64,000 bases of DNA from Reichenbachiella ulvae (GTDB taxonomy: Bacteria; Bacteroidota; Bacteroidia; Cytophagales; Cyclobacteriaceae), in contig NZ_JAOYOD010000001.1 of the NCBI RefSeq assembly GCF_025833875.1, positions 5,181,501 to 5,245,500 of the forward strand. Reading direction: 5' to 3'. The first letter of the stretch is position 1. Every line of letters begins with the position of its first letter. Position numbers and translations under genes: made by a program. Shown here piece after piece: positions 1 through 64,000 of the stretch. The notes below the pieces were generated by a model. The model did not search any database. It was not told the DNA's origin and saw only the letters and a list, made by a program, of their open reading frames with translations.

Positions 1-257
1 GATTCTGCTGCAAGGTGAATTACGTCTGTGATTTGCTTATCCTTGAATAATGCATCAATAAATGTGGCATCACAAATATCACCTTGTATGAACTCATAAT
101 TGCTGTTAACAATATCTGAGATATTCTCTTTATTGCCTGCGTAAGTAAGTTTATCCAGATTGATTATTTGATAATCAGTGTATTGATTTGAGAAATACCT
201 CACTACATGTGATCCGATGAATCCAGCACCACCTGTGATTAGGATTGATTTTTTCAT
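1..257 (-). CDS. rmlB: dTDP-glucose 4,6-dehydratase, N-terminal part
   Basis: This is the first 85 codons of a gene running off the left edge. I translated it from the minus strand: it begins MKKSILITGGAGFIGSHVVR, the Rossmann GxxGxxG nucleotide-binding motif of extended SDR enzymes. It continues with NLDKLTYAGN and ends at VIHLAAES, which together are characteristic of RmlB. RmlB converts dTDP-glucose to dTDP-4-keto-6-deoxyglucose, the entry to dTDP-rhamnose and other deoxysugars, in the cytoplasm. Its ATG overlaps the galE stop codon as ATGA, so it is translationally coupled to galE and ugd upstream. The active-site YxxxK lies outside the window, so the call rests on N-terminal similarity. 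Confidence 0.85.
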   Translation of the reverse strand, partial: MKKSILITGGAGFIGSHVVRYFSNQYTDYQIINLDKLTYAGNKENISDIVNSNYEFIQGDICDATFIDALFKDKQITDVIHLAAE

Positions 258-1267
258 TTAGATAAAGTTTTTTGCCAATTCCATGCGTCTTTTAGCGCAT
301 CGGACATACTAAGTTTAGCTTCCCAGTTCAGCAGTGTTTTTGCTTTTTTGGGAGCTGCATACACAGCTTCTACATCGCCACTTCTTCGCTCGCCTATTTC
401 ATAATTGAGTTTGACGCCAGTCGATGATTCAAATGAATGGATTAGTTCTAACACGCTAGCTCCTTTGCCTGTTCCGACGTTTACAGATTCGCATATTTTG
501 CTTTCTTGTGCGAACAAATATTCAAATGCCTTAACATGTGCGTCAGCCAGGTCCACTACGTGAATAAAGTCTCTTATACAGCTACCGTCAGGGGTATTAT
601 ATGTGTTTCCAAAAACTGTTAGTTTTTCTCTTAGTCCTGCAGCAGTTTGCGTGATGAAGGGTACCAAGTTGCTAGGGACTCCTAAAGGTAATTCTCCTAT
701 AAGAGAACTCGAATGCGCACCTATTGGATTGAAGTACCTTAATAATACACTTTTGTAATTGTTACTCGCATTTACAAAATCCTGAATTATTCTCTCACAA
801 AAAATTTTGGTTGAGCCATAAGGAGATTCGGCTTGCTTTATTTCAGCAGACTCATCAACAGGAAGCTTGTCAGGTTCTCCATAAACTGTACATGAGGAGG
901 AGAAGACAAGATTGTTACAGTCATTTTTTTGGGATACTTCAAGAACTGAAAGAAGACTATTGAGGTTGTTGTGATAATACTTCATCGGATTCTGAACCGA
1001 TTCTCCAACAGCCTTGTTTGCAGCAAAATGAATAATCCCTGCTATTTTATTCTCTTCAAATATTCGTTGAAGAAGAGATTTGTCAGAGCAATCTCCTTGA
1101 TAAAATGGGATTTCTTGATTTGTTATTTGGTTTAGGCGGTCTTTGATCCAGATTTCTGAGTTGTCTAGGTTGTCAACAATAATAGGTAGAAATCCAGCTT
1201 CACAAAGTGCCACGCAGGTATGGGATCCTATGTATCCCATACCTCCGGTCACTAATATGTTCTTCAT
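254..1267 (-). CDS. galE: UDP-glucose 4-epimerase
   Basis: The protein of 337 residues has the usual GalE length. The N-terminus reads VTGGMGYIGSHT, the NAD-binding glycine motif. SSSCTVYGEP and SPYGSTK supply the catalytic Ser and the YxxxK pair, and the substrate-loop region GxxxxDGSCIRDFIHV is present. GalE interconverts UDP-glucose and UDP-galactose in the cytoplasm for cell-surface glycans or galactose catabolism. It is the middle gene of a tight minus-strand operon ugd-galE-rmlB, starting 2 nt after the ugd stop and overlapping the rmlB ATG. The setting suggests exopolysaccharide or O-antigen precursor supply. It could also handle galactose released by the PUL further right, but it is not linked to it. 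Confidence 0.93.
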   Translation of the reverse strand: MKNILVTGGMGYIGSHTCVALCEAGFLPIIVDNLDNSEIWIKDRLNQITNQEIPFYQGDCSDKSLLQRIFEENKIAGIIHFAANKAVGESVQNPMKYYHNNLNSLLSVLEVSQKNDCNNLVFSSSCTVYGEPDKLPVDESAEIKQAESPYGSTKIFCERIIQDFVNASNNYKSVLLRYFNPIGAHSSSLIGELPLGVPSNLVPFITQTAAGLREKLTVFGNTYNTPDGSCIRDFIHVVDLADAHVKAFEYLFAQESKICESVNVGTGKGASVLELIHSFESSTGVKLNYEIGERRSGDVEAVYAAPKKAKTLLNWEAKLSMSDALKDAWNWQKTLSK

Positions 1268-1269
1268 AT

Positions 1270-2580
1270 TTAATTTTTAACAGCGGCTCTACCGATACTG
1301 TAGTAGGTAAAACCTAATTCAGCCATTGTTTCTGTGTTGTAAAGGTTACGACCATCAAAGATTACATTCTCCTTAAGAAGTGTTTTGATCTTGTCGAACT
1401 CTGGAGTTCTAAATACAGGCCACTCTGTCATAATTAGGAGTGCGTCAGCACCTTCTGCTGCAGCATATTCATCTTCACAGAACTCGATTGAATCACCGAG
1501 TTGACCTTTTACATTCTCCATTGCCTCAGGGTCGTAAGTTTTCACTTTTGCACCTGCGTCTAATAGAGCTTTGATGTTAACCAAAGCTGGAGCTTCTCTG
1601 ATATCGTCTGTATAAGGTTTAAATGCAAGTCCCCACACTGAGAAAGTTTTACCTTTGATATCACCAAAATGATCTTTGATTCTATCGATCAACTTAGTTT
1701 TTTGTGTTTCGTTTTTGGACATTACTGCATTGAGAATTTCAAAGTCATAATTGACTTCTTTAGCAGACTTTGCTAAAGCCTGAACATCCTTAGGGAAGCA
1801 GCTACCTCCGTATCCAATACCCGCGAAAAGGAATCTTTTTCCAATTCTTGAATCAGTACCAACCCCTTTTCTCACCATGTCTACATCTGCACCTACAAGC
1901 TCACACATGTTGGCGATTTCGTTCATGAAAGTGATTTTGGTCGCAAGGAAAGAATTAGCAGCATATTTAGTAAGCTCAGCAGACTTTTCATCCATTGTGA
2001 TTACAGGGTTTCCTTGTCTTACCAATGGAGCATAAAGTTCTTCCATGATTTTTTGAGCCTTTTTCGAGCTAGTTCCTATTACTACACGATCAGGTTTCAT
2101 GAAATCTTCTACAGCTACTCCTTCTCGTAAGAATTCAGGATTAGACACGACACTGAATTCCACTTTTGCATTGGCAGCAATGGCAGCAGTTACCTTGTCG
2201 GCAGTACCTACGGGTACTGTACTCTTGTCAACAATAACAGTGTAATCTTCTAAAATAGGTCCTAGATCATCAGCAACTTTAAGTATGTAGCTTAAATCCG
2301 CAGATCCATCTTCGCCCGGAGGTGTAGGCAAGGCCAGGAAGATTATTTTGGCTCCTTTTATACCTTCTTTAAGATTAGTGGTAAAGTCTAATCTCCCTTG
2401 TTTGATATTTCTATCGAATAATACATCTAGACCGGGTTCATAGATAGGTATTACTTTGTTTTTTAGTTTCTCGACTTTCTTTTCATCAATGTCGATGCAG
2501 GTTACATGGTTGCCAGTTTCGGCAAAGCAAGTTCCGGTTACTAATCCTACATAACCAGTTCCAACTACAGCTATTTTCAT
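1270..2580 (-). CDS. ugd: UDP-glucose 6-dehydrogenase
   Basis: The protein of 436 residues has the three-part UDP-glucose/GDP-mannose dehydrogenase layout. The N-terminal NAD domain starts VVGTGYVGLVTGTCFAE, the central helical domain follows, and the C-terminal substrate domain contains SVWGLAFKPYTDDIREAP. The catalytic cysteine lies in GYGGSCFPKD near residue 260. The enzyme oxidises UDP-glucose to UDP-glucuronate with two NAD+. It is first in the ugd-galE-rmlB operon, with a possible -7 box about 28 nt upstream of its ATG. Together the three genes supply activated sugars for surface polysaccharide. No anomaly seen. Confidence 0.94.
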   Translation of the reverse strand: MKIAVVGTGYVGLVTGTCFAETGNHVTCIDIDEKKVEKLKNKVIPIYEPGLDVLFDRNIKQGRLDFTTNLKEGIKGAKIIFLALPTPPGEDGSADLSYILKVADDLGPILEDYTVIVDKSTVPVGTADKVTAAIAANAKVEFSVVSNPEFLREGVAVEDFMKPDRVVIGTSSKKAQKIMEELYAPLVRQGNPVITMDEKSAELTKYAANSFLATKITFMNEIANMCELVGADVDMVRKGVGTDSRIGKRFLFAGIGYGGSCFPKDVQALAKSAKEVNYDFEILNAVMSKNETQKTKLIDRIKDHFGDIKGKTFSVWGLAFKPYTDDIREAPALVNIKALLDAGAKVKTYDPEAMENVKGQLGDSIEFCEDEYAAAEGADALLIMTEWPVFRTPEFDKIKTLLKENVIFDGRNLYNTETMAELGFTYYSIGRAAVKN

Positions 2581-2607
2581 AATTCTAAAGGTTCATTTGA
2601 AGTGTTG

Positions 2608-2615
2608 CAAATCTA
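2608..2615 (-). promoter_or_regulatory. candidate -7 box for the ugd operon
   Basis: On the minus strand this reads TAGATTTG, a perfect match to the Bacteroidota -7 consensus TAnnTTTG, about 28 nt upstream of the ugd ATG. No good TTTG -33 element was found at the usual spacing, so support is moderate. The region 2581-2772 is the divergent intergenic space to the acyl-CoA dehydrogenase. Confidence 0.35.
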
Positions 2616-2772
2616 AGATTTACAATAGTAATTAAGGAGTAAATAGGGTGAAATTGTTCAGACCTGCTTTTTGTCAGTTTTTTTATACTAATTGATTAAT
2701 CTTTTCAAGTTTTTATTATTGCGAAAAAAAGTTTAGAATTGATTGTTAAACATTAGAAATCAATAATTTAAG

Positions 2773-3936
2773 ATGATAAAAAATAGCGAAAATACGCAGG
2801 TTGCGTTTGAGAACTGTAGGATGGTGGCTGATATGATAAAGGGCTTTTGCGAAAAAGAAATTAGGCCTTTTATGATGGAATGGGATGAAAATCAGGTATT
2901 TCCGGTTGAACTTTTTCGTAAGATGGGAGAGTTGGGGCTTATGGGAGTTTTGGTTCCTCAGGAATATGGTGGGGCTGGATTTGGTTATCATGAATATGTG
3001 AAAGTGGTTTCTGAATTGGCAAAAGTTGATGGTTCCATCGGTTTATCTGTGGCAGCACATAATTCGCTATGTACAGGTCATATTTTGCAATTTGGCAATG
3101 ATGATCAGAAGAGTAGATGGTTGCCAAAGCTCGCTTCTGGGGAATGGATTGGTGCCTGGGGGTTGACGGAACCTAATACTGGTTCTGATGCAGGGAATAT
3201 GAAAACAGTTGCTAAACAAGAAGGGGGTCACTGGGTTATTAACGGGACTAAAAATTTCATTACTCATGGTATTTCAGGAGATGTTGCGGTGGTGATGACG
3301 AGAACGGGAGAGCCTGGTGATTCTCATGGTATGACGGCATTTGTGGTTGAAAGAGGAACTCCTGGCTTCAAAGGTGGTAAGAAGGAAAACAAATTGGGTA
3401 TGAGAGCCTCTGAGACTGCCGAAATGATTTTCGAAGATTGTCGCGTGCCTGCTGAAAACATCCTTGGGGAAGTAGGTGAAGGCTTTGTCCAGGCATTGAA
3501 GATATTAGATGGAGGAAGGATATCAATTGCTGCGCTTGGTTTAGGAATAGCTCAAGGCGCATTGGATGCGGCAATTGCCTATGCTCAGGAAAGGAAGCAG
3601 TTCAATCAAGAAATAGCCAAATTTCAAGGCATATCTTTCAAAATAGCTGATATGGCTACTCAGGTCATGGCCTCTCGGCTATTAATTAAAGAGGCGGCAG
3701 AACTAAAAAATCAAGGAAAATCTGTGAACCAAGAATCTGCGATGGCTAAGCTCCATTCTTCAGAGACTGCTGTTTCTGTGGCGAATGACGCAGTTCAGAT
3801 ATTCGGTGGATATGGCTATGTCAAGGATTTTCCAGTTGAGAAGTATTACAGAGATGCGAAACTTTGTACCATAGGAGAGGGTACATCCGAGATTCAAAAA
3901 CTGGTTATTTCAAGAACTCTTTTTAATAATCTGTAA
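2773..3936 (+). CDS. acyl-CoA dehydrogenase
   Basis: The protein of 387 residues matches the usual length of the family. The N-terminal helical domain is followed by the signature [13 protein letters not shown], the flavin/substrate-binding strand region, and [10 protein letters not shown]. The C-terminal helical domain has [12 protein letters not shown] and [19 protein letters not shown]. The sequence [14 protein letters not shown] carries the glutamate that serves as catalytic base in short-chain members. The enzyme catalyses FAD-dependent alpha,beta-dehydrogenation of an acyl-CoA in fatty-acid or branched-chain amino-acid breakdown, passing electrons to ETF. Chain-length preference cannot be read here; the sequence looks most like the butyryl/short-chain group. 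It is transcribed alone, divergent from ugd, and followed by rpsU with its own promoter. Confidence 0.9.
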
Positions 3937-3952
3937 ATTAATTGATTGTCTC

Positions 3953-3983
3953 TTGTATAAGAGATATAGTCATTTTAAATTTG
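3953..3983 (+). promoter_or_regulatory. rpsU promoter with inverted repeat in the spacer
   Basis: A -7 box TAAATTTG at 3976-3983 is preceded by TTG at 3953-3955 with 20 nt between them, the expected Bacteroidota spacing. A 6-bp inverted repeat TCTCTT/AAGAGA with loop GTAT (3949-3964) overlaps the -33 region. It could be a weak terminator for the upstream gene or an operator. The ATG of rpsU lies 30 nt downstream of the -7 box. Confidence 0.6.
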
Positions 3984-4013
3984 CGCTCCCAAAAGAATCA
4001 GAAATAAGAGACT

Positions 4014-4208
4014 ATGTTAATTATAAACGTAAAAGAAAACGAATCTATTGATAAGGCTTTGAAACGCTTCAAGAAGAAGTTCGAGAAAACTGGCGTTTTG
4101 AGAGAGTTGAGATCAAGAACTCACTTTGAGAAGAAGTCTGTTACTAAAAGAGCAGAGAAAATCAGAGCTGCTTATAAGCAAAAAATGTACGCAGAAGAAA
4201 ACTACTAA
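4014..4208 (+). CDS. rpsU: 30S ribosomal protein bS21
   Basis: This is a 64-residue, strongly basic protein of the exact size of bS21. It starts MLIINVKENESIDKALKRFK and contains the arginine/lysine-rich RSRTHFEKKSVTKRAEKIR segment typical of the family. bS21 sits on the 30S platform near the anti-Shine-Dalgarno region of 16S rRNA. In many Bacteroidota bS21 is thought to help hide the anti-SD, in line with the near absence of SD sequences in this window (family knowledge). It is followed by the Xer-type recombinase and hpf, a conserved order in the phylum. Confidence 0.95.
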   Translation: MLIINVKENESIDKALKRFKKKFEKTGVLRELRSRTHFEKKSVTKRAEKIRAAYKQKMYAEENY

Positions 4209-4263
4209 TACTAGTAGTTTTTCTGCTGGGTTTTTGATAAGTTAGTATTACCTCTTTTAGGTA

Positions 4264-5139
4264 ATGCTAATGATAAAACCCTTTTTGAAATACCTCCTTA
4301 ATGAGAAGCGTTACAGTGTTCATACTGTAGGCTCATATGAAATTGATCTCCTTCAATTTCAGTCTTTCCTAGAAGATTTAGATGCTGATTTAGATCAAGC
4401 CTCCACAAAGATGTTGAGGGCTTGGATAGTATCCTTGATAGAAGAGGGTAAAAGCCCCCGGTCTGTCAATAGAAAAATTGCATCTCTCAGAACTTACTAT
4501 AAGTTTTTGCTAAAACGGGAACTGATAAAAAAGAATCCCGCTCTCAATCTCAAACCATTAAAAACAGCCAAGCAACTTCCTCAGTTCGTTCAAAAATCTG
4601 AGATGAATAATCTTTTAGATCATTCTGTTTTCTCTGATGATTTTGAAGGGCATAGAGATCGCGTAATAATGGAATTGCTTTATAGCACAGGTATCCGAAG
4701 AGCGGAATTGATTGGTTTAAAAGAGGAGGATGTTGATTTGTTTAATGGTACGATCAAGGTTCTTGGAAAAAGAAATAAAGAGCGAATCATTCCCCTTGCT
4801 AAAAGCAACGTGGCCTTGTTGAAATCGTATATATCTAGTAAGAACAATGCGGGTTTTGAAAGTCCATTTATGCTAGTAACTAACCAAGGCAAACAATCCT
4901 ATCCCATGATGATAAATAGAATCGTCAAAAAATATCTGGGGTATATTTCCAATATAGATAAGAAAAGTCCTCATGTGTTGCGTCATACATTCGCAACCCA
5001 TATGCTTGATAATGGGGCAGATCTCAATGCTGTTAAAGATTTACTCGGTCATGCGAGTTTAGCAGCTACGCAGGTCTATACCCATAATTCTTTGGAGAAG
5101 CTGAAAACAGTATTTGATCAAGCTCATCCAAAAGCCTAA
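4264..5139 (+). CDS. tyrosine recombinase, XerC/XerD type
   Basis: The 291-residue protein has Xer length. An N-terminal SAM-like core-binding domain (about 1-90: FLKYLLNEKRYSVHTVGSYE) is followed by a catalytic domain. The catalytic residues are visible: Arg in YSTGIRRAELIGL, Lys in LGKRNKERIIPL, His-x-x-Arg in HVLRHTFATHML, His in LLGHASLAATQVYTH, and the nucleophile Tyr in the same motif. Xer recombinases resolve chromosome dimers at dif with FtsK. The start could be the ATG at 4264 or the one at 4270 (MIKPFLKY), which looks as good. The context rpsU-xer-hpf is a core housekeeping block, so this is not a mobile-element integrase. Confidence 0.88.
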   Translation: MLMIKPFLKYLLNEKRYSVHTVGSYEIDLLQFQSFLEDLDADLDQASTKMLRAWIVSLIEEGKSPRSVNRKIASLRTYYKFLLKRELIKKNPALNLKPLKTAKQLPQFVQKSEMNNLLDHSVFSDDFEGHRDRVIMELLYSTGIRRAELIGLKEEDVDLFNGTIKVLGKRNKERIIPLAKSNVALLKSYISSKNNAGFESPFMLVTNQGKQSYPMMINRIVKKYLGYISNIDKKSPHVLRHTFATHMLDNGADLNAVKDLLGHASLAATQVYTHNSLEKLKTVFDQAHPKA

Positions 5140-5167
5140 ATAATTGTTTAATTTAAATTTTAATCTT

Positions 5168-5467
5168 ATGAAACTACAGATGCATTCCATTCATTTTGAC
5201 GCAGATCAAAAGTTGGTAAATTTCATCCAGAAAAAGGCAGACAAATTAGAGACCTTTTACGACCGAATAATTGACGGTGAAGTTATCATGAAGGTGGAAA
5301 ATGTTGATTCGAGGGATAATAAAGTTATTGAGATTAAAATCAATATTCCTGGTGCTCAGCTGTTTGCCAAAAGACAGTCAAAATCTTTTGAAGCGGGTGC
5401 AGATGAGGTGATTGAATCACTTCGAAGACAATTAAAAAAGAGAAAAGAGAAAATGATAGCTCATTGA
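5168..5467 (+). CDS. hpf: ribosome hibernation promoting factor, short form
   Basis: The protein is about 99 residues, starting at MKLQMHSIHFDADQ. A longer reading from 5144 lacks support, since the N-terminus MKLxMxSIHFDAD is the family start. It has the beta-alpha-beta-beta-beta-alpha layout of HPF/RaiA proteins and a basic C-terminal helix (SLRRQLKKRKEKM). There is no long C-terminal dimerisation domain, so it is the short type. It binds the A/P-site region of the 30S subunit and promotes ribosome dimers or inactive monomers in stationary phase. It is the last gene of the rpsU-xer-hpf unit and is followed at once by a strong terminator. Confidence 0.9.
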   Translation: MKLQMHSIHFDADQKLVNFIQKKADKLETFYDRIIDGEVIMKVENVDSRDNKVIEIKINIPGAQLFAKRQSKSFEAGADEVIESLRRQLKKRKEKMIAH

Positions 5468-5486
5468 TGATAATGAGTAACATGTA

Positions 5487-5520
5487 GAAAAAGCCCTGGC
5501 ATAAATGTCAGGGCTTTTTT
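5487..5520. terminator. bidirectional Rho-independent terminator
   Basis: The stem AAGCCCTGGCA/TGTCAGGGCTT (one G-T wobble) with loop TAAA is flanked by A-runs on the left and T-runs on the right. It ends hpf on the plus strand and the 5.5-11 kb cluster on the minus strand. Confidence 0.9.
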
Positions 5521-6326
5521 TATCTCTGAAATTGCTGCTGCAAATTGATGGTTTTTCTAGAATAGCCAGAAGGTATTCTGAAGAGGCTTGGGTTAATTTC
5601 TGATTCTGAAATGCTTTGGACTAAGCTGTTGCTGCTGGCAACCCCTTTCTCATTGAAAGTGATTGTTTTTACGGGTAATCCTTTTTCTAAAATAGGACTG
5701 TTCTCATCTATTTTTATCGCCTGCAAGGATTGAGGAGTGGGTAACAATGAGGCTACCTCTTCGAGATTTTCTTTGAAGAAGGTCATTAAACTATTAAGAA
5801 CATGGAATTTTGATTCTAGAATCCCCAATTCTTGATAAGAGGCTATATTGGTCTCTATCACTTTTTTGTTAGCACTGATCCCAGTATAAAGTGTGGTATT
5901 CCAGGAACTCACTTTTGTGTTTCCATTGTTTTTGTATTCAACCAAGGCATTGTTTTTTGGAGAAAGAAGTTGATCAAGTTTTTCTTGTTGCTCTTTAGGC
6001 ATTTGCGATGAAAATTGTTTCATCATCTGAACCATCATTCTTAATTGATCCTTCAATTGCTGCAAGGTCGGCTCATCAAACTGGTAGTATTCCCTTTTGC
6101 TATGATCTATAAATGTGAATATTTGTTTAGACGCATCAAAGATGAGGCTGCTATTGTCTGCGCCTGAGTTTTGAATCGACAGGTGTGTGTCGTTAAGATA
6201 CATTTTAGATGTCGTAACTTTCTGATTGCTGAGGTCTGTGGATTTTGAAACAATTACAATCCCAGTGTCAGCAAATACTGTAGCTGACTGAATCAGGATA
6301 ATCAATACGATATGAAGGAATTTCAT
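5520..6326 (-). CDS. secreted DUF4412-like protein
   Basis: A 268-residue protein with an N-terminal signal peptide (MKFLHIVLIILIQSATVFA, cut likely after FADT or FA). The next part has YLNDTHLSIQNSG, SLIFDASKQIFTFIDHSKREYY and a Met/Gln-rich helix (LRMMVQMMKQFSSQMPKEQQ). This pattern resembles the DUF4412 family of periplasmic proteins, in which a stored value in IxDxxxxxxxxIDH is followed by a helix; the assignment is by eye. Function is unknown. It is the last gene of a minus-strand cluster downstream of a two-component system and a lipoprotein, 15 nt after the latter, so it is probably co-transcribed and perhaps envelope-stress related (inference). Confidence 0.6.
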   Translation of the reverse strand: MKFLHIVLIILIQSATVFADTGIVIVSKSTDLSNQKVTTSKMYLNDTHLSIQNSGADNSSLIFDASKQIFTFIDHSKREYYQFDEPTLQQLKDQLRMMVQMMKQFSSQMPKEQQEKLDQLLSPKNNALVEYKNNGNTKVSSWNTTLYTGISANKKVIETNIASYQELGILESKFHVLNSLMTFFKENLEEVASLLPTPQSLQAIKIDENSPILEKGLPVKTITFNEKGVASSNSLVQSISESEINPSLFRIPSGYSRKTINLQQQFQR

Positions 6327-6341
6327 GATTGTAAATTACGT

Positions 6342-7121
6342 TTAGTCTAATGTAAAAAGCTTCTGATCTAAATGTTCTGAAGCTACAATGTTTTCAATAT
6401 TTCTTTCTCCACGTTTTGTTGAGAATAATACGTTTCCGTATTTATTATACCCTCCCCATTTTTCTTTGAATTGAGGTTCGGTATGAGAATGGTCAGGGTA
6501 ATAGGCCCATTGGGTAATCAAGTTCGTTTCGGGGTTAAACCAAAGATCATATAGAAAAGGAGTGCTACTTTGTTCAAAGGCCATTTGAATTCTATGCGCT
6601 TCTAAACTATCCTGTACTTGATCCTCGCCAATGTAATACAATGTCACTCCGTCTCCCTTTATTTCAAATGGAATTGTTAATAACCTGGAATCCATTTTCC
6701 ACATATCGTTGGCTGATTGCAAATATGTTGCCAAGGAGTCGGGACTTTCTATGCTTATTCCGTTCTTTTTTACTTTTATCGTTTGTTTGTCAATATTAAA
6801 GATCATTGATAGAGTATCAGCCAAAAGATCTAATCTCACTATATCTTCTGTTCGATTCCAGTAATACTTTCTGCCGTCAATCTCCCATTCTAAATATTTG
6901 ATTTTGTCCCACGCCATGCGGCCACCAATTGCCTCCATGATTTTGTCAGCTAGATAAATGGCTGATGGATCTGATTTTTCGATGTTGAAGCCCTCTATGG
7001 GGGCGTTGATGTCGCTAATGGTCGTAGTTTGAATCTCTGGTTCTGAGTTTTTGTTTTCTTTTTTGCTGCAACTCGATACCGAGATAATCAACAAAATAGG
7101 AATGATGTAGTGGGTTTTCAT
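6342..7121 (-). CDS. lipoprotein, possible DUF6503 family
   Basis: A 259-residue lipoprotein: MKTHYIIPILLIISVSSC carries a lipobox ending in Cys18. The mature part has ADKIMEAIGGRMAWDKIKYLEWEIDGRKYYW, which resembles the Bacteroidota DUF6503 group. Later strands such as YDLWFNPETNLITQWAYYP suggest a LolA/LolB-like open barrel, a fold often used to hold lipids (inference). No catalytic residues can be named. It lies between the kinase-like gene and the DUF4412-like gene with gaps of 21 and 15 nt, and so belongs to their operon. Confidence 0.55.
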   Translation of the reverse strand: MKTHYIIPILLIISVSSCSKKENKNSEPEIQTTTISDINAPIEGFNIEKSDPSAIYLADKIMEAIGGRMAWDKIKYLEWEIDGRKYYWNRTEDIVRLDLLADTLSMIFNIDKQTIKVKKNGISIESPDSLATYLQSANDMWKMDSRLLTIPFEIKGDGVTLYYIGEDQVQDSLEAHRIQMAFEQSSTPFLYDLWFNPETNLITQWAYYPDHSHTEPQFKEKWGGYNKYGNVLFSTKRGERNIENIVASEHLDQKLFTLD

Positions 7122-7142
7122 GGCTTCAATGGTTTTGTTGAT

Positions 7143-8183
7143 TTAGAGATTATATAAATCCGGCTTTTTGATTAGCATCCAGAGGCTTACTTTAACTATG
7201 TCACCCATATTATTACAAGATAGGAATTTCTTTTCGTCATAGAATTCTGACAGATCGTTTTTCAGTGTTTTAATGTTTTCTTCGGTAGAGATCTCGTCTG
7301 TTACCATTACACGGAGAAGGTCTGCTACTCTGTATCGTTCCACTTTTAGACGATTGGCTATCAGTGCTCGTTCTTCCTTTTGGTACTGTCTCACCGTCTC
7401 TGGAGTCATATGTTTCAGGCCAATTTCAATTAAAGGGTTGTTCTGCTTGAAGTACTGAGGTAGATACACACTTCTTCTGCCTTCGTAGCACTGTTGATCA
7501 AAATCAATGGCTCTCAATCGATAAGAAACCTCTTCAAAATCAGGGGTGATATTGACAACAAAGTTGCTAGAATGCATGTCTCCCAGTAGCTGTACGAAAC
7601 ATCTTTCATTGAACTTTACAAATTCCTTTGCTAGTCGAATCTCGTTCAACCCCTTGTCTTTAAGGTTGTTTTTGATGAATTGGTCACAGGGAATGCCGGC
7701 TATATGCTCTTCAATGAGAGTTTGCTGGTAAACGCCATAGCCAATTCTGTTAGGAGAGAGTAAATGTTCTAACTCCAGGCCGTAGATTCGAGAAGCATCT
7801 GCGATTTTGATGTAGAAGTAGTCGAAATTGTCATTGATTTGGTTGACTACTCGGACACGAAATGGTTTGGTATTCCCGTATTCACAGATGTCTAACCTGT
7901 CGATAACGAGGTGATCCATCACGCTAAGATCTCCATCAGACTTGATGATAGCATAGATCTTTTTTAGGCTTTGGTAGATCGTCTGCATGTCAGACTGTGG
8001 ATAGAATACTGTTTGCCAAAGTGTGTCGTGCCCATTTTTGTCGTAAAGAGGAATGGCATTGTCAAATCGCAATAGATCTTGGTATTCGATGTTGGCGGAT
8101 ATGGCTCTTTGATATTTTTTTAGATACCTCTGGAGGCGTTGGCCAACTGGATAGACAATTTTCTTTTTACTAATCAATGCCAT
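7143..8183 (-). CDS. cytoplasmic protein with kinase-like active-site motifs
   Basis: A 346-residue protein with no signal peptide or membrane segment. I do not recognise a named family. Two motifs resemble the catalytic core of the aminoglycoside-phosphotransferase/protein-kinase-like superfamily. LGDMHSSNFVVN (about residues 199-210) looks like the catalytic loop [H/G]GDxHxxN, and LRAIDFDQQ (about 223-231) looks like the metal-binding [I/L]DFD. Upstream segments FRVRVVNQINDNFDYFYIK and YGVYQQTLIEEHIAG could be the ATP-cradle lysine strand and hinge. A phosphotransferase role is therefore inferred, substrate unknown. It lies 49 nt downstream of the histidine kinase gene and is probably in the same operon. 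Confidence 0.5.
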   Translation of the reverse strand: MALISKKKIVYPVGQRLQRYLKKYQRAISANIEYQDLLRFDNAIPLYDKNGHDTLWQTVFYPQSDMQTIYQSLKKIYAIIKSDGDLSVMDHLVIDRLDICEYGNTKPFRVRVVNQINDNFDYFYIKIADASRIYGLELEHLLSPNRIGYGVYQQTLIEEHIAGIPCDQFIKNNLKDKGLNEIRLAKEFVKFNERCFVQLLGDMHSSNFVVNITPDFEEVSYRLRAIDFDQQCYEGRRSVYLPQYFKQNNPLIEIGLKHMTPETVRQYQKEERALIANRLKVERYRVADLLRVMVTDEISTEENIKTLKNDLSEFYDEKKFLSCNNMGDIVKVSLWMLIKKPDLYNL

Positions 8184-8232
8184 GATAATAAGGGGGCTGA
8201 AATTCTATGCTAGAATAGTAAACTTTGGGCAT

Positions 8233-9606
8233 CTAATTGTTAAATACAAGAGAAAACTCTGTCCCCTCATCAATTACACTTGTCACGCTGATACTGCCAT
8301 TGTGCTTTCTGATGATCTGTTTGGATAGACTGAGGCCAATTCCTGATCCTGATTTTTTAGTCGTGAAGAATGGAATAAAAATTTTCTTTAAGGCATCCTC
8401 GTCTATACCTGTGCCATTGTCCTTGATGTTGATAAATACTCTTTGATAGCCATCATATCCAGCACTAATGGTAATAACCTTGTCCTTATTATTTTCAGGG
8501 TTTTCTTCCAAGGCTTGAATGGCATTCTTGAGTAAATTAATAATGACTTGATCGATCTGCTCACGGTCTGCCTCTATACAAATGTCTTTAGGCTCTATTT
8601 CTAGATTGACATGAATTTCGTGAACCTGAATGTCGTGTCTGAGGAGGGTGAGTGTCGTATTGAATAGCTCTTCGAGACAGATTTTCGTTTTGTTAGGAAT
8701 TGGGATTCTAGTAAGGTTTCTAAAGTCACTCACGAATTTGATTAAGCTTTCACTCCGTTTATGGATGGTCTGAACAGCCATGTGAAAGTCTTCAATATCT
8801 TCTTTGCTGATGTTTTTGATGTTGAAATCATCGTCCACTACATCTTCCAAATTTGACTCGACAGTGGCTGCAAGGGATGAAATCGGCGTGACAGAGTTCA
8901 TGATCTCATGTGTCAAAACACGAATCAAGTTTTGCCATGCGTCCATTTCCTTTTCGTCTAGTTCGCTTTTGATATTTTGGATGGACACCAACTTGAATTC
9001 CTCTTCACGTCTGACCAACTGAATGGCATAGATGGATAGCTGAACTTCTTCACCTTTTCGATCGATTTTGATCAAGTCTCTGCCGCCAGTCTGTAGATCT
9101 TTCAAACTGCTGACCAATTCGGGGTTGAGATCGGCCAAATCTTCAACGCTGCTAATGTTCTCTATGTCTAGAAGAGATTTAGCTGCTGCATTGATGATCT
9201 GGATTTGCCCTTTCTTATTGAAGGTGATGATCCCAATGCCTACGTGCTGAACAATCGTGCGTAGATACTGGTATTGTGCTTCTTTTTCTGCCCGGATCTC
9301 CCTGAACTTTTTGATCACCAGGTTGAACCGGTCGTATAGCAAATCCTGCGAAGTGCCTGTGCGTTTGGTCGTGTAGGTCTGTGTGAAGTCATCATATTTA
9401 ATAGAATCCAGAAAATTGGCAAATTCTACATTGGACTTGTCGAGGTATTTCACCAGAGAATAGCCCTGAACAACTAAAGCGATCAATAAGAGCAATCGAG
9501 TAAGGTTATATGAATCCGAATAGAAGGAATTGACCAGTAGAATACAGGTCAAGAGCACAAAACCAACTCGAAGTGCTATTGATACTTTGAAATTCTTAAA
9601 GTCCAT
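8233..9606 (-). CDS. sensor histidine kinase, NtrB/NtrY-like
   Basis: A 457-residue membrane kinase. Two short N-terminal membrane spans lie at about 8-28 and 36-52, followed by a linker and a PAS domain (about 112-210, with GIGIITFNKKGQIQIINAAA). The HisKA helix has the phospho-acceptor His233 in LTHEIMNSVTPIS. The ATPase domain carries the N-box DQVIINLLKNAIQAL, the G1 box DNGTGI and the G2 box GSGIGLSLSK. It phosphorylates the adjacent sigma54-type regulator, whose gene it overlaps by 11 nt. There is almost no periplasmic domain, so the signal is probably membrane-borne or read by the PAS domain. The pair resembles NtrY/NtrX-type systems, but the signal is unknown. Confidence 0.9.
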   Translation of the reverse strand: MDFKNFKVSIALRVGFVLLTCILLVNSFYSDSYNLTRLLLLIALVVQGYSLVKYLDKSNVEFANFLDSIKYDDFTQTYTTKRTGTSQDLLYDRFNLVIKKFREIRAEKEAQYQYLRTIVQHVGIGIITFNKKGQIQIINAAAKSLLDIENISSVEDLADLNPELVSSLKDLQTGGRDLIKIDRKGEEVQLSIYAIQLVRREEEFKLVSIQNIKSELDEKEMDAWQNLIRVLTHEIMNSVTPISSLAATVESNLEDVVDDDFNIKNISKEDIEDFHMAVQTIHKRSESLIKFVSDFRNLTRIPIPNKTKICLEELFNTTLTLLRHDIQVHEIHVNLEIEPKDICIEADREQIDQVIINLLKNAIQALEENPENNKDKVITISAGYDGYQRVFINIKDNGTGIDEDALKKIFIPFFTTKKSGSGIGLSLSKQIIRKHNGSISVTSVIDEGTEFSLVFNN

Positions 9607-10978
9607 GTTTCTCTAGTCTTCTGTAGAGAGAGGCTCTGGTAAGACCTAGCTCTTTTGCTGCTCTGGAAATATTTCCCTGGTTTCGGTCTATGGCTTTTTG
9701 AATGATGTTTTTTTCAACTTCATCCAGGTTGAATGTCTCCTCCAGGATATTGCCATCCTCTCCTGTCTTATGGTTTAAAAAGAAGAAATCCTCAGGCATG
9801 AGAGAGTTTTCATCACTCATGATCACTGCTCGCTCTATGGCGTGCTGTAATTCTCGGATGTTGCCTGGCCAATGGTATTTCTGTAGTTTTTTGATGGCAG
9901 CTGAGGAAATCTTTTTACCACTCTTTCTGTATTTCTTGCTATAGGTTTTGATGAAGTGGTCTGCCAGTAGAGGGATGTCTTCGATTCTCTCCCTCAAAGC
10001 AGGCAGTCTCAATTCCACGGTGTTGATTCTGTATAGCAAATCTTGTCTGAACGTAGAATCTTCTACCATCTCGTAGAGCGGCATGTTGGTAGCGCAGATC
10101 AGGCGTATGTCAATATTTTGGATTTTGTTAGAACCAATTGGAGTGACTTGTCTGTTTTGAATAGCTGTCAGGAGTTTGGACTGCAGTGGCATGCTTAGGT
10201 TGCCGATCTCATCTAGAAACAAAGTACCCTTATTAGCAATTTCAAATCGGCCTTTGCGGTCTTCTTTGGCGTCAGTAAATGCACCTTTTTTATGACCAAA
10301 TAGTTCGCTTTCAAAGAGTGTCTCAGTGATGGCTCCCATGTCGACCCCTACGAAAACATTGTCTTTACGCATAGATTTCATGTGAATGGCACGAGAGATC
10401 AGTTCCTTACCCGTACCGTTTTCACCTAAAATCAGGATGTTGGCGTCAGTTTGAGCTACTTTGTCGATGATCTTAAAAACTGACTTGATGGCCTCACTGT
10501 CCCCGATAATATCCTTGAAAGGTTGATTGATTTCCTCCTCTAGCTGTTTTTTTTCGCTTTTGAGTTGGTCTACCTGATTATATGACTTTTTTAGTTTGAC
10601 TGCAGTGGATAGGGTGGCCAAAAGTTTTTCGTTCTGCCATGGCTTCAGTACGAAATCAGTAGCACCTTCTTTTAGAGCTTTGACGGCCATTTCTACATCG
10701 CCAAACGCGGTGATTAGTACTACGACAGCTTGTGGGTCTCTTTCTAGAATTTGATCCAGCCAATAAAAACCTTCCTTACCGCTGGTGATGTCTTTGCTGA
10801 AATTCATATCTAGCATGATGACATCATAGGTATCGTTGTTCATCAAGAAAGGAATCTTTTTTGGATTCTTTTCTATGATAACTTCCTGTGCATATTTTTT
10901 GAGCAGCATTTTAGCTGCAAACAATACGTCTTCGTCATCATCTATAATTAATATTTTGCCAAGCTCTTTTTCCATCAT
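9596..10978 (-). CDS. sigma54-dependent response regulator, NtrC family
   Basis: The 460-residue protein has three domains. The receiver (about 6-125) has acidic residues IDDDED and phospho-acceptor Asp57 in VIMLDMNF. The AAA+ ATPase has Walker A GENGTGKE at 185-192 and Walker B TLFLDEIG. A Fis-type HTH lies at the end (GNISRAAKELGLTRASLYRR). The sigma54-contact loop reads GAFTDA (232-237) rather than canonical GAFTGA. It activates sigma54 promoters when phosphorylated by the overlapping histidine kinase. M1 and M2 are adjacent; either could be the start. It is first in the five-gene cluster reaching 5520, which it may control. Confidence 0.92.
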   Translation of the reverse strand: MMEKELGKILIIDDDEDVLFAAKMLLKKYAQEVIIEKNPKKIPFLMNNDTYDVIMLDMNFSKDITSGKEGFYWLDQILERDPQAVVVLITAFGDVEMAVKALKEGATDFVLKPWQNEKLLATLSTAVKLKKSYNQVDQLKSEKKQLEEEINQPFKDIIGDSEAIKSVFKIIDKVAQTDANILILGENGTGKELISRAIHMKSMRKDNVFVGVDMGAITETLFESELFGHKKGAFTDAKEDRKGRFEIANKGTLFLDEIGNLSMPLQSKLLTAIQNRQVTPIGSNKIQNIDIRLICATNMPLYEMVEDSTFRQDLLYRINTVELRLPALRERIEDIPLLADHFIKTYSKKYRKSGKKISSAAIKKLQKYHWPGNIRELQHAIERAVIMSDENSLMPEDFFFLNHKTGEDGNILEETFNLDEVEKNIIQKAIDRNQGNISRAAKELGLTRASLYRRLEKHGL

Positions 10979-11183
10979 ATCGAATTTTCTTTTTGTAGTT
11001 CACTATTTGTGCCAAAATCGAGAATCCAACTTGATGTTCAATAAAGAAGGTTTTTGAAAAACCGAGAGTTAAAATACGCCCTATATCGAACAAAAAAGTG
11101 TCTCGAAACCGGACATAATTTAGCTAAACTTTTATTCTAAATGACGGGAATGGGAGAGATAAATAATGAGGGGGAAGGTGAAT

Positions 11184-11576
11184 TTAGAAATTCACCTTTT
11201 TAGTAAGGTTTTCATCTCCTGATTCTACCTTCACCACATAGATTTTGGAATTGGTTTCATTGAAGTTGTATTCAATTTCTGAATTCAACATGTACTTTTT
11301 TTCTTCCGTCAGTACGAGGTTGCCAATGATGTCATAAATTTTGATGTTGACATAGTCTGATGGTCTGTTGACGAATATTAACTTGAACTTTCCATTTTCT
11401 AAAGGCTCCAGGTGGTAGTCCAATTTATCAGGAGAAATAGATTCCTTATAATTCAATCGGTTTTCGATCTTACGAGAGTAATCCAGAGCATTTTCCTTGT
11501 CGTCAACCAAATCTTGTGCAATGGGTGCAAAGGATAGAGTGAAAAGAAGGGCAATAAGTAAGTAGTTCTTTTTCAT
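11184..11576 (-). CDS. small secreted protein with T9SS-type sorting domain
   Basis: A 130-residue protein with signal peptide MKKNYLLIALLFTLSFAPIA and a C-terminal half that resembles the type A Por/T9SS sorting fold: strand VNIKIYDIIGNLVLTEE, then SKIYVVKVESGDENLTKKVNF. In ordinary cargo this domain follows a large effector. Here only about 45 residues precede it, so the protein is almost all sorting domain. It could be a trimmed relic of a larger secreted protein or a tiny surface protein. The last codons and stop overlap an inverted repeat, AAGGTGAATTT/AAATTCACCTT, at 11177-11200. It stands alone between the regulator and gcvP. Confidence 0.6.
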   Translation of the reverse strand: MKKNYLLIALLFTLSFAPIAQDLVDDKENALDYSRKIENRLNYKESISPDKLDYHLEPLENGKFKLIFVNRPSDYVNIKIYDIIGNLVLTEEKKYMLNSEIEYNFNETNSKIYVVKVESGDENLTKKVNF

Positions 11577-11670
11577 AAATCAGAGGTTGACTTTTGATAC
11601 AATAACAAGCAAATTCTGTTCCATAGTTTATGTATAAATGAGAAAATGCTTGTCATCGTTGCTTTTATTT

Positions 11671-14574
11671 TCAAACTTCTGCTTCCTCCAATTCATATGC
11701 CTCTGTCGGGATGCAACTGCAGTAGAGGTTTCTATCTCCATATGCATTGTCGACACGTCCCACAGATGGCCAGAATTTGTTAGCTCTGACGTATTCGATT
11801 GGGTAAACAGCGGCACTGCGGCTATAACTGTGGTTCCATTCGTCTGACAAACTATGGTCAGCAGTATGAGGTGCATTTTTCAATACATTGTCCTCTTTGT
11901 CTGCAGTTCCATTTTCCACCTCACGTATTTCCTCTCTGATGCTCAAAAGTGCATCACAGAATCTGTCTAGTTCTTCTTTTGATTCGGACTCTGTCGGTTC
12001 GATCATTAGTGTTCCTGCAACAGGGAATGAAACAGTAGGAGCATGGAAACCATAATCCATCAATCGCTTGGCAATATCTTCTACTTCTATACCAGCCTCT
12101 TTGAATGAACGACAATCGACGATCATTTCGTGCGCACATCTTCCATTTTTTCCGCTGTACAGAATGTTGAATTCTTTTTCCAATCGGGCTTTGATGTAAT
12201 TGGCATTCAGAATTGCGAGTTTGGTGGCATTTTCTAATCCGTCTGCCCCCATCATAGCGATATAGGCATAGGAGATAGCTAGCACACCGGCACTACCCCA
12301 TGGCGCACTAGATACTGCACCGATAGCTTCATCTTCTGCCATGTGAACAAGAGGATTGCCTGGTAGGAATGGAGCAAGATGTTCGGCAACACCAATTGGT
12401 CCGATCCCGGGTCCACCTCCACCGTGGGGGATGGCAAAAGTCTTGTGTAGATTGAGGTGACATACGTCAGCTCCAATAATACCTGGACTAGTCAACCCAA
12501 CCTGGGCATTCATGTTCGCCCCATCCATGTAGACCTGTCCGCCATTCGAATGAATGATTTCACAGATTTCCATCACGCTCTCCTCAAATACTCCGTGAGT
12601 AGATGGGTAGGTGATCATGAGAGATGAAAGATTTTCTTTATGCTGTTCCGCTTTGGCTTTAAGATCCGATACATCGATGTTTCCTTGTTCGTCGCATTGT
12701 ACGATGATCACCTTGTTGCCCGCCATCACAGCACTAGCAGGGTTGGTGCCATGTGCAGACGAAGGGATGATTGTAATGTCTCTGTGTCCCTGGCCAATCG
12801 ATTCTTGATAGGCCTTGATAACCAAAAGCCCAGCATATTCGCCTTGCGCGCCAGAATTTGGTTGGAGCGAAACCGTATGGAAGTCTGTGATTTCAGCCAA
12901 CCATTTAGTCAGATCATCGATGATGTCCATGTAGCCTCTTGTCTGAAAAGAAGGGGCGAATGGATGGATCATGGCAAATTCAGGCCATGTAATCGGTACC
13001 ATCTCCGAAGTTGCATTCAGTTTCATTGTACATGATCCCAACGAAATCATCGAGTGGGCCAGTGACAAATCCTTGTTTTCGAGATGTTTGAGGTATCTCA
13101 GCATTTCGTGTTCTGATCGGTGCTTGTGAAATACTTCATGAGTCATGAAATCTGAATGTCTTGCGAAGACAGAATCAAATTTGATTTCCACATGATCCGC
13201 TGCTTTGATGATCTCCTCTGGGTTGATTTCAGATTCGCTATATTTCTGGAATACACCTATGATTTCAATCATATCAGATGGTGTATGCGTTTCGTCAAAA
13301 GCGATTTGGATGTGGTTTTCCACGAAATAGTTGAAGTTGACTTTTTTGGCTTCTGCTTCAACTCTAATTTTTTCGACAAGACCTGGGTCAATTTCGAAAT
13401 CCAAAGTATCGAAAAAGGTCTGATTGTTTTGTTTAAATCCTAGTTTTTGAATGTAATTGCTGGCCAATTGAGCCAAGCCATGAATTCTTTTTGCTATTCT
13501 GGTCAGTCCTTCTGGACCGTGGTATACTGCATATGCACCGGCCATCACGCCAAGCAATACTTGAGCAGTACAGATATTAGAAGTGGCTTTTTCTCTTCGG
13601 ATGTGCTGCTCTCTCGTTTGCAGCGCCATTCTATAGGCCTTTTTGCCATGCTTATCTACAGAAACGCCAATGATTCTACCAGGCAGCTGCCTTTTGAAGT
13701 CTTCTCTAGTCGCAAAGTAGCCGGCGTGAGGTCCCCCAAATCCCATAGGAACACCGAATCGCTGTGTAGTGCCTACCACTACATCCGCTCCCCATTCACC
13801 AGGAGGTGTCAATAACGTCAAGCTCAATAGGTCAGCAGCTGCAACTATTTTAACCTGATTGTTTTCAGCCTGCTGGAATAAGTCTTTGTAATCCTCTACG
13901 CTTCCATTGGCATTGGGATATTGAACCATGATGCCATAGTAGTCAGAGTCTCTTAGGTCAACTTCCTTGTAGTCACCAATGACTAATTCGATTCCTAGTG
14001 GAGTTGCTCTTGTTTGGAGAACGTCTAAAGTTTGAGGGAAAATATGCTGATCAACGAAATACTTGTTGGCGTTCTTTTTATCTTTTTTCCTCAAGGAATG
14101 AAGCATGGTCATGGCTTCAGCAGCAGCAGTCCCTTCGTCTAGCAACGAAGCATTTGCAATTTCCATTCCGGTCAAGTCGCTGATCATGGTTTGGAAGTTG
14201 ATCAAGGCTTCTAGTCTGCCTTGGGCTATTTCAGCCTGATATGGTGTGTAGGCGGTATACCACCCTGGGTTTTCTAGAATGTTGCGTTGGATGACTGCTG
14301 GAGTCACTGTTCCGTAGTAGCCCATTCCGATGAAAGATTTGAAAACCTTATTTTGAGAGGCTGTTTCCTTCATCGCATGAAAGTAGCTGAACTCATCCAG
14401 GGCAGGTGGTAGGTTCAGTTTGCCTTTTCTTCTAATATTGGCAGGTACGGTTTGGTCAATGAGTTGATCTAAAGAATCTGCACCAACGGTTTCCAACATC
14501 TGCTCGATTTCATTTTCTGAAGGGCCATTGTGTCGGTTTTGGAAGTGAGTTCTCTCGTTTAAATTCGCTATCAT
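11671..14574 (-). CDS. gcvP: glycine dehydrogenase (P protein), fused alpha/beta form
   Basis: At 967 residues this is the full-length single-chain P protein. The N-terminal half starts [17 protein letters not shown] and has IGMGYYGT and [21 protein letters not shown]. The C-terminal half has [19 protein letters not shown] and the PLP lysine motif [18 protein letters not shown]. The enzyme decarboxylates glycine and passes the aminomethyl group to lipoyl-GcvH in the glycine cleavage system. GcvT and GcvH genes are not next to it, which is common in Bacteroidota. No frameshift seen. The upstream 342 nt hold a long hairpin described separately. Confidence 0.96.
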
Positions 14575-14916
14575 CTTGGGCTTAATCCTTTAATTCTCAA
14601 AAAAGTAATGGGCGCAAATTTAGCTTGAATTCCACTAAATAAAAGGCATAAGAATAGACAAATCTTTTGCTTTGATTGATTGAGACTTAAGAAGAAAATG
14701 TGATGTAAAAATGAGAAGGGGAGGGAGTCGATACTTGTGGGATTAGGTACCGTTGTACCTATTCCCCACAAGATCTTTTCAACCAGCTATGGAAAGAAAG
14801 ACTTTTAATCCATCTTTCTGTTACAATTATAAATCCTTCCTTCTTCAACTGGTATTTATTTGGACGAAGAGGCGGTTATTTTCGATGAATAAGATGAATT
14901 CATAGACGAATGATAT
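14575..14916. other. intergenic region between the helicase and gcvP
   Basis: These 342 nt hold no convincing gene. They contain a long imperfect inverted repeat (14734-14771) and a 7-bp one (AGAAAGA/TCTTTCT around 14787-14818). The gcvP promoter must lie here, but no clear TAnnTTTG with a -33 element was found on the minus strand. Confidence 0.5.
14734..14771. repeat. long inverted repeat / hairpin
   Basis: The arms CTTGTGGGATTAGGTAC and GTACCTATTCCCCACAAG pair over about 17 bp with one mismatch and one bulge and a 4-nt loop. No T-run follows on either strand, so it does not look like a standard terminator. It could be an attenuator or an mRNA 3' end in the helicase transcript or gcvP leader. 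Confidence 0.6.
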
Positions 14917-16203
14917 TTAACGCCTTCTGGGTTTCTTTTTACTTCCTGCTTTTTTGCGTTTTTTTTCATGGAAAGCACCCTTATAATCAGGGTTTTCCTT
15001 CTTTTTTAGGTAGTCCAACTCGCGTAGCATCTTTTGTTTTTCCTCGAATGGTGTTTTTTCGATAGCAACAGCCTCAGGCAAGGTTGAAACTGGAATTGTT
15101 TTATCAATCAATGCTTCGATTTTTTTGATGTGGTATTGTTCCGCATCATTGGAGAAGGTGATGGCTATGCCGGCATTGTTGGCGCGACCGGTTCGGCCGA
15201 TGCGGTGTACATAATCCTCGTAAATTAGGGGTACGTCAAAATTGATGACATGAGATACCAGCGTAACGTCGATTCCTCTAGCCGCTACGTCAGTCGCTAC
15301 CAGAATACGAGTTTCACCACTTCTAAATGAATCTATGGAGTTCATTCTGGTGTTTTGTGCCTTATTGCCATGAATCACCTTGACGGATTTGGTGATTTTT
15401 CTATCGATGAATTTATAGATATTGTCCGCATTGGCTTTGGATTTCACGAAAATGATGACTCGATTGAAATCTTCGTTCTCCAACAAATGCCCCAGCATAT
15501 TGATTTTTGATTTGAAGTTGGGGATGTGGTAAAGCTGCTGCTCGATGGTGTCTACTGTGGAGGCCTGAGGAGTTACTTCCACTTTTTCGGGGAATTCCAG
15601 GAACTCTTCTGATAGCGTAATCACGCTTTCGGGCATGGTGGCAGAGAATAACAGGTTTTGTCTCTTGACAGGGATTACCTCCAATATCTGTCTGATCTGA
15701 GGCATGAATCCCATGTCCATCATTTTGTCCGCCTCATCGATGACCAGTGTTTTGATCTGTTTAGTGCCAAACACATATTTTTTGTACAGGTCCATAAAAC
15801 GACCGGGTGTGGCGACTAGGATATCCATTCCATTTTCGAAAGATTCTATTTGAAGTTTCGATCCTGATCCCCCAAAAACCGCAGTGTGGCGCAAGTCCAG
15901 ATAAGTGCAGTATTTCTTGATATTTGATTCAATCTGAATGGCCAGCTCACGGGTAGGAGCGAGAATTAAGGCTCTAGGGTCATCTCCTTGTGCATATTTT
16001 AGCTTCATCAATAGCGGAAGTACAAAGGCTGCCGTCTTGCCTGTTCCTGTTTGGGCGATCCCCAGTACATCATGCCCAGCTTGAATGAGCGGTATGGCCT
16101 GCTGCTGAATAGGGGTTGGAGTTTCATAACCAGCCTCTGAAATCGCATTGAGAATCTGCTTATTCAATTTTAGATCTGAAAAACTTTCGATGTTATTGGA
16201 CAT
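14917..16203 (-). CDS. DEAD-box ATP-dependent RNA helicase
   Basis: A 428-residue RhlE-like helicase with all core motifs in order: Q motif (ETPTPIQQQAIP), motif I AQTGTGKT, Ia PTRELAIQ, GG, Ib TPGR, motif II DEAD (VIDEADKMMDMGF), motif III SAT, motif IV IIFVKSK, V ATDVAARGID, and VI HRIGRTGRA. A short basic tail (KKRKKAGSKKKPRRR) likely binds RNA. Such proteins remodel ribosome-assembly or mRNA structures, often under cold. It is divergent from pyrC with about 68 nt between start codons. Confidence 0.95.
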   Translation of the reverse strand: MSNNIESFSDLKLNKQILNAISEAGYETPTPIQQQAIPLIQAGHDVLGIAQTGTGKTAAFVLPLLMKLKYAQGDDPRALILAPTRELAIQIESNIKKYCTYLDLRHTAVFGGSGSKLQIESFENGMDILVATPGRFMDLYKKYVFGTKQIKTLVIDEADKMMDMGFMPQIRQILEVIPVKRQNLLFSATMPESVITLSEEFLEFPEKVEVTPQASTVDTIEQQLYHIPNFKSKINMLGHLLENEDFNRVIIFVKSKANADNIYKFIDRKITKSVKVIHGNKAQNTRMNSIDSFRSGETRILVATDVAARGIDVTLVSHVINFDVPLIYEDYVHRIGRTGRANNAGIAITFSNDAEQYHIKKIEALIDKTIPVSTLPEAVAIEKTPFEEKQKMLRELDYLKKKENPDYKGAFHEKKRKKAGSKKKPRRR

Positions 16204-16230
16204 GGATATGATATTAGATGCTTGATCTGC

Positions 16231-16238
16231 TACTTTTG
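16231..16238 (+). promoter_or_regulatory. candidate -7 box for pyrC
   Basis: TACTTTTG matches TAnnTTTG, 34 nt upstream of the chosen pyrC ATG. The -33 region lacks a clear TTTG. It supports the ATG at 16272, because a start at 16218 would lie upstream of this promoter. Confidence 0.4.
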
Positions 16239-16271
16239 CTCTGCAATTTAGGAAATAAAAAGGACGGACAA

Positions 16272-17612
16272 ATGGCTAAATACACCCTGATTAAAAATGC
16301 GAAACTGGTAAACGAAGGTGAAATTCTTGCTCATGATGTATTGATCAAAGATCAGATGATCGAAAAGGTCGGTTATGACTTGAGTCACGAGACGGCAACT
16401 GTGCTGGATGCAGAAGGTAAATTCCTGATTCCGGGGATCATAGATGATCAGGTGCATTTTAGGGAGCCGGGGCTAACACACAAGGCAGAGATCTATACGG
16501 AAGCCAAAGCTGCTGTAGCTGGTGGGATTACTTCTTTTATGGAGATGCCGAATACGGTGCCTAATACTTTGACTCAGGAGCTGCTGCAAGACAAATACGA
16601 TATAGCCGCTGAGCGATCATTGGCGAATTATTCTTTTTTCATGGGTGCGTCCAATGACAACCTAGAGGAGGTATTGAAAACGAATCGACAAGATGTCTGT
16701 GGGATCAAGGTTTTTATGGGATCGTCGACTGGCAATATGCTGGTGGACAATGAGGAAACTCTGGAGCGACTTTTCTCAAGAGCGGAACTGATCGTAGCAG
16801 CACATTGTGAGGACGAAGGAACCATACGTGCGAATATGGAGCTATATAAAGAGAAGTATGGAGATGATATTCCGTTTACAGCACATCCGTTGATCAGAAG
16901 CGAGGAGGCTTGTTATTTGTCATCCTCTAAGGCTGTGGCTCTGGCGCGTAAGAACAAAACCAAATTTCATGTACTTCACATCTCGACGGCCAAAGAAACG
17001 GATCTATTTGATAACGACATCCCGTTGAAGGATAAGTTGATTACATCCGAAGCTTGTATCCATCATATGTGGTTCAATGATGAGGACTATCTGACAAAGG
17101 GAGGAAATATCAAATGGAACCCTGCTGTGAAGACCGCTTATGATAGAGATATGGTTTTTCAGGCGATGCTGGAGGACAAGATCGATATCATCGCGACAGA
17201 TCATGCGCCTCATACGATAGAGGAGAAGAATAATGGCTATTTGAATTGTCCTTCGGGAGGGCCGTTGGTGCAGCATGCTTTGCCAGCTATGATGGAGCAT
17301 TATCTAAACGGAAAAATATCTATCGAGCGGATGGTAGAAAAAATGTGTCACAATCCTGCGATCCTTTTCGAGGTAGAGAAGAGAGGATATATCAGGGAGG
17401 GATACTACGCCGATTTGGTATTGGTAGATAGTCATGATGTATGGTTGGTAGACAAAGGAAATGTATTGTCAAAATGCGGTTGGAGCCCATTTGAAGGATA
17501 TAAGTTTCGATCTAAAATCACGCATACCTTTGTGTCTGGACATCTCGCCTATGAGAATGGAAAGTTCAATGAAGAGCAGAAAGGAATGCGCTTAAAATTT
17601 GATAGAAAATAA
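16272..17612 (+). CDS. pyrC: dihydroorotase
   Basis: The protein is about 446 residues when started at MAKYTLIKNAKLVNEGE; the longer frame from 16218 adds a hydrophobic stretch not found in the family. The amidohydrolase metal motif HxR is in DDQVHFREPG, the carboxylated lysine is in GIKVFMGSSTG, and the metal Asp/substrate loop is in IATDHAPHT. It closes carbamoyl-aspartate to dihydroorotate, step three of de novo pyrimidine synthesis, in the cytoplasm. It belongs to the class I (multifunctional-complex-like) group. Related AllB/hydantoinase is the main alternative. It is transcribed alone, with tRNA-His downstream under its own promoter. Confidence 0.88.
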   Translation: MAKYTLIKNAKLVNEGEILAHDVLIKDQMIEKVGYDLSHETATVLDAEGKFLIPGIIDDQVHFREPGLTHKAEIYTEAKAAVAGGITSFMEMPNTVPNTLTQELLQDKYDIAAERSLANYSFFMGASNDNLEEVLKTNRQDVCGIKVFMGSSTGNMLVDNEETLERLFSRAELIVAAHCEDEGTIRANMELYKEKYGDDIPFTAHPLIRSEEACYLSSSKAVALARKNKTKFHVLHISTAKETDLFDNDIPLKDKLITSEACIHHMWFNDEDYLTKGGNIKWNPAVKTAYDRDMVFQAMLEDKIDIIATDHAPHTIEEKNNGYLNCPSGGPLVQHALPAMMEHYLNGKISIERMVEKMCHNPAILFEVEKRGYIREGYYADLVLVDSHDVWLVDKGNVLSKCGWSPFEGYKFRSKITHTFVSGHLAYENGKFNEEQKGMRLKFDRK

Positions 17613-17625
17613 ATCTGAAATATGT

Positions 17626-17657
17626 TTTGAAAAGTGTGATTCACTTTTCTATTTTTG
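17626..17657 (+). promoter_or_regulatory. tRNA-His promoter
   Basis: TTTG at 17626-17629 and TATTTTTG at 17650-17657 are separated by 20 nt, a textbook Bacteroidota promoter. The spacer forms an 8-bp inverted repeat, GAAAAGTG/CACTTTTC (17629-17649), which may also end the pyrC transcript. The tRNA starts 25 nt after the -7 box. Confidence 0.75.
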
Positions 17658-17682
17658 CACTCCCTTAACGAAAGGGATATAC

Positions 17683-17757
17683 GGTGGTTGTAGTTCAGTT
17701 GGTTAGAACGCCTGATTGTGGTTCAGGAGGTCGTCGGTTCGAGCCCGATCTTCCACC
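17683..17757 (+). tRNA. tRNA-His (anticodon GTG)
   Basis: The cloverleaf was folded by hand. The D stem is GTTC/GAAC, the anticodon stem CCTGA/TCAGG has loop TTGTGGT (anticodon GTG at 17718-17720), and the T stem GTCGG/CCGAT has loop TTCGAGC. The expected G-1 (17683) pairs with C73 (17757), a histidine identity feature. The acceptor stem GTGGTTG/CTTCCAC has two adjacent T-T mismatches at 5:68 and 6:67. CCA is not encoded. A strong terminator follows at once. Confidence 0.93.
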
Positions 17758-17768
17758 CGTTGAAAACG

Positions 17769-17801
17769 AAGCAGTTACATTAATTTGTAACTGCTTTTTT
17801 T
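17769..17801 (+). terminator. Rho-independent terminator after tRNA-His
   Basis: A perfect 8-bp stem GCAGTTAC/GTAACTGC (17771-17794) with an 8-nt loop is followed by seven T residues. A tandem 11-bp repeat GCGTGCTTTTT lies just after it, at 17810-17831. Confidence 0.92.
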
Positions 17802-17912
17802 ATGTCCTTGCGTGCTTTTTGCGTGCTTTTTTACAAATCGTAATTGTTTGCAATCGTTTTACTTCAATGCAAATACAGCATAGATCCCAGAAGAAGTAGT
17901 TGATTTACATAT

Positions 17913-17985
17913 CTTGCGATGGGGCAGTTGGTAGCTCGTAGGTATCATAAACCAAAGGTCTCTGGTTTGAGTCTTGCTGTAAACA
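17913..17985 (+). pseudogene. decayed initiator tRNA-fMet copy (CAT)
   Basis: The D arm GGGC-AGTTGGTA-GCTC is intact and, with the G after it, matches the initiator-tRNA pattern. The anticodon arm TAGGT-ATCATAA-ACCAA keeps anticodon CAT (17946-17948) with one mismatch, and AGGTC follows as variable loop. The T stem (TCTGG/CTTGC) and acceptor (CTTGCGA/TGTAAAC) no longer pair. It is best read as a degenerate tRNA remnant, not a working gene. Confidence 0.6.
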
Positions 17986-18008
17986 CTCATAAATTCAGGT
18001 TGTTTCCT

Positions 18009-18027
18009 AAAAGCAGCTGCTTTTTTT
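18009..18027 (+). terminator. terminator-like palindrome after the tRNA remnant
   Basis: AAAAGCAGCTGCTTTTTTT is a perfect palindrome with a T-run. It shares the AAGCAG...CTGCTTTTTTTAT frame with the tRNA-His terminator. The lack of a loop makes hairpin strength doubtful. It may be the old terminator of the decayed tRNA. Confidence 0.4.
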
Positions 18028-18148
18028 ATTCCCATTGTTAAAATTAGGTTAAACAAATTTAAGGTTGATACATCATTTTTGATTCAAGGGTCTATTATTC
18101 AATTTGCGTTTCCAATCCCGCTATTATTCTCTTGATTTTTGAATGGTT

Positions 18149-18213
18149 TGCACAATCGAGCAAATCAAATAAACAATGAGAGCAAAGTTGAAATAGTTAG
18201 TTTTCTAGCTTTG
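18149..18213 (+). promoter_or_regulatory. PUL operator copy A with -7 box
   Basis: TGCACAATCGAGCAAA (18149-18164) matches the five-site consensus TGTACAATAGAGCAAA at 14 of 16. A second copy AAACAATGAGAGCAAA ends at 18186, 22 bp later. The -7 box TAGCTTTG starts at 18206, 42 bp after the end of the first copy. No TTTG -33 is present at standard spacing. It controls the sulfatase-GH43-sulfatase operon. Confidence 0.7.
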
Positions 18214-18241
18214 GGTTGATATAAACTCAATAAGCTTGACT

Positions 18242-19831
18242 ATGCGAAGATGGATTCTATTGCTGGGCATTGTACTCAGTTCTTTTTCTGGTTTCTCTCA
18301 AGAGAAGGAAAAGCCACCTAATTTTCTATTTATCGCTGTGGATGACCTCAATATCTACAACAGCCCAATGGGTAACTATCCGGGAAATTTTCTTGAGAAA
18401 ATCTATCCGAGTAAAATGAAGAGAAGTGAGGTGATTCAACGCTTGACACCTAACCTGGATCGATTAGGGCAGCAATCCATGATTTTTAATCGAGCTTTTA
18501 GTGCAGCTCCACTGTGTGGCCCTTCGAGAACGGCTCTGCTGACAGGTACACCTCCACATGTGTCAGGATATTATCAACATGACCAGCATTTCAGAGGATA
18601 TAGTTCTTTAACTAATGTTGTAACTCTACCTCAACATCTAAAGAATAACGGATATTATACGGTAGGGATCGGGAAGGTCTTTCACAAAGGTAGAAGCTAT
18701 CTAGACAGAGGAGTGTTTAGTGACTGGCCGGATCAGCTTTACTCCTGGTCAGAATGGGTAGAGGTGCATTCTGGAACTGCAGCAGGACCTGATTATGAAT
18801 TTGATAAATCCGAAACTCCTTCCAGATATTGGGAAAGTGATGGTAAAAGGAGTCATAATTACACTCGATTTGGATCGACATCAGTCCCAAGAGAAAAGGC
18901 GAATGATTATCTCAATGCTCAATTCATCGCGGATTTGATTGTGAAAGGTGAAGCCATTCGTCAGGATCTTCATGGCAAAGAACGAAACTTGACTCTTCCT
19001 CAAGACAAACCTTTCTTTCTGGCTTGTGGATTATTTGCTCCTCATTTGCCATGGGTGGTTCCACAAGAGTATCTGGATATGTTTCCGATTGACGAAATGG
19101 CTATCGATCAAGACTTGTTGGATTGGATAGAAAGCGATTTAAAGGACTTATCTGCTTATGGTCAAAACAAGACTAGAAATACCCACATGGATGAGCTTCG
19201 TCGTTTTGGAATAGAGTTGGATGGAAAGGGAGGGGATATGAATGCCTGGAAAGCCTACCTGCAGGCTTATTTAGCGACGATTGCTTATTCAGACAGAAAT
19301 ATCGGTGTATTGGTTGATGCCATAGAACAAAACCCACAGAAGGACAACACAGTAGTGATGCTCTGGAGTGATCACGGCTATCACGTCGGAGATAAGAACC
19401 GATCAGGGAAAGTGACACTATGGGAGGCGGCCAATCATTGTAATTTGATTATTCGAGATCCTCGAATCAAAGAAAGTACAGAAGGAAAAAGAGCGGAGAC
19501 ACCAGTGAGCTTGCAGGACTTGTATCCTACAGTAGTCTCTTTGGCAGATTTAGATAAACCAGAGCATGTGCATGGAGTAGATTTATCATTGATCCTAAAG
19601 AATAGTAAAGAAGAGCGTGGACAACCGGTATTGAACACCAATGGGAAGGATAATCACGCCCTGCGTACAGATGGCTTCAGATACATTCGATTTAGGAATG
19701 GAGATCAGGAGCTTTATGATTTGGAAAAAGATCCTTTCGAGGAAATTAATCTTGCAAAATCTGAAAAGCATCAAGAGCTACTAAACTCTTTATATCAACA
19801 ACTCAACGAAATGTTAAAGACAAGACCATGA
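18242..19831 (+). CDS. sulfatase, iduronate-2-sulfatase-like (S1 family)
   Basis: The protein is about 529 residues. The ATG at 18242 (MRRWILLLG) is preferred over an in-frame TTG at 18236. Signal peptide about 1-20. IAVDDLN near residue 32 supplies metal-binding aspartates. The catalytic motif Cys92-Gly-Pro-Ser-Arg96 (LCGPSRTALLTG) is matured to formylglycine by an anaerobic sulfatase-maturing enzyme not seen here. LWSDHGYHVGDKN gives the C-terminal metal site. It removes sulfate esters from an algal-type glycan in the periplasm. It is the first of a three-gene operon and overlaps the GH43 start as ATGA. Position specificity cannot be read. Confidence 0.9.
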   Translation: MRRWILLLGIVLSSFSGFSQEKEKPPNFLFIAVDDLNIYNSPMGNYPGNFLEKIYPSKMKRSEVIQRLTPNLDRLGQQSMIFNRAFSAAPLCGPSRTALLTGTPPHVSGYYQHDQHFRGYSSLTNVVTLPQHLKNNGYYTVGIGKVFHKGRSYLDRGVFSDWPDQLYSWSEWVEVHSGTAAGPDYEFDKSETPSRYWESDGKRSHNYTRFGSTSVPREKANDYLNAQFIADLIVKGEAIRQDLHGKERNLTLPQDKPFFLACGLFAPHLPWVVPQEYLDMFPIDEMAIDQDLLDWIESDLKDLSAYGQNKTRNTHMDELRRFGIELDGKGGDMNAWKAYLQAYLATIAYSDRNIGVLVDAIEQNPQKDNTVVMLWSDHGYHVGDKNRSGKVTLWEAANHCNLIIRDPRIKESTEGKRAETPVSLQDLYPTVVSLADLDKPEHVHGVDLSLILKNSKEERGQPVLNTNGKDNHALRTDGFRYIRFRNGDQELYDLEKDPFEEINLAKSEKHQELLNSLYQQLNEMLKTRP

Positions 19832-21456
19832 TGAAAAGAATTTTTTCGCCCTCCAAACTTCTTATTCTTTTAATTCTTACGCTGGGATCAAATGTATTTG
19901 GACAAGATCAACCAGAAACTTTCAAAAACCCTATACTAACAGGGTTTCACCCTGACCCGTCGATCTGCCGAGTAGGGGAAGACTATTACCTAGTCAACTC
20001 GAGTTTCGAGTGGTACCCTGGGTTGCCAGTTTATCACAGTAGAGACTTGGTCAACTGGGAGTTGATTGGCTATGGAATACACCGACCCAACCAAGTGCCT
20101 TTGCCAGAGGGGCTACCTGATTCACGTGGTGTGTACGCTCCTACAATCCGCTATCACGAGGGATTGTTTTATATCATCAATACTTGCGTGAAGTGCGAGG
20201 GTAATTTTTATATCACAGCTACTGATCCGGCCGGCCCATGGTCTGAGCCAGTTTGGTTGGGTACGCGAGGGATCGACCCGGAGATCTTTTGGGATGATGA
20301 CGGGCAGGCCTATTATGTAGGCCATGCCAATATCACAGGAGTGAATGACTGGCCCGATAAAAATGGTGCATGGATGCAGAAGTTGGATTTGGTCGAAGGC
20401 AAAGTAGTTGGAGAAAGAAAGCAGCTCACTCACGGTCATGCCAAAAATGCCCGGTGGACTGAAGGGCCTCATATTTATAAAATCAACGGTAAGTATATGC
20501 TCCTGGTGGCAGAAGGAGGGACTGGCTTTCACCATGCGATCACGGTGCATCATAGCGATAGCTTGTGGGGGCCGTATATCCCCGATCATTCAAATCCAGT
20601 GCTAACACATAGACATCTGGGTGCAGATTATCCGGTACACTCGGTAGGGCATGGAGACTTGGTGCAGCTCCCGTCAGGGGAGTGGTGGTTTGTTGGATTG
20701 GGCAAGCGAAAGGTTGATGGTAGCACGCTTTTGGCGCGTGAGACTTTTTTGACTCCTGTTAAATTTGAAGAACGAGAAGGTTATCCGACACCCGTTTTCA
20801 ATCCCGGAGTGGGGCATTTGTCCGTCGAGCAAAAGCGTCCTGATTTGCTCTGGACACCTTTTGATTCAAAAGAGCTTAAAGATGATTTTGACGGTAAGAT
20901 ATTGGATTTGAAATGGAATTTCCTGAGATCACCAATGACCACCTGGCATGGCTTGCATAAGGGACAATTGATCCTAAATACCCGCGCCGAGAAAATTGAA
21001 AATTTCGAAAATCCATCCTTCATTGCTCAGAGAATAGAGGATCATAATTTTAAGGCTGAGACTCAGGTATCTTTTTCGTCAAAAAAGAGCAATGAAAGTG
21101 CGGGACTGGTTCTCTATCGCAATAGCCAAAACCATTTTCAGTTGGTCAAAAAAGGAGATGAGGTGCAATTGATAAAAACCATCAGAGGTAAGCAGAACGT
21201 TGTAAAAAGGCAAAAAGTGAAATCTAACAAATTGGTATTAGGAGTTGAGAGCTCAGGAGTGAAAGCTGTCTTTTCTTTCAAAGAAGAGGATGGAAAACGC
21301 ATCGAATGGGATGAAGAACTGACTTTGCTGTCAGACGAAGTAGCAGGTGGCTTCAATGGCCCGTACATCGGCATGTACACCACCAGCGACGGACAAAAAT
21401 CAAAATCCAAAGCCTATTTCGATTATTTTATATACCAAGGGAAAGACAATGATTAA
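19828..21456 (+). CDS. GH43 family glycosidase with C-terminal beta-sandwich
   Basis: A 542-residue protein with signal peptide (MMKRIFSPSKLLILLILTLG). The five-blade propeller domain (about 33-330) holds the GH43 triad: Asp43 in GFHPDPS (base), Asp150 in RGIDPEIFW (pKa modulator) and Glu212 in RWTEGPHIYK (acid). A C-terminal sandwich (about 345-540) with DDFDGKILDLKWNFLRSP matches the GH43 C2 type common in beta-xylosidase/arabinofuranosidase members. The likely activity is exo removal of xylosyl or arabinosyl units, or another pyranoside from a sulfated glycan (inference). Its stop overlaps the next sulfatase start by 8 nt. A paralogue lies at 55448. Confidence 0.9.
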   Translation: MMKRIFSPSKLLILLILTLGSNVFGQDQPETFKNPILTGFHPDPSICRVGEDYYLVNSSFEWYPGLPVYHSRDLVNWELIGYGIHRPNQVPLPEGLPDSRGVYAPTIRYHEGLFYIINTCVKCEGNFYITATDPAGPWSEPVWLGTRGIDPEIFWDDDGQAYYVGHANITGVNDWPDKNGAWMQKLDLVEGKVVGERKQLTHGHAKNARWTEGPHIYKINGKYMLLVAEGGTGFHHAITVHHSDSLWGPYIPDHSNPVLTHRHLGADYPVHSVGHGDLVQLPSGEWWFVGLGKRKVDGSTLLARETFLTPVKFEEREGYPTPVFNPGVGHLSVEQKRPDLLWTPFDSKELKDDFDGKILDLKWNFLRSPMTTWHGLHKGQLILNTRAEKIENFENPSFIAQRIEDHNFKAETQVSFSSKKSNESAGLVLYRNSQNHFQLVKKGDEVQLIKTIRGKQNVVKRQKVKSNKLVLGVESSGVKAVFSFKEEDGKRIEWDEELTLLSDEVAGGFNGPYIGMYTTSDGQKSKSKAYFDYFIYQGKDND

Positions 21457-23029
21457 CATACAAAGTAGGTGGTTTTATTCATTCATAATTGCAGGGTTGC
21501 TTGCTTGCGAACACAAAATAAAGGAAGAAGTTGTAACTGTATCCAAGCCTAATATTATCTATATACTAGCTGACGATTTAAGTTATAAAGATTTAAGTGT
21601 TTTTGGTCAATCTCAGTATCAAACGCCTAATTTGGATGCGCTTTGTAATCAGGGCATTCGCTATGATCAGGCCTATGCGGCGGCTGGAGAATGTGCCCCC
21701 TCCAGAGGAACACTTTTGACAGGTCTTCATACAGGGCATGCTCCGATACGTCAAAACAGTAGTGTCAGAGGACAGGATCATTTAAGGGATGAGGACATCA
21801 CTATCGCCGAAGTGCTGAAGTCAGCAGGCTATCAGACTGCCTTTGTGGGTAAATGGGGGATAGGCCAGCCGGGTACGGAGGGAGTCCCATACAAACAAGG
21901 GTTCGATTACTCTTTTGGATTTTATGATCAGGTGCGAGCGCATACTTACTTTCCAAATTTCCTCTGGGAAAATGACCAAAAGATCGAGTACCGAGCCAAT
22001 CAGGGCTTTAATATGCAGAAACGCTATGATAGCAACGTTCGTGAACCGGGCCCAGAAGTACTCAATGAGTATACAGCAGAAGGGAAATTGGTTCTCAGTG
22101 AGGTAGCTGATCCAAATGGAGCTGTTTTTTCTGAAGCGGAAATGGAGAAGAAGGCTTTGTCATTTGTGGATCAAAATGCGGAACAACCGTTCTTCCTCTA
22201 CTATGCTACTCAGTTACCCCACGGGCCTGTCATCATTGATAGTTTAGGCGCGGACATGAACAATCGAAAAGATCTACCACTTAAGCAAAGAGAATGGGCG
22301 GCAATGGTTCAGCGTCTGGATTACTTTACCGGTCAGTTAGTAGCCAAACTGAAGGAAAAAGGAGTCTATGAAAATACCCTGATCGTATTTTCGTCTGATA
22401 ACGGTTACTCCATGGCTGGATACATGGGCAGGGGTAATGCGCCTGATTGGGAAAATGATCCCTGGTTGGATAACAAGGGTCCATTCAGAGGGGGTAAGTT
22501 TTCAGTGCTAGAGGGAGGGTGCAGAGTCCCCATGTTTGCGCATTGGGCAGGTAAGATCGAGCCACAAGTGTCTCAGACTCCTGTTTGGTTACCAGACTGG
22601 TTTGCTACTTTTGCGCAGCTGAGTGCAGCTGACTCGGTACCTATCAATGATGGTGCAGATCTACAAGCAACCTGGAGTATGCAAGAAACTCTTTTACAAG
22701 ACAGAGCCTTATATTTTTCTAGAGGTAGGGAACAGGCTGTCCGAAAAGGAAAATGGAAAGCTTACCGAAAGACTCCGGATCATGATGTTGAATTATATGA
22801 TATAGCGAATGATAGCTATAGTCAAAACAATCTGGCCAATGATTACCCAAAAGTAGTTCAAGAGCTCACTCATGTACTCAATGATAGCCATACCCCATCT
22901 CAGTGGTACTGGGACCCATGGGAGAACAGGATAGAATATGATGCCAAGAAGCAATTGGCCCTTGAAACAAATCAGATACTACCTGTCATTCGACCCAATA
23001 GTATCCAAAAGTTACCTTGGGAAAAGTAA
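21449..23029 (+). CDS. lipoprotein sulfatase, arylsulfatase-like (S1 family)
   Basis: The protein is about 526 residues from MINIQSRWFYSFIIAGLLAC; Cys20 is a lipobox cysteine. The longer frame from 21347 lies inside the GH43 gene and lacks a signal. The catalytic motif is Cys82-Ala-Pro-Ser-Arg (GECAPSRGTLLTGLHTGH), with ILADDLSYKDLS upstream and FSSDNGYS for the second metal pair. Lipid anchoring places it on a membrane surface, unlike the soluble first sulfatase of the operon. It resembles the arylsulfatase A-type group and is closest in layout to the sulfatase at 59261. It ends at a strong bidirectional terminator. Confidence 0.9.
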   Translation: MINIQSRWFYSFIIAGLLACEHKIKEEVVTVSKPNIIYILADDLSYKDLSVFGQSQYQTPNLDALCNQGIRYDQAYAAAGECAPSRGTLLTGLHTGHAPIRQNSSVRGQDHLRDEDITIAEVLKSAGYQTAFVGKWGIGQPGTEGVPYKQGFDYSFGFYDQVRAHTYFPNFLWENDQKIEYRANQGFNMQKRYDSNVREPGPEVLNEYTAEGKLVLSEVADPNGAVFSEAEMEKKALSFVDQNAEQPFFLYYATQLPHGPVIIDSLGADMNNRKDLPLKQREWAAMVQRLDYFTGQLVAKLKEKGVYENTLIVFSSDNGYSMAGYMGRGNAPDWENDPWLDNKGPFRGGKFSVLEGGCRVPMFAHWAGKIEPQVSQTPVWLPDWFATFAQLSAADSVPINDGADLQATWSMQETLLQDRALYFSRGREQAVRKGKWKAYRKTPDHDVELYDIANDSYSQNNLANDYPKVVQELTHVLNDSHTPSQWYWDPWENRIEYDAKKQLALETNQILPVIRPNSIQKLPWEK

Positions 23030-23071
23030 AAAAAAGAGGCTGATTCATTTAATGAATCAGCCTCTTTTTTA
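23030..23071. terminator. bidirectional Rho-independent terminator
   Basis: A perfect stem of at least 17 bp (AAAAAGAGGCTGATTCA and its complement) with a short loop has A-runs on the left and T-runs on the right. It separates the plus-strand sulfatase operon from the minus-strand TonB-dependent receptor. Confidence 0.93.
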
Positions 23072-23089
23072 TTGAATCTGTCTGAATTC

Positions 23090-25591
23090 TTAAAACTCTT
23101 TATTCCCAAACTCACTCTCTGCAAATTTCGCCTTGTTTTTTAGCTTATTGAATTTGTAGCTGACATTGATCATGATAATATCTACCTCATAAACGTAATT
23201 GGTCGTGGTATAGAAGGCCTTGCGTACTCCATCTGCTGGATCGATATAGTCACCAGATGTGCTTATGCGCTGCTCATTGGTATCAAGTAGCCCCATGTCC
23301 ATATTGAGCCATTGTAGAGTAGTGGAAAGTCTTTCATCCAGAAATGATTTGCTCAAAGTCAAATTAGGTGAATAGAAACGAGAGTCTTTGCCTTGTGCAG
23401 TGATCCTTTCAGATAGGTAATTAAGTGACCATTGTAGATCCATCGTAGGCGATAGAGCAAATGTGGTGTTGATATTGGCTAAATATTGCCAGGCTTTGGG
23501 GTTAATTTTGGTTTGGTTAAACTCCCCGTCAATTTGATAGTGGTAGATGTTGGTTCCAGCATAGAGTGTCCACCATTTGGTTAGGTTCATTTCTGTACCG
23601 ATTTCCAATCCAAAAGCTTTGCCTCGACCCACGTTGGTGTAGATTCTATTCAGTACTGTATCACTATCCACTGTATTCACTCTGTTGATGACGTTTTCTG
23701 TGTTTCTGAAATAGGTAGTTGCAAAAAATGATTGATTCTCAAAGTCTTTAATTATCCCCAATTCGACTAAGTCTATGAATTCTGGTAATAAATTGGCATC
23801 TCCTTGCTCTAGTGTTTCTGAATGCTCCTTTTCTTTAAAAGGATTCATTTTGAAGGTAGTAGTCCGTTCTACTCTTTTACTATAAGCGGATTTGATTTTA
23901 AAATCTTCGCTTACGGCATATTGTAGACTAGCTGATGGGAAAAATCTAAAATAATCGTAATTCAGTACCTGTCTTTGGTCTCCAATGCTCCGACCGATGT
24001 AGTCTAGTTTTCGATCCATTAGTTCAGTTCTCAATCCAATTCCATAGTTCCATTGGGCACCTTCTCCATCCAGATTGATGTAGGCAGAGTGTATGCTTCT
24101 TTTTAGGTTGAGATTGCTTGAATACTCGGGTACAATATTCCAGGAGTCAGAATCAAAATCATAAGCCTCGTACAAAAAGTCTCCCTGATGATCAAGGTGT
24201 CTGAATTGATACCCTACTGTCCATTGTCCCAATAGGGTGGGGGCTAAATCATAGTCTAAATTGAAACGTGTACCATAAAGTGGATTGTCATTGGTATTAT
24301 ACTCGTCATTATAGATGCTTTGATCCTGACGCCAATTGGTAGCGAGGTTTCTATTCGTGGTAGGGCCTCCTAGGAGGGTGTATTCGTACAAAGCGGAAAG
24401 ACTTAGCTTAGATTCATTGGAGAATCGGTGACTGTAATCAAAGCTACCAAGGGCAAAATCACCAGTACGAATGCGGAGGTTTTCATTGTAGTAATCGAAT
24501 GCGCTGATCTGACCTCCGTCTGGCAACTGATAGGTTTTGTTGTCATAGTAGATGTCAGCCGTTCGGTCTTTTGATCTTTTTCCTCCATATATGCTGATAT
24601 TAAAGTCATTTCTCTCATTTGGGTGGAAACCCACAGCCATGCGACCTGAGTAGTTGGTTTCGTCAAAACTTCTCTCTCCATCAGAAGGGAACTCGGTACG
24701 TTTGTCTCCGATTTCGGTCCAGACATCACCTTCTCTTCGACCAGATTTGTCGTTTCTAAGATAGCTGCCGCCTAATGCGAGATCCCATTTGTCCTTTCGG
24801 TAATTGAGAGTAAAGTCAGCTCCATATCGCTGAGCGGCCTCTTTGTTGTCATAAGGTTCGATGCTGGGTAGACCGACCTTGACGTTGACCTGAGCAAACA
24901 GCCCATCTGTGGCATTTTGTGTGGTAATGATGTTGATAATTCCAGCTTTTCCTTCTGAGTCATACTTGGCAGATGGTGCAGTGATGATTTCTATGTTCTT
25001 AATGGAGTTGGCGGGGAGTTGGTTTAACAAAAGTGCTGGGTCAGACTGTATGGGTTGGCCATTGAGAAGGACTACAAAACCTGTACTGCCACGCACAGAC
25101 ATATTTCCTTCTGCATTGATGCTAACTGAGGGCATGTTGCGAAGCACGTCAGTGGCAGTGCCTCCCTGGCTATTTTGGAACTGGTCTGCTTCGAAGACCT
25201 GGCGATCCAGCTGATGCATGGTGGTTACTTTTTGACCAGATACGACCAGTTCTTGGAGGAGTTGTTCATTGGGAGACAGGGCAATTGCTCCAAGGTCCAA
25301 TGCTTGTTTTTTGTCAATAGATATACCATCGATCGTTTTGTCTTCAAAACCCATGAACTGAATGGTAAGTGTATAATTGCCTGCTTTCAGATCATTCAAA
25401 GAGAAGGCACCATTCATATCCGAAACTACCCCTTTGACAAAGGACTGAGTATTAGATTCGTAAAGAATGACGCTAGCAAACTCTATGGGCGCTTGTTCAG
25501 AATCGTCAACCAATCTACCCGAAAGAGTCGATTGGGCGAGGCAGAATTGGGAGGTTAAGGCGGATAGAATTGCAATTAGTATTTTTCTCAT
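23090..25591 (-). CDS. TonB-dependent receptor, OMP beta-barrel type, not SusC
   Basis: An 833-residue outer-membrane receptor. Signal peptide, then a carboxypeptidase-regulatory-like domain (about 22-110: STLSGRLVDDSEQAPIEFASV). The plug region has ATDVLRNMPSVSINAEGNMSVRGSTG and VLLNGQPI, and a beta-barrel follows to the end. This layout fits the CarboxypepD_reg plus outer-membrane beta-barrel family 3 group rather than SusC, and no SusD partner is adjacent. It may import an oligosaccharide or metal (calcium is needed by sulfatases) or act as a signalling receptor; none of this is shown. It has no copy of the shared operator upstream and is transcribed against the flanking operon. Confidence 0.85.
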   Translation of the reverse strand: MRKILIAILSALTSQFCLAQSTLSGRLVDDSEQAPIEFASVILYESNTQSFVKGVVSDMNGAFSLNDLKAGNYTLTIQFMGFEDKTIDGISIDKKQALDLGAIALSPNEQLLQELVVSGQKVTTMHQLDRQVFEADQFQNSQGGTATDVLRNMPSVSINAEGNMSVRGSTGFVVLLNGQPIQSDPALLLNQLPANSIKNIEIITAPSAKYDSEGKAGIINIITTQNATDGLFAQVNVKVGLPSIEPYDNKEAAQRYGADFTLNYRKDKWDLALGGSYLRNDKSGRREGDVWTEIGDKRTEFPSDGERSFDETNYSGRMAVGFHPNERNDFNISIYGGKRSKDRTADIYYDNKTYQLPDGGQISAFDYYNENLRIRTGDFALGSFDYSHRFSNESKLSLSALYEYTLLGGPTTNRNLATNWRQDQSIYNDEYNTNDNPLYGTRFNLDYDLAPTLLGQWTVGYQFRHLDHQGDFLYEAYDFDSDSWNIVPEYSSNLNLKRSIHSAYINLDGEGAQWNYGIGLRTELMDRKLDYIGRSIGDQRQVLNYDYFRFFPSASLQYAVSEDFKIKSAYSKRVERTTTFKMNPFKEKEHSETLEQGDANLLPEFIDLVELGIIKDFENQSFFATTYFRNTENVINRVNTVDSDTVLNRIYTNVGRGKAFGLEIGTEMNLTKWWTLYAGTNIYHYQIDGEFNQTKINPKAWQYLANINTTFALSPTMDLQWSLNYLSERITAQGKDSRFYSPNLTLSKSFLDERLSTTLQWLNMDMGLLDTNEQRISTSGDYIDPADGVRKAFYTTTNYVYEVDIIMINVSYKFNKLKNKAKFAESEFGNKEF

Positions 25592-25676
25592 TGATGTCGA
25601 ATTTATTTTTTCAACAAAGAAAAATTACATGATGATATCCGCTTCGCCTTATCATCCTAATCTCTAGCACTATTGT

Positions 25677-26537
25677 TCATTTATAGGCTGAAGGCCAATT
25701 TTCTATCGATTTGATCTCGATGTCTTTGTAAAAAATCTCGGCTCCTTCCGATTGTAAAATGATTTTTCCTTTCTCTAGTGGAAGTAAATTTCCTTCTTCA
25801 TCGATCATTTTCGAATTGAACAGTCGCATCACTACACGGCCATTGACCACATAGATGGATTGATCCTCTAGACAGAGCAGTTCGATTTCATTCCATTCGC
25901 CATGTTTGTTTTCATTGTCGAAGGCTTTGATGCATCTCCAGGTATGATAGGGTTTATCGGTGTGTGTGATAGTTTGGAGAGGAGATCCTTGTTCAAAATA
26001 ATGATAACCTACCTGCTCGTTTTTATATCCTGGTATATCTATTTGAACTCTGCCAATACTCCAGTAGTCTCCTACATCTCCTTGCTGTATTTGCATCTCC
26101 TGACTATGAGGCCATTTGCCATTGGAACTGCCTCCCTCACCAAAGGCATGGTAAAGTAGTCCGCTATCACGTGGTTTGCCTAATCTGGGCGCATGAGTAT
26201 CTTCACCCCATTTGAACTTGAGTTTTAAATGATAGTTACCATAGATTTTGGTGGTTTCTAAAGTGCCGAAGGCCTGGCCACTCACACGGATTACTTTTTC
26301 TCCATCTAGTTCTACTACGCTGTAGACCTGCAGTGGATCGTTTCCCGTTCCGAAGGGTATGTAGTTGCCTTCAGAGTCTTTTTTGCAAGCCGAGCAGGGA
26401 GTGCTCGAATCGGGCGCATCTAGATAGGATTGCCAACCGTTCAGGTTTTTTCCATTCCATAGAGGAGTCCAGTCTTTGGTTTGACCGTGGCAAAGTGAAG
26501 ATATAGTCAGAAGAATTGATAAAAGAATTAATCGCAT
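25677..26537 (-). CDS. DUF1080 / 3-keto-disaccharide hydrolase family protein
   Basis: A 286-residue secreted protein (signal MRLILLSILLTISSLCHGQ). KDWTPLWNGKNLNGWQSY is the typical DUF1080 opening. The jelly-roll core continues with YGNYHLKLKFKWG, RDSGLLYHAFGEGG and HSQEMQIQQGDVGDYWS, and ends with EGAEIFYKDIEIKSI. Some DUF1080 proteins hydrolyse 3-keto-glycosides and others may only bind glycans. This copy has a short insert with two Cys (STPCSACKK). It overlaps the upstream beta-helix gene by 10 nt, so the two form a minus-strand pair. A second DUF1080 protein is at 53207. Confidence 0.85.
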   Translation of the reverse strand: MRLILLSILLTISSLCHGQTKDWTPLWNGKNLNGWQSYLDAPDSSTPCSACKKDSEGNYIPFGTGNDPLQVYSVVELDGEKVIRVSGQAFGTLETTKIYGNYHLKLKFKWGEDTHAPRLGKPRDSGLLYHAFGEGGSSNGKWPHSQEMQIQQGDVGDYWSIGRVQIDIPGYKNEQVGYHYFEQGSPLQTITHTDKPYHTWRCIKAFDNENKHGEWNEIELLCLEDQSIYVVNGRVVMRLFNSKMIDEEGNLLPLEKGKIILQSEGAEIFYKDIEIKSIENWPSAYK

Positions 26538-27568
26538 TGGAATTCGGTTTGATTTGTGTTTTGATCAAAATGTTGTTCACATATTTCGATATCGGCTTCC
26601 ATATTAGATCTTTTGATAAAGCCCATGGCTTTGATATTGACATTTTTGGCGGTGATGTTGGCATGACCTCCTCCTTGTTTGCCATTTGCACTTTCGTTCC
26701 AAAAATTGAACAAATAAGAATTGGGAGCGTCGATGGTTAGTCCATCAAATATGAGATTTTTGTCGTAGTAGCCTTTTCTAGCGTCTATGACTGCATTGCC
26801 TGTGTTACGCCTACCGAAATTTCCATAGACCTTAAGATTCTTGAACGTTCCAGTGGCTCCAGATCCATAATTACCCCAACCAAACTGGATGGGTACCGCA
26901 TTTTGAATTAATTCAATGGTGGTGTTCTCAACATAGATATCATTGTACACCTTGATGATATCGTCTCCGCTGGAAAAAAAGCAGTTTTTGACAGTAGAGC
27001 CATTGGCTGCAGATATTCCGTCGCTATGATTATGATGTCCCCCGCGATTGTCAATTGCATCTACGCTATCAAGATGAATGATACAGCCATTTTTACCAGT
27101 AAAATGAAAACCAATTGGATTGATGGAAGTAAGATTTCGGATATGAAATTCAAAATCTCCTGATCCAAAGAAAGCAGAGTAAGGGACTGTTCCACCACCC
27201 GCATCCAAGTTGTGAAGTCTGAGTAAACCTGAAATAGGTGTGCCGTAGACCTTGGAGCTTTTTCTATCCTCACCTTCTATCGTTATGGTATGGGATACAT
27301 GGAAATGGCCGACTACAGTTACCTCTTTGCCAATGATTATTTTACGAACTATGGAAGGAACCTTCCAGTAAATGTCTTTGAAATGGTCACGTTTGGGGAA
27401 ATTGATCTGCCCGCTGCTGACAAAGGTTAGGATACAATTGTCTTCATCCCACATGATTGTACCAGAATAGGCTGATTTTAATTCATCAATACTGCTAGTT
27501 TGTATGAATTGACATATGGAAAACCATGAATAAAATAGGAGTCCAAAACAAATACTGAGTGCTTTCAT
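26528..27568 (-). CDS. secreted parallel beta-helix glycosidase, GH49-like
   Basis: A 346-residue protein with signal peptide (about 1-19). It is rich in short beta-helix coils. The centre reads HSDGISAANGSTVKNCFF (Asp183), SSGDDIIKVYND (Asp202-Asp203), then VENTTIELIQNAVPIQFGWG. This order resembles GH49 dextranase/isopullulanase, where DG, DD and an xxxPxxxxGW stretch mark the active-site coils; GH28 belongs to the same clan. It is shorter than typical GH49 (about 550+) because the N-terminal sandwich is missing. An endo- or exo-glycosidase role on the PUL substrate is likely, but GH82 or another beta-helix family cannot be excluded by eye. Confidence 0.6.
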   Translation of the reverse strand: MKALSICFGLLFYSWFSICQFIQTSSIDELKSAYSGTIMWDEDNCILTFVSSGQINFPKRDHFKDIYWKVPSIVRKIIIGKEVTVVGHFHVSHTITIEGEDRKSSKVYGTPISGLLRLHNLDAGGGTVPYSAFFGSGDFEFHIRNLTSINPIGFHFTGKNGCIIHLDSVDAIDNRGGHHNHSDGISAANGSTVKNCFFSSGDDIIKVYNDIYVENTTIELIQNAVPIQFGWGNYGSGATGTFKNLKVYGNFGRRNTGNAVIDARKGYYDKNLIFDGLTIDAPNSYLFNFWNESANGKQGGGHANITAKNVNIKAMGFIKRSNMEADIEICEQHFDQNTNQTEFQCD

Positions 27569-27722
27569 AATAAGTTTAATAAATGTCGAATAGCTAATCT
27601 AGTTGATGACTTTTTAGGATAAGTAGTTGGTGAATATCTTAGGATGTTTCGACAAAAAAGTGGGATAAATGAGCAGCTATTGGGTGGGTTTTTAGTGGTT
27701 TCTTTGTTGATATGAAAATCAA

Positions 27723-27923
27723 ATGTTTGGAATTAAATCCATAGATTCTTACACCTATCGTCCACGGTTTCAATTGTACAACTTGAAGAAAGACCCTCGG
27801 GAAACAAATAATTTGGTAGGTCTTCCTCAACATAGGGAGACACTACAATTGCTTCAACAAAAGTTGAGAAAATTCCAGGTAGAAACCAGCGATCCATGGG
27901 CAGTGAAATGGCAACATGAATAA
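27723..27923 (+). pseudogene. C-terminal remnant of a sulfatase
   Basis: This 66-codon frame reads SYTYRPRFQLYNLKKDPRET, then NNLVGLPQHRETLQLL and ETSDPWAVKWQHE. These are the last strands and helix of an S1 sulfatase (usual form: RPxFELYDLxxDPxExxNLA). The catalytic domain is absent, and the 150 nt upstream contain in-frame stops and no sulfatase motif. It is therefore a truncated relic, with breakage near 27720, close to the start of the divergent beta-helix gene. Expression of the 66-residue piece is unlikely to matter. Confidence 0.75.
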
Positions 27924-27940
27924 TAACTATATTTATCACT

Positions 27941-28918
27941 ATGTATAAATCATCATTGCTTCTTCTTTGTTGCTGTATTCTACAAATTAAAGGCTTTGCT
28001 CAGCAATTCAATACCCTGGATTGTGAAGGTCAACCTCATGTGCGACATGAGGCTGGGGCTGTAGCGGTCAATGGTAAACTGTACTTACTGGGAGGTAGGA
28101 GAATTCAGGCTGTAGATGTGTTTGATCCTAAAACTAATGTTTGGGATTCCTTATCAAAGGTGCCTCAGGAGATGCACCATTTTCAACCCATAGTTTATAA
28201 GAACAGAGTTTACATAGTAGGAGCATTTACAGGTGGATACCCTAAAGAATCACCTATCCCTCATATTTGGATTTATGATCCAACTACTGATCAATGGAGC
28301 AAAGGTCCGGAGATTCCAGAAAGTAGACGAAGAGGTGGGGCTGCCTGTGTTTTGATCCAGGATGAATTGTATCTGATTGGCGGAATTCAGTTAGGGCATA
28401 CCAGTGGTACAGTAGCTTGGGTAGATCGTTTGAATCTGGAGACGGGAGAGTGGAAAATGTTGACTGATGCACCTCACCGCAGAGATCACGTGGTGGCTGC
28501 ATCTGATGGGAAGTGCATTTATGTATTAGGTGGTCGTACGACAGATTATCATGAGGAGGGTCGTTTTACTGCTTTCTTTGATACAGCTCAACCTGCTGTG
28601 GATAAGTTGGATCTGAAATCGATGAAATGGGAAACCATGCAAAATCCTCTGCCAGTTGCAAGTGCTGGTGGTACAGCTATACATGCGAATAATCATATCT
28701 ATTATACCGGAGGAGAAAGTGATCAAAAGGAGGCCCATGATGAAGTTCAGGTTTTAGATCCAAAATCAGACCAATGGACAATTGTTGCAAAATTGAACCA
28801 AGGTAGGCATGGAACCTCTCTGGTTTGCATCGCGAATTCTCTTTACATAGCTTCAGGTTCGGGCAATAGGGGTGGAGGACCCGAACTATCTAGCATCGAA
28901 AGCGCCCAATTACCTTAA
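27941..28918 (+). CDS. secreted Kelch-repeat protein
   Basis: A 325-residue protein with signal peptide (MYKSSLLLLCCCILQIKGFA). Kelch repeats recur about every 45-50 residues, each with a GG pair and downstream Tyr/Trp: NGKLYLLGGRR, KNRVYIVGAF, QDELYLIGGIQ, GKCIYVLGGRT, NNHIYYTGGE. It would form a six- or seven-blade propeller. Secreted Kelch proteins in Bacteroidota PULs include sialate mutarotases and glycan binders or galactose-oxidase-like folds, but no copper ligands are evident. It starts 17 nt after the sulfatase remnant, suggesting it once followed a complete sulfatase in an operon. Confidence 0.75.
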   Translation: MYKSSLLLLCCCILQIKGFAQQFNTLDCEGQPHVRHEAGAVAVNGKLYLLGGRRIQAVDVFDPKTNVWDSLSKVPQEMHHFQPIVYKNRVYIVGAFTGGYPKESPIPHIWIYDPTTDQWSKGPEIPESRRRGGAACVLIQDELYLIGGIQLGHTSGTVAWVDRLNLETGEWKMLTDAPHRRDHVVAASDGKCIYVLGGRTTDYHEEGRFTAFFDTAQPAVDKLDLKSMKWETMQNPLPVASAGGTAIHANNHIYYTGGESDQKEAHDEVQVLDPKSDQWTIVAKLNQGRHGTSLVCIANSLYIASGSGNRGGGPELSSIESAQLP

Positions 28919-28951
28919 TATTCATTTCTAAAGGTTTCTGTACGTTTGAAA

Positions 28952-29016
28952 TGTACAAAAGAGCAATTCCTTAGCACATTTGTACAGCCTGTCTGTTTTT
29001 ATAATCTGTAGCTTTA
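28952..29016 (+). promoter_or_regulatory. PUL operator copy B with -7 box
   Basis: TGTACAAAAGAGCAAT (28952-28967) matches the shared operator at 14 of 16. The -7-like box TAGCTTTA begins at 29009, again 42 bp after its end. A facing partial copy on the other strand (28971-28986) makes TGTACAAA/TTTGTACA an 8-bp inverted repeat with 19 nt between. The same-strand second copy is weak here. It precedes the sensor genes at 29120 and 29738. Confidence 0.65.
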
Positions 29017-29119
29017 TCTAGCATTTATTCTGGTGTCCTATGATCTCAGTTATCATCTCCACCTACACCATCCATTACCAGCCGACCAACCGAGGCTTGA
29101 ATTCTAACCGTGATGAGGC

Positions 29120-29680
29120 ATGAGGAATTATTTTAAAAAAATCGATAGCAGGGGTGTTTTGTATTTCATACTTTGGCTATGTTTTGCCCTAATGGCATAT
29201 CTATTCGAAACTAAACAATGGGTAGAATTGCCTCCTTCCTTGGTTACCAACCTAAGTAGTTCATTTGTTATGTTCTCTCTTTTTTTCCTGGTGTTGCTGT
29301 ACGGTAAGGAATGGAAAGCAAAAAGTGAGGAGAAATCGAAACTGAGTGAGTCACTCAAGTCAGCACCTATAGTAATCGAAGGGGGAATTGGAGATGATAA
29401 GCGCCTACAGTTTGAAGTCTATGCAGCTAAAAGAGCTTTGAGGTTACGTGACAGAATTTTAGCCAAATATGCATTTACCAATTCTCATGAGATCAGGCAG
29501 CCAGTGGCCAATATTGTTGCGTTGGCGATGCTTTTAGAAAAAACTGAAAATGCCCAGGATCAAAAAGAACTCATTTCTGCGATCAAGGGTGCAGCAGAGG
29601 CTCTAGATGAAAGAATCATCAAGCTCAATGATACCCTAACCTTAACTAATGTTAAAAAAAGAGAACCCATTCCAACCTGA
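29120..29680 (+). CDS. small membrane protein with HisKA-like domain and no ATPase
   Basis: A 186-residue protein. Two membrane spans lie at about 12-29 and 44-62 with a short outer loop. A cytoplasmic coiled part leads to LAKYAFTNSHEIRQPVANIV, where His123 sits in an H-box-like SHEIRQP sequence, followed by a second helix (ALDERIIKLNDTLTL). This matches a histidine-kinase dimerisation/phosphotransfer helical hairpin, but no N, G1 or G2 box follows; the frame ends at a normal stop. It could be a phospho-acceptor for another kinase or a structural partner. It lies 57 nt before the propeller-MCP gene under operator copy B. I do not recognise a named family. Confidence 0.6.
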   Translation: MRNYFKKIDSRGVLYFILWLCFALMAYLFETKQWVELPPSLVTNLSSSFVMFSLFFLVLLYGKEWKAKSEEKSKLSESLKSAPIVIEGGIGDDKRLQFEVYAAKRALRLRDRILAKYAFTNSHEIRQPVANIVALAMLLEKTENAQDQKELISAIKGAAEALDERIIKLNDTLTLTNVKKREPIPT

Positions 29681-29737
29681 TCATAGATTACTCCATCTTC
29701 TCTCCCTAAAACGAAAGATTAATGAAAGACTATTATT

Positions 29738-32700
29738 ATGAAAACAAGATTAACAAAAGTACTGATCCTATTATTGATGGTTCATTTGTCATGGGCCGGT
29801 AAGCGAGACATTCAAGTTACCAATTATACCATTAATAATGGACTTAGCAACAACCGTGTCCTCGATATGGTCCAAGACCATCAGGGCTTTATGTGGGTTG
29901 CTACTGAAGGGGGACTGTCCCGATATGATGGGATTAAATTCAAGAATCATAGTAATGACCCTTCTGATCCCAGCACGATTCCGGGCAACATTATTGAGGC
30001 GATTGGACTAACCCCAGAGGGAGATTTGATATTGATGATCAAAGAGAAAGGGCTGTATAAATATGAAATGACCTCCGAGTCTTTCATACCTTATATCAAT
30101 ATCAATGAGCAATATAAAAACGAAAATCATTTTATAGTCCGGGACATAAGGGTCGATGAGGGAGGTAAGATTTGGGTGTCTGCAACCAACGGCCTTTATC
30201 AGCTAGTTCAGGGAGAACGAACGGAGTCAGGTTTTCAGGATGAGTTTAAAAGAATCGCTCTTGGTGTACTTTATCATTCAGAACCTATCAAAGATGGTTG
30301 GATGGCTGTATCATCGACAGATGGGGTGAAGCTATATCATCCAGAGTTGGACAGCATTGTGACAGGAGAACATTTATCTGTATTGATGCAACTCAAGAGT
30401 ACCTTCATCACAAGATACAATGCAAATAATAATAAGCTGTATATCAGTATGGTCAACGGAGTGCATACGCTCGATATGTCCACCATGATTTTGGAGGAAT
30501 TGATACATACGGATCAGACTTTAAGAGCTAGAGGGATGGTATTGAACAAGGAAGGGAATTTGATTCTATCCAGCGATAACGGCATGTTGATTCATGACGT
30601 TCGTTCAGGAAAAACGGAACATTTTCTGAAAAACAAAAATATCAATTTTAACACTTCAGTACTAAATGAGCTATGTCTCGACCGAACAGGTAATATATGG
30701 ATAGGAACCTGGCACAATGGTATTTTATTTGTTGATAAAAACGGTAAAAAGTTCAATAGAATTTTGGAGTCTCCTGACGGTACAGGCCTCACTGGTGATA
30801 TGGCACGATGTATTTATGCCGAGGGAAACAAAGTATTCATAGGAATTGACAATGGAGGCATGTGTGTCTATGATAAGTCCACTGATCGGGTGAGTTATCA
30901 TCTGATGGAAGGTGCTATTTCCAATAAAGGCAAGAATATTAAATTGATAGAAGGACTATCCAATAGTGAGGTGCTGGTTTCTGAGCCCACCCGTTTGTTT
31001 ATTTATGATTATATCAATGAAGAAATTGTATTTGAGTTTGAAAGTCCTTCGGAACGGAAATTTTTGTTTTTGGATATGTACAAAGATAGAGAAGGAACCT
31101 TCTGGGTTAGTAGTGCTCAAATCCTTTACAAAATTGAAAATATAAATGGTCAGGAACCATATTTAGTCGAACAGTTTCATCTACCTAATTATAGAGGAAC
31201 CATTCAGGATATCTTTCAGGATCAAGAAGGAAGACATTGGTTGGGGACTTCCCTTGGATTGGTGTCTTTTGATGCCCAACAAAGGCAGGCGGAATTGTTC
31301 TCAGATATGGAATTGCCAATCTTAGGAGAGTGTGTTATCAATGATATGGTTCAGCTAGATGAAGTGCTTTATTTGGCCACAAGCTCTCACGGCCTGATTG
31401 CCTATAATGAATCTAAGCAAGAGGTAAAGCAGTTCGATAGCAGCTCAGGATTGTGCAATAACAGTATTCTGGATATTTTAGTGGCTAATAACAAAGATCT
31501 CTGGTTGAGTACTGCATTTGGTTTGGCCCAATTTAATCCACAAACTGTTGGTTTTAAAAATTACTTTAAGGATGATGGATTGATGAGTAGTCAGTTTGGA
31601 ATCAAGGCAGCCGATGCTGACGAAAAGGGTATTCTTTACTTTGGAGGCTATGATGGGATCATTTTTTTTGATCCGAAGCAAATTAAGTCCAATTCACATG
31701 AACCACAAATTGCCATGTCTCATTTCAGGCTGTTTAATGAATATATTGATTTTTCTCATTCAGATCTATTAGATCGTCCGATCAATCAAGTAGAAGAAGT
31801 TGAATTGGACTATTCGCAAAATACTTTTGCTTTTGAATTTGTGGCCTTGAACTACAGTACTTCTACTCGTAACCATTATGCTTATCAGCTTGAGGGTTTT
31901 GATGAAGAATGGATAGAAAGTGGGAATGAGAATATAGCCTCTTATACCAATATCGATCCGGGAAATTATATCTTCAAAGTGAAAGGAGCGAATAATGATG
32001 GTTTGTGGAGCAAGGATGTAAAAACTATAACCATTACCATCACCCCACCTTGGTGGGAAACTTGGTGGTTTAGAACCGCTATGGCGCTTTTGATTATTGT
32101 GTCAACTGTTTGGATCAATAGGTATCGAGCTAAGTTGAGAAGAATAGAAAAAGCCAAGTTGCATCAGAAAATCAAGGAAGCTACTGAGAAAGTTGAAGGG
32201 CAAAATGCGATACTTCAAGAACAAAGTGCCCAATTGAAATCGGCAGTAGAAGAAACCAACGAAGTAATCAGAGAGGCTGTAGAATCTGGGAATTTTCAAT
32301 CACGTATAAAGCTGGCGGGCAAGGAAGGCGAATGGTTGAATCTAGCACAATCTATCAATCAACTGTTCGAGACCATTGTTAAACCGTTCAATGCGATTAA
32401 TAAAATTGTCGACGCAATGGCCAAGGGTGATCTGAGCAAACGGTTCGAAGAAGATGTGAAGGGAGATGTGCTCTATTTGGCTCAAAATCTGAATAGCGGA
32501 CTGAATAACCTTTCTGCTTTGCTGCAGGAAGTGACCGGAGAGGTCAATGGTATCGGTGAATCTGCTCAGGAGATGTTAAATACGAGCAAGGAGATTTCGA
32601 CTAGTACCAATGAGATAGCCTCAACTATAGGCGAAATGAGCAGAGGAGCACAAGAGCAAGTGGCCAAGATTGATCAGTCGTCCACTTTGCTGGAAGGTGT

Positions 32701-33493
32701 GATGAAGTTCGCCGAAGAGACAGGACAACAGGCGGAGGTTATTAATACCAGTGCAGTTCTTGGGGTAGAAAAGAGTGAGAATGGTATGAAAATTATTCAA
32801 AATCTCAATGAGGACATGGGGCGGATTTCGCAACATTCTGCCGGTTCTATTGACTCTATCAATACCTTGAGTGCTAAGGCCAACGACATTGTAAGAGTAC
32901 TCAATATCATCAAAGAGATTGCTTCTCAAACGAATCTATTGGCATTGAATGCTGCTATTGAGGCAGCACAGGCAGGTGATGCAGGAAGAGGATTTGCGGT
33001 AGTTGCTGAGGAGATCAGAAAATTGGCAGAAGGCTCTAAAAATTCTGCCAAAGAAATAGATCAAATCGTGACTGATGTGTTGGGGCAGACAGAGCGTACG
33101 ACTAAGCTGATTCATGAGATGAATGAGACGGTCAAAGGTGGAGGAGATTCCACACAAAAGGCATCTTTGGCTTTTGAGGAGATTACGACTTCATACGCAG
33201 AGACACTGGAGATGTCCAGGAAGATTTTAGATTCTACCAAACAACAGGCGAGCGATTTGGGAAGAATAGTTGAAACCACAGAAGGTGTCGTGGTGATTGC
33301 CGAGGAGACAGCTGCGGGCACTGAAGAATTGGCCAGTTCGGCTTCCCAACTGTCGGTTGGGATGGAGGGCTACACGTATAAGGTGATGAATGTATCCGAA
33401 ACCGTTGAGCGACTCAATCGAATGGTGAATCAGTTCCAATTGGAACAGCGGCTGGAATCAATTGAATGGAGAGAACAAATGAAAGCACTTTAG
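29738..33493 (+). CDS. periplasmic propeller/Y_Y_Y sensor fused to a methyl-accepting chemotaxis domain
   Basis: A 1251-residue single frame. Signal peptide 1-20. About 25-680 are two-component-regulator propeller repeats ([44 protein letters not shown]). About 684-770 is a Y_Y_Y domain ([30 protein letters not shown]). One membrane span lies at about 776-793. Two HAMP-like stretches follow at about 840-910 ([18 protein letters not shown]). The MCP signalling hairpin covers about 930-1235, with the highly conserved tip [20 protein letters not shown] near 1066. Hybrid PUL sensors normally end in histidine kinase, receiver and AraC domains; none are present. It should bind a glycan fragment outside and signal to CheA/CheW inside. 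It lies within an operon with the DHp-like protein and downstream catabolic genes. Confidence 0.9.
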
Positions 33494-33607
33494 GACAAAG
33501 CCAAAGGTGTGGTGATTTCTAGATTTGAGAAGGTTCTCGTTGTGATGGCTCGTGCAGGAGCTATTGCAGAGAGGGCCTTCATCTATTTAGAATCAAATAA
33601 GTCGAAT

Positions 33608-35830
33608 ATGAAGAAAGAATTACTAATCCTGGTCATCCTACTTTGGAGTCAATTGGCCCTAGGGCAGTTGGTTAATTATAATTGGCCTAAAACCGAAGAC
33701 ATCGTTTCGGACAAATATGGAGTCAGAGCAAGAGAGATACAGGGTCAAGACACCCTGGATTGGGTGAATATCACAACGCTGATCAGTTTGCCTAGAAACT
33801 ATGACGATCATCCTGTTTATGGTGGGGACGCATCCACTGAATTTTTGGAGGATAGAAGTATGTCTTATGTTCAGTTTTCCTTCGATGGAGTCATCGAGGT
33901 AGAAGTCTTTAAAGCTTATGGTGAAAAGGCTTCACGGGTGGAAATCCTCCCTTCAGGTTTTGGAGTAATACCTCATTATTTTGATGGAGAGAAGGTCAAG
34001 TTCATCATGGACAAACCAGAGTATCTGAGTATCAATTTTGTAAGTTCGGATAATCAGGATGACGATCGTTTTGGTGGGATGAATATAAAGCATGGTATGA
34101 TGATATTTTCTGATCCTCCTGAAGAGATGACGGGGGATTATTCTGTGCCCCAAATTGGTGATGCAGGTGTGGTAGTATGGAACAATGATTTGGATATTGA
34201 GACCATTCGCCTAGCCAATGTGATTTATTTCCCTCCAGGAGATCATAAAATGAAGGATCACAAGGATAATACCCAGGAGGATATCTATGTGCAGGAGACA
34301 ATGCTCAATGAGCCTTTGTACCATGGTCAACTTCGGCTCAAAAAGACCCAAAGGATCTACATAGCAGGTGGGGCTTATGTCAGAGGGGCCTTTCATGCTC
34401 ATGGACACAATGATAGCTGGTTATATGGCCGAGGAGTCGTGTCTGGCAAAGATCACTGGATGCACGAGATCATCAAGCCTACAGCTAATGGGGAGTACAT
34501 ATTGAACACGCAGGGCAAGGAAGCCTTTGTGGACTTCATAGGTGTAGACAGAGCCAAACTTCATGGCGTAGTATTGACGGAGGCTTATCATCACACCTGT
34601 CCCAGTGGCAACAACAGTGATATCAAAAGGATTAAGATATTGGGGTTCTGCTCTAACAATGATGGAATCAGACCAGGAGGCGATAGTATGGTGGATCATA
34701 TTTTTATCAAGACAAGTGATGACTATGATTATGCCAGAAGTCCACATGAAGTAAAGAATTCCGTATTCTGGCCAGGAGTGAATGGTGCCGTGGGAATGTT
34801 GGGATGGAACAATCTAGGTACTGGCTATGCTGAGTATAGAAACAACTATGTGATCAATTCAGAATGGTCTTCGGAGAATAAGAAAAATACAGGCATCATT
34901 GGGTCTGTTGCCGATGATGGTATGAAGCTAGAGCAAAATATTCTGGAGAATTATCAGATAGAAGGACCTACTGCCTACCTGATCAATGCTACGCTGGAGG
35001 AGAAAGGAAGTTTAGAGTCTGGTTATCTTCGAGATTTTACTTTTAAGAATATGATAGCGGATCAAAATTTTGCATTGCCAAATGGTAAGATAGTCAAGCA
35101 ATTGATGAGAGGGTTAGAGAACAACTGGCTAGAAGGATTCACATTTACCAATTTGATTGTGGGAGGAGTGCTTGTTACTTGGGACAATTATCAGGAATAT
35201 TTCGATTTGGATTTGACTGGCAGTAATGGAGCCAATGAAGATGCTTCGAAGTTTGTCAAGAATGTAACTTTTAATAGTCAAGGAGACTTGTATGAAGCGC
35301 AGTTGAATGTAGGTACTGGTGGGAGCATCTATCCAAATGGTAGCGGTAGTATTGTGCAAATGCTCGGTGGATTGGATCAGAATTTTAAAATCAATGCAGA
35401 CGAAGGATACAAAATTAAAGAGGTGCTGGTAGATGGTGAATCCAAGGGTAGAATTCAGAATGTGCTTTTTCCTGAGGTGATGATGAATCATACCATTGAG
35501 GTAGTATTCGAGGAAGGTGAAGATTATTATTCAAATACTGGTTCATTTTATCAATATGAGTTTGTTCGTGAGACGGAAGAATACAAGGAACCAGAACCCA
35601 TTTTAGCAAATCAGGGATTGGATCACGAAAAAATCATCCTTTACCCTAACCCAGTGGAAGATACCCTTATGCTGAAAGGATTGGTGTATGGGCAATACGT
35701 GATTGTCGATGGATCTGGGAAGAAACTAATTGAAGGCCAGGACCCTGTGATAGATATCAGGAGTTTGCCTAATGGCTTCTATTATTTGATCACAGATACC
35801 AAACAAACCTTTAGATTTTTAAAGCGATAG
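33608..35830 (+). CDS. T9SS-secreted parallel beta-helix enzyme, GH49-like
   Basis: The protein is about 740 residues from MKKELLILVILLW; the longer frame from 33509 lacks a signal peptide. An N-terminal beta-sandwich (about 22-200) is followed by NVIYFPPGDHKMKD and LRLKKTQRIYIAGGAYVRGA, as in GH49 dextranases. Helix coils contain CSNNDGIRPGG (Asp352), IKTSDDYDYA (Asp371-Asp372) and VNGAVGMLGWNNLG. The three Asp match the GH49 catalytic arrangement in order and spacing. The C-terminus (about 668-740, LYPNPVEDTLMLKG) is a T9SS type A sorting domain, so the enzyme is exported to the surface. It is the best candidate for extracellular backbone cleavage. Substrate unknown. Confidence 0.68.
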   Translation: MKKELLILVILLWSQLALGQLVNYNWPKTEDIVSDKYGVRAREIQGQDTLDWVNITTLISLPRNYDDHPVYGGDASTEFLEDRSMSYVQFSFDGVIEVEVFKAYGEKASRVEILPSGFGVIPHYFDGEKVKFIMDKPEYLSINFVSSDNQDDDRFGGMNIKHGMMIFSDPPEEMTGDYSVPQIGDAGVVVWNNDLDIETIRLANVIYFPPGDHKMKDHKDNTQEDIYVQETMLNEPLYHGQLRLKKTQRIYIAGGAYVRGAFHAHGHNDSWLYGRGVVSGKDHWMHEIIKPTANGEYILNTQGKEAFVDFIGVDRAKLHGVVLTEAYHHTCPSGNNSDIKRIKILGFCSNNDGIRPGGDSMVDHIFIKTSDDYDYARSPHEVKNSVFWPGVNGAVGMLGWNNLGTGYAEYRNNYVINSEWSSENKKNTGIIGSVADDGMKLEQNILENYQIEGPTAYLINATLEEKGSLESGYLRDFTFKNMIADQNFALPNGKIVKQLMRGLENNWLEGFTFTNLIVGGVLVTWDNYQEYFDLDLTGSNGANEDASKFVKNVTFNSQGDLYEAQLNVGTGGSIYPNGSGSIVQMLGGLDQNFKINADEGYKIKEVLVDGESKGRIQNVLFPEVMMNHTIEVVFEEGEDYYSNTGSFYQYEFVRETEEYKEPEPILANQGLDHEKIILYPNPVEDTLMLKGLVYGQYVIVDGSGKKLIEGQDPVIDIRSLPNGFYYLITDTKQTFRFLKR

Positions 35831-35832
35831 TC

Positions 35833-37470
35833 ATGAAAAGAATTTTACTTCTTATGGTCTGTATTTTATGCAGTACCTTATCTCATGCACAAAAGAAGAA
35901 CGTATTATTTATTGCCATAGACGATCTCAATGATTGGACGGGGGCATTTGGAGGTAATCCGCAAAGCATCACACCGAACCTCGATGCATTGGCCAACAAG
36001 GGAGTTGCCTTTCAGAATGCCTACTGTGCTTCACCGGTGTGTAACCCGTCGAGGACAGCTATCTTGACTGGAAGACGACCTCATGCAACTGGCCTGGTCA
36101 ACAATGACGGAGGGAGGAATTTTAGAGAGGATGACCAACAGTGGGTACGTGAATTGATTACCATGCCCGAATATTTTAGCAGTCAGGGATATGAGAGTGT
36201 GGCTCAGGGCAAGATTTTTCATAAGCATGATTCTAATCCTGAAGTTTGGGATGTTTTGGGACCTGGAGGGCAGGGAGCAGCAGGAGGTGTCAATGACGAA
36301 GTGGCAGGAATCTCGTGGGGCTATTCTCCCAACGAAAAGCTGGAAGAAACAGGAGATTGGAAAAGTGCTGATTATGGGGCACAGTATCTAGCGAAGAATC
36401 ATGATAAACCATTTTTCTTGGCGATCGGATTGTTTAGACCTCATTTGCCCTTTCGAGCTCCCAAGGAGTTTTTTGATCTATTTGATCCGGATACTTTGAA
36501 TATCCCAGCAGGATACAAAGCCAATGATCTGCAAGATGCTTACAGTCGAGGGTCTAATAACAAGCTGTCTGAAGTACAGGCTGCCGGTAAATGGAAAGAG
36601 GTGATCCGGGCTTACCTGGCTTGTATTGCATTTGCAGATGCCAATTTGGGCCATTTGATTGATGCATTGGATGATAGTCAGTATGCTGATAATACGATTG
36701 TTGTACTCTGGGGAGATCACGGCTGGCACCTAGGCGAAAAGGAGCACTTTCAAAAATTCACTTTGTGGGAAAGAGCTATCAAGACTCCTTTGATCATATA
36801 TGATCCGAGTAAAGGGAGCGGTAACAGCTTCTATCCGGTTTCTCTTCAGGATTTGTATCCTACTTTGGTGTCGCTTGCAGGAATAGAACAGCCTGATTTT
36901 GAAGTGAGGGGAAGGGACTTGACACCTTTGCTTGAAGACCCAGATCGTGAGGATTGGTGTGGTGCTGCTTTAACTTCGTACTCTACCGGTCATTCCATTC
37001 GAAGCAATCAGTTTAGGTACACTTTGTATAACAATGGCGAAGAAGAATTGTATGATCATAAAAATGATCCATGGGAGTGGGAGAATCTGGCCAATCACTC
37101 AGATTTGGCCGATCAAAAACAGCAAATGGCTGAGGCACTGAATCAAATGAAGGAATTCGAAGAGTCTCCATTTGAGCAATGCGAATCAGTCGTGGTTCGA
37201 GATAGTCAGACTTCTGAAGGAATTAAACTTGGTATTAATATGGAGTATCAGGAGAATGATATTCTCATCTATCCTAATCCGAGCGATGGCATTTTGCACA
37301 TTCTGAAACAGAACCAATATTGGGAAGCATCTTATCAGGTTTTTGGGGCTAATGGTGTGGAATTGATACAAGGGACAGGAGGTCTCCTGGATATGAATTC
37401 TAATGCCGCAGGAAGGTATTGGCTCAGATTAGAGGGCTATGAAAGTGCGATACCAATATTATTGAATTAG
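35833..37470 (+). CDS. T9SS-secreted sulfatase (S1 family)
   Basis: A 545-residue protein with signal peptide about 1-20 and metal motif FIAIDDLNDW. The catalytic site is Cys70-Asn-Pro-Ser-Arg (VCNPSRTAILTGRRPHATG), and LWGDHGWHLGEKEHF supplies late metal/substrate ligands. It resembles iduronate-2-sulfatase-type S1 enzymes. After about residue 460 a T9SS type A sorting domain begins (ILIYPNPSDGILHI), unusual among the sulfatases here, so this one probably acts outside the cell on the intact polymer. It starts 2 nt after the GH49-like gene and is followed by a terminator. Confidence 0.92.
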   Translation: MKRILLLMVCILCSTLSHAQKKNVLFIAIDDLNDWTGAFGGNPQSITPNLDALANKGVAFQNAYCASPVCNPSRTAILTGRRPHATGLVNNDGGRNFREDDQQWVRELITMPEYFSSQGYESVAQGKIFHKHDSNPEVWDVLGPGGQGAAGGVNDEVAGISWGYSPNEKLEETGDWKSADYGAQYLAKNHDKPFFLAIGLFRPHLPFRAPKEFFDLFDPDTLNIPAGYKANDLQDAYSRGSNNKLSEVQAAGKWKEVIRAYLACIAFADANLGHLIDALDDSQYADNTIVVLWGDHGWHLGEKEHFQKFTLWERAIKTPLIIYDPSKGSGNSFYPVSLQDLYPTLVSLAGIEQPDFEVRGRDLTPLLEDPDREDWCGAALTSYSTGHSIRSNQFRYTLYNNGEEELYDHKNDPWEWENLANHSDLADQKQQMAEALNQMKEFEESPFEQCESVVVRDSQTSEGIKLGINMEYQENDILIYPNPSDGILHILKQNQYWEASYQVFGANGVELIQGTGGLLDMNSNAAGRYWLRLEGYESAIPILLN

Positions 37471-37488
37471 CCACTTGGAATTTCAAGG

Positions 37489-37519
37489 AAAAGCGTTCGA
37501 AGTATCGAGCGCTTTTTTT
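37489..37519 (+). terminator. Rho-independent terminator
   Basis: The stem AAAGCGTTCGA/TCGAGCGCTTT (one wobble) with loop AGTA is followed by seven T. It ends the operon that holds the sensors, the GH49-like gene and the sulfatase. Confidence 0.88.
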
Positions 37520-37628
37520 GTTTTGGGCACTTCGGTGGTTGTTCAATTGAGTTTTTTGATTTTTTTATTGTCAGTGAATTATCATAAAAACCATAGAATA
37601 GACGATAATTAGGCCGTTTTTCGGCTTA

Positions 37629-37693
37629 TACCCTATAGAGCAAAAAGCAAAAACAATACAGCAAGCCGTTCCTCAACTATAAATCTACTTTTG
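37629..37693 (+). promoter_or_regulatory. PUL operator copy C with -7 box
   Basis: TACCCTATAGAGCAAA (37629-37644) matches the shared operator at 12 of 16. A second copy AAAACAATACAGCAAG ends at 37665, exactly 21 bp later. A perfect -7 box TACTTTTG starts at 37686, 42 bp after the first copy. It drives the tandem SusC/SusD operon. Confidence 0.68.
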
Positions 37694-37821
37694 ATTTATG
37701 CAATTCGTAAATGCATGGATGACTGGGAGATTTTTGGTTAGTTTTGTAACTCAAATCCCCTCCCTGTTTTCTCGGTAGATACGCATTGTTTTAGACGATT
37801 GTTTATCTAAACTATTAATTT

Positions 37822-40800
37822 ATGAAAAGACTCTTTACTATGATGGGCATCATGTGTTGTGTGCTCATGGAATCTTTCGGACAAAATATCACGGTGTCCG
37901 GAACAGTACTCGGAGACGATGGGGGAGACCCATTACCGGGAGCTACAGTTGTAGTGAAAGGTACTACAACTGGTACAGTTACCGATATAGATGGTAATTA
38001 TATCCTATCTGCTCCTGCGGATGCAACTTTAGTAGTCAGCTTTATTGGTTATATCAAACAAGAAGTGCCAGTAGGTGCTCAAAAAACCATTGATGTCTCA
38101 CTATCATTAGACGCTGCAGAACTCGAAGAAGTGGTAGTGGTAGGATATGGTTCTCAAAAGAAGGAGGCCGTAACAGGTGCGATATCTCAAGTGGAAGGTG
38201 ATATCTTGATGCAAAGAGGCCCGATGGCCAATCTGACTGAATCATTGAGTGGTTCAATTCCTGGAGTTACTGTACTTACCAGTTCAGGTATACCTGGTGG
38301 TGATCAGGGTGATGGATACGGAGGAAATGAAATTTTGATTCGTGGTAAGAATACCTGGAACAATTCAAGTCCGCTGGTTTTGGTTGATGGGATCGAAAGA
38401 AACATGAATGATGTGGATCCAAATGATGTGGCCACTCTTACAGTTTTGAAGGATGCATCTGCTACTGCGGTATATGGTGTGAAAGGTGCCAATGGTGTGA
38501 TTTTGATTACTACCAAAAGAGGTCAAATTGGTAAGCCTACTTTAAAAATAGACGCTAATATGGCATTCAAATCAGTGTCTCGAATCCCAAGAACTTTAGG
38601 GTCATACGAAGGTTTGGAAGCGAGAAATGCCGCCATCGTTAATGAATTAGGAACAAACCCAACTTCCTGGGATTTTTATACTCCACAGCATGAACTTGAG
38701 CTATATAGATCTCAACAGTATCCTGATGGCTTCAATGATACAGATTGGGCAGATCAGATGCTTAAAGATTATGGTAAATCTTATAAGGTGAATTTGGGAG
38801 TTTCTGGTGGTACTGATTTTGTAAAGTATTACGGTTCATTGGGTTACCTGAATGATGGTGATATTCTTCAGACTGAAAATGTCGGTCAAGGATACAACCC
38901 TGAGTTTAAATATGAACGCTTCAACTTTAGATCTAACTTTGATTTCAGTTTGACAGAGAGCACAAAGTTCACTGTGAACTTGTCAGGTTATCTGGGCAAT
39001 CAGCAACGGACTGGTGGCTCCATTCATAGTTTTTGGTATGGTGTATATGCTCACCCGAATGATCACCCTGTATTACAGTACGAAGATGGTACCTATGGTG
39101 AGGGTGTACAATATGAGAGGTTTGGAGAAAATGAATATGTTCAGCTAAACTTCAACGGTCTGAAAAGGGATATAAGATCGGAAGTGCTTTCTGATTTTAA
39201 GTTGGAGCAAGATCTTGGGATGTTTATTGAAGGATTAAAGTTGGGAGGACAATTTTCATTCGATAATTACTTCCAGACTATAGGTTCTAGTATCAATGAC
39301 GATGGAGTAGCTACGAAATATGTCGATCCTGCTTACTATCTTCAAGAGAATGCAGACATAGAAGATTATACGACTTACTTTTTTACAAACGATTATAGCA
39401 ATAGCAGTCACGGGTTCGATTTTTATGATCAACCACTACAATATTCTCCGGAATATGTTAATGGCAACTCTTTAGGTAAGTCTAAGAGAAACATGACATA
39501 TAGAGTGAATTTGAACTATAATAGAAGCTTTGATAAGCATACAGTTACAGGTTTAGCTCTTTTTCAAAGAGAATCGGGAGTTAATTTTAACAGAGATGGC
39601 TGGCCTACCAAACGTGAGGATTGGGTTGGAAGGTTGACTTATGGTTATGATAAGCGATACAATGTTGAATTTAATGGGGCATATAATGGCTCGGATCAGT
39701 TCGGTGATGGTAAGAAGTTTGACTTTTTCCCATCTGTAGCGGTGGCATGGACTGCATCTAATGAGAAATTCTTCAAAGAAAACCTCGAATGGTTCAGCTT
39801 GTTGAAATTCAGGTATTCTGATGGTATAGTAGGTAATGATAAGGTTGCTGGAAATGCAAGATGGTTGTATAACACCAACTGGGAGCAAGGAGGAAACCCT
39901 ACTTATGGTAACAATAGCAATTGGGCATTTGGTTACCCAACATCACAAGCAGGGCCTACCTATTATAGAGAAGGAACTCCAGGCAACCCCTTTGTTCAAT
40001 GGGAGACAGCTCGCAAGCAAAATTTAGGAATTGAAACAGGTTTTTTTAACAATATAATAACCGCGAATGTGGATTTGTTCAAAGAACACAGAACCAATAT
40101 CCTGATGCAGGGAAATCAACGTTCTGTTCCCATCTTTTTTGGAAATGACGCGCCAGCAGCAAACTTAGGAGAAACAAAATCTCAAGGTTATGAATTCACG
40201 ATCAATTACAATAACAATCATGGTGATTTTGCCTACTGGGCCTCATTTAATTATGCTCATGTAATCGATGAAACTATCGCTAGAGAAGATCCAGAACTGA
40301 CTCCAGATTACCAGAAAAGAGAAGGTTACCAAATCGGTCAGACTACATCAAGCATTTCTACAGGAATTATAGATAGCTGGGATGAACTTTATACAGGAGT
40401 AGTGGGAGAGAATAATGATTTCTTACTACCTGGAGATTACAGGTTGTTGGATTATAATGGAGATGGTGTTATCAACGGTAACGATAATACCTTGTATGGT
40501 TATCCGAATAGACCGCAGAATACATATAATCTTACCGCAGGAGCATCTTATAAAGGGGTGTCCTTGACAGTAACATTCTATGGTGCTTATAACATTACAA
40601 CTAATATTCGATTGGATGAGTTTGCTTTCAATAGTAGTTCAATTTATCAAAGCCAATTAGATGATACCTGGTCTCCTGAGTATGGAAATCAAGATCCAAG
40701 CTTGCGAGCCTTAAGTTTTGCCAAGGGGTCGGCTGATGGTCAATACAACAAAGTTGACGCTTCATTCTTAAGATTGAAAACTGCAGAATTGGCATATAGC

Positions 40801-40974
40801 CTACCTTCAGCTTTGATCAGCAAAGCAGGATTGAGTAATGCAAGAGTTTTTGTCAATGGAAACAATCTTATTCTGTGGTCAGATATGCAAGTAGATCTTG
40901 AAGGTAAGGATTACGATGTGAAGAATTATCCTGTAACCAAGCAGATCAATTTTGGTGTAAGTATTTCTTTCTAA
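37822..40974 (+). CDS. SusC-like TonB-linked outer membrane transporter 1
   Basis: A 1050-residue protein. Signal peptide (MKRLFTMMGIMCCVLMESFG), carboxypeptidase-regulatory-like domain (about 24-100: GATVVVKGTTTGTVTDIDGNY), TonB-box-like ELEEVVVVGYGSQKKEAVTG, plug domain with VLVDGIERNMNDVDPNDVAT and NGVILITTKRG, then a large barrel ending NFGVSISF. Together with the SusD-like lipoprotein 9 nt downstream it forms the outer-membrane import complex for oligosaccharides. It is the first gene of a six-gene operon (SusC, SusD, SusC, SusD, SusE-like, cadherin protein) under operator copy C. Confidence 0.95.
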   Translation: MKRLFTMMGIMCCVLMESFGQNITVSGTVLGDDGGDPLPGATVVVKGTTTGTVTDIDGNYILSAPADATLVVSFIGYIKQEVPVGAQKTIDVSLSLDAAELEEVVVVGYGSQKKEAVTGAISQVEGDILMQRGPMANLTESLSGSIPGVTVLTSSGIPGGDQGDGYGGNEILIRGKNTWNNSSPLVLVDGIERNMNDVDPNDVATLTVLKDASATAVYGVKGANGVILITTKRGQIGKPTLKIDANMAFKSVSRIPRTLGSYEGLEARNAAIVNELGTNPTSWDFYTPQHELELYRSQQYPDGFNDTDWADQMLKDYGKSYKVNLGVSGGTDFVKYYGSLGYLNDGDILQTENVGQGYNPEFKYERFNFRSNFDFSLTESTKFTVNLSGYLGNQQRTGGSIHSFWYGVYAHPNDHPVLQYEDGTYGEGVQYERFGENEYVQLNFNGLKRDIRSEVLSDFKLEQDLGMFIEGLKLGGQFSFDNYFQTIGSSINDDGVATKYVDPAYYLQENADIEDYTTYFFTNDYSNSSHGFDFYDQPLQYSPEYVNGNSLGKSKRNMTYRVNLNYNRSFDKHTVTGLALFQRESGVNFNRDGWPTKREDWVGRLTYGYDKRYNVEFNGAYNGSDQFGDGKKFDFFPSVAVAWTASNEKFFKENLEWFSLLKFRYSDGIVGNDKVAGNARWLYNTNWEQGGNPTYGNNSNWAFGYPTSQAGPTYYREGTPGNPFVQWETARKQNLGIETGFFNNIITANVDLFKEHRTNILMQGNQRSVPIFFGNDAPAANLGETKSQGYEFTINYNNNHGDFAYWASFNYAHVIDETIAREDPELTPDYQKREGYQIGQTTSSISTGIIDSWDELYTGVVGENNDFLLPGDYRLLDYNGDGVINGNDNTLYGYPNRPQNTYNLTAGASYKGVSLTVTFYGAYNITTNIRLDEFAFNSSSIYQSQLDDTWSPEYGNQDPSLRALSFAKGSADGQYNKVDASFLRLKTAELAYSLPSALISKAGLSNARVFVNGNNLILWSDMQVDLEGKDYDVKNYPVTKQINFGVSISF

Positions 40975-40983
40975 GCACTTAGT

Positions 40984-42762
40984 ATGATTATTATGAAGAA
41001 TATAAATAAATATATAGCAATGTTGGGGATGCTATTCCTTATCTCTTCTTGTGAAGAGTATCTGGAAGTACCACCCGCATCTCAGATTACTGAAGAGGAG
41101 GTATTTACTTCTTATGTGACCTTTCAGGGGTTTTTGGATCAAGACTACCGGTACCTGGTGGATAATAATAAAGCTAAAATCACTTGTGGTATTCAATTAG
41201 CCGGAGAAACCATCGCTGTACAGGGTTGGAACACTTCGCAGGCTGCCTCAACGGGTAATTACTGGAATTTGATTAATGGTCGATCTCCATTTAATGATTA
41301 TGGAAATGGCGATGGTAAGACAGGTTGGTGGACGGCTGGCTGGGAGGCCATTCGGATTGCCAATCACGCAATTGAGAAAATAGATCTATTTCAGGGGTCT
41401 GAAGAAGACCGTGCCTTGCTTTTAGGACAGGCGTATTTCTTTAGAGCCATTTTTCATTTCGAAATCATGAGAGCCTTTGGTACCATCCCTTATGTGGATG
41501 AAATTTTGGTAGATAACTTCGAATTGCCAAGACACTGGACTGATGAAGAGACTGGTAAGAAGGATTGCCAGGCCGTGGCAGAGGCAATAGTTCGGGATTT
41601 TGAAATGGCTGCTTCGTTGCTGCCTGATGTTTGGGAAAACTATGCTAAAGACGCTGGTCGTGCGACAAAAGGTGCCGCCTTGGCTCTTAAAGCAAGAACT
41701 TTGCTTTATGCAGGGAGTCCATTGTTCAATGAATTTTCTGGCAATTCTGCCACTTTCGATACCGAATACATGACACGTGCTGCTGAGGCGGCGGCAGAAG
41801 TATTGAAGCTGGCAGATAGGGGAGTTTATGATTTAGTCGATTTTGCTGATTATCAGGACATGTTCGCGAGAAAAGATGGGACCAGACCGATCACTTCTGA
41901 AAGTATTTTTCAAAAAACAGATAATAGTATGGGATCTGGTGAAGTGAATGTATTTCTCGGTAGGCTATTTATGCCAAACAATAACTTGCTAGGAGGAAAT
42001 GGTATCACCGAAGCGGTAACTCAAAACTATGTTGACCTATTCGAAATGGCGGATGGCACTTTGTACAAAGATCATTTCAATACTGACGCAAGTGTGGCAA
42101 GTCCATATGACAATGATGTAGCTAATCGTTGGGATAATCGTGACCCGAGATTCAGAAAGGCTATTTATGTAGACGGGGACAACTGCGGATATACAGATCA
42201 GACTTTAATGAATTTATATGTAGGTGGTAATATGAACAACGCCAATACATTAAGTCCATATATAGTGCACAAATATTGGCCGATTGGTGTAAATAAGGTC
42301 GACGGTGATTGGGATCAATTTACTTATAATACTCCCAATATTAGATTGGCAGATGTTTATCTGATCTACGCAGAGGCATTGTTTGAGGCGACTGGTAATC
42401 AGGATGCATCTTCTTCAAACTATGGTATGACAGCTGCAGAAGCGGTGGATGAAGTGAGAACGCGTGCCGGTATGCCTACCACTGCTAATACTACAGCATA
42501 TGGTGGGGATTTTAGGAAGCTGGTTCGAAATGAGCGACATGTAGAGCTGTGTTTTGAAGGAAGCTATTGGTATGATTTGAGAAGATGGAAAGTGAAGCCA
42601 GATGAAACGCTTTACAGATTGGATTATGATCAGGCATACTCTTATGCTACTCGAACAGCTATTCAGCCATTTATTTTTACAGATCGAAACTGGTGGTTGC
42701 CATTTCCAAGAGAGTTGACTTTGACCTATGAAGGATTCGAACAAAATCCAGGCTGGGAATAA
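40984..42762 (+). CDS. SusD-like glycan-binding lipoprotein 1
   Basis: A 592-residue lipoprotein. The start may be 40984 or the in-frame ATG at 40993 (MKNINKYIAMLGM), both upstream of the lipobox LISSC. The SusD N-terminal opening EEYLEVPPASQITEEEVF, the TPR-type helices (QAYFFRAIFHFEIMRAFG) and the C-terminal signature VRNERHVELCFEGSYWYDLRRWK are all present. It caps SusC 1 and captures oligosaccharides at the surface. The ligand cannot be read from sequence. Confidence 0.95.
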   Translation: MIIMKNINKYIAMLGMLFLISSCEEYLEVPPASQITEEEVFTSYVTFQGFLDQDYRYLVDNNKAKITCGIQLAGETIAVQGWNTSQAASTGNYWNLINGRSPFNDYGNGDGKTGWWTAGWEAIRIANHAIEKIDLFQGSEEDRALLLGQAYFFRAIFHFEIMRAFGTIPYVDEILVDNFELPRHWTDEETGKKDCQAVAEAIVRDFEMAASLLPDVWENYAKDAGRATKGAALALKARTLLYAGSPLFNEFSGNSATFDTEYMTRAAEAAAEVLKLADRGVYDLVDFADYQDMFARKDGTRPITSESIFQKTDNSMGSGEVNVFLGRLFMPNNNLLGGNGITEAVTQNYVDLFEMADGTLYKDHFNTDASVASPYDNDVANRWDNRDPRFRKAIYVDGDNCGYTDQTLMNLYVGGNMNNANTLSPYIVHKYWPIGVNKVDGDWDQFTYNTPNIRLADVYLIYAEALFEATGNQDASSSNYGMTAAEAVDEVRTRAGMPTTANTTAYGGDFRKLVRNERHVELCFEGSYWYDLRRWKVKPDETLYRLDYDQAYSYATRTAIQPFIFTDRNWWLPFPRELTLTYEGFEQNPGWE

Positions 42763-42794
42763 GGGTCTAAGTAATATTTATAAATCAGAAAATA

Positions 42795-45791
42795 ATGATA
42801 AAATATATAAATAGAGCCCTGATTATGACCTTGGTAATGCTGATGACATTATCGGCGATAGCAGGTCGCACAGGGACATTTAAAGGAAGAGTACTGGACG
42901 AGAGCAATCAGCCAATGGCCGGAGTTCATGTTACCAGTAGTGATGGGAAAGTATCAACAATCACGGATGCGGAAGGTAGATTCGAATTGAGTCTACAAGA
43001 AGGTGTTCAGATTAGTATGAGCCTTGATGGACGGTCTGAAATGGAGGTAATCCTGAAAGAAGGAGTTTATGACTATCATTTCGATGAAAAAGAAGAGGTC
43101 ATCGTTCCTGTTGTACCAAAGGTGACTTTGCCATTTGGTCAGTTGGAAAAAAACCGAATCGTTGGATCTGTATCTACTATAGATGCAAGTCAGGAATTGC
43201 TCATCGATCAAAGAACCAGTATTGGTTCTGCCCTTAATGGCAAGGTTTCGGGTGTTTTCGGTAGCGACAACATCTTAGGTTTGCCTGGTAATGCGATCTA
43301 TGTTATTGATGGGATACCTAGGGATGTTGGATACTATAATCTTACAGAGGTTGAAAGTATTTCTATCCTGAAAGACCCAGTGTCTAGAATGATGTATGGA
43401 GCCCAAGCAGATCAAGGTGTCATTTTGATAACTACCAAAAGAGGATCTGCACAAAAGAATGAAATTCGAGTGAGAGGTGAATATGGTGTTCAGACTGCCG
43501 TGCAATTGCCAGAATATTTGAATGGTGCTGATTATATGGAAGCTTACAATCAAGCTAATATCAATGATGGAAAACCTGCCTTGTATACACAGACGCAAAT
43601 TGATGGAACCCGTGCAGGATCAGATCCTTTATTGTATCCCGATTTGGATTACATGGATGAAGAATTTTTAAGAGATAGTAAGAACTTTTTCAACTTCAAT
43701 GCTGATGCAGCTGGAGGAAACGAATTCGCAACCTACTTTGTCAATTTGGGTATGAACCATTCGGAAGGGTGGAACAATCTAGGTACGATGGAACAACGAA
43801 ATGTATTTAATGTAAGAGCTAATACAGATTTCCAATTGTTCCCTACGCTTAAAATGAACTTGGATGCAGTGGCTGTTTTTGATCAAGGCGAACAACCAAA
43901 TGGTGATTATTGGAGTATGGTAGAGAACAATCTACCGACATCCATAGTACCGTTGATTCCGGTCAATAGTTTGACAGATCCATCTGCAGTAGATGGTGCT
44001 AACCTTTATAAAGGACAGTATCTATTAGGCGGAACGTCCAATTTTGATGAGAATATTTATGGTGAACTAGAAAGGTCTGGAGATAGAAAAACACTTAATC
44101 GCATGCTTCAAGTCAATACAGGTTTAGATTGGGATTTGAGTGCGGTTACTGAAGGTCTTTCTGCTTCTGGGGCCATTAGTTTTGATTTTTTCAATCAATT
44201 CGCCTCTGAGACTTCAAATACCTATGCAGTTTATTCTCCTGATTTTCTAATTGATCAATCAGGAGCAGATAGTTTGGCAGTAGTAAAATTCAATGAGGAT
44301 CAACCGAACGGTGAGGAAGTTCCACAGGCTGATGGTGCATTTTTCCAAAGGAGAGTAGGACTCTATGGAACTCTGGATTATACGAAGAAAATTGGAGTTC
44401 ATGCTATTGATATGACTGCTCTGGCTTATCAGGATACTCGAGTACTGATCGGACAAAGTCAAGATCAGAAAAATATGCACTACGGTATCAGAGCCAATTA
44501 CATGTATGACAATAGATATGTAGCTGAATTTTCTGGAGCATATCAAGGAACTCAGCGATTATCTGATGATAGATATACATTCTCGCCCTCTTTTGGACTG
44601 GGATGGATAGTTAGTAACGAAGGATTTATGACTGGGGGACTATTTGATTACCTCAAGTTGAGAGGAACTTTTGGATTGCTTAAAAACGATAATTGGAATG
44701 ATTATTTCCTTCAGGAAACTTTTTATAGTACTGGTGGATGGTATGATTACGAAAATGGTGGATCCAGAAATCGTGAATTGAACATTGACAATGTAAGCGC
44801 CAATATAGGATGGCAAAAGCGAATGGAATTTAATGCCGGATTCGATGCAGCCTTGTTGGACAATGCACTAACAATTGAAGCAAGTTACTTTAATAGCCGC
44901 GGGTATGACAATGTAACACTTATGTCTAATACTACTCCTGATATTGTAGGTTATTCCTTCTACGAAAACTATAACAGTGATCAGGTTCAGGGTATTGAGT
45001 TGGCTGCTAATTATAGAAAGTCTTTTGGTGATTTTCAGTTTAATTTAGGAACTAGAATGATCGGTATTCAGTCAGAGGTACTTGAGATAGATGAGCCATT
45101 ATACAAGGAGAATAGCTCCTATAGAAGTGCAATTGGTAATACCATCTATGGTCGATACGGTTATGTAGCGGATGGATTGTATGCTGAATCTGATTTTAAT
45201 GGTGCAGGTGAACTAAGTTCAAGCTTACCGACTCCTACTTTTGGATCAGTTCAGCCAGGGGATATCAAATATGAAGATCTTAATAATGACGGAGTGATCA
45301 ATGTGGATGATCAAAAGTTGATAGGAAGTTATAGACCAGATTTCCAATATAGTGTCATCCTTAATATGACCTATAAAGGTTTCGGTCTTTATGCTCTAGG
45401 CGTAGGACAAACAGGACAAGATCAGTATAGAAACTCAAGCTATCACTGGGTATATGGCAATAGAAAATATAGCGCTGCTGTCAATGAGGCCTATGGTCCA
45501 TCAAACAAAGATGTGAATGCCACGATGCCTCGGTTGTCTTCTACCCAAAATAATAACAACTATCGTAATTCGACTTACTGGATGTATGAAAACAACAGTT
45601 TTACCGTTCCTGTGATCCAATTGTCTTACACATTTGAGCCTAAGGAAAGTAAAGGATTCGAGCAAATGACTGTTTTCTTGAAAGGAAACAATTTGGTTAG
45701 AATAAATAAGAATGGAGATTTGAGTGACCTCAGAATAGGAAGAGAACCCGTTTCGCAAGGTTATTCAATAGGTGTTTCTGCCATATTTTAA
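42795..45791 (+). CDS. SusC-like TonB-linked outer membrane transporter 2
   Basis: A 998-residue protein with signal peptide, a carboxypeptidase-regulatory-like domain (about 27-90: FKGRVLDESNQPMAGVHVTS) and a plug (YVIDGIPRDVGYYNLTEVES, QGVILITTKRG). The barrel closes with YSIGVSAIF. The usual TonB-box-like run EVVVVGYG is missing and replaced by VPVVPKVTLPFGQLEKNRIVG. The regulatory-like domain is divergent. It pairs with the next SusD. Two SusCD pairs in one operon suggest import of two oligosaccharide classes from one polymer (inference). Confidence 0.93.
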   Translation: MIKYINRALIMTLVMLMTLSAIAGRTGTFKGRVLDESNQPMAGVHVTSSDGKVSTITDAEGRFELSLQEGVQISMSLDGRSEMEVILKEGVYDYHFDEKEEVIVPVVPKVTLPFGQLEKNRIVGSVSTIDASQELLIDQRTSIGSALNGKVSGVFGSDNILGLPGNAIYVIDGIPRDVGYYNLTEVESISILKDPVSRMMYGAQADQGVILITTKRGSAQKNEIRVRGEYGVQTAVQLPEYLNGADYMEAYNQANINDGKPALYTQTQIDGTRAGSDPLLYPDLDYMDEEFLRDSKNFFNFNADAAGGNEFATYFVNLGMNHSEGWNNLGTMEQRNVFNVRANTDFQLFPTLKMNLDAVAVFDQGEQPNGDYWSMVENNLPTSIVPLIPVNSLTDPSAVDGANLYKGQYLLGGTSNFDENIYGELERSGDRKTLNRMLQVNTGLDWDLSAVTEGLSASGAISFDFFNQFASETSNTYAVYSPDFLIDQSGADSLAVVKFNEDQPNGEEVPQADGAFFQRRVGLYGTLDYTKKIGVHAIDMTALAYQDTRVLIGQSQDQKNMHYGIRANYMYDNRYVAEFSGAYQGTQRLSDDRYTFSPSFGLGWIVSNEGFMTGGLFDYLKLRGTFGLLKNDNWNDYFLQETFYSTGGWYDYENGGSRNRELNIDNVSANIGWQKRMEFNAGFDAALLDNALTIEASYFNSRGYDNVTLMSNTTPDIVGYSFYENYNSDQVQGIELAANYRKSFGDFQFNLGTRMIGIQSEVLEIDEPLYKENSSYRSAIGNTIYGRYGYVADGLYAESDFNGAGELSSSLPTPTFGSVQPGDIKYEDLNNDGVINVDDQKLIGSYRPDFQYSVILNMTYKGFGLYALGVGQTGQDQYRNSSYHWVYGNRKYSAAVNEAYGPSNKDVNATMPRLSSTQNNNNYRNSTYWMYENNSFTVPVIQLSYTFEPKESKGFEQMTVFLKGNNLVRINKNGDLSDLRIGREPVSQGYSIGVSAIF

Positions 45792-45802
45792 AGCATAGCA
45801 TT

Positions 45803-47491
45803 ATGAAAATAAAGAATATATATCAAGGCTTATTTCTTCTTTGTTTGTCACTGTTAGTAGGCTGTAATGACTTTTTGGAGCCAAAGCCAGACAACAGGTT
45901 GACAGAAGAACAGGTTTTAGAAAACCCGATTTTAGCAGAAGGGTGGCTTTTGAAGGCCTATAAAGGTCTTCCGAATAATTATAATTTTAATACAGATGCC
46001 AGTTCAGATGATGCTGAATTGAACAATCCAAATGCAGCATCGAGGCGTATGAACTCAGGAGGATGGGCGGCCAATGACAACCCTTTTGGGATTTGGTCAA
46101 AAGCGTATGAGATGAATCTTTATCTAAACACGTTCATATCTTATGTAGATGATATCGAATGGTCTTGGACTAGTGAAGATCGAGATCAATATTACAGAAC
46201 CAGACTAAAAGCTGAAGCTCATGCTCTCAGAGCTTGGTATGGTTTTCAGCTCCTACAAGCACACGCAGGTAAAGCTAATAGTGGTGAACTTTTAGGATTT
46301 CCAATTGTAACTTCTGTTTTGACAGCTGAAGATGATATCAACATTCAGCGATCAACTTTTGCAGAATGTGTTGATTACATTATTCAGGATTGTGACGCAG
46401 CTTTGGCTGGTCTTCCAGATAAATGGGAAGATACTGGGGATGCTGATTATAATCATGTGTTTGGTCTTCGCAACGAGAATAGAATCAATGGTTTGGCTAT
46501 TAAGATTTTAAAATCTCGTCTGGCACTGTATGCGGCGAGCCCGGCATATGACGATGCAGCTGCTGCAACATGGCAAATTGCAGCTGACTATGCGCTAGAA
46601 GCGGTGCAAGCAAATGGGGGTATGGTGTTAGATCCTAGCGACATCACTTACTATTTGGATTTCAATTCTGCTGAGGTGGCTTGGGGTGCATCCAAGAGAA
46701 ACAATGCTAACAACTGGGAAGCAGATAATTTCCCTCCATCTCTGTATGGTGAAGGCTTAACGAACCCTACACAGGATTTTGTTGAGGCTTTTCCAATGGC
46801 TGATGGTCTGCCTATTGGACATCCAGCTTCAACATTTGATCCAAGCAATCCATATGCAAATAGAGACCCAAGATTGTCTACTTATGTGATTTACAATGGT
46901 ATGGATTTTAAAGGTTCTATTATCAGAACCTATGTGAATGGAGGAGCAGATGGAATTGGCGCTTCAAATAATATCGCTACTGTGAGTGGATATTACCTAA
47001 AGAAGTTTATGGATGAGAATGTAGTATTGGACCCTACCAATAATGTTGGAACGGAGCATTACTATACTTATGCAAGGATGACAGAGGCTTATCTGAATCT
47101 GGCTGAAGCTGCTAATGAATTGGGTGGTCCAGATCAGTCAATTGGAGGATTTACTCCGAGACAAATCATTAATGATCTTCGAGCCAGAGCTGGAATCACC
47201 AATACAACTTACATCGATGGAGTGACAACAAGAGCTGAGATGAGAGATGTTATTCACAATGAGCGAAGAATCGAATTGAGTTTCGAGGGACATCGTTTTT
47301 GGGATATTAGAAGATGGGAAGAATTGGATGAAATAACAACTGATGTTAAGGGAATGAGAATTTCTGCTGATCAATCTACTTATGAGATCTTTGATTTGGC
47401 CGAGCGAAACTATAAGACCTATCAGGTCTATGGTCCTATTCCCTTCAATGAGATTTTGAAGTATGATATCCAGCAGAATGCAGGTTGGTAA
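45803..47491 (+). CDS. SusD-like glycan-binding lipoprotein 2
   Basis: A 562-residue lipoprotein (MKIKNIYQGLFLLCLSLLVGC, lipobox Cys21). It has the SusD opening NDFLEPKPDNRLTEEQVLEN, helices with AEAHALRAWYGFQLLQAHAG, and the C-terminal signature HNERRIELSFEGHRFWDIRRWE. It differs strongly from SusD 1, so the pairs are not a recent duplication. It follows SusC 2 by 11 nt and probably forms a complex with it. Confidence 0.94.
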   Translation: MKIKNIYQGLFLLCLSLLVGCNDFLEPKPDNRLTEEQVLENPILAEGWLLKAYKGLPNNYNFNTDASSDDAELNNPNAASRRMNSGGWAANDNPFGIWSKAYEMNLYLNTFISYVDDIEWSWTSEDRDQYYRTRLKAEAHALRAWYGFQLLQAHAGKANSGELLGFPIVTSVLTAEDDINIQRSTFAECVDYIIQDCDAALAGLPDKWEDTGDADYNHVFGLRNENRINGLAIKILKSRLALYAASPAYDDAAAATWQIAADYALEAVQANGGMVLDPSDITYYLDFNSAEVAWGASKRNNANNWEADNFPPSLYGEGLTNPTQDFVEAFPMADGLPIGHPASTFDPSNPYANRDPRLSTYVIYNGMDFKGSIIRTYVNGGADGIGASNNIATVSGYYLKKFMDENVVLDPTNNVGTEHYYTYARMTEAYLNLAEAANELGGPDQSIGGFTPRQIINDLRARAGITNTTYIDGVTTRAEMRDVIHNERRIELSFEGHRFWDIRRWEELDEITTDVKGMRISADQSTYEIFDLAERNYKTYQVYGPIPFNEILKYDIQQNAGW

Positions 47492-47514
47492 TGATGAACG
47501 GAAAATGTAAGAAA

Positions 47515-48564
47515 ATGAAAAAGAACTTAATATATATAATGCTGATAGGATTGTTCCTATCAGCATGTTCGAACCAGGAGCGTGTGTTTGATGACTATGA
47601 GGAGCAGAATGTTTATTTTCCGATCCAATATCCTGTCAGAACTTTGTCTCTTAATGAAGAAAGTAGAATTGATAACAGCATTGATTTGGAGCATGCCTTT
47701 AGTATAGGAGCTGCCATTGGAGGCTTATACTCTAATGATCAGGAAAGAGTCGTGGATATTGCTTTAGCACCAGAACTACTGAATAATGTGACTGTAAGTG
47801 GTGCGGCGATAGAATTGATGCCCGCATCCTACTATACCCTTTCATCTGCTGATCAGATTGTGATACCAAAAGGACAGTTTTCTGGCACAATTAGAGTGGA
47901 ATTAACAGATGATTTCTTCAATGATCCTTTGGCCATTGGAGTTAATTATGTGATTCCGCTGGTTATTACGGGTGCTGATGATAATATCGGAATCCTGCGT
48001 GGGGTGGCCTCTGAGATTATTACTGATCCAGATAGAAGAATCAGTTCTGATTGGTCGATAGCTCCGAAGGATTATACCCTCTTTGCCGTGAAATATCAAA
48101 ATAAATTTGATGGCACGTATTTACATGCCGGTATTGATGAGGCTTTAGTGGGACCAGGAGGTGCGGTTGATTCTGTCTATTCGACTTTTTCTGAAGAATT
48201 TATGGAAGATAACCTATTGACAGATGTAGAAACTGCATCATTGACTGATTCTTATGTCAACAATGTTGGTAGGTTCAGTGGTCAACTGATGGTTTCGGTT
48301 GATGATGCCGGTGATATTGTAGTAAGCTCTGCAGCTGGATCCGAATACACAGTTAATGGAACTGGAAAGTTCCTTCCTTCAACAGATGAAGGGGCCCGTG
48401 CTTGGGGAGGTATCAAGAGACAAACAATGGTTTTAGATTATGAATATGAATTTGTAGATCCAGACGATGCAGCCATCACACATTATCATCATGTGTCTGA
48501 TACCTTGGTGTATAGAAACGATAATTTAGTTTTTGAGGAATTCGAAATAGAAGTTACTCCTTAA
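47515..48564 (+). CDS. SusE-like surface lipoprotein (DUF1735-type)
   Basis: The protein is about 349 residues from MKKNLIYIMLIGLFLSAC (lipobox Cys18). A frame extension to a TTG at 47485 is unlikely. The N-terminal part (about 20-165) looks like a DUF1735 immunoglobulin-like domain, with VYFPIQYPVRTLSL and a strand PKGQFSGTIRVELTDDFF, followed by YVIPLVIT. The C-terminal part (about 190-349) resembles DUF4361 or lipocalin-like lobes (NKFDGTYLHAGIDEA). Such proteins after SusD bind glycan at the surface. It follows SusD 2 with 23 nt between them. Confidence 0.8.
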   Translation: MKKNLIYIMLIGLFLSACSNQERVFDDYEEQNVYFPIQYPVRTLSLNEESRIDNSIDLEHAFSIGAAIGGLYSNDQERVVDIALAPELLNNVTVSGAAIELMPASYYTLSSADQIVIPKGQFSGTIRVELTDDFFNDPLAIGVNYVIPLVITGADDNIGILRGVASEIITDPDRRISSDWSIAPKDYTLFAVKYQNKFDGTYLHAGIDEALVGPGGAVDSVYSTFSEEFMEDNLLTDVETASLTDSYVNNVGRFSGQLMVSVDDAGDIVVSSAAGSEYTVNGTGKFLPSTDEGARAWGGIKRQTMVLDYEYEFVDPDDAAITHYHHVSDTLVYRNDNLVFEEFEIEVTP

Positions 48565-48581
48565 TCAAATATTCATGCTTA

Positions 48582-48632
48582 GCTGAGCAGTGTGATGCTG
48601 CTCAGCAATTCTTATAAGCCTCAAAATTGAGG
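48582..48632 (+). other. two hairpins between SusE-like gene and cadherin gene
   Basis: GCTGAGCAG/CTGCTCAGC (48582-48606) is a perfect 9-bp stem with a 7-nt loop. CCTCAA/TTGAGG (48619-48632) follows. Neither has a T-run. They may stabilise the upstream mRNA or partly attenuate expression of the cadherin-repeat gene. Confidence 0.5.
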
Positions 48633-48697
48633 TTAACGGGAATCCTATTTTTAAAATTTAGCCATATGAAGGCAATGGCAATAAAAACCCTAGAATT

Positions 48698-50689
48698 ATG
48701 AAGGAAAATTATTTACATAAAAAGTTGAAAATTGGATTGGTTTTGGGACTGGTTCTAATTGGAGCGTCCATAGAATCTAATGCGCAAGAATGGACGAACA
48801 AAGGTTATTATAATCAAGCCGCTGGCCGAGTATATACTCCGGCTGAGGATCTTTATATTCTATCTACTGACCCAGGAGACAGAACTGCAAAAGATAGGGA
48901 TGGTGTTTTGGAGGTATATGAATATGATATTGCGGGGTCTGCTCCTGATTTGAACAGTGACTTAGAGGCAGGTTGTATGGGAGTTCTGGAAACTACAGTA
49001 ACTGATACCGGTGGAGGAAACCAAAGAGGTTATGATACGAAAAATGCTGATTTGTACACCGACAACGAAATTTATCAATATGCGGGTCTAAGATATAATG
49101 GAGGGATTAATGGCGATAGAGGAAATAATGCGTGGAGAAGGTTTACCGTTAATTTTTCCAGTGCTGGTGATTGGTATTTTATATATCGTGGAGGTACCGC
49201 TGGTAGTAGAATTTCAGGAACCAAATTTGATGTGAAAATCTTAGAAAAGGCAGATATCTCCAATGTGATTTCGTCGATTTCGGTAGATATGACCAGTAAA
49301 ACATTTACCGATTTTGAAACTGCAGGTAAGGGAGGGGTTGTGTCTAACGTTGGTATAATGGAGACGTCAACGGATCTTATAGATGGCGGTCCTGAGACGG
49401 CTTGGTTCAAGGTTTTGGACGGTTTATCAATTCCATCAGCAGGAGAGTACGTCATGGAGTTTAGAATCCATGAAGATGTTGTGAATGCTAATAGCTTCTT
49501 AGGGAGCTTGGCATTGGATAAATCTGAGTTTGATTTACCTCAAGTAGCACCAAATATTAATCCTCAGTCTTTTACAGTGAAGAAAACGGTTCCTAATGGG
49601 ACTGTGGTGGGTACAGTAGTTGCTACTGATATCAATGAAGACCCTATTACATTTAGTATTGAAGCTGGTAACGATGCAGGAATTTTCGCTATTGATGCCT
49701 CTACTGGTGAGTTGACTATTGCTGATCGAACCAATTTACCAGCATCTGATTTATATGAGTTGACTGTAGCTGCCAGTGATGGTATGGCTAGCTCTAATGC
49801 GATCATCACTATCGAGGCGGGCAATAATGCACCTACCATCGCAGCTCAGACTTTTTCTATCATTGAAGATGAAGAAGTAGGTGATGAATTGGGAACAGTA
49901 ATAGCTAGTGATGAAGATGGAGAAATTTTGACTTATTCTATTGCCGCAGGTAATGAAGCCGGAATTTTTGCTATAGATGCAGCTTCAGGAATATTGACCA
50001 TTGCAAAGGCTGAGTTGGTCTATGCGGATCAAAGTCAATATGTTATTACAGTCACTGTTGACGATGGAAATGTCAACAATTCATCCTCTTCAGCTGATAT
50101 TACCATTGATGTCATAGAGTTTAATTTTACTCCTAGTATCAGCGATCAAAATTTTATGGTTGAGGCAGGTGCTCCAGTAGGAACAGAGATAGGAAGGGTC
50201 ATAGCCTCAGATCAAAATGCAGGTGACGTTTTGACTTATTCTATATTGGCTGGTAACAATACAGGTGCTTTTGCGATAGACGAAAACTCGGGTGTAGTAA
50301 CGGTAGTAGATGAAGATGCACTTTGGACATACAATGAATACATTTTGGTGGTACAAGTGGATGATAGTAGAGAAGTAGATAATACTGCTACAGCTAATAT
50401 TACAATTCAGTTAGACTTGAGCAATGTTTTGGCTTCTGAGGTGATTAATAAGAATGATCTTCTTGTGTATCCAAATCCAACTGCTGGCCAACTAAATCTT
50501 GTTCTAAGCAAGGAGATGATTGGAGCGCAGATTTCGATCACGAATCTATCTGGAAAATTGGTGAGAAACTTTAAAGTTATGGGGACTCAACAACAACTTG
50601 ATCTGAATAGCATTCAAGCTGGAATCTATATGGTTAGAATTGAAAATGAAAATTTGACCCTAACTAGAAAATTCATCAAACAGAACTAG
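48698..50689 (+). CDS. T9SS-secreted cadherin-repeat protein
   Basis: A 663-residue protein with signal peptide ending ESNAQ. An N-terminal unknown beta domain (about 30-285) is followed by three cadherin-like repeats (about 287-375, 378-470, 475-570), each with the pattern VGTVxATDxxxDxxTYSI and FAIDxxTGxLTI and calcium-type Asp residues. A T9SS type A sorting domain closes it (LLVYPNPTAGQLNL). It is likely a surface glycan-binding or adhesion protein that extends the SusCD complex; no catalytic motif was found. It is last in the operon and followed by a terminator. Confidence 0.85.
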   Translation: MKENYLHKKLKIGLVLGLVLIGASIESNAQEWTNKGYYNQAAGRVYTPAEDLYILSTDPGDRTAKDRDGVLEVYEYDIAGSAPDLNSDLEAGCMGVLETTVTDTGGGNQRGYDTKNADLYTDNEIYQYAGLRYNGGINGDRGNNAWRRFTVNFSSAGDWYFIYRGGTAGSRISGTKFDVKILEKADISNVISSISVDMTSKTFTDFETAGKGGVVSNVGIMETSTDLIDGGPETAWFKVLDGLSIPSAGEYVMEFRIHEDVVNANSFLGSLALDKSEFDLPQVAPNINPQSFTVKKTVPNGTVVGTVVATDINEDPITFSIEAGNDAGIFAIDASTGELTIADRTNLPASDLYELTVAASDGMASSNAIITIEAGNNAPTIAAQTFSIIEDEEVGDELGTVIASDEDGEILTYSIAAGNEAGIFAIDAASGILTIAKAELVYADQSQYVITVTVDDGNVNNSSSSADITIDVIEFNFTPSISDQNFMVEAGAPVGTEIGRVIASDQNAGDVLTYSILAGNNTGAFAIDENSGVVTVVDEDALWTYNEYILVVQVDDSREVDNTATANITIQLDLSNVLASEVINKNDLLVYPNPTAGQLNLVLSKEMIGAQISITNLSGKLVRNFKVMGTQQQLDLNSIQAGIYMVRIENENLTLTRKFIKQN

Positions 50690-50717
50690 TCAAAAGAAAA
50701 TTAATCACACAACAACT

Positions 50718-50748
50718 AAAGCCACTCAAACATCTTGAGTGGCTTTTT
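50718..50748. terminator. bidirectional Rho-independent terminator
   Basis: The perfect 12-bp stem AAAGCCACTCAA/TTGAGTGGCTTT with loop ACATC is followed by T residues on the plus strand. It separates the Sus operon from the minus-strand DUF4380-like gene. Confidence 0.92.
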
Positions 50749-50754
50749 CTTGTT

Positions 50755-52134
50755 TCAGTGACCCTTAAAGAGAGTTGACCATTTATATGATGTGATAGTA
50801 ACTTGAGTCCACCTTCCTCTTGAAAGGGCCGCACCTTCTCCTTCAGGAATTTTTCCATTAGTGTTCGCAAGGAAGGTGACACGAATGTTGTCTCCGTATT
50901 CTAGCTCGATGTCTTCCCATCTGGTTTCGTAGGGTTGGTAGTCTGTTTTGCTTTCCTTGTTTTTTACTTTGCCTATCAATCGATTATTAACCCAAAGTTC
51001 ATATTCTGATTCACCATCAGTTTCTAGCAGTGTAGTGAGGGATAGGTCATACTTACCTGTAGATTGAGTAAATATCCACTTGGCAGCAGCAGGGGTATCG
51101 GGGTACTTGATCGAGTTTACTGCTAAGGCTTGCCTTCCTTTGTCGTAATAGGCTGGAGCGTATCCTTCGACTGGATAAGAAAAAGCCTCGGCAGGTATAG
51201 TCTTACTTTTGTTTTTGGCAGTAGCTGGTAGTTGAACCAGTGTCCATTCTTCTTTGTAGCTTATTTCTCTTTGTGGATCGACCCATTCCCAAGGGCCTAT
51301 GGGCTCGATCTCTACCATGTCCATACCGTTGTACCAGAGCGAAAAATTGGCGCCCGTGATATCTCCATACACCCAATCTGGATTGACATCAAATCGCTTT
51401 CTAAACATGAGGTCATCCACTTGATACTCGACCCTTCCCATTGACAAATCCATGTCAATTTTCTTCTGTGAAAATGGCCCTGTTACGTGTAAGTTGCCAT
51501 TGATGATTTTAACATTTTCTTCCTCTTTGGGGTTGAAGAATACCTGCTTGTTTGTGCCATAGATGGCAAATCCTTTGGGATATTTTGAATTAGGATTGAT
51601 GGGCATGATGGCTGTGCCACCAGATTTGACGAAGGTTCTACTCCAATGTGCCCATCGTGCCTTTTCTGAAGATATGTTTTTGATCTTTTGAGTGATGATT
51701 AGCTGAGAGGATCGTTTGTCCAATTGGAAAATTCTTGAGAGTTGAACGCCATGAATCGTGTCTTCAGGGCTAGTTAGTTTGACAGTGAAATCATCCTTGA
51801 TTTCATAGTTCCATCGAGCGAACCAATGGAGTCGGGAATTGGCTCGGAATTTTGATGGCCCGATATCCAATCTTCCACCACTGAGATGTTGATTTGGTGG
51901 AGGAGTTCCCTGGTAGGTCCATCCAAACTGTGCAGAGTCAACTTGAATGATGTTTTGGCCATTGATACTGTACTCCAAAACCCGAGCCCCTACGGTAGGA
52001 TTTATAATTACGACAGTGGTTTTATTGCTGATTTTGATGCAATTCTGATATCCGTAAGCAGATTCGATGCTAACATCTGCCAACATCAGCGATGGCATAA
52101 TAAATAGTGAAAGGAAAAAAATAAATTGTTTCAT
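50755..52134 (-). CDS. secreted DUF4380-like protein with C-terminal beta-sandwich
   Basis: A 459-residue protein with signal peptide (MKQFIFFLSLFIMPSLMLA). The first 300 residues look like the galactose-mutarotase-like sandwich of DUF4380: VVIINPTVGARVLEYSING, GGRLDIGP, SRIFQLDKRSSQLIITQKI, MVEIEPIGPWEWVDP. The last about 130 residues form a second beta-sandwich (AKWIFTQSTGKYDLSLTTLLE, YELWVNNRLIGK) like a carbohydrate-binding module. Role: glycan recognition or mutarotation in the periplasm (inference). It is minus strand, just upstream of ThuA's 3' end by 106 nt, and may be in one transcript with it. Confidence 0.65.
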   Translation of the reverse strand: MKQFIFFLSLFIMPSLMLADVSIESAYGYQNCIKISNKTTVVIINPTVGARVLEYSINGQNIIQVDSAQFGWTYQGTPPPNQHLSGGRLDIGPSKFRANSRLHWFARWNYEIKDDFTVKLTSPEDTIHGVQLSRIFQLDKRSSQLIITQKIKNISSEKARWAHWSRTFVKSGGTAIMPINPNSKYPKGFAIYGTNKQVFFNPKEEENVKIINGNLHVTGPFSQKKIDMDLSMGRVEYQVDDLMFRKRFDVNPDWVYGDITGANFSLWYNGMDMVEIEPIGPWEWVDPQREISYKEEWTLVQLPATAKNKSKTIPAEAFSYPVEGYAPAYYDKGRQALAVNSIKYPDTPAAAKWIFTQSTGKYDLSLTTLLETDGESEYELWVNNRLIGKVKNKESKTDYQPYETRWEDIELEYGDNIRVTFLANTNGKIPEGEGAALSRGRWTQVTITSYKWSTLFKGH

Positions 52135-52240
52135 TAATCGTGATTTTGATACAGTTTACAATTTCCCTTCTTGTATTTGTAGATCAAATAGTGAACTCTA
52201 GATCAGTACAGTATAACAAAGGATATGGATGAATGAGTGC

Positions 52241-53056
52241 TTACCCATAGACCGGACTCAGCCATTTCTCTGGGGCCTCGTACTTGCTGGCACTGGCCCA
52301 TTGGATACCACGTTTGATCATTGTGATGGCTTCTGGTACTTCTGTAACATGGGCTAGATTGTGCCCCAAGGAGGTATAAAATATTCTTCCCTTACCGAAC
52401 ATTTTTTTCCAAACTACCGGCATGACACATCCGTCAATCCACTCGTTGAATCGAGCATCAAAAGTAGTAGTCGCCAATACTTTTACATTGGGATCCACAT
52501 GCATGTAGTATTGTTCACTATTCATTTCAAAGTTGCTTAACCCTTTTGATATTGCATCTTTTTTATTTTTGATCTGGACGCTGTAGTCTATGACTCCACC
52601 AGGGTGTGCCACCCATTGACCACCCGTCATGTACTGGTAGGCCACGCTGTTTCGGAAGGCATCGCACATGCCTCCATGCCATCCGGCCATTCCGGCGCCT
52701 TCTTTTACGGCTTTCAATAGTCCTTTCTCCTGTTCTTTGGTGATCTTGGACATCGTATGTATCTGAATGATCAAGTCTATGGATGACATCAATGTCTCAT
52801 CTGTATATGGTTCTAGATTATTGAAGACTTCTACAGTAGCCCCTTCTTCTTGGAGCCAGGGTGTCATATAGTCTCTGAATTTTTCGGGTTCATGACCTTC
52901 CCATCCACCATAGATGAAAAGAACTTTTCTTCCCTTCAGTGAGGGTAATTCAAGGCTTGTTTCTGAATCTAAAGTATTAGCAATTACCGAAGGAGAAATA
53001 GTCAGACCTCCAGCTGCCATGATTGCTTTACTAATAAATGCTCTTCTGTTTTTCAT
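52241..53056 (-). CDS. ThuA domain protein
   Basis: The protein is about 271 residues from MKNRRAFISKAIMAAGG, an RR-containing, Tat-like signal. Longer starts at 53062 or 53065 are possible. KVLFIYGGWEGHEPEKF opens a class I glutamine-amidotransferase-like fold. GAGMAGWHGGMCDAFRNS and WVAHPGGVIDYSVQ, then RIFYTSLGHN, are typical ThuA motifs. ThuA was first linked to trehalose catabolism through 3-keto sugars. Here it sits among sulfatases next to a DUF1080 protein (divergent, 53207). It may process or bind an oxidised sugar (inference). Confidence 0.85.
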   Translation of the reverse strand: MKNRRAFISKAIMAAGGLTISPSVIANTLDSETSLELPSLKGRKVLFIYGGWEGHEPEKFRDYMTPWLQEEGATVEVFNNLEPYTDETLMSSIDLIIQIHTMSKITKEQEKGLLKAVKEGAGMAGWHGGMCDAFRNSVAYQYMTGGQWVAHPGGVIDYSVQIKNKKDAISKGLSNFEMNSEQYYMHVDPNVKVLATTTFDARFNEWIDGCVMPVVWKKMFGKGRIFYTSLGHNLAHVTEVPEAITMIKRGIQWASASKYEAPEKWLSPVYG

Positions 53057-53120
53057 AATCATCAATTTATTGTTTCAAGGTAAAATTGATAACTCATTAA
53101 GTCAATCACGTAATGGTCTA

Positions 53121-53186
53121 AGTACAATAGAACAACTATTAAGATGAATTGAGCTAAGCAAAAGAAGCGATGAAAGCTACTTTAGT
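53121..53186 (+). promoter_or_regulatory. PUL operator copy D with -7-like box
   Basis: AGTACAATAGAACAAC (53121-53136) matches the shared operator at 13 of 16. A weaker second copy (AATTGAGCTAA core, ending 53157) is 21 bp later. The -7-like TACTTTAG (one mismatch) starts at 53179, 43 bp after copy one. It precedes the DUF1080-sulfatase-GH43-GH27 operon. Confidence 0.62.
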
Positions 53187-53206
53187 TTTATTAAATGATA
53201 GACTAA

Positions 53207-54004
53207 ATGAAAAAACTAATAGCCTGTGCCTGGCTTCTCATGGCTCTTCAGTCTTATGGGCAGCAAGTGCTTTCTAAAGAAGAATACACCCCTCTTTTCA
53301 ATGGCGAGAATTGGGATGGTTGGTATCTGAAAATCAGAAGTGGTGATCCAGAGGAAGCCAATCGAGTCTTTGCCATTGAGGATGGGATGATCCACGTATT
53401 CAAAAATCATCCAGATAGTTTTAACCTCAATCAAGGTAATAACAAGACCCATGGTCTCTTCTATACTGAAAAGAAATACAGCATGTATAGTTTTCGCTTC
53501 GAGTATAAATGGGGGGACAAAATCATGAATAATTTCGACCAGTTTCAATATGATGCTGGACTTTACTACCATGTGTACAACGACAAGATCTGGCCGTTTG
53601 GTTTAGAATACCAGATACGCTATGATCATACCAAGAATGAAAACCATACTGGTGACTACTGGGCGAGTACGGTTCAGATGCAATGGTATGCCGATGAAAA
53701 TGGTAGAGCTGCTTTACCCAAAAATGGAGGGGTAACTCAAGAGATCAAAGGAGGAGAGCATCTAGCCAAAATCCCCAAAGTCCATCATGCTCTCGATGGC
53801 GAATGGAATCAGTGTGAGGTGATCGTGATGGCAGATCAATATTCCATTCATAAACTCAATGGTGAAATTGTGAATTATGCCACCGATTTTGATCAGAAAG
53901 AAGGAGTGATAGGTCTACAGTCAGAAACCGCAGAGATCTACTATCGGAATCTGGAAATCAGAGAGTTTGATCAGTTTGTTCCAGCAAATCAATTTTTCAA
54001 ATAA
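53207..54004 (+). CDS. DUF1080 / 3-keto-disaccharide hydrolase family protein 2
   Basis: A 265-residue protein with signal peptide (MKKLIACAWLLMALQSYGQ). The family opening YTPLFNGENWDGWYL is followed by jelly-roll strands (YSMYSFRFEYKWGD, DAGLYYHVYNDKIWPFGLEYQI) and the closing EIYYRNLEIREF. It differs from the 25677 copy in lacking the Cys-rich insert. It heads an operon with a sulfatase 5 nt downstream, then GH43 and GH27, all plus strand. Confidence 0.85.
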   Translation: MKKLIACAWLLMALQSYGQQVLSKEEYTPLFNGENWDGWYLKIRSGDPEEANRVFAIEDGMIHVFKNHPDSFNLNQGNNKTHGLFYTEKKYSMYSFRFEYKWGDKIMNNFDQFQYDAGLYYHVYNDKIWPFGLEYQIRYDHTKNENHTGDYWASTVQMQWYADENGRAALPKNGGVTQEIKGGEHLAKIPKVHHALDGEWNQCEVIVMADQYSIHKLNGEIVNYATDFDQKEGVIGLQSETAEIYYRNLEIREFDQFVPANQFFK

Positions 54005-54009
54005 GCAAC

Positions 54010-55431
54010 ATGAAAAGATGTTATTTTCTGCTCATTTTGGTCTGTTGGCTCGGTTCTGATTTATGTGCTCAAAAGCAAGATGAAAAGCCAAATGTGGTTT
54101 TTATCATTGCAGATGATCTCAATGGCTACAAGACAAGAGACGAGTATCCAATCATTCAAACACCATTTTTGGATAGTTTTAAAAATCAAGCAATCAATTT
54201 TGTCAATTCGACATGTTCCACCCCTGTTTGTGTACCGAGTAGAGCCTCATTCTTAAGTGGAATTGCACCAGAAAAGTCGGGTGCCTATCACAATGGTTCG
54301 GACCCTTGGCGTGCATCTGACATACTGAGAGAGGTAACCACTCTTCCGGAGCATTTTAAGGCTAATGGCTATACTACCTGGGGCAAGGGGAAGATATTTC
54401 ATGCTAAAATGGAGGGAGATCGAGCCAATGTGATGTTCGATAATCAATATTGGGGAGGAGGATTCGGTCCATTTGGAGATGATGCGCATCAGGAGTGTAA
54501 TTCGCCGTTCAAATCCGTACAACCCTGGACCAATCCAGATAGTGAGTTCCCTGATGTCGTCAATGCAGATGATGCTATTGCCTTTTTGGAGGAGGATCAT
54601 GAAGATCCTTTTTTCTTATTTTATGGACTATGGAGGCCACATACTCCATACACAGCTCCGAAACGTTTTTTTGACCTCTACCAACAGGAGAATATGCCGA
54701 TACCAGAGGGTTATTTGAAAGGTGATTTGTCTGATGTGCCAATGATGGGGCGTTTGCTGGTTGATTCGCTGAATATGACCAGATGCAATGAAACCGGGGA
54801 GATAGATACGACTACCTGGAAGAAATTTCTCTGGGGCTATGCAGCTACTACTTCCTTCGCCGACTGGAATATGGGCAGGGTAGTAGATGCCCTGGACAAG
54901 AGCGCCTATGCTGACAATACCATTGTGATTGTTTGCTCTGATAATGGATACCATATGGGAGAAAAATTGCGCTGGCAGAAGGGGACCATGTGGGACTTTT
55001 CAGCCCATACTCCTTTGATGATACGAATGCCAGACAAATCGAAAGCGATTTCGACCCGAACGGTAAGTCTGCTTGACTTGTATCCAACGCTTGTCGAATA
55101 CTGTAGTTTGAGCGAACCGTCGCATGAATTGGATGGGAAAAGCATGGTGCCTTTGCTCATGAATCCAGATGCGAATTGGGATCGTCCTTCCTTTACTACA
55201 TATGGTGTCAATTATTCTTCCGTCCGAGGGGAACGCTACCATTACATACGTTACCCCAATGGAAAACAGGAACTGTACGATTTAGAATATGATCCTTTTG
55301 AATTCGAAAACCTACTATTTGAGAAGACTGATCAATATGACGAGATAATAGCCGAATTGAGTAAGCAAATACCGGAAATGTGGAGGACACAATTGCCTGG
55401 TAGATGGGAGGATATTCAGAATGAAAAGTAA
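54010..55431 (+). CDS. sulfatase (S1 family)
   Basis: A 473-residue periplasmic protein (signal MKRCYFLLILVCWLGSDLCA). FIIADDLNGYKT supplies the metal pair. The catalytic motif Cys74-Val-Pro-Ser-Arg is in PVCVPSRASFLSGIAPEKSG. VCSDNGYHMGEKLRWQKGTMW gives the late metal ligands. Layout is like iduronate-2-sulfatase-type members and it is the shortest of the five. It is second in the operon from operator D, followed by GH43 after 16 nt. Confidence 0.9.
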   Translation: MKRCYFLLILVCWLGSDLCAQKQDEKPNVVFIIADDLNGYKTRDEYPIIQTPFLDSFKNQAINFVNSTCSTPVCVPSRASFLSGIAPEKSGAYHNGSDPWRASDILREVTTLPEHFKANGYTTWGKGKIFHAKMEGDRANVMFDNQYWGGGFGPFGDDAHQECNSPFKSVQPWTNPDSEFPDVVNADDAIAFLEEDHEDPFFLFYGLWRPHTPYTAPKRFFDLYQQENMPIPEGYLKGDLSDVPMMGRLLVDSLNMTRCNETGEIDTTTWKKFLWGYAATTSFADWNMGRVVDALDKSAYADNTIVIVCSDNGYHMGEKLRWQKGTMWDFSAHTPLMIRMPDKSKAISTRTVSLLDLYPTLVEYCSLSEPSHELDGKSMVPLLMNPDANWDRPSFTTYGVNYSSVRGERYHYIRYPNGKQELYDLEYDPFEFENLLFEKTDQYDEIIAELSKQIPEMWRTQLPGRWEDIQNEK

Positions 55432-55447
55432 AAAGACTAATTAAAGC

Positions 55448-57670
55448 ATGAATAAGAAGATATATGGGGTATTGGTGTTGACTTTATTTTGTCAACTCGC
55501 GATTGCTCAATTAGAAATATTTGATAACCCTGTGCTCTCAGGGTTTCATCCAGACCCATCTGTTGTCAGGGTGGGGGATGACTACTACCTAGTTAACTCC
55601 TCATTCGAATGGTTTCCGGGTATTCCAATATTTCACAGCAAGGATTTGGTCAACTGGGAGCAAATTGGGTATGTACTTGACCGTCCTTCACAGTTAGATA
55701 TGTCTGGTAATCGATCTTCGTCAGGCATTTGGGCACCTACGATAAGGTATCATGAGGGTATGTTCTATGTGTCTGTTACATGCAAACAGTGTAAGAATGA
55801 TTGCAACTGTGGGGATAATTTTTATGTCACAGCTGAGAATCCAGCTGGTCCGTGGTCTGATCCGGTCTGGATAGATGGAAGCCAGCATAGTATCGATCCT
55901 ACATTGTATTTCGAGGATGATAAGGTGTATTATATTGGGAATAGACACCGGTTTGCTGGACAGAGCGATCCTGGTCAACATCAGATATTTATTCAAGAAC
56001 TGGACTTAGAAAATGGAAAGCTTTTAGGCGAGTCGACTCATCTTACTTATGGGCATGCCACCAATGCTTTTGCTGCTGAAGGGCCCCATCTATATAAGGT
56101 CAACGGTAAATATCTTTTACTGATATCAGAAGGAGGAACCTGGCACAATCATGCCATCACCACATTCGTAAGTGATAGTATTTTGGGACCATATGAGCCT
56201 ACCGCCATCAATCCTGCGATTACCCATAGACATCTTGGAGAGAACTACTCAATTACGACCATAGGTCATGCCGATCTGGTGGAGGATCAAAACGGCCAGT
56301 GGTGGTCCTTATTGCTAGGGGTGAGACCTGTTGATGGATACAATATTCTCGGAAGGGAAACCTTTTTGACTCCTGTCAAATTCGAGGGCATTCAACCAGT
56401 ATTCAATGTAGGTAAGGGCAAGGTTTTGGAAGAAGAAATTCGACCAGCTTTACCTTGGACTCCATGGGAGAAACAAGCTAGCCGAGATGAATTTAACGAA
56501 GAGAGGTTGTCCTTTAATTGGAATTTTCTTCGTACCCCACAAGAAGCCTTGCACTCGATCAAGAAAGGAAATCTCTACTTAAAAGTTCGACCCGAAAAGT
56601 TGACTGAAGCTAGTAATCCTTCATTGGTCGCCAGACGAATCGAACATTACAAGTATCAAGCAACGACTCGATTAAAGTTTTCTCCATCAAGTAATGAGGA
56701 GGCAGGAATTGTCGCTATACAAAACGATCGCTTCAACTATCGATTGATTTTGACGATGGAAGGAAATAACCAGTATGTGAAATTGATTAAAGCATACAGC
56801 AAAAAAAGAAAAGAATTGAAAGAGGAAGTCGTGGCTCAAGAACCATACAAGGGTGATGAAATTGTGTTTCGTGTCGTTCAGAACAGATTGAATATCAAGT
56901 TTTGGTTCGGTGAAACAGAGGAAAACCTCCGTCTAATTGGAGAGAATCAGGATGCCAGAGTTTTAGCCTCTAATGTTGCTGGAGGTTTTACAGGACCATA
57001 TGTGGGGATGTACGCATCTTCTAATGGAGAGAAAAGTAGAAACACAGCTGCTTTTGATTGGTTCGAATATTTGCCTCAAGAAAAACAGTTTGCAGAGGAA
57101 GTGGATGGAAATCTAGTAGTGGAGGCAGAAGACTATTTCTCCCAAACAAACAATCAGAACAGACAATGGTATATTATTAACTCGGGCACGGAAGCGAAGT
57201 TGAAGCCTGAGGTAGAGAGTCATTTGGAAGGTGCCAGTGGAGGGAGTTATCTCGAACTGCTACCAGATAGCAGAGTGACTCATGCTGATAAGCTGGTTCC
57301 AGGGATCAATTTCTCCAATCATCCGGGAATTGCGATAGTTGATTACAAAGTTAAAATCAAAACACCTGGTAGATACTACGTTTGGGTCAAGGCCTATTCA
57401 CATGGTACAGAAGACAATGGTGTACATGTCGGTTTGGATGGCGAATGGCCAGAAAGTGGCCAAAGAATGCAGTGGTGCAAGGGTAAAAAGCAATGGACCT
57501 GGGATAGTAAACAACGCACCAAGGAAGTGCATTGTGGAGTGGAGAAACTGATCTATCTGGACATTCATGAACCGGGAGAGCATATCATTTCTTTTTCTAT
57601 GCGCGAGGATGGGTTCGAGATGGACCAATGGGGATTAAATCAGAATTATGAAATACCAGAATTAAAATGA
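55448..57670 (+). CDS. GH43 family glycosidase with two C-terminal beta domains
   Basis: A 740-residue secreted protein (signal about 1-20). Triad: Asp36 in GFHPDPSVV, Asp150 in HSIDPTLYF, Glu211 in FAAEGPHLYK. A GH43 C2-type sandwich follows (about 340-540: EFNEERLSFNWNFLRTPQ). An extra domain at about 550-735 has VEAEDYF, TPGRYYVWVKAYSHGTEDNG, GLDGEWPESG and EHIISFSMREDGFEMD; it resembles a GH115 C-terminal or CBM-like module. It is clearly related to the 19828 GH43 but longer. A cysteine-rich insert (CKQCKNDCNCG) extends the CVKC site of the paralogue and may hold a metal or disulfides. The stop overlaps the GH27 start. Confidence 0.9.
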   Translation: MNKKIYGVLVLTLFCQLAIAQLEIFDNPVLSGFHPDPSVVRVGDDYYLVNSSFEWFPGIPIFHSKDLVNWEQIGYVLDRPSQLDMSGNRSSSGIWAPTIRYHEGMFYVSVTCKQCKNDCNCGDNFYVTAENPAGPWSDPVWIDGSQHSIDPTLYFEDDKVYYIGNRHRFAGQSDPGQHQIFIQELDLENGKLLGESTHLTYGHATNAFAAEGPHLYKVNGKYLLLISEGGTWHNHAITTFVSDSILGPYEPTAINPAITHRHLGENYSITTIGHADLVEDQNGQWWSLLLGVRPVDGYNILGRETFLTPVKFEGIQPVFNVGKGKVLEEEIRPALPWTPWEKQASRDEFNEERLSFNWNFLRTPQEALHSIKKGNLYLKVRPEKLTEASNPSLVARRIEHYKYQATTRLKFSPSSNEEAGIVAIQNDRFNYRLILTMEGNNQYVKLIKAYSKKRKELKEEVVAQEPYKGDEIVFRVVQNRLNIKFWFGETEENLRLIGENQDARVLASNVAGGFTGPYVGMYASSNGEKSRNTAAFDWFEYLPQEKQFAEEVDGNLVVEAEDYFSQTNNQNRQWYIINSGTEAKLKPEVESHLEGASGGSYLELLPDSRVTHADKLVPGINFSNHPGIAIVDYKVKIKTPGRYYVWVKAYSHGTEDNGVHVGLDGEWPESGQRMQWCKGKKQWTWDSKQRTKEVHCGVEKLIYLDIHEPGEHIISFSMREDGFEMDQWGLNQNYEIPELK

Positions 57671-59091
57671 TACAAATAATGGCAAGGGTAAATTATAAAT
57701 GCCGACTATTGGCTATAGTATGCTTAATGGCAGCATGCTCTCAATCGGTCACTGATTCGAAAAAAGAAGTGGAGGAAAGTGCCGTTCAGTCTGAACTGGT
57801 GGCTCAAACACCGCCCATGGGATGGAATAGTTATAACTCTTGGGGGGCAGCTGTGACAGAAAAAGAAGTACGTGCCAATGCAGAGTATATGGCTAAGCAT
57901 ATGAAAGACAAGGGGTGGGAGTATATCGTGGTTGATTACTGCTGGTCCTATCCTCATCCACCGGGCAGTATTCAGAGCAACCCTCCACAATTTAGGTTGA
58001 AAAAGGACAATGCACCTGTGCCATGGTTGGCTATGGATGAATATGGTAGGTTGCTACCGGATTCAAGGAAGTTTCCATCATCAGTTGGAGGCAAGGGATT
58101 TAAACCCCTGGCGGATTACATACATTCTTTAGGTTTGAAGTTCGGGATTCACGTCATGAGAGGAATTCCCAGGCAAGCAGTCTGGGCAGATAGTCCTATT
58201 AAAGGCACTGATGTGACCGCAGGGCAGATCGCTGACACTACATCAACTTGCCCATGGCTCAATCAGATGTATGGTGTCGATATGACTAAAATGGGGGCTC
58301 AGGCATATCACAATTCTCTGATCGACCTATATTCTGAATGGGGAGTGGACTTTATCAAAGTAGATGATATTGATCTCAAAGAAGGGTACCCATACCGTAA
58401 GGATGAAGCTGAAGCGTTTAGAGAGGCAATAGACCAGGGGGATAGACCCATGGTGCTTAGTCTGTCCCTAAATATGAAATACATGAATAGAGATCATGTA
58501 CAAAAGCAAGGTGATATGTGGCGAATCTCAAAAGATTTTTGGGATGAATGGAGATTGCTACGTGATCAATTTGACCTAACCGCCAAATGGTCTTCTATGA
58601 GTGGACCAAACAGTTGGCCTGATGCAGATATGCTACAACTGGGAAGGATCTCTAGAAGAGGTCCTAAAGAAGAAGAAAGGGATAGCAGGTTTACAAAAGA
58701 TGAGCAAATCACACACATGTCGCTTTGGTCCATTGCCAGATCACCATTGATGATGGGAGGGGATATGCCAATGAATTCGGATTTTGTGCTAGCGCTATTA
58801 ACCAATGAGGAGGTAATCAAAGTCAATCAAAAAGGGAATAATCCAAAGGAGGTTTACAATGATGGTCAATTGGTAATATGGAAGTCTGAAGCTGCCGATG
58901 GGGGGATCAATTTGGCATGTTTCAATATTTCGGATGAAGATCAAAAGTATAAGATTGACTTGGTAGGGCTTGGGTTGGTTGGAGAATATTCGGTTCGGGA
59001 TTTATGGAAGCGTCAAGATTCAGGTACTGTTTCATCTCAACTCGTTGTTCAACTGAACCAGCATGGATCAGCGCTGTATTTACTTCAGTAG
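57667..59091 (+). CDS. GH27 lipoprotein, alpha-galactosidase-type
   Basis: A 474-residue lipoprotein (lipobox Cys24 in CLMAAC). The TIM barrel opens PPMGWNSYNSWGAAV. WEYIVVDYCWS and GLKFGIHVMRG follow, and the nucleophile Asp233 is in DFIKVDDID. The acid/base region reads GPNSWPDADML. The C-terminal beta-sandwich ends at ALYLLQ. Typical GH27 alpha-galactosidases have KxDxC after the nucleophile; here the Cys is missing, which places it in a divergent subgroup. Members of GH27 also include beta-L-arabinopyranosidases. Last gene of the operon from operator D. The ATG overlaps GH43 as ATGA; an alternative start is 57679. Confidence 0.9.
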   Translation: MIQIMARVNYKCRLLAIVCLMAACSQSVTDSKKEVEESAVQSELVAQTPPMGWNSYNSWGAAVTEKEVRANAEYMAKHMKDKGWEYIVVDYCWSYPHPPGSIQSNPPQFRLKKDNAPVPWLAMDEYGRLLPDSRKFPSSVGGKGFKPLADYIHSLGLKFGIHVMRGIPRQAVWADSPIKGTDVTAGQIADTTSTCPWLNQMYGVDMTKMGAQAYHNSLIDLYSEWGVDFIKVDDIDLKEGYPYRKDEAEAFREAIDQGDRPMVLSLSLNMKYMNRDHVQKQGDMWRISKDFWDEWRLLRDQFDLTAKWSSMSGPNSWPDADMLQLGRISRRGPKEEERDSRFTKDEQITHMSLWSIARSPLMMGGDMPMNSDFVLALLTNEEVIKVNQKGNNPKEVYNDGQLVIWKSEAADGGINLACFNISDEDQKYKIDLVGLGLVGEYSVRDLWKRQDSGTVSSQLVVQLNQHGSALYLLQ

Positions 59092-59117
59092 GTAGGGGTT
59101 GTGTTCGTTCACGCATG

Positions 59118-59187
59118 GCTCTATTGTACACAAGCCTTTTCAAAATGTCCATTTAAGGCATGTTATGTACGATGTGTACAATAGAGC
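59118..59187. repeat. 15-bp perfect inverted repeat with nested hairpin
   Basis: GCTCTATTGTACACA (59118-59132) and TGTGTACAATAGAGC (59173-59187) are exact reverse complements 40 nt apart. GCCTT/AAGGC is nested inside. The right arm is the core of operator copy E. The arrangement could be a looped operator pair or an RNA stem that ends the upstream operon. Confidence 0.75.
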
Positions 59188-59239
59188 AAAGAACAAAAAA
59201 TGGAGAGCAAATCACTCCTAGTTCCTTCCGCTATGTTTG
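59175..59239 (+). promoter_or_regulatory. PUL operator copy E with -7 box
   Basis: TGTACAATAGAGCAAA (59175-59190) serves as the reference copy. A partial second copy ending GGAGAGCAAA stops at 59211, 21 bp later. A -7 box TATGTTTG starts at 59232, 42 bp after copy one and 29 nt before the sulfatase ATG. It supports 59261 as the true start. Confidence 0.72.
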
Positions 59240-59260
59240 GATTCGGAAAAAAGAATTCAA

Positions 59261-60739
59261 ATGACACGGAAATATTTAAGCATGATTGTGGGTGGTGTGA
59301 TAGCACTATCGAGCTGCCAAAAAACGAAACCAGAGCACGTCTCTGAAGTAATAGAGAAAGAAAAAGTGAAGCCAAACATTGTTTTGATTTTGGCTGATGA
59401 TATGGGTTTTGGAGATCTTAGTTGTTATGGCCAGTCTACCTTATCGACACCTAATATAGATGCTATGGCATCAGAAGGTATGAGGTTCAATAATCTCTAT
59501 ACTGGTTCTACAGTTTGCGCGCCATCTAGAGCTTCTCTGCTTACTGGATTACACACAGGGCATGTTTCTGTAAGAGGAAATCAGCCAGATCAATTACTTA
59601 CAGAAAATGAGACCATCGCATCAGTTCTAAAAAATCAAGGATATAAAACTGGTGTAATTGGAAAGTGGGGTATCGGACACCCACCTGCCCCTAGTGACCC
59701 AAAAAGAAATGGGTTTGATTATGCTTATGGCTACATTAATATGTGGCATGCGCACAATTTCTATCCTGAGTTCTTGTACCGAAATGGTCAAAAGGAAATG
59801 ATTCCTGAAAACAAGCTGGCTAGAGATGAGCAAGGAAAGCGTAAATGGGCTGCAGATAAACCTGAAGGTACTGGAGTAGCAGAGGTCAAGGGGCAGCATA
59901 CCCATGAGCTGTTCGAGAATGATGCCTTGCGATTTATTGAGGAGAACAAAGATGATAATTTCTTCCTATATCTAGCTCTGAATATGCCTCATGCCAACAA
60001 TGAACACCCCACCAACGGGATGGAGGTACCTGGCTATGGACAATTCGAGGATCGTGGCTGGCCTGAACCAGAAAAAGGTTTTGCCAGAATGATGCAAATG
60101 GTAGATAGTACAGTAGGAAGAGTCAACCAAAAGTTGATAGATCTGGGTTTGGATGAAAACACAATCGTGATTTTCTGTAGTGACAATGGACCTCATCAAG
60201 AAGGGCATCACGAGATGGAGTTTTTCAACAGCAATGGCGAATTGAGAGGGATGAAAAGAGACTTCTATGATGGGGGTATCAAGACGCCTTTGATTGCTAA
60301 ATGGCCGGGTAAAATTAAACCCAACAGCAGTTCAGATCACAAAGCCGCATTTTGGGATTTCTTACCCACGTTTGCCGGATTGGCCGGTAGCTCTATAGAT
60401 GCGTCTACCACGGATGGAATTTCCTTCATGCCTACACTGTTAGGAGACGATGCGTCTCAAGAAAATCACGAATACTTGTACTGGGAGTTTTATGAGTTTG
60501 GAGGTAAGCAGGCTGTGCTGAAGGATAATTTCAAAGCAGTAAAGTTGGATGTTAGAACAGATAGTCCAAAGGCCATTCAATTGTTTGATTTGAGCAAAGA
60601 TCCGGGAGAACAAAATGATGTTGCTGCTCAATATCCAGAAATGGTGCAGGAAATGGCTCAATACATGGAAGAGTCCCACCAGCCCCTTGATTTTATGTCC
60701 TTGTTCCAAATGGATGTGAGTGCAGATACTCCTTTTTAA
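59261..60739 (+). CDS. lipoprotein sulfatase, arylsulfatase-like (S1 family)
   Basis: The protein is about 492 residues. The start at ATG 59261 (MTRKYLSMIVGGVIALSSC) gives a lipobox Cys19; a TTG extension to 59237 would overlap the -7 box. ILADDMGFGDLSCYG and Cys86-Ala-Pro-Ser-Arg (TVCAPSRASLLTGLHTGH) form the metal and formylglycine site. IFCSDNGPHQEGHHEMEFF supplies later ligands. It belongs to the arylsulfatase A-type group, similar to the 21449 enzyme. It heads a two-gene operon with GH27. Confidence 0.92.
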   Translation: MTRKYLSMIVGGVIALSSCQKTKPEHVSEVIEKEKVKPNIVLILADDMGFGDLSCYGQSTLSTPNIDAMASEGMRFNNLYTGSTVCAPSRASLLTGLHTGHVSVRGNQPDQLLTENETIASVLKNQGYKTGVIGKWGIGHPPAPSDPKRNGFDYAYGYINMWHAHNFYPEFLYRNGQKEMIPENKLARDEQGKRKWAADKPEGTGVAEVKGQHTHELFENDALRFIEENKDDNFFLYLALNMPHANNEHPTNGMEVPGYGQFEDRGWPEPEKGFARMMQMVDSTVGRVNQKLIDLGLDENTIVIFCSDNGPHQEGHHEMEFFNSNGELRGMKRDFYDGGIKTPLIAKWPGKIKPNSSSDHKAAFWDFLPTFAGLAGSSIDASTTDGISFMPTLLGDDASQENHEYLYWEFYEFGGKQAVLKDNFKAVKLDVRTDSPKAIQLFDLSKDPGEQNDVAAQYPEMVQEMAQYMEESHQPLDFMSLFQMDVSADTPF

Positions 60740-60772
60740 CTAACGAATATAAGATTATTTGAAAATAAGCAG

Positions 60773-62227
60773 ATGAAAAAGATTTTTATGCAAAGTATGG
60801 TTCTCTTGATAGCCATAGCAGTATTCAGCCAATGTGATCAGGCGAATGGTTCCGAAGGAGAGGCAAAAGATGAAAAACGAGGGTTTTCTATCAATGAATT
60901 GGCCCCTAAACCTCCCTTGGGATGGAATAGCTTCGATGCTTGGGATTGTCGAATCGATGAGTCAACTTTCAAAGAGACGGTCGATGTAATGTATGAAAAA
61001 TTGAAACCTTTTGGCTGGGAATACGCCGTGATTGATTATATCTGGTGGCACCCAAATCCGGGCCACTGGAATACGGCTGAAAATCATTATCGAAGAATCG
61101 GTCATCCTAATATTAGGTTCAAAGAGGACGGCTCTCTTTTAAATCCTGACAACACGAGAATGGATGAATTTGGCCGATTGATTCCGGCAGTAGAACGTTT
61201 TCCAAGTGCTGATGGAGGCAAGGGATTCAAGGATGTAGCTGATTATGTTCATGATAAAGGGTTGAAATTTGGTATTCACATTATGCGCGGGGTACACATT
61301 GGTGCCGTCAATCAGAAATTAAAAATCAAGGGTACAGAGTATACTATGGATCAGATAGCTGAACCTTGGGATACTTGTAGATGGAACAATCACATGTATG
61401 GTGTTGATGCTACTAAGCCGGGTGCTCAGGAATACTACAATTCTTTGTTTGAGTTGTATGCTCAATGGGGCGTCGATTATGTGAAGGTTGATGATATTGC
61501 CTATCCTGATTTTCATGGGGGAGAAGTGGCCTTGATAAAAAATGCAATTGAGAATTGTGGAAGACCAATGGTGTTGAGTTTGTCTCCAGGTGAGGCTCTC
61601 TTAGGAGAAGCCAATTTCTTAAAGGATCATGCCAATATGTGGCGTATTTCTGCAGACTTCTGGGATGAATGGGATCATCTTAGACATAGTTTCGATTTAC
61701 TTAATAGCTGGTCAGCTCATACAGGACCTGGAAGCTGGCCAGATGCAGATATGATTCCTTTTGGAAAAATATCGATTGATGATAGACCTCATGGGCCAGA
61801 GCGTATGTCAATGTTTACTCAAAACGAGCATTATACATTAATGTCCCTTTGGGCCATTGCCAGATCTCCTATGATGATAGGTTCAGATTTACTCTCAACT
61901 CCCGATTCTATATTAGCATTTTATCAAAACGAAGACGTGATGTACGTGAATCAATATAGTGAAAACGGTCATCAAGCTAGAAATGAAGGGGATCAGATCG
62001 TTTGGGTTGCGGATGATCAGAAAAGTAACGACAAGTTTATCGCTCTTTTTAATGTCTCAGATAAAGTACAGGATGTTTTCTTTGATCTGGAATGGGAAAT
62101 GATACGAGGAAAGTTTGAAGTCAAGGATTTGTGGACGAATAAAGACATTCAATTAGTCAAGGATCGAATTAAGGTCGAGCTTGGTCCGCATGAAGGTACC
62201 TTGTTGAGGGTGTCCGAAATGAAATAA
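60773..62227 (+). CDS. GH27 lipoprotein, alpha-galactosidase-type 2
   Basis: A 484-residue lipoprotein (lipobox Cys21 in VFSQC). Barrel motifs: PPLGWNSFDAWDCRID, WEYAVIDYIWWHPNPG, GLKFGIHIMRGVHIG, nucleophile in DYVKVDDIAY and acid/base region GPGSWPDADMIP. It shares the VDDI form with the 57667 protein, so both belong to the same divergent GH27 subgroup, yet they are diverged enough to differ in target linkage. It follows the sulfatase by 33 nt and ends at a strong terminator. Confidence 0.9.
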   Translation: MKKIFMQSMVLLIAIAVFSQCDQANGSEGEAKDEKRGFSINELAPKPPLGWNSFDAWDCRIDESTFKETVDVMYEKLKPFGWEYAVIDYIWWHPNPGHWNTAENHYRRIGHPNIRFKEDGSLLNPDNTRMDEFGRLIPAVERFPSADGGKGFKDVADYVHDKGLKFGIHIMRGVHIGAVNQKLKIKGTEYTMDQIAEPWDTCRWNNHMYGVDATKPGAQEYYNSLFELYAQWGVDYVKVDDIAYPDFHGGEVALIKNAIENCGRPMVLSLSPGEALLGEANFLKDHANMWRISADFWDEWDHLRHSFDLLNSWSAHTGPGSWPDADMIPFGKISIDDRPHGPERMSMFTQNEHYTLMSLWAIARSPMMIGSDLLSTPDSILAFYQNEDVMYVNQYSENGHQARNEGDQIVWVADDQKSNDKFIALFNVSDKVQDVFFDLEWEMIRGKFEVKDLWTNKDIQLVKDRIKVELGPHEGTLLRVSEMK

Positions 62228-62237
62228 CAGTGAATTG

Positions 62238-62275
62238 AAAAATCCAACCCACTCTCTCTATGGGTTGGATTTTGT
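62238..62275 (+). terminator. Rho-independent terminator
   Basis: A perfect 13-bp stem AAAATCCAACCCA/TGGGTTGGATTTT with a 9-nt loop ends the sulfatase-GH27 operon. A -7-like TATTTTTG (62275-62282) overlaps its end and may serve the sensor gene at 62294. Confidence 0.88.
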
Positions 62276-62293
62276 ATTTTTGGAAAGACTAAA

Positions 62294-64000
62294 ATGAAAA
62301 GACTACTTACAATATTTATACTAGGATTATTGCCTCTGATTCATTCTGAGGCAAAGGATATCAATTATTATTTTAGACACATCACCGCCGAAGATGGGTT
62401 GGCTCATACGGATGCAACTGATTTAGTTCAGGACAGGTTTGGGTTTGTTTGGATTGCTACCTTCGGTGGCTTGCAGCGATATGATGGTAATGGCCTGCAA
62501 TTGTTTTGGAATGATGAAAATCAATTAAATGCCGTCTTTAATAATCGTATCAAAGGACTTCATCTTGGTGAGAATGATTTGCTGTGGTTGTCCACAGAAG
62601 GTGGGGTTAAATTATTTGATACAAAAATCAATCAATTTATTAGACTTAAATCAAATGGCAGGGCTGCCAGCGACCTGCTTTCCAGTTCGTGTAGGGATAT
62701 TGTGCAAGGGACGGATGGGGCAATTTATGCATTGTTAGAATCTGGACTTTATCGCATGAGTATTCAAGGCGATGTGTTAAAAACATTCACCCCATTGTAT
62801 AATATTGATTTGAGACAATCCTATATAGGAGAGATTATTGAAGTAAACGGGGATTTGTGGGTTGTTCATACTTCGGGCGTTTTGATGGTTAAGAAGAATC
62901 GTCTAAATGAGCGAAATGGAGCAGTAAAAATAGAGTTAAGTGATAGACGAACTGAAAAGAGTTTTTTTGCATTTCATTCCATTACACAAGTAGATGATAG
63001 CACTTTGCTTTTTGGTTGTAATAACGGGTTTATTGAGGTAAACCTGGCCCAGTCTTTTGGTAATGGTAAGATTTTGGGTAATTATCACAAATTATCTCTG
63101 GATCCATCTACCGGCCAGTATATTGATGTGACAAAGATTATTTGCTATGACAAAAATGAGTATTGGATTGGTACCAATGAAGGTTTAATTTCTGTCAAGA
63201 GTGTTAACGGAGAATATCAAGAGTCTTATTATCAAAATTCGGAATATGATAAAAATTCACTCACCTCCAATCATATCAATTCACTTTGGATAGACGATAT
63301 GGATCATCTTTGGATTACTACCTTCAGCGGTGGAGTTAATTTTATTAATCTTAATCAGAAACAATTTTCCATATTGAATAGGGATCCTTCTCAATTAGAA
63401 AATACTTTGGCTGAAAATTTTGTACGCGCTATTACAAGCGATGCTGCGGGGAATATGTGGCTTGGAACCTGGTCCAAGGGGCTAAATAAGTACAATCCGA
63501 AGACCAATACTTATACACTCTATTCCAAGGAGAGTAAGGACTTTTCACAAGACAAAATCAGAGCACTTGAAATTGATCATGAAGGCCGCTTATGGGTAGG
63601 TACTAATCAGGGACTTTATGTGAAACGACCCTATGTTGATGATTTTATTCCTATCAACTATAGTAATTCCGACATACAAGGGTCATCTTTTTACTGCTTA
63701 GGGGTTGATTATTTTGGACAGGTATGGGCTGGAAGTTGGAATGGAAAAGGATTGAATAGAATTAACTATATCAATGAAAAGGCATTAAAGGTTGAGGTTT
63801 TCAATACCTCTAATAGCAGCATTTGTTCAGATAAAATTACCTATATCTATGCAGACCCTAACTACCCTCAAGTTTTTATTGGGACGAATCAAGGTATGAA
63901 TCACATTTTGTTAAATGATGATGGCCAAGTGAAGAGTGTCTTTCAATACAAGGGGTATGAAGGGGATAGGACGTCTTTGAGCTCTAATTTTGTTTGGCCA
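62294..64000 (+). CDS. propeller-type hybrid sensor, N-terminal part
   Basis: This open frame of 569 codons runs off the right edge. It opens MKRLLTIFILGLLPLIHSEA (signal peptide), then RHITAEDGLAHTDATDLVQD and FGFVWIATFGGLQRYDG, the start of the two-component-regulator propeller. More repeats follow (NDLLWLSTEGGVKLFD, NSLWIDDMDHLWITTFSGGV, GNMWLGTWSKGLNKYNP, GRLWVGTNQGLYV). It is the periplasmic half of a hybrid two-component system or a relative. The output module lies beyond the window, and may be histidine kinase-receiver-AraC or, as in the 29738 gene, an MCP domain. It is the best candidate for the regulator of the shared operator (inference). It has no operator copy itself. Confidence 0.88.
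   Translation, partial: MKRLLTIFILGLLPLIHSEAKDINYYFRHITAEDGLAHTDATDLVQDRFGFVWIATFGGLQRYDGNGLQLFWNDENQLNAVFNNRIKGLHLGENDLLWLSTEGGVKLFDTKINQFIRLKSNGRAASDLLSSSCRDIVQGTDGAIYALLESGLYRMSIQGDVLKTFTPLYNIDLRQSYIGEIIEVNGDLWVVHTSGVLMVKKNRLNERNGAVKIELSDRRTEKSFFAFHSITQVDDSTLLFGCNNGFIEVNLAQSFGNGKILGNYHKLSLDPSTGQYIDVTKIICYDKNEYWIGTNEGLISVKSVNGEYQESYYQNSEYDKNSLTSNHINSLWIDDMDHLWITTFSGGVNFINLNQKQFSILNRDPSQLENTLAENFVRAITSDAAGNMWLGTWSKGLNKYNPKTNTYTLYSKESKDFSQDKIRALEIDHEGRLWVGTNQGLYVKRPYVDDFIPINYSNSDIQGSSFYCLGVDYFGQVWAGSWNGKGLNRINYINEKALKVEVFNTSNSSICSDKITYIYADPNYPQVFIGTNQGMNHILLNDDGQVKSVFQYKGYEGDRTSLSSNFVWP

Follow-up and report, generated by a model that had tools for sequence, protein, structure and literature searches.

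Which regulator, if any, unites the sulfatase, GH43, GH27 and SusC/SusD genes clustered in this part of the Reichenbachiella ulvae genome? For the window, the whole 64,000-nucleotide stretch analysed here, an initial annotation had reported one 16-bp sequence ahead of five operons, and all five 16-mers, at 18149, 28952, 37629, 53121 and 59175, are letter-exact at those coordinates. Judged from sequence comparison, the element is very probably the operator of an AraC-type hybrid two-component system, HTCS1, held in a fixed register with a Bacteroidota housekeeping-type promoter.

The full element is a 65-bp composite, TGTACAAtAGAGCAAA-5 bp-AAAACAATnGAGCAAA-20 bp-TAnnTTTG. At 5/5 sites, a -7-like box starts at +57 from the first base of copy 1 (TAGCTTTG, TAGCTTTA, TACTTTTG, TACTTTAG and TATGTTTG, in coordinate order). 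The boxes match 6, 5, 6, 5 and 6 of the six fixed letters of TAnnTTTG (three exact, two with one mismatch), and at least 5/6 letters are matched at 0.8% of positions. Spacings of 42, 42, 42, 43 and 42 bp between the 16-mer and the box had been claimed. The 43 given for site 4 is one too many, since TACTTTAG starts at 53178; the distance is 42 at all five sites. A second copy had been placed 21-22 bp on at four sites; it is indeed there, but at all five, at +21, the best offset for it (z 5.4; five sites, offsets -120 to +160, the site itself excluded). The second copy at 28952 is weak (score 5.3, a level reached by ~0.5% of positions), and site 18149 has a second GAGCAAA at +22. This geometry supports the suggestion of direct repeats two helical turns apart, as would suit a dimer of an AraC-type activator.

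Reports on Bacteroidota primary-sigma promoters describe TAnnTTTG at -7, with a -33 TTTG that is present in B. fragilis and was not identified in F. johnsoniae (PMC7366714, PMC9723704). The window elements share the -7 box (5/5) but differ upstream, where the second operator copy occupies the region of the B. fragilis-consensus TTTG. The initial annotation had no TTTG -33 element at any site, which is correct for 4/5 (offsets 20-49); 28952 has a TTTG at offset 27.

The predicted targets span several kinds of operon. Element 1 (18149..18213, +; copy 1 18149-18164, copy 2 +21/+22, -7 box TAGCTTTG 18206-18213) precedes a sulfatase-GH43-sulfatase set (18236-23029). Element 2 (28952..29016, +; -7 box TAGCTTTA 29009-29016) precedes genes for a small protein that contains a HisKA-like stretch (29120-29680) and for a propeller-HAMP-MCP fusion (29738-33493), with a T9SS-tail protein and a sulfatase further downstream. 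Two SusC/SusD-like pairs (37822-47491) and further downstream genes follow element 3 (37629..37693, +; -7 box TACTTTTG 37686-37693). Element 4 (53121..53185, +; -7 box TACTTTAG 53178-53185) lies before genes for a 3-keto-disaccharide hydrolase, a sulfatase, a GH43 and a GH27 (53207-59091). Behind element 5 (59175..59239, +; -7 box TATGTTTG 59232-59239) are a sulfatase (ORF 59237, likely start 59261), a GH27 (60773-62227) and HTCS1, from 62294. The idea of one promoter set over sulfatase, GH43, GH27, SusCD and chemoreceptor-fusion operons is supported.

In scans of the genome, the 16-mer by itself is unspecific (78 matches at ≤3 mismatches vs 41 for a control). The composite pattern ACAATNGAGCAA-N42-TANNTTTG is concentrated in this locus, where eight of its nine occurrences at ≤2 mismatches in the 5.56-Mb genome are found; five of the nine are the pattern-defining sites, and three of the other four are in the locus, two of those at gene starts. 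At ≤3 mismatches there were 39 matches vs 17 for a reversed-pattern control, so those with three mismatches are mostly noise. Each site, when held out from the composite matrix, ranked fifth of 295,870 positions, behind only the four sites used for training (5/5). A five-site sequence-only model (R1), less sensitive than the matrix, returned four non-training matches (E 0.4-2.6), of which two fall in the locus. We rejected the matches at 3262290 and 2677353 as chance (inside coding ORFs), as well as 23446 (antisense in a TonB gene) and 1729 (not promoter-positioned).

A matrix built from other species ranked the five sites 1-5 of 295,872 positions (order 28952, 37629, 53121, 59175, 18149), a result that is partly circular because the other-species sites were picked with the five-site matrix. 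Less circular are the promoter positions of 11/13 further top-ranked sites and the control with column-permuted matrices given below. Genome-wide, with 150 of 2191 first-look candidates scored, the other-species model gave seven matches with E <0.05, six in the locus and the seventh inside a coding ORF; element 59175 was only eighth (E 0.3), and weaker matches lay mostly outside the locus. Own-genome scans after the first pass covered 148 kb; one stretch (L155) was left out because it contains N, and an 88-locus background, which contains copies of the window sites, was excluded.

In total, 16/18 top positions of the other-species matrix over the 148 kb fall at gene starts on either strand of the locus. 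The regulon therefore seems to extend beyond the five operons first proposed and to include minus-strand genes, which had been described as lacking the element. Promoter-positioned minus-strand elements lie at 71139, 98957, 102897 and 111589 (continued coordinates, beyond the window end), and 71139 forms a divergent pair with 71172 that bears a GAGCGC variant. A weak minus-strand candidate within the window (25615..25679; copy 1 TGAACAATAGTGCTAG, -7 TTTCTTTG; 3 mismatches, five-site score 18.3, rank 17) is followed by a 23-nt leader and a TonB receptor gene (23090-25591). A weak internal plus-strand candidate (33463..33527, -7 TAGATTTG; other-species-matrix rank 13) sits in the end of the MCP fusion gene, ahead of a later start of the T9SS-tail ORF (33509-35830).

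Promoters are A+T-rich and the element includes a -7 box, so the pattern might reflect an extended core-promoter preference or base composition, with no dedicated regulator. We consider this highly improbable: with column-permuted matrices of the same composition, on average 1.7 of the 18 top positions (at most 7) fell at promoters vs 16, and 45 further stretches of this genome, including 20 that surround SusC genes at other loci, gave a maximum of 16.4 in 489,408 positions.

The candidate regulator is encoded at the window's edge. An AraC-type regulator had been predicted at 62294, and the gene there (62294..64000, +, running past the window end; L031:3794-8026, 1410 aa) encodes a full HTCS in a single chain: propeller repeats, Y_Y_Y, HisKA, HATPase, receiver and AraC-type HTH, all above curated family cut-offs. 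The sensor had been said to lack the element, which is true of the immediate upstream gap; however, it is the third gene behind element 59175, an order kept in two Fulvivirga-type contigs. The 66-bp GH27-HTCS1 gap (62228..62293, +) holds a hairpin and then a T-rich stretch, and is terminator-like (-18.5 kcal/mol, z -2.7).

Comparison with other genomes linked the element to this gene. A pattern scan of 390 family genomes gave matches in G289 and G284, and a later, separate search of those 390, with the DNA-binding domain of HTCS1 as query, placed the two nearest homologues on the same two contigs (84% and 85% identical, followed by 72% and 71%; all others listed were ≤47%). These HTCS genes begin ~2.9 kb downstream of the pattern matches, in the order element, sulfatase (71% identical), GH27 (69%), HTCS (55%). 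HTCS1 itself had no match in the genome-contig set; relatives were found through the DNA-binding domain and GH27 alignment. For the 59237 sulfatase in seven other genomes of the genus, the best of the matches listed was 39% identical near full length, with shorter segments up to 52%. A composite match repeated in six genomes of genus g82 was rejected as chance; it lies in the promoter of an unrelated gene, presumably Nif3-like.

We then compared 26 loci picked by the GH27 protein alone, 19 from Bacteroidota and seven from elsewhere. With the five-site matrix, the element scored ≥15.5 in 14/19 Bacteroidota loci, covering four classes, and in 0/7 non-Bacteroidota loci, where top scores ran from 8.7 to 14.0. 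Neither the pair L205/L206 nor the pair L212/L219 represents independent genomes or lineages. Element 5's operon and the element are both present in L205/L206. An HTCS1-like domain occurs within the stretch at 10 loci, of which nine scored ≥15.5; the tenth, L216 (Agaribacillus), reached 12.4 at its SusC promoter, and that genome carries an element scoring 20.3 ahead of a sulfatase-GH43 gene. Elements of the GH27 loci lie ≤200 nt before an ORF 5' end in 25/27 cases vs 328/3000 random positions. Scores ≥16 numbered 26 in 0.65 million positions of real Bacteroidota loci vs 8 in 9.29 million positions of shuffled loci (3-base blocks, not a strict dinucleotide shuffle).

The register recurs in these loci (18 of the 19 were used in the register and ranking scans, L206 being dropped as a near-copy of L205). 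When the best sites were chosen on the strength of both copies without the box, a TAnnTTTG-like sequence stood at offset 57, the sole recurring box offset, in 11/14 Bacteroidota loci scoring >12 (18 scanned); L216, L220 and L229 had a top copy pair without a good -7 box at +57. When sites were chosen by copy 1 and the -7 box only, the second copy emerged at +21 (z 5.1, 13 loci). This bears on whether copy 1 alone is the operator, as an imperfect dyad (TG..C.AT.G..CA) bound by a dimeric non-AraC regulator near -61.5, the second copy being incidental. Copy 1 is far stronger (leave-one-out ranks 1-24 alone vs 94 to 36,060 for copy 2 alone), its letters show partial two-fold symmetry, and sites 99015 and 111612 have poor second copies; the search for a travelling partner covered HTCS domains. 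Still, +21 was the top offset in the five sites and again in the 13 other-species loci, and we regard a copy-1 operator as improbable.

Five positive loci (L209, L211, L213, L214 and L220) showed no HTCS1-like domain within the stretch covered. The best HTCS domain elsewhere in those genomes was 40-53% identical vs 34-42% in element-negative Bacteroidota genomes, ranges that touch. Of the five genomes, only Draconibacterium showed an element (17.6) beside such an HTCS (L249); next to the best HTCS domains of Lutibacter, F. flevense, Prolixibacteraceae and Prado053, the one element ≥13 to stand out was that in Lutibacter, at 13.3.

A paralogue, HTCS2 (C1:5266285-5270547), is encoded ~18 kb beyond HTCS1 and is 36% identical to it. 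The operator could belong to HTCS2 or be shared with it, with overlapping gene sets. The HTCS2 gene is itself part of the region, and weak candidate elements are present ahead of the sulfatase-HTCS2 genes (+83231) and of the SusC at 76218 (+76112); the GAGCGC-variant pair may also be counted in its favour. For B. thetaiotaomicron, paralogous HTCS pairs with joint motifs are proposed for rhamnogalacturonan loci (PMC3878776). In other genomes, however, the element travels with the HTCS1 orthologue, twice within the same sulfatase-GH27-HTCS operon, and the second recognition region differs: VGIQSQSYFTK in the second HTH is conserved in 8/9 aligned HTCS1 orthologues, whereas HTCS2 has VGIQSSSNFTK. 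An HTCS2 operator is therefore unlikely in our view. HTCS1 is the most likely regulator because Fulvivirga-type relatives keep the operator-sulfatase-GH27-HTCS order and because of the 14/19 vs 0/7 split. The same arrangement at related clusters, often beside the same sensor-regulator gene, makes it most likely that sensor's switch. HTCS2 could act as a co-regulator.

The kind of operator is already known, as ~21-bp direct repeats are the published form of HTCS operators. In Ravcheev et al. 2013 (PMC3878776), B. thetaiotaomicron HTCS operators consist of two conserved sites repeated in direct orientation at a mean distance of 21 bp, ahead of SusC/D and enzyme operons in the neighbourhood of an AraC-type HTCS gene; the HTCS_Man operator has two 16-bp sites with a 5-bp spacer, the dimensions of the window element (16-5-16). 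The element agrees in spacing (5/5 window sites and 13 other-species loci), in its position ahead of SusC/D or catabolic operons that share a locus with an AraC-type HTCS (the five loci named above being without an HTCS1-like domain in the stretch), and in its conservation in genomes with an HTCS orthologue. In this comparison of dimensions, it differs in occurring outside Bacteroides and in four classes, in its exact, measured -7 register, in one regulator-operator pair being traced across classes, and in having the chemoreceptor fusion among its targets. We did not find the rigid -7 register, the four-class conservation or the chemoreceptor fusion as a target in the published literature.

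A second parallel comes from AraC. The araBAD I1-I2 sites (AraC class II) are direct repeats 21 bp apart, with the downstream site at -35 and centres near -61 and -40. The element resembles them in its 21-bp direct repeat and in the downstream half-site at the -35 region, a likeness of geometry only. Unlike AraC, the regulator here would be a membrane-spanning hybrid kinase, and the promoter has the -7 box typical of Bacteroidota. A DNA loop would be hypothetical here, though one inverted extra copy of copy 1 lies at 59115..59130 (-), 14/16 identical and 60 bp upstream of element 5; no similar inverted copy was found within 200 bp upstream of the other four elements.

The analysis shows the element itself, its geometry, its clustering in this locus and its conservation alongside the operon and the HTCS DNA-binding domain. 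From there we infer how HTCS1 might work, from ligand and phosphorylation to binding, activation and transcription starts. Its periplasmic propeller would bind an oligosaccharide freed from the (probably sulfated) target glycan, and its kinase would phosphorylate its own receiver, releasing the AraC-type domain. Two such domains could then occupy the paired 16-bp copies, which at 21 bp apart would face the same side of the DNA, with centres at ~-61.5 and ~-40.5. The downstream unit may substitute for the missing -33 contact and keep RNA polymerase on the -7 box. The putative output is the sulfatases, GH43, GH27, SusC/SusD pairs and the propeller-chemoreceptor fusion, together with further operons on either strand, and HTCS1 itself is possibly induced by read-through.

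In Bacteroides, HTCSs form a major class of regulators of glycan use, and most predictions of HTCS operators come from that genus. The present comparison pairs a single HTCS with a single operator through their conservation in four classes, and the promoter register is strict enough for further targets, the chemoreceptor included, to be predicted from it. We give even odds to a broader proposal: that this HTCS clade and its operator are kept together across four Bacteroidota classes in a rigid -7 register, that one genome is enough to read off this HTCS's regulon as a 65-bp composite element, and that in the window's lineage the switch also drives a propeller-sensing chemoreceptor, so that induction of glycan digestion is coupled to motility toward the same glycan. 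For binding and start-site tests, the five short DNA fragments and the one protein are direct material.

Extension of the geometry to the genome's other HTCS promoters is unsupported: in a weak test, the 21-bp/-7 arrangement gave no signal one promoter at a time at SusC promoters near 12 other HTCS genes (z 0.76), nor at eight SusC stretches without an HTCS (z 0.64). A -7-like box was found at 8/12 HTCS-linked and 7/8 non-HTCS SusC promoters. As for the substrate, GH27 was reported absent from one marine arabinogalactan user. The combination of GH43, GH27, GH2 and sulfatases tentatively suggests a sulfated (arabino)galactan.

A polysaccharide utilization locus in the 5.56-Mb genome of R. ulvae runs from about position 18,000 of the window (main contig, bases 5,181,501-5,245,500) to its end and continues for at least another 48 kb; positions past 64,000 continue the window coordinates. 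It encodes sulfatases, GH43, GH27, GH2, 3-keto-disaccharide hydrolases, four SusC/SusD-like pairs (two inside the window) and two hybrid two-component systems, HTCS1 (gene from 62294; L031:3794-8026) and HTCS2 (L032:8285-12547). Carboxypeptidase-regulatory domains were the sole domain matches of the SusC-like protein at 42795-45791. In L155, a stretch of this genome past the window end, an apparent 3937-aa ORF crossing a string of Ns is a probable artefact.

All five 16-mers of the initial annotation (18149, 28952, 37629, 53121 and 59175) were present. The constant distance to a -7 box also held, as a TAnnTTTG-like box lies at exactly +57 from the first base in every site, and 57 is the sole offset among 50-69 with at least 5/6 box letters in all five. 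A weaker second copy, previously reported at four sites, was found in all five at +21, which outranked every other offset between -120 and +160 outside the site itself. This copy overlies the -33 region, and the -33 TTTG, described as lacking throughout, is lacking in four sites and present in one. In the Flavobacterium psychrophilum sigma-A consensus, the -7 box corresponds to -12 to -5 (PMC9723704). If the same applies here, the centres of the two copies would fall near -61.5 and -40.5. When each site in turn was left out of the composite matrix (two copies plus -7 box), only the four training sites outscored it among 295,870 positions.

How common the motif is elsewhere in the genome had been proposed as the refuting test. 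The 16-mer alone is unspecific, because it had 78 matches genome-wide (up to three mismatches) vs 41 for a reversed control. The composite had nine matches in 5.56 Mb (up to two mismatches), eight of them in this locus. With at most one mismatch it matched in 30 of 390 family genomes. The window genome has three such matches; only one other of the 390 has two, on separate contigs.

We then took 26 loci from species genomes by GH27 alignment, ignoring the operator in the choice. The five-site matrix detected an element (score at least 15.5) in 14 of 19 Bacteroidota loci and in none of seven loci from Puniceicoccaceae, KSB1, Catenovulum, Marinagarivorans (two) and Alteromonas (two). The 19 loci are not 19 independent lineages, because L205 and L206 (Fulvivirga-type contigs) are near-copies and L212 and L219 come from one MAG. 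Positive loci include Flavobacteriia (Leeuwenhoekiella), Saprospiria (Flavilitoribacter), Bacteroidia (Draconibacterium) and Cytophagia (Flexithrix, with a weak element scoring 17.5). Four negative loci (L210, L223, L227 and L230) had neither the element nor an HTCS1-like domain in the stretch; the remaining one, L216 from Agaribacillus, scored 12.4. Fourteen loci scored above 12 when the best position was chosen by the two copies only; the -7 box stood at offset 57 in 11 of them, but not in L216, L220 (TATCTTGA) or L229. When the best position was chosen by copy 1 and the -7 box only, the second copy appeared at +21 (z 5.1, 13 loci). Real Bacteroidota loci gave 26 matches scoring at least 16 in 0.65 million positions, vs 8 in 9.29 million for shuffled loci and none in 0.28 million for non-Bacteroidota loci. 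Of 27 elements in the GH27 loci, 25 have the 5' end of an ORF (at least 100 residues) no more than 200 nt downstream, vs 328 of 3000 random positions there.

In other species, 19 elements drawn from 12 of 18 loci gave a matrix that put the five window sites at ranks 1-5 of 295,872 positions, a partly circular result because the foreign elements were themselves found with the five-site matrix. Promoter positioning is less circular: 16 of the top 18 positions were promoter-positioned (11 of 13 without the five known sites) against an expected fraction of 4.8%, and with 300 column-permuted matrices the count among the top 18 averaged 1.7 and never exceeded 7. The 19 foreign elements were also made into a sequence model and searched against the whole genome. 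Of 2191 first-look candidates 150 were scored, and seven had E <0.05; six of these belong to this locus, and the other falls within a coding ORF. The eighth match was element 59175 (E 0.3), with most of the weaker ones outside the locus.

Candidate elements from the other-species matrix lie on the plus strand at 33463, 71172, 76112 (before SusC), 83231 (before the sulfatase preceding HTCS2), 99015 and 111612, and on the minus strand at 25679 (before a TonB receptor), 71139, 98957, 102897 (before GH43) and 111589 (before a sulfatase). Those scoring below about 17 are each weak taken singly. At 33463, 111589 and 111612 the -7 box is 3' of the ORF's first possible start and 5' of a later one. The divergent promoters at L031:12544-12760 (~71044-71260 in continued window coordinates), containing 71139 and 71172, carry a GAGCGC/GCGC copy variant and could be HTCS2 sites.

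The closest HTCS1 relatives are in Fulvivirga-type genomes and Agaribacillus (Cytophagales). HTCS1 has all domains of its class. Among the listed matches of its AraC-type domain in the 390 family genomes, the best were 85% (G284) and 84% (G289) identical, both from one genus, followed by 72% (G096) and 71% (G016) from another; the remainder were at most 47%. The composite pattern had earlier matched G284 and G289, on the contigs holding these domains. There the order is element, sulfatase (71%), GH27 (69%) and HTCS (55%; identities from G289), the same as in the window (59175-59237-60773-62294). In 30.7 kb, the G289 element scores 28.4 and no other position exceeds 10.3. G284 has a second site, with two mismatches, 77 bases before a gene judged SusC-like by eye. 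In G096 and G016, the tandem copy in the SusC promoter adjoining the HTCS has diverged (12.4 and 15.6); G096 also has an element scoring 20.3 before a sulfatase-GH43 gene. SRTKLYNK-like and VGIQSQSYFTK-like segments are conserved in nine orthologous DNA-binding domains; HTCS2 has the former but differs in the latter. Five element-positive loci have no HTCS1-like domain in the stretch, and identity reaches only 40-53% for the best domains found elsewhere in the same genomes, which counts against a one-to-one link between HTCS and element. One such domain, in Draconibacterium (L249), adjoins an element scoring 17.6; none was clear beside the best domains of the other four genomes.

The simplest reading is that two AraC-type domains would bind the two copies in tandem, the downstream one substituting for the -33 contact. 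The downstream unit of AraC takes the role of a -33-type contact at araBAD. A direct-repeat HTCS operator is already a known kind, because the motifs that Ravcheev et al. (PMC3878776) predicted for 16 B. thetaiotaomicron HTCSs are without exception direct repeats, with an average of 21 bp; in one, a 5-bp spacer separates two 16-bp sites. Our search, mostly outside subscription journals and covering sources in part, found no fixed repeat-to-(-7) distance and no HTCS operator traced across classes. The Figure S3 legend of PMC5061871 states that predicted HTCS sites and -7 boxes are marked, and a fixed register may be visible in figures or supplements of that paper and of PMC3878776, which lay outside this comparison. 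In six genus g82 genomes (L126, L127, L132, L133, L136 and L137), a conserved composite-like promoter (ACAATAAAGCAAAAGGATAAAGCAAAA...) precedes an unrelated gene, reflecting either chance resemblance or another regulator.

The operon behind element 28952 includes a Reg_prop propeller-Y_Y_Y-HAMP-MCP fusion (29738-33493), in which an HTCS-like sensor is joined to a chemoreceptor output. Its first 800 residues are 26% identical to HTCS1. Three more long matches in this genome, known from alignment alone, are 41-44% identical over the last ~650-750 residues, and relatives occur in other genera; a literature search on propeller-HAMP-MCP fusions found no paper. The first ORF (29120-29680, 186 aa) encodes a HisKA-like segment and, judged by eye, hydrophobic stretches; an ATPase domain was not found in its product.

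A near-perfect inverted 16-mer copy (59115-59130) lies 60 bp upstream of element 59175, with none comparable at the other four window elements, and is possibly an extra regulator site or loop partner. HTCS1 is the third gene in the operon behind element 59175, and the GH27-HTCS gap in two Fulvivirga-type contigs has no obvious hairpin by eye, which together suggest HTCS auto-activation. In R. ulvae, the interval between GH27 and HTCS1 (62228-62293) contains a terminator-like hairpin directly followed by TATTTTTG, which may limit or attenuate read-through into HTCS1 or mark a separate basal promoter.
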